From: Bacteroidota bacterium
GTDB lineage: Bacteria > Bacteroidota > Bacteroidia > Chitinophagales > Chitinophagaceae
Direction: 5' to 3'
NCBI GenBank assembly: GCA_013414745.1
Contig: CP058707.1
Location: 3,795,977-3,815,289, forward strand
Length of the DNA stretch: 19,313 nt
The first letter of the stretch is position 1, and each line of letters begins with the position of its first letter. Positions 1-19,313 of this stretch are shown piece after piece. The position numbers were made by a program, and so were the translations under genes. A model generated the notes under the pieces. That model did no database searches and was not told the origin of the DNA. It worked only from the letters and a program-made list of their open reading frames with translations.

Positions 1-166
1 TTCTTTCGTTGTATCTCGTTTGCTAAGTGATCGGGCAAATACTTTTTGAGAGTTCTTTTCCTGTTACTTTTTCAAATTCTACGATGATATCTTGTTGGAA
101 ATCCTTAATGCACTCCAACTCTTGGATGCGCTCCTTTAGTTTCTTAATTTCTTGCTCTTTACTCAT
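1..166 (-). pseudogene. Coiled-coil protein, second half of a putative IS3-type OrfA (cut by window edge)
   Basis: Minus-strand reading frame starting at ATG 166, whose first bases overlap the stop of the upstream HTH gene (ATGA overlap). The product opens MSKEQEIKKLKERIQELE, a lysine/glutamate-rich heptad-like helix, followed by a DIIVEFEKVTGKEL segment. The frame hits TAG at 23-25; adding one A in the A-run at about 43-47 continues it as SKKYLPDHLANEIQ to the window edge. That ending resembles the C-terminal part of IS3-family OrfA proteins (inference from pattern only). The catalytic OrfB would lie left of the window. Family assignment is tentative; it could be another small coiled-coil regulator. 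Confidence 0.5.
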
Positions 167-371
167 ACTTTTGATTTAGAGACATAGTTACTTAGCTTCT
201 TAATCCAATATTCAATAGTACTACGGGAGATATTGTATTTTTAGAAGCATGATTCCTCGAAATTTGGCCATTGTTAATCTGCTCAATGACATAAATTTTG
301 AATTCAAAACTAACACTTTTGCCATTTCTTTTTCGGCATACTTGATTTTCCTGATGTTCTTTGTTGACCAT
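163..371 (-). pseudogene. Helix-turn-helix DNA-binding protein, putative transposase OrfA N-terminal part, one frameshift
   Basis: Reading from ATG 371 gives a ~69-residue protein. A basic start (VCRKRNGKSVSFEFK) leads to a clear helix-turn-helix: YVIEQINNGQISRNHASKKYN then ISRSTIEYWIKKL. The frame breaks at the five-A run (238-242 on the plus strand); one extra A restores it as far as the TGA at 163-165. The stop overlaps the start of the next coiled-coil frame by ATGA, so the two are translationally coupled or were originally one IS-type OrfA region. It is the first gene of a cassette beginning at site a, about 55 bp upstream. An 11-bp inverted repeat covers its start codon. HTH call is solid; transposase identity is inference. 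Confidence 0.55.
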
Positions 372-394
372 AATTTGTTTAATTTATGGTCAAC
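363..394. promoter_or_regulatory. Perfect 11-bp inverted repeat over the HTH gene start codon
   Basis: GTTGACCATAA at 363-373 is repeated in reverse complement as TTATGGTCAAC at 384-394, with a 10-bp loop. The left arm contains the ATG (minus strand 371-369) of the HTH gene. Because that gene encodes a DNA-binding protein, an operator for autoregulation or an RNA hairpin hiding the start are both possible; neither is proven. Confidence 0.5.
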
Positions 395-425
395 CTATTT
401 TAGGACGATGCAAATGCTAGCTTTT

Positions 426-560
426 CTGCTAACGGTTTGCGGCTTGGCGTAGTGGCGGATTTTTAGCACAAATGTTCATACGAAGCACAAATGTTTGTTT
501 CATCACAAATGTTTCTGCGAAGCATGTCACCCGCCATTACGCCAAACCGCTGTTATATGC
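426..560 (-). repeat. attC-like recombination site a
   Basis: The outer arms GGCGTAGTGGCGG (446-458) and CCGCCATTACGCC (531-543) pair with one mismatch, flanked by CTGCTAAC (426-433) and GTTATATGC (552-560). The left end belongs to the truncated cassette at left, the right end to the VOC/MerC cassette, so the two do not match each other. The loop holds three imperfect copies of GCACAAATGTT (466-515). As in the other sites, the side next to CTGCTAAC carries four to five extra unpaired bases (GGTTT). Confidence 0.7.
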
Positions 561-582
561 TGCCCTTTTTCTGTCGTGTCCA

Positions 583-1191
583 TTAGCAACAATTTTCTCC
601 TGCTTGAATTGGTGGACATTTAACTGTCCCGTAACTGCAATATACACAACAGTCTCCTTGCAATGGTTTCAGTCGTGTCTTACATTGTTCGCATTCGTAA
701 AAATATACACAAGCGTCTGTCGGCATAATTTCAGTTTTCTTGTGTCCACAGTTTGGGCAAGTCAATGTTGATTGTGTTTCAACTGTCTTGCCGTTGTAAG
801 TTGTGCAAGTGTCGCAAGTTCCGTGCATTTTGTTTCGTTTATAGTTCCATATTGTCGCAATGAGAAGTCCGAACATTCCTGTGTAAAGAAAATATGTCCA
901 GTAATTGCTGTCGTTAAAGTGATAGGCATAAAAAATTAAAAGTCCACTTGGAATAGCTGTCAATAAAGGAAACAAACAACGATGTCTGCGATACGAAATG
1001 TAAAGTCCACCAACCGATATTAAAACCATTGCTTGGAAAATCCACATTGTCCACCCACCGAAAAGTTCAAAGCTCCCAAGTCCAAGTGCTGATGCTGCAA
1101 ATGCAAAAAGAGGAAAACAGCAAGGTGAAAATATTGCGGTCAAGAAAAGTCCAGCCGTTCCAATTTTGTCAATGTTACTTTTTAGTTTCAT
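583..1191 (-). CDS. MerC-like membrane protein fused to a GDCCVxC cysteine domain
   Basis: 202 residues. The N-terminal ~95 residues are hydrophobic with four probable membrane segments and the FSPCCFPLFA motif, the vicinal cysteine pair typical of MerC-type mercuric ion transport proteins. After a basic loop (NYKRNKMHG) comes a cytosolic-looking Cys-rich tail: a CDTC pair, a CPNCGHKKTE ribbon, CEQC and a GDCCVYCSYGTVKCPP motif, the signature of the small GDCCVxC (seleno)protein family (here the second catalytic position is Cys, not Sec). The fusion suggests metal capture and transfer across the membrane, perhaps of mercury or another soft metal (inference). It overlaps the 3' end of the VOC gene by 17 nt, so the two are co-transcribed. 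The frame is intact. Confidence 0.8.
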   Translation of the reverse strand: MKLKSNIDKIGTAGLFLTAIFSPCCFPLFAFAASALGLGSFELFGGWTMWIFQAMVLISVGGLYISYRRHRCLFPLLTAIPSGLLIFYAYHFNDSNYWTYFLYTGMFGLLIATIWNYKRNKMHGTCDTCTTYNGKTVETQSTLTCPNCGHKKTEIMPTDACVYFYECEQCKTRLKPLQGDCCVYCSYGTVKCPPIQAGENCC

Positions 1192-1549
1192 TTATTTCTT
1201 GTCCAAATTGAAGTAAATATCCGTTGTTGTCGTGAATGGCAAACTCTCTCATTCCATAGTCAAAATTTTCAACTGGGTAAGCAACGTTTGACTTATCTTT
1301 TATGTTGTTCCAAAGTTCATCAACTTGCTCAGTCTTGAAATAAAAAGAGCCTGTAAAAGTTGGCTTGTCAAATGGAATATGGTCGTTAGGTAATGAAAAC
1401 ATAATTTCTATGTTGTCAATGAACACAGAAGCCCAACCCCATTCAATTTCAAACGATTTGCACTTGAAACCAAGTGTTTGAACGTAAAAATCAACTGTCT
1501 CTTTCAGGTCAGTTGTGTAAAGCATTGGTGTCAATTTATCAAGTTTCAT
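1175..1549 (-). CDS. VOC-superfamily protein (glyoxalase/bleomycin-resistance fold)
   Basis: 124 residues, the usual length of a one-domain VOC protein. It opens LTPMLYTTDLKETVDFYVQTLGFKCK, the classic first beta-alpha-beta unit, followed by WASVFIDNIEIMFS and, near the end, REFAIHDNNGYLLQFGQ, matching the second half-module of glyoxalase/fosfomycin/bleomycin-resistance proteins. The glutamate/histidine metal ligands of glyoxalase I are not all evident, so substrate and catalysis are unknown; binding or sequestration of a small molecule is as likely. It is the first gene of its cassette, starting 28 bp from the cassette boundary, and its 3' end overlaps the MerC-like gene. Confidence 0.85.
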   Translation of the reverse strand: MKLDKLTPMLYTTDLKETVDFYVQTLGFKCKSFEIEWGWASVFIDNIEIMFSLPNDHIPFDKPTFTGSFYFKTEQVDELWNNIKDKSNVAYPVENFDYGMREFAIHDNNGYLLQFGQEINETKK

Positions 1550-1577
1550 TTCTTTGAGTATCGTGTCTTTTAGGGTT

Positions 1578-1711
1578 GCATATAACGTTCCGGGTATTGC
1601 CGAAGGCGGGGTGGGATAGTAGTGATATTTTTAATAGAACTAAACACCAAGCTTCAACAATATATCAAAGATAGAACCAAAACCCCGCTTTTGGCAATAC
1701 CATGTTGGCTG
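1578..1711 (-). repeat. attC-like recombination site b
   Basis: Arms GTATTGCC (1594-1601) and GGCAATAC (1693-1700) pair perfectly, with a further GCGGGGT/ACCCCGC pairing inside. Ends are GCATATAAC (1578-1586, own cassette at left) and GTTGGCTG (1704-1711, next cassette). Arm bases differ completely from sites d, e and g while the fold is kept. Confidence 0.7.
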
Positions 1712-2239
1712 TTAGTGTGCCTCTTGGCGGTTTTCCCATCAGCTGATTGAAATCCTGAATTTAAAATCTAACCATAAAGCAAGGCGGGCGTAGGAAATTC
1801 GTTAGGTGGCGCTTCAACTCCGCAACGAAAGAGTCAGAAAGTTCTTCATTTGTTATTCTCACCGTTAATGCCATGAAAGCGCCACGAGTTTCAATTCGTT
1901 GTGGGTATTGAATTCGAGTAACAGCGCCGATTTCCAATTTCTTGCGTTTTGGAATTCACTTTTTCGGTAACGCTATCGGTTTCTAAGAGAAGTTAAACCG
2001 GCGCGGAGTTGGGGAACGCTCACAATACGAGGTAGAAAATTCGGGTTAGTATCAAAACAGCGCCAAGCAAACACGCCTGTTTTTCTAAATGGGAACTGGT
2101 GATAAGTCCACAGTAACCAATTTTGGCGCGGTGACAGAGGTAGAAAACTGTCGGTTGGTCATTCTCTTGCCCGCCGATTTAAGGGTAGAAAATCACCGCC
2201 AAGTCTAAGCGTAATGGTGGTTCGCACATTACAGCCAAC
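1704..2239. mobile_element. Cassette 2: ORF-less cassette with nested inverted repeats
   Basis: No convincing gene on either strand; the one frame open in the sister copy is interrupted here by an early stop. The unit is closed by GTTGGCTGT/ACAGCCAAC. Inside are paired stems: CTTGGCGGT (1723-1731)/ACCGCCAAG (2195-2203); GGCGGGC (1783-1789)/GCCCGCC (2169-2175); GTGGCGCTT (1806-1814)/AAGCGCCAC (1877-1885); GCGCCGATTT (1924-1933)/AAACCGGCGC (1995-2004, one mismatch); GCGCCAA (2060-2066)/TTGGCGC (2123-2129). GGTAGAAAA occurs three times (2031, 2139, 2184). The whole could fold as a multibranch structure in RNA or single-stranded DNA. Confidence 0.6.
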
Positions 2240-2363
2240 GTTCCGGTATTGCCGAAGGCGGGGTGGGATAGTAGTTATATTTTTAGGAGAACTAAACACC
2301 AAGCATCAACAATTTTTCAAAGATAGAACCAAAACCCCGCTTTTGGCAATACCATGTTGGCTG
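2231..2363 (-). repeat. attC-like recombination site c
   Basis: Near-identical to site b (GTATTGCC/GGCAATAC arms, same loop family with AACTAAACACCAAGC). Ends are ACAGCCAAC (2231-2239) and GTTGGCTG (2356-2363), which here match because the cassettes on both sides are duplicates. Confidence 0.7.
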
Positions 2364-2901
2364 TTAGTGTGCCTCTTGGCGGTTTTCCCATCAGCTGTTT
2401 AAAATCCTGCATTTAAAATCTAACCACAAAGCAAGGCGGGCGTAGGAAATTCGTTAGGTGGCGCTTCAACTCCGCAACGAAAGAGTCAGAAAGTTCTTCA
2501 GTTGTTATTCTCACCTTTAATGCCATGAAAGCGCCACGAGTTTCAATTCGTTGTGGGTATTGAATTCGAGTTTTTAAGTCAAACAGCGCCGATTTCCAAT
2601 TTCTTGCGTTTTGGAATTCACTTTTTCGTTAACGTTATCGGTTTCTGTGAGAAGTCAAACCGGCGCGGAGTTGAGGAACGCTCACAATACTAGGTAGAAA
2701 ATTCGGGTTAGTGTCAAAACAGCGCCAAGCCAATCCGCCTGTTTTCTAAATGGGAACTGGTGATAAGTCCACAGTAACCAATTTTTGGCGCGGTGAAAGA
2801 GGTAGAAAACTGTCTGTTGGTCATTCTCTTGCCCGCCGATATATGGGTAGAAAATCACCGCCAAGTCTAAGCGTAATGGTGGTTCGCACATTACAGCCAA
2901 C
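2356..2901. mobile_element. Cassette 3: duplicate of the ORF-less cassette
   Basis: Almost the same sequence as the preceding cassette, with scattered substitutions and a short insertion near 2571-2584. All five stem pairs and the three GGTAGAAAA repeats (2693, 2801, 2846) are kept. A 72-codon minus-strand frame (2900-2682) is open here but stopped early in the sister copy, so I do not call it a gene. Bounded by GTTGGCTG (2356) and ACAGCCAAC (2893-2901). Confidence 0.6.
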
Positions 2902-3026
2902 GGTTTGGGGCTTTGCGTTCGGGCGGGATAGATGAGTAAAAATGATCATTAAGTAGTGATATTATAAGGAATTGTAAACTTCCGTTAGTAGTTGCCCCCG
3001 CCTGACGCAAAACCCCTGTTGTAAGT
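2893..3026 (-). repeat. attC-like recombination site d
   Basis: Arms TTTGCGTTCGGGCGGG (2912-2927) and CCCGCCTGACGCAAAA (2998-3013) pair apart from one bulge. Ends are ACAGCCAAC (2893-2901) and GTTGTAAG (3018-3025), belonging to different cassettes and not matching. The loop (AAAAATGATCATTAAG) is shared with site e. Confidence 0.75.
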
Positions 3027-3046
3027 AGTGCCGATTTGTCTTTTTG

Positions 3047-3808
3047 TCATTCCACCACCACCTTTCGCACTTGTCCTTCGCAGCGCAGTATATAAATTCC
3101 TTTTGCAAACCGACTTAAGTCTAATTCGTTTTCTTTGGTTCGTAGTAAGAGTTGACCGGAATGCGAATACAATTCTTTGGGAGCGTCTATGTTGCAACCT
3201 CGGATAATCAATCTTCCTGAAGTTGGATTAGGATACACCAAAAGGCTTTCAGATCTGGTGTTGGTATTCTCAACAGCTACCGGCCAACAGTTAATGCTTG
3301 TATCCTTTCCTAAATTGTAATTTGGTTGACAAGGTGGGTTTGTGGCACCACCTAAGGTATCTGGGAAACGCATACATTTAGGACACCAACTACACCCAAT
3401 ACCTTTATTATCCGGACTATCAATTACACTCATGGTTTTGCCCAACCCATTCCAATTACCAATATACAATTTGTCATCCCATCCTAAGTAGCCCATTGAA
3501 TAGCCCATAAAATAAGTTGAAATTGTATCAATCCCTGCCACATAGTACCATGCCGTACTGCTATCTGGGTCCCAGGTGTCGTATTGCTGAATATTGGTAT
3601 AATTAACGGTATAAATAAAACGGCCATTGGGTGAAAAACATAACCCTGTTGAATTTTTATCAGTTTGTTGAATTGGAATATTCAATTTGGTTTTATTGCT
3701 TAGTATTCCGGTACAACGATCAAAATCGGCCAGAAACAATTCATTGTGGCCATTATTGCAAGTGGCAGCAAATTTATTACCATCACGACTTAATTGTATT
3801 TGACCCAT
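3047..3808 (-). CDS. Gene A2 fragment: C-terminal propeller half and T9SS domain
   Basis: Longest intact piece of gene A2 (253 codons). It carries the blade-like strands LFLADFDRCTGILSNKTK and GLCFSPNGRFIYTVNYT, a Cys-rich CSWCPKCMRFPDT loop, and the sorting domain YPNPTSGRLIIRG ... FAKGIYILRCEGQVRKVVVE. The stop lies about 20 bp before site d. Confidence 0.75.
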   Translation of the reverse strand: MGQIQLSRDGNKFAATCNNGHNELFLADFDRCTGILSNKTKLNIPIQQTDKNSTGLCFSPNGRFIYTVNYTNIQQYDTWDPDSSTAWYYVAGIDTISTYFMGYSMGYLGWDDKLYIGNWNGLGKTMSVIDSPDNKGIGCSWCPKCMRFPDTLGGATNPPCQPNYNLGKDTSINCWPVAVENTNTRSESLLVYPNPTSGRLIIRGCNIDAPKELYSHSGQLLLRTKENELDLSRFAKGIYILRCEGQVRKVVVE

Positions 3809-4113
3809 TATTTCATAATACCCTCCGGAGTATTTTTTCTTGGATATGGAAAACTTTGTTTGCCGTAATTATAAACAGAATCTTTGGTGATTAAAAATGT
3901 ATAAACACTCACACTATCGTGCATCATTTTGAGCAACCACCAGTCTTTACCATTAGCATGACGGCAGGCCATCATTTGAGTTTTGCTGATATATTCTCCT
4001 TGAACAATGGGTTTCATACGTTCAACTACTTTACCTGCTCCTCCATTTGCCTTCGTGTTGATTTTATTGAGATAAAGCAAGTCAAATGGAGCCTTGTCGG
4101 TATTGGGAGCCAA
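3808..4113 (-). CDS. Gene A2 fragment: middle part
   Basis: About 100 codons joined downstream to the 253-codon fragment by a frameshift near 3810 and upstream to the N-terminal piece by one near 4155. It contains FDLLYLNKIN, GGAGKVVERMKPIVQGEY and HANGKDWWLLKM, the conserved middle motifs of this T9SS propeller-like family. Confidence 0.6.
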   Translation of the reverse strand: MAPNTDKAPFDLLYLNKINTKANGGAGKVVERMKPIVQGEYISKTQMMACRHANGKDWWLLKMMHDSVSVYTFLITKDSVYNYGKQSFPYPRKNTPEGIMK

Positions 4114-4530
4114 CCAAACATTATCTAAACAATACTCAGAACAACCTGAATTAATAAAAAATATATTGAATCATCTATAGGTAAAATTATCGATGATTGG
4201 GAATATCCGCTCCACCCATCATCAAAATCAAAAAAGCAGAATCCATTAATCGGTACCCCCATCAAGAAACTGTAAATCTATTCCCATTATACTGTAACCG
4301 TTGGTGCAAAATTGCATTTTGCCATTGCTGTCACAGATAGACGATGCACCAGGTGCTAAATATCTGCCGTGGGTTGAATCAATTTTAGTGTTCATTGTAC
4401 CACTTAAAGTAAATTCTGTTTTAAATGTTCTACCTGAACCGGTATACCATGTTTGGTTAAAATTTTTTGGGCCAAGGAAAGACCAACGCATGTTATTAGT
4501 TTTAAAAGAGTTAATAAAATTCTCATTCCT

Positions 4531-7440
4531 TTATAGTTTTATGAATTTGGTATGCCTTTTTTGGTCTCCGATTATAATTTGTAAATTGTAAATACCCTGA
4601 TGCAATGAAGAGACCTCTAATTCAGTTTTACCGTCATGGACAGGCAAGCACACATCTTTCACATTGTTTCCAGTCATATCAAATAAGCGTATGTTCATTT
4701 GCTTATGATCTAATGAAGTTTGAATATTTAATCTGTCTATGGCAGGATTTGGGTATATCAATATTTCAAATGCGTCTCCAAAGAGATCATTCTCTGAGTT
4801 ATCGCTTCTCAGATTCTTGTAGACGCCTACTGCATTGCAAATTTCAAGATCATTATAGGATAATCCTGGCTGGATATGCGCATATAAACTACGGGCTTTA
4901 TATACAGCGCTACCATTTACAAATGGGCAACTAAGTGCCAATTCTTCAAGTTGTTCAAAGTCAGCTGTTGTTAAATTCTGCCAGCCATGAGTCAATACAT
5001 CTAAATAAATTCGATTGAGGTCTTTTTCATAATTCTCAAATAATCGCCCTATCGGTAAAGCTGTATTTTCCTGGGTGACCTCCTGGATTAAGTTTTGAAA
5101 AATTGTACTGTCATTGAGTGTGTTTTCCTGACACAGAAAATGCATATTCATATCCAATGTGCGAATTTCATCGGTCAACAAAGATTCCTGATTGGCATAA
5201 AAAGCGTTTAGGAGTGGATAGGTCGCCCGAGCCACAGAATCGCGTCTTAGCCATTCATATACACGACGTTCATCGTACCATTCACTCAAATCGGTGTATT
5301 CTGGATAGTTTATGCTATCACCGGCGACACGTAAAGCTTCAACGATTTGACCGCTAGTCAGACTTTCTTCATTGATTTCTATAGGTAGGTCTTCACAGGT
5401 TAATAGATAATGAAAGGGATTGTTCAAACTAATGAAATAAGCCCCAAAAGATGTTTGTGTAGGAGTATCTACGGTAGAAGTACTTTGGCCTTGTACGATT
5501 TGCTGTGTATAGATTTTGTCTTGAAACAAAAATGAATTCGTAATTCTGAAGATTTCTCTCAAGTAAGTATTGCCAATTGCTTGTGAACTATTTGAAAATT
5601 GATTATTGTTATCATGGTTACCATCACCTATATTCCCAAAAGTTCCTTCGCTGCCTAAGTGATTAAACAACATACCTGATACATGGTAATCGAATAGGTT
5701 TCCTCTCACGGTGATTGGGTCGGCATGTGAACAATCTCCCACAACATAAAATCCATACCGGGTTTTGTGGGTTTCATTACATTTTAGCCCTATATCCCGG
5801 CTGTGAAACATGCGAAGCGCAAAAGCATTTCGTTCATTAAACACATTCACCAGAGGTTGCCCCGAGGCATCGGCAAACCCATACACTTTGTTGGCCTCTA
5901 ACATACCATCCCGGCTATTGCTCATTTCAATGCCGACTAATTCAGCCCGACACCAGCCACATGAATTATCGGGTGCCGCCGAGGTTGTTTGAAAGCGAAT
6001 TTCATTGTTGAATACTCGTAAGCCCTTACCGGCATTGCTAATACTGATACCGGTTCCTCCTAAATTTGGAATATTGATTTGATTTTGATTGATTTCATAC
6101 GGCGTTGTAGGAGAGTTAAATGGACGGAGTATAATGCCCTGTGCCCAATAATACAAGGTGCTGATGGGGCCATTCAGATAATAATCCCCAGTGAGGTTGA
6201 TTTCATTGTCGTTGATGAAGGTTTTACTGGTATTGCCCAAAACTTGAATGCCTATCATCACATCATTGAGAATATTGTGTTGTCCACCACCAAGTTGAGA
6301 AATCACATTTCCCGCTTCGATATATTGCCCATCGGCATTGCCGAACATAAAACCAAGGGGAGTACCTGAAGTTTGAGTGTTCTGAATATTGGCTCCAAAA
6401 TAACTTGTTACAATGGCTTTATCACAATTGCTAAAGCTGACTACATTCTGGTTACCATTCACAACTATGCGGTGTAAGTTCGTGATATTTAAAGGTGCCA
6501 CGGAGTAGGGTACGGCGTAAATACCTGCCCCTCGATGGGTGTTATACGTATTGCCGATTAACGTTGAATAATAAGCACCACCGGGTTGTATATCATCTTT
6601 AATGTTTTCAAATAGGTTGTTGTATATTTTTAAATTGTGGGCTTGATTTTGTGCACCAGGTTCAATGAAAATGCCAGTGTAAAGCTGTGTAAAGGTGTTT
6701 TTAACTGTAGTACTACCTAATACGCCAATTTCGACTTCGGAGCATTTGCTTAAACGTATCCCTAATTCCGGTTTAGACTGACTGGCATGGGGTGCTCGTA
6801 AGGGATTCCCACTTCCTGAAAATGTATTTCCCTGAATTTGACAAGTTCCATTGGTATTATTAAATCCTACAGGAGCCTGAATGATTTGTAGGGATGAATA
6901 ATTGTCAATAAATTGATTCCCCACAATGACGAGTTTTGCACCGATTGTAGATACAATACCATTTTCCATATCCTTCAAAGTTGAGTTGTCAACATGAATT
7001 TGTGAACTGACGTTACTGGCATAAATACCATCCCACATTGCACAGGAGGCTTGAAGCGTTGAGTTTTGAACAATATGCAAATTTTTACCGGCATTGACAG
7101 TTATCTTAGAACCTGTTGTAAAATAAATATCACATTGGTAGAAGGTTATATCCACATTAATAGTAAGTATACCATCGATATAAAATTTCTTGCCCTGAAT
7201 CACACCGCCACTACCGTAGTTAGCTAAAAGGTTGTTTGCGGTGAGGCTACTGACCTGTGAATTAGGCAACAGAATAATATTTGGCTGAGAAGCAATATTG
7301 GAACCTGCATTCTGGTTAGAGGTTGTGGAGCAGCAATGATTGGCATTGGGTTGGTATAAGGTAACAGAGGTTGATACAGAACACCCGTTTGCATCGGTAG
7401 CAATGATAGGGTATGTACTTGCATTGAGTCCAGTCAGCAC
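4531..7440 (-). CDS. Gene A1 fragment: second beta-helix, helical segment and T9SS domain
   Basis: 969 codons, the longest intact frame of the window. It starts inside the SprB-like repeat (LTGLNASTYPIIATDANGC), so the apparent start is not a real one. Beta-helix coils follow (WDGIYASNVSSQIHVDNSTL, GNQFIDNYSSLQI, KIYNNLFENI), then helices rich in Glu/Leu (EWYDERRVYEWLRRDSV), then IYPNPAIDRLNIQ ... LHQGIYNLQI ... KFIKL, the sorting domain. Confidence 0.8.
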   Translation of the reverse strand: MLTGLNASTYPIIATDANGCSVSTSVTLYQPNANHCCSTTSNQNAGSNIASQPNIILLPNSQVSSLTANNLLANYGSGGVIQGKKFYIDGILTINVDITFYQCDIYFTTGSKITVNAGKNLHIVQNSTLQASCAMWDGIYASNVSSQIHVDNSTLKDMENGIVSTIGAKLVIVGNQFIDNYSSLQIIQAPVGFNNTNGTCQIQGNTFSGSGNPLRAPHASQSKPELGIRLSKCSEVEIGVLGSTTVKNTFTQLYTGIFIEPGAQNQAHNLKIYNNLFENIKDDIQPGGAYYSTLIGNTYNTHRGAGIYAVPYSVAPLNITNLHRIVVNGNQNVVSFSNCDKAIVTSYFGANIQNTQTSGTPLGFMFGNADGQYIEAGNVISQLGGGQHNILNDVMIGIQVLGNTSKTFINDNEINLTGDYYLNGPISTLYYWAQGIILRPFNSPTTPYEINQNQINIPNLGGTGISISNAGKGLRVFNNEIRFQTTSAAPDNSCGWCRAELVGIEMSNSRDGMLEANKVYGFADASGQPLVNVFNERNAFALRMFHSRDIGLKCNETHKTRYGFYVVGDCSHADPITVRGNLFDYHVSGMLFNHLGSEGTFGNIGDGNHDNNNQFSNSSQAIGNTYLREIFRITNSFLFQDKIYTQQIVQGQSTSTVDTPTQTSFGAYFISLNNPFHYLLTCEDLPIEINEESLTSGQIVEALRVAGDSINYPEYTDLSEWYDERRVYEWLRRDSVARATYPLLNAFYANQESLLTDEIRTLDMNMHFLCQENTLNDSTIFQNLIQEVTQENTALPIGRLFENYEKDLNRIYLDVLTHGWQNLTTADFEQLEELALSCPFVNGSAVYKARSLYAHIQPGLSYNDLEICNAVGVYKNLRSDNSENDLFGDAFEILIYPNPAIDRLNIQTSLDHKQMNIRLFDMTGNNVKDVCLPVHDGKTELEVSSLHQGIYNLQIIIGDQKRHTKFIKL

Positions 7441-7880
7441 GGAGGGGTAAAGCTTACCTGTCCGGTACCGCCCGTGGTTAAAGGAATTATGATACCATTA
7501 TTCCCTGGTGTGCAAGTTGGGTTGGTTGTTGTTATGCTGGACCAAGATAAGGCTGGAGGTTCGGTGATAGTGAATTGAAAAGAATATGAACAGGACGTAT
7601 TTAATGAATCTGTGACTGTAAATGTATGAGTTCCTGTGGCAAGACTGACATTATTCGAAGTAGAAGTATTTCCGTCTATGTTTATAATATAATTTCCCGT
7701 TCCGCCTTTAACCAAATATTGGATAGAACCAAGTGAATTACCTGCGCAAGGGTTATTTTGAATCTTATAATAAACCGTGAACTTCTCATCCCATTTAATT
7801 TGGTCGTAATTGGGTTGTGGACAAGGATTTAAAGTGAATGTCGAAGAAGACGTAAGTCCATACGAGCAATTATTTCCCAA
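7434..7880 (-). CDS. Gene A1 fragment: SprB-like repeat region
   Basis: 148 codons: CSYGLTSSSTFTLNPCPQPN, then one complete SprB-like unit with GGTGNYIINIDGNTST, THTFTVTDSLNTSCSY and ITEPPALSW, and the start of a second (GGTGQVSFTP). The second unit continues in the next frame after a C-run at 7444-7447 that is one base short. Confidence 0.65.
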   Translation of the reverse strand: MGNNCSYGLTSSSTFTLNPCPQPNYDQIKWDEKFTVYYKIQNNPCAGNSLGSIQYLVKGGTGNYIINIDGNTSTSNNVSLATGTHTFTVTDSLNTSCSYSFQFTITEPPALSWSSITTTNPTCTPGNNGIIIPLTTGGTGQVSFTPPC

Positions 7881-8068
7881 TAAATATTACCTTGATTCCC
7901 GGAATAAGAATTTATCGCTTTATCCAAATAAAAGACATTTGAACCGCTAGAATTCTGCACATCCAGGTTATTTAGAGCCACCAATGAATTTGCGCCAAGA
8001 AGGAATTGTCCTTTGTTATTTATCTTACATGATCCTTGTTGAGCAGCTAAAAAGAGAATTGCTACCAC
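7829..8068 (-). CDS. Gene A1 fragment: linker between first beta-helix and SprB-like repeat
   Basis: About 79 codons: CKINNKGQFLLGANSLVALN followed by LDVQNSSGSNVFYLDKAINS and NQGNIYW. It is in the same frame as the upstream fragment, separated by TAA after GEKVAF; lengthening two T-runs would remove that stop. The downstream join to GNNCSYG needs one extra G at about 7878. Confidence 0.45.
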   Translation of the reverse strand: MVAILFLAAQQGSCKINNKGQFLLGANSLVALNNLDVQNSSGSNVFYLDKAINSYSGNQGNIYWEIIARMDLRLLRHSL

Positions 8069-8071
8069 TGA

Positions 8072-8653
8072 TTAAAAAGCGACTTTTTCACCAATGTATA
8101 TTTCTGGTGGCAAAGTTGATAACACACCACCCGGGTAATTGTAATTTTCATAAATACTGGTTCGGAAAGTTGAGCTATCCGGAATTTCAAAATTGGCATA
8201 AGTTGATGAGTTATTTATAGTTGGTGGTCCAATATTAAATGGTTTATTCACTGATGCTGTGACCAGTATTGTCTGACCCGTCCCTGCATTGTAATCATAG
8301 TAAGAATGTGAATTATTATAAGTAAAAATCATATTCTTGTCTAACTTAAACAAACTGGGAGTGCATGGGTCTATACTACCATTTAAAATAACACCCGCAG
8401 CTTTAATATTTTTAACTTCAGACGTGTTATTATTAAAAGTTGTCTTGCCCTGAAATTTGCAGCCTACAAATACAATTCCATTAAGTGTGCTATTGTAATC
8501 TTCAAAATGATTGTTTTCATAATTAATCGTACAATCTTTAAAAAGGGCGTATTTGGAAGTATCCACATTGGCCGCATCTCGGGTAAAAAGATATATTGGT
8601 GATTTAGCATGATTAACCGTAAATGTGCATTCATCAAAAACATTTGCTGACAA
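8072..8653 (-). CDS. Gene A1 fragment: end of first beta-helix
   Basis: 193 codons of beta-helix-like repeats (FDECTFTVNHAKSPIYLFTR, LFKDCTINYENNHF, FVGCKFQGKTTFNN), then a beta-rich tail ending EIYIGEKVAF. The first codon is internal: the upstream frame FLEDDGLGPLLINGNHQ joins it through a frameshift at about 8660. Confidence 0.6.
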   Translation of the reverse strand: MSANVFDECTFTVNHAKSPIYLFTRDAANVDTSKYALFKDCTINYENNHFEDYNSTLNGIVFVGCKFQGKTTFNNNTSEVKNIKAAGVILNGSIDPCTPSLFKLDKNMIFTYNNSHSYYDYNAGTGQTILVTASVNKPFNIGPPTINNSSTYANFEIPDSSTFRTSIYENYNYPGGVLSTLPPEIYIGEKVAF

Positions 8654-8768
8654 TGGTTGTGGGAATAAAATAATTTATTGTAATTCTGGTGCTGATGATT
8701 GCCATTGATTAAAAGTGGTCCCAAACCATCATCTTCAAGAAAAGTAACTTTGCTAAATTTGGGTTGGT

Positions 8769-10103
8769 CTAAGGCGCTATTCGGATAACACCCCTCCAAA
8801 ATGAGCCTACTATTGTGTCCCCTTCGAAGGTTACATTCAATCCATTGGATTCAACCGTGGCTTGTGTGCCAGGGCTCCAGGCTATTTGCAGTGAAATATC
8901 GTCGTAATCGGCGTAGTAGGAATTCTTTGATGTGATCCATTGAGAAACAAAATCTGCGTTTGGGTTTGATGGATGAATTATTGAGAGGATGGTCAAAGCA
9001 TGGGCATAGGAATATTTCACGTTACACTCTTCAATTACAATCTGGCTGCAACCATCGAGTGGAGCGTTTGGTGGCAAATAGCCGTTTGGTTCTATATCGA
9101 TGCCCGTTGCCGGTGCATTAGCCAGGATTTTTCCACCAACGGCAGAATCCTGACCAGTATTAAGTATGTCGCACTCTAATAGTTTGATATATTTTCCGGC
9201 ACTGATTGAAATCCCAATACGGGAATTGTTATTGCAGTCAATATTCTGGAACAAATTGTAAGCTAACCCGGCACTTTGGTCTTTTGTTAGAAAATTGGGA
9301 AACACTGTTCCACTAATTGTGTCTACTGCAATCTCACCATTAATCGTTATTCCATCCAAACAGAAATGATTGAAATTGCAATCAGAAACATTAAAATTCT
9401 CATTGTACCCGTCTATCCTCAGTCCAGAGGCCGCGACCTGAATATCATTAATAGAATCTCCTAGACCATTTGGAACACCACCATTATTGCTCCCTCCAAT
9501 TATCATATTGCTATTATTACCATCACCTTCAATATTGGAAAGAATTATATTTTCGCACTTGGTAAAATTGAACAAAGTACCCGGGGTGGCCGGATCGATT
9601 GATGGATCACAAATAATTGGCGTATTATTCGCATCAAAACACCCGTACTTCTGGCCGCCTGCAAATTTGAAAATGGAAGCTGGTGAGCCCACAGAATCCA
9701 AAGCACCGGTAATGCTCAAATTCCTACATTCCGAAAAGCTAAAAACCATTTTCGATGGATAGCTGATTGATGAATCCTGAATATTGATTAAATAATTTCC
9801 TGAAGGAATATTCAAATCGACCTTCCCTCGACGTTGATTTATAAAATTTGATGCAAAATATCCACTTAATACATCATTGGTTGAGCCATTACCCTCGGCG
9901 CAAAAATCGGTTTTAAAATTAAGATGAAGAATAGAATCCACATTGTTGTTCGCTGAATCATTGGCAGAATTATAATACACCGAAAACGGCAAGTGATTTG
10001 TAATAGTAAGCGTATCGGAATCCGAAGCACCGAGAGTTGAACCTGTTGTTATTTCAGCAATAATTTCATAAAGCCTGATTGCACATTTGTGAAACTGTCC
10101 CAT
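8769..10103 (-). CDS. Gene A1 fragment: N-terminal domain end and first beta-helix
   Basis: 444 codons. The first dozen residues are out-of-frame artefact: copy B reads straight through here (VQPGSYEIIAEITTG), showing that A lacks one base near 10070. It contains DTLTITNHLPFSVYYNSAND, then beta-helix coils (FSECRNLSITG, FTKCENIILSNIEGDGN, VSDCNFNHFCLDGITINGE). A T-run at 8793-8796 one base short ends it. Confidence 0.7.
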   Translation of the reverse strand: MGQFHKCAIRLYEIIAEITTGSTLGASDSDTLTITNHLPFSVYYNSANDSANNNVDSILHLNFKTDFCAEGNGSTNDVLSGYFASNFINQRRGKVDLNIPSGNYLINIQDSSISYPSKMVFSFSECRNLSITGALDSVGSPASIFKFAGGQKYGCFDANNTPIICDPSIDPATPGTLFNFTKCENIILSNIEGDGNNSNMIIGGSNNGGVPNGLGDSINDIQVAASGLRIDGYNENFNVSDCNFNHFCLDGITINGEIAVDTISGTVFPNFLTKDQSAGLAYNLFQNIDCNNNSRIGISISAGKYIKLLECDILNTGQDSAVGGKILANAPATGIDIEPNGYLPPNAPLDGCSQIVIEECNVKYSYAHALTILSIIHPSNPNADFVSQWITSKNSYYADYDDISLQIAWSPGTQATVESNGLNVTFEGDTIVGSFWRGVIRIAP

Positions 10104-10420
10104 TTCCCATCAGCCGTATTACCTAATAAACTAATAGAAGGTATTGTACTGAGTGATGAAGTTGATCCAGATGTCGAGTCAATCACTATTGAATTTTGTT
10201 TTAGTTTTAGTTTGTAGAATTCAGTCGTTTGATTCGGGTTAACAATAAAAAGTTGAACACTGATTTTGGCGTTAGATTGGGAACATGCTGATTTGGTTTG
10301 ATAAACATGGCATGCTATGGTAGTTTGAGCACGCAAGAAATTACCGTCAGACAGGAATATCAAGAAAAGAAACAAAGCGCAGAACGCAATCAAAAACGGA
10401 GGCTTACAGGCAAATCTCAT
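10049..10420 (-). CDS. Gene A1 fragment: signal peptide and N-terminal domain
   Basis: 123 codons from the genuine start. The signal peptide is followed by TTIACHVYQTKSACSQSNAK and a beta-rich stretch ending KWDSFTNVQ before the frameshift. The leader upstream (10421-10536) shows no clear Bacteroidota promoter that I can defend. Confidence 0.7.
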   Translation of the reverse strand: MRFACKPPFLIAFCALFLFLIFLSDGNFLRAQTTIACHVYQTKSACSQSNAKISVQLFIVNPNQTTEFYKLKLKQNSIVIDSTSGSTSSLSTIPSISLLGNTADGKWDSFTNVQSGFMKLLLK

Positions 10421-10536
10421 ATAGGATGGTATTTAAATTCTAAGTTAATGAAAATAGGAATAAGATTATCAGCAAGAACTAAAAAAAAATTTCATTTGAG
10501 CGAAAACATTTCCAGCAAGTAGTAAACCCGGCATTA

Positions 10537-10668
10537 CTTACAACGGTTTGGGGCTTTGCGTTCGGGCGGGCTAGATGGGTAAAAATGATCATTAAGAAGG
10601 CATACTATAAGGAGTAGTAATCTTTCGGTAGTAATTGCCCCCGCCTGACGCAAAACCCCTGTTGTAAG
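10537..10668 (-). repeat. attC-like recombination site e
   Basis: Same family as site d: TTTGCGTTCGGGCGGG (10555-10570) against CCCGCCTGACGCAAAA (10639-10654). Ends CTTACAAC (10537-10544) and GTTGTAAG (10661-10668) match because both neighbouring cassettes are copies of each other. Confidence 0.75.
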
Positions 10669-10848
10669 TAGTGCCGATTTGTCTTTTGTCATTCCACTAC
10701 CACCTTTCGTACTTGTCCTTCGCAGCGCAGTAAATAAACTCCTTTGCAAATCGAGTTAAGTCAAGTTCGTTTTCTTTGGTTCGTAGTAGGAGTTGACCGG
10801 AATGCGAATACAATTCTTTGGGAGCGTCTATGTTGCAACCTCGGATAA

Positions 10849-11172
10849 TCAATCTTCCTGAAGTTGGATTAGGATACACCAAAGGCTTTCAGATCTGGTG
10901 TTGGTATTCTCCACAGTTACCGGCCAACAGTTAATACTCGTATCCTTTCCTAAATTGTAATTTGGTTGACACGGCGGATTTGTGGCACCACCTAAGGTAT
11001 CTGGGAAACGCATACATTTAGGACACCAATTGCAAGAAATTCCTTTATTATCCGGACTATCAATTACACTCATAGTTTTGCCCAATCCATGCCAATTTCC
11101 AATGTAAAGTTTATTATCCCAACCCAAATAGCCCATACTGTAACCCATAAAATATTCATACACAGTGTCCAT
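10849..11172 (-). CDS. Gene B2 fragment: C-terminal propeller part
   Basis: 107 codons, almost identical to the same stretch of A2: MGYSMGYLGWDNKLYIGNWH, CPKCMRFPDTLGG, NPPCQPNYNLGKDTSINCWP. A missing A near 10882 (four A in A2, three here) throws the frame off just before the sorting domain, which resumes in another frame (10882-10697). Confidence 0.6.
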   Translation of the reverse strand: MDTVYEYFMGYSMGYLGWDNKLYIGNWHGLGKTMSVIDSPDNKGISCNWCPKCMRFPDTLGGATNPPCQPNYNLGKDTSINCWPVTVENTNTRSESLWCILIQLQED

Positions 11173-11507
11173 ATTGGCTACATGATACCACGCAGTAGAA
11201 CTATCAGGGTCCCAAGTATCATATTGCTGTATATTGGTATAATTAATGGAATAAATAAAACGTCCATTGGGTGAAAAACAAAGACCGGTGGAGTATTTGT
11301 CAATAGGTTCATTAGCTGAGGCAGGAAAGTTTGTCGGAAGTATAGGTATATTTTCTTAGTCTTATTTGAAAGTTGTCCTGTACAACGATCAAAATCGGCA
11401 AGAAAAAGTTCATTATGACCATTATTGCATGTAGCTGCAAATTTTTTGCCATCAGGACTTAATTGGATTTGTCCCATATTCTCCCAAAGACATTATTAGT
11501 GCCAGTT

Positions 11508-11786
11508 TTACGGGGATACGGAAAGCTTTGTTTCCCATGGTTGTAAACGGAATCTTTGGTAATTAAAAATGTATACACTGACACTATCATGCATCATTTT
11601 GAGCAACCACCAGTCCCTTCCATTGGCGTGTTTACAAGCCATCATTTGAGTTTTACTGATAAATTCTCCTTGAACGATAGGTTGCATACGTTCAATCACT
11701 TTTCCAGCACCACCATTCGCTTTCAAGTTGATTTTATTGAGATAAAGTAAGTCAAATGGAGATTTATTTGAACTGGAGCTAGCCAA
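11508..11786 (-). CDS. Gene B2 fragment: middle part
   Basis: 92 codons: SPFDLLYLNKINLKANGGAG, KVIERMQPIVQGEF, HANGRDWWLLKMMHDSVSVY, then off frame. Conservative differences from A2 (Lys/Arg, Val/Ile) show a real diverged copy and not simple sequencing noise. Confidence 0.55.
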   Translation of the reverse strand: MASSSSNKSPFDLLYLNKINLKANGGAGKVIERMQPIVQGEFISKTQMMACKHANGRDWWLLKMMHDSVSVYIFNYQRFRLQPWETKLSVSP

Positions 11787-12190
11787 ACAGTATTTAATTG
11801 GTTTTCAGAGCATCCTGAATTAATTAAATATATAATTGTGTCGTCAATTGGTAAGAAAATAGATGATTGCGAATATTACTATAACCATTATAAAAATCAA
11901 AATAGGTAGAATCCATTAATCGATCCCCCATTTAAATAATTCAAGTCATCGCCAAAAATACTGAACCGTTACTGCAAAGTAGCATATTTCCATTGCTGTC
12001 ACAGACAGAGGATGAGCCGGAATCAAAATATTTGTTCTTAAAGAATCAATCTTAGTATTGGTTGTTCCAGATAAAGAAATATAGAACGTTCTTCCCGCTC
12101 CAGTATACCAAATTTTATTGAAATTTTCTTGGGCACAACTAATTGAGTAAGTGGAAAATTACACAAAACAATATCGCACATTTCATAATT

Positions 12191-12634
12191 TTAAATTTTA
12201 ATGAATTTTGAATATTCAACCTTGTGATTTAGTTGAATTCGTATACTATATATTCCAGGGGTCAGAAAAGAAACTGGTAAATTAATCTTTCCATTTTGTA
12301 AATTATTCTTCAAATTCAATACTTGTACTGAAGTCATGTTAAAAACCTGAATTTGAACCGAACCTTCACTTTGTGGGAAAGAAATTTGCAACTCTGAGTG
12401 CGTTGGATTGGGATACACGATAATATTTGAGGATTCCTCATCGTTAATTCCATCTGTAGAATTCCCTAAACTACTTTTATAAACGCCTACTGCATTGCAA
12501 ATTTCAAGATCATTATAGGATATGCCTGGATGGATGTGCGCATATAAACTACGGGCTTTATATACAGCGCTACCATTTACAAATGGGCAACTAAGTGCCA
12601 ATTCTTCAAGTTGTTCAAAGTCCGCTGAAGACAA
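12191..12634 (-). CDS. Gene B1 fragment: T9SS type A sorting domain
   Basis: 147 codons. FEQLEELALSCPFVNGSAVY and LEICNAVGVYK match A1 closely; the remaining ~95 residues do not. The YPNP box, the QVFNMTSVQV strand and the GIYSIRI...SKFIKI end are all present, so it is a complete sorting domain of another sequence type. Confidence 0.75.
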   Translation of the reverse strand: MSSADFEQLEELALSCPFVNGSAVYKARSLYAHIHPGISYNDLEICNAVGVYKSSLGNSTDGINDEESSNIIVYPNPTHSELQISFPQSEGSVQIQVFNMTSVQVLNLKNNLQNGKINLPVSFLTPGIYSIRIQLNHKVEYSKFIKI

Positions 12635-13081
12635 AGATTGCCAACCCTGTGTCAGAACACTAAATAAATTCGATTGAGGTCTTTTTCATAATTCTCAAAT
12701 AATCGCCCTATCGGTAAGGCTGTATTTTCCTGGGTTACCTCCTGGATTAAGTTTTGAAAAATTGTACTGTCATTGAGTGTGTTTTCCTGACACAGAAAAT
12801 GCATATTCATATCCAATGTGCGAATTTCATCGGTCAATAAAGATTCCTGATTGGCATAAAATGCGTTTAATAGTGGATAAGTTGCCCTTGCCACAGAATC
12901 GCGTCTTAACCATTCATATATCGACGTTCATCGTACCACTCACTCAAATCGGTGTATTCCGGATAGTTAATGCTGTCACCAGCGACACGTAAAGCTTCAA
13001 TGATTTGACCGCTAGTCAGACTTTCTTCATTGATTTCTATTGGAAGGTCTTCACAAGTTAATAAATTGTGGTTACTTCCGT

Positions 13082-14143
13082 TCAGAGTAATATCATAGGC
13101 CCCTTGAAGGCCAATATTTGATCTACTTTGAATTTGATTAATTTGTAGTGTATGAATTTGACTAATAAATGATGCAGAATCCTGAACAATTCTCTCTCTC
13201 TCAAGTAAGTATTGCCAATTGCTTGTGAACTATTTGAAAATTGATTATTGTTATCATGGTTCAGATTCCCTATATTTCCAAAAGTTCCTTCACTGCCTAA
13301 GTGGTTAAACAGCATACCTGATACATGGTAATCGAATAAGTTTCCTCTCACGGTGAGTGGGTCGGCATGTGAACAATCTCCCACAACATAAAATCCATAC
13401 CGGGTTTTGTGGGTTTCATTACATTTTAGCCCTATATCCCGGCTGTGAAACATGCGAAGCGCAAAAGCATTTCGTTCATTAAACACATTCACCAGAGGTT
13501 GCCCCGAGGCATCGGCAAACCCATACACTTTGTTGGCCTCTAACATACCATCCCGGCTATTGCTCATTTCAATGCCGACTAATTCAGCCCGACACCAGCC
13601 ACATGAATTATCGGGTGCCGCCGAGGTTGTTTGAAAGCGAATTTCATTGTTGAATACTCGTAAGCCCTTACCGGCATTGCTAATACTGATACCGGTTCCT
13701 CCTAAATTTGGAATATTGATTTGATTTTGATTGATTTCATACGGCGTTGTAGGAGAGTTAAATGGACGGAGTATAATGCCCTGTGCCCAATAATACAAGG
13801 TGCTGATGGGGCCATTCAGATAATAATCCCCAGTGAGGTTGATTTCATTGTCGTTGATGAAGGTTTTACTGGTATTGCCCAAAACTTGAATGCCTATCAT
13901 CACATCATTGAGAATATTGTGTTGTCCACCACCAAGTTGAGAAATCACATTTCCCGCTTCGATATATTGCCCATCGGCATTGCCGAACATAAAACCAAGG
14001 GGAGTACCTGAAGTTTGAGTGTTCTGAATATTGGCTCCAAAATAACTTGTTACAATGGCTTTATCACAATTGCTAAAGCTGACTACATTCTGGTTACCAT
14101 TCACAACTATGCGGTGTAAGTTCGTGATATTTAAAGGTGCCAC
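13082..14143 (-). CDS. Gene B1 fragment: second beta-helix
   Basis: 353 codons, virtually identical to A1 up to NTYLRE, then off frame. Repairing the frame near 13200 gives RIVQDSASFISQIHTLQINQ, a patch that differs from A1 (RITNSFLFQDKIYTQQIVQG) before identity resumes at LLTCEDLPIE. Confidence 0.7.
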   Translation of the reverse strand: MAPLNITNLHRIVVNGNQNVVSFSNCDKAIVTSYFGANIQNTQTSGTPLGFMFGNADGQYIEAGNVISQLGGGQHNILNDVMIGIQVLGNTSKTFINDNEINLTGDYYLNGPISTLYYWAQGIILRPFNSPTTPYEINQNQINIPNLGGTGISISNAGKGLRVFNNEIRFQTTSAAPDNSCGWCRAELVGIEMSNSRDGMLEANKVYGFADASGQPLVNVFNERNAFALRMFHSRDIGLKCNETHKTRYGFYVVGDCSHADPLTVRGNLFDYHVSGMLFNHLGSEGTFGNIGNLNHDNNNQFSNSSQAIGNTYLRERELFRILHHLLVKFIHYKLIKFKVDQILAFKGPMILL

Positions 14144-14612
14144 GGAGTAGGGTACGGCGTAAATACCTGCCCCTCGATGGGTGTTATACGTATTGCCGAT
14201 TAACGTTGAATAATAAGCACCACCGGGTTGTATATCATCTTTAATGTTTTCAAATAGGTTGTTGTATATTTTTAAATTGTGGGCTTGATTTTGTGCACCA
14301 GGTTCAATGAAAATGCCAGTGTAAAGCTGTGTAAAGGTGTTTTTAACTAGTACTACCTAATACGCCAATTTCGACTTCGGAGCATTTGCTTAAACGTATC
14401 CCTAATTCCGGTTTAGACTGACTGGCATGGGGTGCTCGTAAGGGATTCCACTTCCTGAAAATGTATTTCCCTGAATTTGACAAGTTCCATTGGTATTATT
14501 AAACTTATAGGAGCCTGAATGATTTGTAGGGATGAATAATTGTCAATAAATTGATTCCCCACAATGACGAGTTTTGCACCGATTGTAGATACAATACCAT
14601 TTTCCATATCCT

Positions 14613-15077
14613 TCAAAGTTGAGTTGTCAATATGAATTTGTGAACTGCATTACTCGCATAGATTCCATCCCACATAGCACAAGAGGCTTGAAGCGTTGAG
14701 TTTTGAACAATATGCAAATTTTTACCGGCATTGACAGTTATCTTAGAACCTGTTGTAAAATAAATATCACATTGATTGAACATAATATTATCATCAATAG
14801 TAAGTATACCATCGATATAAAATTTCTTGCCCTGAATCACACCGCCACTACCGTAGTTAGCTAAAAGGTTGTTTGCGGTGAGGCTACTGACCTGTGAATT
14901 AGGCAACAGAATAATATTTGGCTGAGAAGCAATATTGGAACCTGCATTCTGGTTAGAGGTTGTGGAGCAGCAATGATTGGCATTGGGTTGGTATAAGGTA
15001 ACAGAGGTTGATACAGAACACCCGTTTGCATCGGTAGCAATGATAGGGTATGTACTTGCATTGAGTCCAGTCAGCAC
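14613..15077 (-). CDS. Gene B1 fragment: SprB-like repeat end and start of second beta-helix
   Basis: 154 codons identical to A1 from LTGLNASTYPIIATDANGC to SCAMWDGIYASN save for one short replaced strand (TIDDNIMFNQCDIYF against A1 TINVDITFYQCDIYF). Ends at a short deletion near 14646. Confidence 0.6.
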   Translation of the reverse strand: MLTGLNASTYPIIATDANGCSVSTSVTLYQPNANHCCSTTSNQNAGSNIASQPNIILLPNSQVSSLTANNLLANYGSGGVIQGKKFYIDGILTIDDNIMFNQCDIYFTTGSKITVNAGKNLHIVQNSTLQASCAMWDGIYASNAVHKFILTTQL

Positions 15078-15134
15078 GGAGGGGTAAAGCTTACCTGTCC
15101 GGTACCGCCTGTGGTTAAAGGAATTATGATACCA

Positions 15135-15347
15135 TTATTCCCTGGTGTGCAAGTTGGTTGTTGTTATGCTGGACCAAGATAAGGCTGGAGGTTCGGTGAT
15201 AGTGAATTGAAAAGAATATGAACAGGACGTATTTAATGAATCTGTGACTGTAAATGTATGAGTTCCTGTGGCAAGACTGACATTATTCGAAGTAGAAGTA
15301 TTTCCGTCTATGTTTATAATATAATTTCCCGTTCCGCCTTTAACCAA
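15135..15347 (-). CDS. Gene B1 fragment: SprB-like repeat
   Basis: 70 codons with GGTGNYIINIDGNTST, THTFTVTDSLNTSCSY and ITEPPALSW. A 4-base deletion near 15156 relative to copy A (one GGTT unit of a tandem run) shifts the frame. Confidence 0.5.
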   Translation of the reverse strand: MVKGGTGNYIINIDGNTSTSNNVSLATGTHTFTVTDSLNTSCSYSFQFTITEPPALSWSSITTTNLHTRE

Positions 15348-15700
15348 ATATTGGATAGAACCAAGTGAATTACCTGCGCAAGGGTTATTTTGAATCTTAT
15401 AATAAACCGTGAACTTCTCATCCCATTTAATTTGGTCGTAATTGGGTTGTGGACAAGGATTTAAAGTGAATGTCGAAGAAGACGTAAGTCCATACGAGCA
15501 ATTATTTCAATAAATATTACCTTGATTCCCGGAATAAGAATTTATCGCTTTATCCAAATAAAAGACATTTGAACCGCTAGAATTCTGCACATCCAGGTTA
15601 TTTGAGCCACCAATGAATTTGCGCCAAGAAGGAATTGTCCTTTGTTATTTATCTTACACGATCCTTGTTGAGCAGCTAAAAAGAGAATTGCTACCACTGA

Positions 15701-15982
15701 TTAAAAAGCGACTTTTTCACCAATGTATATTTCTGGTGGCAAAGTTGATAACACACCACCCGGGTAATTGTAATTTTCATAAATACTGGTTCGGAAAGTT
15801 GAGCTATCCGGAATTTCAAAATTGGCATAAGTTGATGAGTTATTTATAGTTGGTGGTCCAATATTAAATGGTTTATTCACTGATGCTGTGACCAGTATTG
15901 TCTGACCCGTCCCTGCATTGTAGTCATAGTAAGAATGTGAATTATTATAAGTAAAAATCATATTCTTGTCTAACTTAAACAA
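15701..15982 (-). CDS. Gene B1 fragment: tail of first beta-helix
   Basis: 93 codons from within the frame: FKLDKNMIFTYNNSHSYYDY, ANFEIPDSSTFRTSIYENYN, ending GEKVAF at the same stop seen in A1. The upstream part of this frame is broken by a one-base deletion near 16112. Confidence 0.5.
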   Translation of the reverse strand: MFKLDKNMIFTYNNSHSYYDYNAGTGQTILVTASVNKPFNIGPPTINNSSTYANFEIPDSSTFRTSIYENYNYPGGVLSTLPPEIYIGEKVAF

Positions 15983-16396
15983 ACTGGGAGTGCATGGGTC
16001 TATACTACCATTTAAAATAACACCCGCAGCTTTAATATTTTTAACTTCAGACGTGTTATTATTAAAAGTTGTCTTGCCCTGAAATTTGCAGCCTACAAAT
16101 ACAATTCCATTAGTGTGCTATTGTAATCTTCAAAATGATTGTTTTCATAATTAATCGTACAATCTTTAAAAAGGGCGTATTTGGAAGTATCCACATTGGC
16201 CGCATCTCGGGTAAAAAGATATATTGGTGATTTAGCATGATTAACCGTAAATGTGCATTCATCAAAAACATTTGCTGACAATGGTTGTGGGAATAAAATA
16301 ATTTATTGTAATTCTGGTGCTGATGATTGCCATTGATTAAAAGTGGTCCCAAACCATCATCTTCAAGAAAAGTAACTTTGCTAAATTTGGGTTGGT

Positions 16397-17347
16397 CTAA
16401 GGCGCTATTCGGATAACACCCCTCCAAAATGAGCCTACTATTGTGTCCCCTTCGAAGGTTACATTCAATCCATTGGATTCAACCGTGGCTTGTGTGCCAG
16501 GGCTCCAGGCTATTTGCAGTGAAATATCGTCGTAATCGGCGTAGTAGGAATTCTTTGATGTGATCCATTGAGAAACAAAATCTGCGTTTGGGTTTGATGG
16601 ATGAATTATTGAGAGGATGGTCAAAGCATGGGCATAGGAATATTTCACGTTACACTCTTCAATTACAATCTGGCTGCAACCATCGAGTGGAGCGTTTGGT
16701 GGCAAATAGCCGTTTGGTTCTATATCGATGCCCGTTGCCGGTGCATTAGCCAGGATTTTTCCACCAACGGCAGAATCCTGACCAGTATTAAGTATGTCGC
16801 ACTCTAATAGTTTGATATATTTTCCGGCACTGATTGAAATCCCAATACGGGAATTGTTATTGCAGTCAATATTCTGGAACAAATTGTAAGCTAACCCGGC
16901 ACTTTGGTCTTTTGTTAGAAAATTGGGAAACACTGTTCCACTAATTGTGTCTACTGCAATCTCACCATTAATCGTTATTCCATCCAAACAGAAATGATTG
17001 AAATTGCAATCAGAAACATTAAAATTCTTATTGTACCCGTCTATCCTCAGTCCAGAGGCCGCGACCTGAATATCATTAATAGAATCTCCTAGACCATTTG
17101 GAACACCACCATTATTGCTCCCTCCAATTATCATATTGCTATTATTACCATCACCTTCAATATTGGAAAGAATTATATTTTCGCACTTGGTAAAATTGAA
17201 CAAAGTACCCGGGGTGGCCGGATCAATTGATGGATCACAAATAATTGGCGTATTATTCGCATCAAAACACCCGTACTTCTGGCCGCCTGCAAATTTGAAA
17301 ATGGAAGCTGGTGAGCCCACAGAATCCAAAGCACCGGTAATGCTCAA
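16397..17347 (-). CDS. Gene B1 fragment: first beta-helix
   Basis: 316 codons almost identical to A1 (one N-for-E change in DGYNKNFNVSDCNFNHF is among the few differences). The apparent start is internal; a lost C at about 17357 separates it from FSFSEC. Confidence 0.7.
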   Translation of the reverse strand: MSITGALDSVGSPASIFKFAGGQKYGCFDANNTPIICDPSIDPATPGTLFNFTKCENIILSNIEGDGNNSNMIIGGSNNGGVPNGLGDSINDIQVAASGLRIDGYNKNFNVSDCNFNHFCLDGITINGEIAVDTISGTVFPNFLTKDQSAGLAYNLFQNIDCNNNSRIGISISAGKYIKLLECDILNTGQDSAVGGKILANAPATGIDIEPNGYLPPNAPLDGCSQIVIEECNVKYSYAHALTILSIIHPSNPNADFVSQWITSKNSYYADYDDISLQIAWSPGTQATVESNGLNVTFEGDTIVGSFWRGVIRIAP

Positions 17348-17492
17348 ATTCCTACATTCGAAAAGCTAAAAACCATTTTCGATGGATAGCTGATTGATGC
17401 ATCCTGAATATTGATTAAATAATTTCCTGAAGGAATATTCAAATCGACCTTCCCTTGACGTTGATTTATAAAATTTGATGCAAAATATCCAC

Positions 17493-17813
17493 TTAATACA
17501 TCATTGCTTGAGCCATTACCTTCGGCGCAAAAATCGGTTTTAAATCCAAATGAAGAATAGAATCCCCATTGTTGTTCGTTGAATCATTGGCAGAATTATA
17601 ATACACCGAATACGGCAAGTGATTTGTAATAGTAAGCGTATCGGAATCTGAAGCACCGAGTGTTGAACCTGTTGTTATTTCAGCAATAATTTCATAAGAG
17701 CCTGGTTGCACATTTGTAAAACTGTCCCATTTCCCATCAGCTGTATTACCTAATAAACTAATAGAAGGCATTGTACTAAGTGATGAAGTTGATCCAGATG
17801 TCGAGTCAATCAC
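17493..17813 (-). CDS. Gene B1 fragment: N-terminal domain
   Basis: 106 codons that read through the point where A1 is frameshifted (SFTNVQPGSYEIIAEITTG), which fixes the correct reading of both copies. It goes off frame in an A/T-run near 17540. Confidence 0.6.
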   Translation of the reverse strand: MIDSTSGSTSSLSTMPSISLLGNTADGKWDSFTNVQPGSYEIIAEITTGSTLGASDSDTLTITNHLPYSVYYNSANDSTNNNGDSILHLDLKPIFAPKVMAQAMMY

Positions 17814-17833
17814 TATTGAATTTTGTTTTAGTT

Positions 17834-18046
17834 TTAGTTTGTAGAATTCAGTCGTTTGATTCGGGTTAACAATAAAAGTTGAACACTGATTTTGGCGTTA
17901 GATTGGGAACATGCTGATTTGGTTTGATAAACATGGCATGCTATGGTAGTTTGAGCACGCAAGAAATTACCGTCAGACAGGAATATCAAGAAAAGAAACA
18001 AAGCGCAGAACGCAATCAAAAACGGAGGCTTACAGGCAAATCTCAT
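17834..18046 (-). CDS. Gene B1 fragment: signal peptide
   Basis: 70 codons; residues 1-57 are identical to A1. The frame is lost where copy B has AAAA (17875-17878 region) and copy A has AAAAA. Confidence 0.6.
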   Translation of the reverse strand: MRFACKPPFLIAFCALFLFLIFLSDGNFLRAQTTIACHVYQTKSACSQSNAKISVQLLLLTRIKRLNSTN

Positions 18047-18159
18047 AAAGGATGGTATTTAAATTCTAAGTTAATGAAAATAGGAATAAGATTATCAGCA
18101 AGAACTAAAAAAATTTCATATGAGCGAAGAATTTTCAGCGAGTAGTAAACCCGGCATTA

Positions 18160-18295
18160 CTTACAACGGGCCTTGGCTTTGCGTTCGGTGTGGGATAGAA
18201 AGTACTTCAGTTCAAATTTTGCACAAAAGCTAATTGAAACTACAAATGTTCAACCTAGTACATTAGCCACACTGACGCAAAACCAATGTTAGCAG
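18160..18295 (-). repeat. attC-like recombination site f
   Basis: Arm GTTCGGTGTGG (18183-18193) opposes CCACACTGAC (18267-18276). Compared with sites d, e and g, GGCGGG:CCCGCC has changed on both sides to GTGTGG:CCACAC, so pairing is kept. Ends are CTTACAAC (18160-18167) and GTTAGCAG (18288-18295). The loop contains GCACAAAAGC and ACAAATGTTC, like sites a and g. Confidence 0.7.
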
Positions 18296-18977
18296 CAGGT
18301 AAATTCTCAAGGTCTTTTAATTTTAGAGTAAATTAATTCTTTTACAAATAAGTGATTATCTAACTGTAATCTGAATTTAAGTAGTCCAAATTTCAATGAA
18401 AAGTATGTCTGGCAAAAATTTGGATTAATTAAATCGTGATACCTCAGAGTTCTCATAGACTGCGTCGTATGTTTGTCCCTTTATATTCAAGCTATCATGA
18501 ATTTTATTTGCGATATTTACTTCTTGAGTATAATAATTTTTATTTATAAATCGATCCTCGTGATCCGCATTCCGGTCTTGCCGAAAGATGAAACCGGAGT
18601 TGTAATTATTATTGAGGCTGAGATACCATTACTACCACCCCAAGCTTCAAAGTTATAATCGAAGTAATTGCTATCTATATTATTGTTTCTACTCTGGAAA
18701 TAAAGTTTTCTATTCTCAATAATATAATGGTCTTCTTCTTGTGAATGCACCGGATCGAAGGTAAATAAATAATTATGTGTTAAAACAGTGTATCAATTCT
18801 ATTCGTACTAGAATCTTGATATACAAATACGCTACCAGTGTCAATTGTAATAAAATTCAAAATTTGGCCATGGAAAAGTTGATTTTTATCTTTTTTACTA
18901 CAAGAATAGATAAAGATGGACGAAAGAATTAATAGTCTAATTGTACGGTATTTCATGTCGAATTACTTGCTGCTAAC
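18288..18977 (-). mobile_element. Cassette 6 (lipoprotein gene)
   Basis: Bounded by GTTAGCAGCAGGTAAATTC (18288-18306) and GAATTACTTGCTGCTAAC (18960-18977), inverted copies over 18-19 bp with one mismatch and one gap. One minus-strand gene fills it almost completely. Confidence 0.7.
18308..18956 (-). pseudogene. Secreted lipoprotein gene, repaired across three frameshifts
   Basis: ATG 18956 gives MKYRTIRLLILSSIFIYSC-SKK, a lipoprotein signal with the lipobox cysteine at residue 19 and no Asp at +2. The frame meets TAA at 18780-18782 after 58 codons; one more T restores it (LTHNYLFTFDPVHSQEEDHY, then NNNIDSNYFDYNFEAWGG). A second shift near 18572 leads to NADHEDRFINKNYYTQEVNI and IKGQTYDAVYENSEV, and a third near 18425 to CQTYFSLKFGLLKFRLQLDN and a TGA at about 18308. 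About 215 residues. The 'GxTYDxVYE ... YFSxKxGLxKF' pattern is common in Bacteroidota cell-surface lipoproteins of unknown function. Frames agree in composition and order, so I am fairly sure it is one gene. Confidence 0.65.
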
Positions 18978-19103
18978 GGTTTGGGGCTTTGCGTTCGGGC
19001 GGGTTTCGGAGCACAAAAGTTCAATTTATTACTAAAGTTCATTAGAAGCACTAAGCTTCAAGTTTGCACGTCAGCCCGCCTGACGCAAAACCCGTGTTAT
19101 GCC
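18970..19103 (-). repeat. attC-like recombination site g
   Basis: TTTGCGTTCGGGCGGG (18988-19003) opposes CCCGCCTGACGCAAAA (19075-19090). Ends CTGCTAAC (18970-18977) and GTTATGCC (19096-19103). The loop has GCACAAAAGTTC, shared with sites a and f. Confidence 0.75.
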
Positions 19104-19313
19104 TAGTTTTTATTTTCAAGTCCTCTTTAAGGTCAGCATATTTATATTTAAGTTCAATTATTGGTGTCAAATTTTTGATTGCGTTAGGAAGATAACACCT
19201 TTCAATTATTTCTATATGGTCAGCGTGCAAGGCAAAAGAATTCAATTTAAATTCTTTTTGACAACTTTCATATTGCTCTAATGCCCACTTATAAGTATCT
19301 TCATCAAGTTCGG
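19051..19313 (-). CDS. Unknown protein, 3' end only; C-terminus encoded by the recombination site
   Basis: The frame is open from the window edge (ELDEDTYKWALEQYESCQKE) through HADHIEIIERCYLPNAIKNL and LKYKYADLKEDLKIKT, a charged, probably helical domain that I do not recognise. No stop comes before the cassette boundary, so translation enters site g and adds about 17 residues (HNTGFASGGLTCKLEA) before TAG at 19051-19053. The start lies outside the window. Either the tail is real or a stop was lost to a frameshift; amino-acid content suggests the frame is right up to the boundary. Confidence 0.55.
   Translation of the reverse strand, partial: ELDEDTYKWALEQYESCQKEFKLNSFALHADHIEIIERCYLPNAIKNLTPIIELKYKYADLKEDLKIKTRHNTGFASGGLTCKLEA

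What the first reader, a model, noticed from the sequence alone, without database searches (positions are those of the whole stretch)
426..19103. Integron-like array: cassette ends, not site ends, are the inverted pairs
Seven ~130-bp palindromic sites separate cassettes. In all six complete cassettes the first bases equal the reverse complement of the last bases before the next site: GTTATATGC/GCATATAAC; GTTGGCTGT/ACAGCCAAC (twice); GTTGTAAG/CTTACAAC (twice); GTTAGCAGC/GCTGCTAAC. Within one site the two ends disagree whenever the neighbouring cassettes differ (a, b, d, f, g) and agree only between duplicate cassettes (c, e). This is what excision and insertion through circular cassettes at a G^TT point predicts for attC sites. 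The matches here run 14-19 bp, longer than the 7-bp consensus GTTRRRY, which these ends fit only loosely. All genes point the same way (minus), so an integrase, if present, should lie right of the window.
Basis: partly seen in the sequence, partly recalled or inferred. Interest (0 to 1): 0.85.

Follow-up and report, generated by a model that had tools for sequence, protein, structure and literature searches.

The report
Giant gene-cassette array without standard integrase
A stretch making up about an eighth of this bacterium's chromosome is a one-way shelf of some 350 exchangeable gene cassettes, built like the integrons that collect resistance genes in other bacteria, but its likely recombination enzyme lacks the part thought essential for that job, and the same set-up recurs in many other Bacteroidota.

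Summary
The seven sites belong to 348 one-orientation hairpin sites spanning 507 kb (11.9% of the genome). In 327 of 347 cassettes the start pairs with that cassette's own end (at most 42 in 1000 permutations). Site arms covary, and copies of a cassette break at G^TT. This is integron logic. No IntI scores over the cut-off here. It lacks the ~41-residue IntI insertion carrying helix I2. Relatives sit beside such sites in other Bacteroidota (29 of 80 loci), cassettes always reading away from the enzyme, next to a conserved attI-like junction (27 of 94 loci; 0 of 278 controls). Across 198 genomes the sites track this enzyme (61/68 versus 41/130), not IntI (22/57 versus 80/141). Nearly all sites also lack the extrahelical base that I2 reads. 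Best explanation: integron-like cassette capture by an I2-less, Xer-like recombinase. The cited maximum for integrons is 301 cassettes and 3% of a genome. Recombination itself is inferred. In this assembly the enzyme gene is interrupted near its start and attI is off consensus.

The parts
431..554 (-). site a (attC-like hairpin, AAC..GTT)
555..1583 (-). cassette a-b: MerC-like/GDCCVxC protein (583-1191) and glyoxalase-family protein (1175-1549), ends GTTATATGC/GCATATAAC
1584..1706 (-). site b
1707..2236 (-). cassette b-c: about 530-bp body, member of a 56-copy family in the array, no long ORF
2237..2358 (-). site c
2359..2898 (-). cassette c-d: second copy of the same 56-copy family
2899..3020 (-). 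site d
3021..10541 (-). cassette d-e, 7.5 kb, pieces with type IX secretion sorting domains, reading frame interrupted in this assembly
10542..10663 (-). site e
10664..18164 (-). cassette e-f, near-duplicate of d-e (82-100% identity in the ungapped blocks listed)
18165..18290 (-). site f
18291..18974 (-). cassette f-g, small ORF (68 aa, 18544-18750), no family match
18975..19098 (-). site g
19099..19313 (-). last (3') part of a cassette whose start lies to the right of the window; its end adjoins site g

Best explanation
The window is a slice of a 507-kb integron-like cassette array in a Bacteroidota chromosome. Each cassette is gene(s) plus a hairpin site (attC analogue) whose outer stem is completed by the cassette's own first bases when it is a circle. 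A tyrosine recombinase of an Xer-like family without the IntI helix-I2 insertion inserts circles at an attI-like site beside its gene, or removes them, by strand exchange at G^TT, probably on one folded DNA strand. Shown by computation: array, polarity, end pairing, covariation, breakpoints, linkage of the enzyme family to the sites, and the attI-like junction in relatives. Inferred: that this enzyme performs the reaction, that the substrate is a folded single strand, and that the system is active today.
For: 348/348 sites in one orientation over 507,282 bp. End rule 327/347 versus a permutation maximum of 42, repeated in 18 other arrays: 97/128 versus a permutation maximum of 20. Arm covariation 88.4% Watson-Crick versus 57.1% with arms shuffled between sites. 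Breakpoints at CG|TT averaged over 48 (5') and 49 (3') copy clusters. Longest open frame, if at least 100 codons, in the array direction in 215/223 cassettes. Recombinase 3.3 kb beyond the last site. Of 80 enzyme loci fetched by the enzyme alone, 29 have R1 sites at E<=1e-4, cassettes reading away from the enzyme in 29 of 29, setting aside opposite-strand shadows of stronger hits (my reading); of 20 IntI neighbourhoods 1 does (Fisher p 0.006). attI-like TTGCGTATATATAAGA|GTT within 4 mismatches in 27/94 enzyme loci versus 0/278 control draws, polarity 27/27. The cassette start predicted from the first site's R'' lies 40-215 bp from the gene, exactly, in 12 of 19 arrays, against 1 of 332 when another array's R'' is used. 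Enzyme-site co-occurrence OR 18.9, p 6e-16; IntI-site OR 0.48. A whole cassette shared with a genome of another family, placed first after the enzyme there. Bottom strand folds more stably in 150/150.
Against: No recombination was observed. In this genome the match to P0001 crosses three stop codons near its N-terminus, though the catalytic core is open (371 codons); the database relative P0001 (91% identical) is open. This genome's attI junction does not match the consensus and lies 2.6 kb from the gene. 20/347 intervals here and 31/128 elsewhere break the rule. 51 of 80 enzyme loci had no R1 hit at E<=1e-4. 7 of 68 enzyme-bearing genomes show no sites, and 34 of 102 site-bearing genomes show neither enzyme. 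67 of 94 enzyme loci show no attI within 4 mismatches. One locus (L194) has the opposite polarity. 4 sites lie near an IntI gene in L172. The co-occurrence test is not corrected for relatedness of the genomes.
Confidence: 0.85

Rival explanations
1. Ordinary IntI integron reduced to a CALIN: true attC sites that were assembled by an IntI now lost or acting from another cell, and the nearby Xer-like recombinase is a bystander.
For: IntI over the cut-off is in 57/198 genomes of the phylum sample, 22 of them with R1 sites. Site logic is attC-like. 34 genomes have sites and neither enzyme.
Against: IntI is in 1 of 49 own-class genomes and that one has no sites, while 41 of 49 have sites (counted from the lists). 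Sites associate with the I2-less enzyme (OR 18.9) and not with IntI (OR 0.48). A conserved attI-like junction with correct polarity adjoins the I2-less gene. Only 2 of 20 IntI neighbourhoods hold any R1 hit, one of them weak. A base extra on the R''-L'' arm was seen in 2 of 257 sites.
Confidence: 0.1
2. Chromosomal Xer (XerC/XerD) modules, like pdif modules: host dimer resolvases move the cassettes and the linked recombinase is secondary.
For: The enzyme family is Xer-like (best NCBIfam NF040815 XerA; nearest folds XerA and archaeal Xer, with IntI4 close behind).
Against: The sites are 86-127-nt hairpins with cassette-specific outer stems, not short dif-like duplexes. Three of the genome's four other PF00589 recombinases were put in the tree and fall outside the site-linked group, L003 on a long branch of unsure place. 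Arrays end at the linked enzyme with fixed polarity.
Confidence: 0.04
3. Interspersed REP-like or transposon-borne palindromes that merely punctuate duplicated genes.
For: Sites are palindromic and some cassettes are multi-copy (56 and 25 copies).
Against: The 70 matches of one core motif all fall in the array, 70 forward and 0 reverse. End pairing belongs to cassettes, not sites. Breakpoints fall at the same base across 48 copy clusters. Unrelated genomes show the same architecture beside one enzyme family.
Confidence: 0.01

Closest known systems
Sedentary chromosomal integrons (superintegrons) of Vibrio with IntIA and VCR attC sites
   Same: Same-direction cassette array; hairpin sites; R'/R'' complementarity; G^TT exchange point; platform at the upstream end; hundreds of cassettes; bottom strand distinct from top by fold.
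   Different: Integrase lacks the IntI insertion with helix I2 (93-96 versus 131-135 residues between motifs). Nearly all sites lack an extrahelical base on the R''-L'' arm and instead have a spacer loop of 1-2 nt against 5 nt and a conserved A-C mismatch. Cassettes reach 12 kb. 348 sites and 11.9% of the genome, against a cited maximum of 301 cassettes and 3% (PMC11023631, passages).
XerA/XerH/XerD-type tyrosine recombinases (NF040815, PDB 5hxy, 4a8e)
   Same: Catalytic-domain sequence and fold; P0001 scores 222.3 bits against the 220-bit cut-off of NF040815.
   Different: Genes sit at the head of cassette arrays beside an attI-like junction; many carry an extra N-terminal stretch before the SAM-like domain; the site-linked set groups apart from the three other recombinases of this genome that were tested.
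CALINs (attC clusters lacking IntI)
   Same: attC-like array with no IntI nearby.
   Different: Here another recombinase is repeatedly linked and the arrays have an attI-like head.
pdif/Xer resistance modules of Acinetobacter (recalled; one abstract start seen in the listing)
   Same: Xer-family enzyme suspected, gene modules flanked by recombination sites.
   Different: No hairpin sites with cassette-specific outer stems and no dedicated integrase are recalled for those modules.

Membership tests
Integron (IntI type) | Array of cassettes separated by imperfect palindromic attC sites whose R'' and R' belong to neighbouring cassettes | tested here: met
   327/347 own cassette ends pair versus 32/348 within sites
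Integron (IntI type) | IntI integrase with the additional domain (helix I2) | tested here: not met
   IntI4 residues 206-246 have no counterpart in the query; 43/43 site-linked enzymes 93-96 residues versus 19/19 IntI 131-135; no TIGR02249 match over the cut-off in the genome
Integron (IntI type) | attI beside the integrase gene, cassettes reading away from it | tested here: met
   Met in relatives: 27/94 loci with the consensus, polarity 27/27, predicted junction 40-215 bp from the gene in 12/19 arrays exactly; in this genome the junction is off consensus and 2.6 kb away
Integron (IntI type) | Extrahelical bases on the R''-L'' arm of attC | tested here: not met
   With an ungapped 10-bp stem and a free inner loop, the 5' arm carries an extra base in 2 of 257 sites; 194 have 3x3 and 61 have 3x4 internal loops with the extra base on the other arm
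Integron (IntI type) | Unpaired central spacer and variable terminal loop in attC | tested here: met
   3' spacer 5 nt in 237/257 facing 1-2 nt; sites 86-127 nt through the terminal part
Integron (IntI type) | Single-strand (bottom) attC recombination catalysed by the integrase | not testable with these tools
   Only consistent: bottom strand more stable in 150/150 folds
NF040815 XerA-like recombinase | Score over the NCBIfam cut-off of 220 bits | tested here: inconclusive
   P0001 222.3, P0008 204.7, P0054 204.2
XerC / XerD | Score over TIGR02224 (335.15) or TIGR02225 (329.6) cut-offs | tested here: not met
   P0001 177.6 and 166.1 bits
pdif modules | Short dif-like duplex sites flanking modules | tested here: not met
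   Sites are 86-127-nt hairpins with cassette-specific outer stems; the dif definition is recalled

The most novel reading that the evidence does not exclude
A second lineage of integrons, widespread in the Bacteroidota, that recombines hairpin cassette sites with an Xer-like enzyme never equipped with helix I2. Either it arose independently, with strand choice set by the lopsided spacer and the conserved mismatch instead of extrahelical bases, or it preserves the state before IntI gained I2.
Probability: 0.6. Interest if true: 0.93.

Novelty: new variant of a known kind. Interest (0 to 1): 0.87.

Why it matters
Helix I2 is held to be what turned Xer-like recombinases into single-strand (integron) recombinases (PMC7790495, abstract and passages). 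A natural family that appears to move attC-like hairpins without I2, on sites that nearly all lack the bases I2 reads, makes that claim directly testable. It also gives the Bacteroidota, where complete IntI integrons were reported only sparsely (PMC9024848, section 3.1), a cassette-capture system: in the 49 own-class genomes sampled, 41 carry the sites and 1 carries IntI. Surveys keyed to IntI would probably file these arrays as CALINs or miss them. The array itself, 348 sites and about an eighth of the chromosome, exceeds the cited maximum for integrons (301 cassettes, 3%).

Tried and rejected

Limits: the 257 sites behind the covariation count were first chosen for arm pairing, so 88% is inflated; the shuffle control and the 85 extra sites found later by a sequence profile are the safer part. 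In one search most copy pairs came from the 56- and 25-copy families, so repeats the test with each cluster weighted once. The 20 stretches (118 hits) were chosen because enzyme and sites were already known to be near each other, so they are not a test of linkage; the 80 loci are. The 43 'site-linked' rows of the tree are 28 of the named loci (L122 with a weaker site hit included; L089 and L102 left out as near-copies), 14 unnamed loci and this genome; L187 and L189 are short open frames. One of 20 IntI loci (L171, fused frame) was left out. The tree used the quick method; site group support 82, IntI 99. The genome's fifth PF00589 match (L005) was not put in the tree. R1 scored at most 17 candidates per genome. 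Literature: ten searches of an open-access library without preprints showed no description of an I2-less integron in the listings seen; [quoted passage not shown] So 'not in print' is unproven.
Full report
OBSERVATION. The seven sites and the cassette-end rule are in the sequence. The window lies at C1:3,795,977-3,815,289 of a 4,268,816-bp single-contig genome. A core-motif search gave 70 forward and 0 reverse matches, all between 3.479 and 3.982 Mb, with 1 match of the reversed control motif. I fetched 540 kb. A sequence profile found 348 non-overlapping sites, all on the minus strand, 3,475,217-3,982,496: 507,282 bp, 11.9% of the genome. Site-to-site distance has a median of 696 bp and a maximum of 12.1 kb.

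END RULE. With at most one mismatch in GTT+6, 327 of 347 cassettes pair their own start and end, against 32 of 348 when the two ends of one site are compared, 8.3% of all other pairings, and at most 42 in 1000 permutations. The rule holds for long cassettes too: 17 of 18 above 5 kb. Position 11 of the start is A in 326 of 327 rule-obeying cassettes and matches the other end in only 18%. In 18 arrays from other genomes 97 of 128 intervals obey, against 16 of 146 within sites and a permutation maximum of 20. Missed sites may explain some failures; I did not check each.

SITE STRUCTURE. Read in array direction, a site is AAC - A - N + 10-bp stem - 3-nt loop - 6-bp stem - terminal part - the mirror, with a 5-nt spacer before GTT. 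In 95 distinct arm sets 88.4% of cells are Watson-Crick, against 57.1% (SD 1.2, maximum 61.0) when 3' arms are dealt to other sites. The 3' spacer is 5 nt in 237 of 257 and faces 1-2 nt. The inner loop ends in an A facing C in most sites. A base extra on the R''-L'' arm, the classical extrahelical base (PMC2727003, passages), is seen in 2 of 257. The bottom strand of the circle form is the more stable fold in 150 of 150 cassettes drawn from those obeying the rule, by 5.0 kcal/mol on average, and the circle form is more stable than the array form in 145 of 150 on that strand.

BREAKPOINTS AND EXCHANGE. 206 of 347 cassette bodies fall in 51 copy clusters. With each cluster weighted once, identity between non-adjacent copies jumps from 0.51 to 0.99 at CG|TT on the 5' side (48 clusters) and falls from 1.00 to 0.52 and then 0.32 just after the TT on the 3' side (49 clusters), so the unit that moves is cassette plus its downstream site. 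The longest open frame runs in the array direction in 215 of 223 cassettes where it reaches 100 codons. One 905-bp cassette (C1:3,839,609-3,840,513) matches over its full length, at 85.5%, the first cassette after the recombinase in genome G002, of another family. Shared sequence begins at the GTT, and their sites differ by paired changes (TATTGCC/GGCAATA against TATTGGC/GCCAATA).

RECOMBINASE. The genome has no IntI over the cut-off. A tyrosine recombinase lies at L070:5783-6898, minus, 3.3 kb beyond the last site. Against IntI4 its residues 284 and 285 are contiguous where IntI4 has 206-246. Its closest database relative P0001 is 91% identical. P0001 scores 222.3 bits for NF040815 (XerA-like; cut-off 220) and 189.9 for TIGR02249 (cut-off 265), the latter in two pieces. 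A scan of GTDB genomes returned 80 relatives (more exist). 29 of them have R1 sites at E<=1e-4, each time with cassettes reading away from the gene, setting aside weaker opposite-strand shadows (my reading). 43 of 43 site-linked enzymes have 93-96 residues between two catalytic motifs, 19 of 19 IntI have 131-135. In a quick tree the site-linked set is one group (support 82) and IntI another (99).

attI. The first site's R'' predicts the start of the first cassette. A start 70-210 bp from the recombinase gene was found in 15 of the 18 arrays that gave one, some with one mismatch and two with a second candidate; the others are L080 at 534 bp, G033 at 1080 bp and this genome at 2608 bp; L145 gave none. 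As a control, an exact start 40-215 bp from the gene occurs in 12 of 19 arrays with their own R'' and in 1 of 332 trials with another array's. Many junctions share TTGCGTATATATAAGA|GTT. Scanning 94 enzyme loci: at most 4 mismatches in 27, against 0 of 278 control draws from the same loci, with orientation right in 27 of 27; 18 of these 27 were not among the loci the consensus was read from, some being their close relatives.

DISTRIBUTION. In one set of 198 genomes of the phylum, sites are in 102, the enzyme in 68, IntI in 57. Sites occur in 61/68 enzyme-bearing and 41/130 other genomes (OR 18.9, p 6e-16), but in 22/57 IntI-bearing and 80/141 other genomes (OR 0.48); relatedness is not corrected for. 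Around 20 IntI genes (19 genomes) 5 R1 hits were found, 4 of them in one locus. At E<=1e-4, 29 of 80 enzyme loci and 1 of 20 IntI loci hold a site. Counted from the lists, the own class has sites in 41, the enzyme in 32 and IntI in 1 of 49.

MECHANISM. The anatomy is that of an integron: circles integrate beside the recombinase at attI or elsewhere at sites, exchange at G^TT, and each insertion leaves a site made of two cassettes' R boxes. I infer a folded bottom strand from the covariation, the single-cassette outer stem and the strand bias. I infer that the I2-less enzyme is the catalyst from linkage, polarity, attI and co-occurrence. How it would choose the strand and avoid a second exchange without I2 is open; the lopsided spacer and the A-C mismatch are candidates.

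AGAINST. See the Against line. Chiefly: no direct recombination data; this genome's enzyme gene is interrupted near its start in the assembly and its attI is off consensus, with an insertion-sequence-like gene pair between (named by eye); 34 genomes carry sites with neither enzyme; R1 misses many enzyme loci.

LITERATURE. Ten searches of an open-access library and passages or sections of nine papers did not show this system described. IntegronFinder 2 reports complete integrons in Bacteroidetes proper only from Salinibacter ruber (PMC9024848, section 3.1). Subscription papers and preprints were not searchable.

Noticed in passing
window 1707-2236 and 2359-2898: A cassette of about 535 bp without a long ORF is present in 56 copies in the array; another of about 394-444 bp in 25 copies. 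They look like multiplying, gene-less cassettes.
   Followed up: partly
window 3021-10541 and 10664-18164: A 7.5-kb cassette carrying protein pieces with type IX secretion sorting domains is duplicated in tandem; both copies have interrupted frames in this assembly.
   Followed up: partly
window 583-1549: A cassette pairs a MerC-like protein carrying a GDCCVxC domain with a glyoxalase-family protein.
   Followed up: no
L070 4050-5040: An insertion-sequence-like gene pair (IS30-like by eye, no family search) lies between the array head and the recombinase.
   Followed up: no
L070 5783-6960: The recombinase frame is interrupted near the N-terminus, by eye at a run of one base, and cassette genes show similar breaks; sequencing error and real decay cannot be told apart here.
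   Followed up: partly
198-genome phylum sample: IntI over the cut-off is in 57 of 198 genomes, 56 of them outside the window's class, more than the published rarity in Bacteroidetes would suggest.
   Followed up: no
one search sets: 34 genomes carry the sites with neither IntI nor the I2-less enzyme at the thresholds used.
   Followed up: no
P0001 42-122: Many family members carry an N-terminal stretch of about 75 residues before the SAM-like domain with no confident Pfam match in the library used; some site-linked open frames are too short to hold it.
   Followed up: no
window 1-430: Sequence left of site a belongs to a cassette that starts in the window and ends outside it; its genes were not examined.
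   Followed up: no
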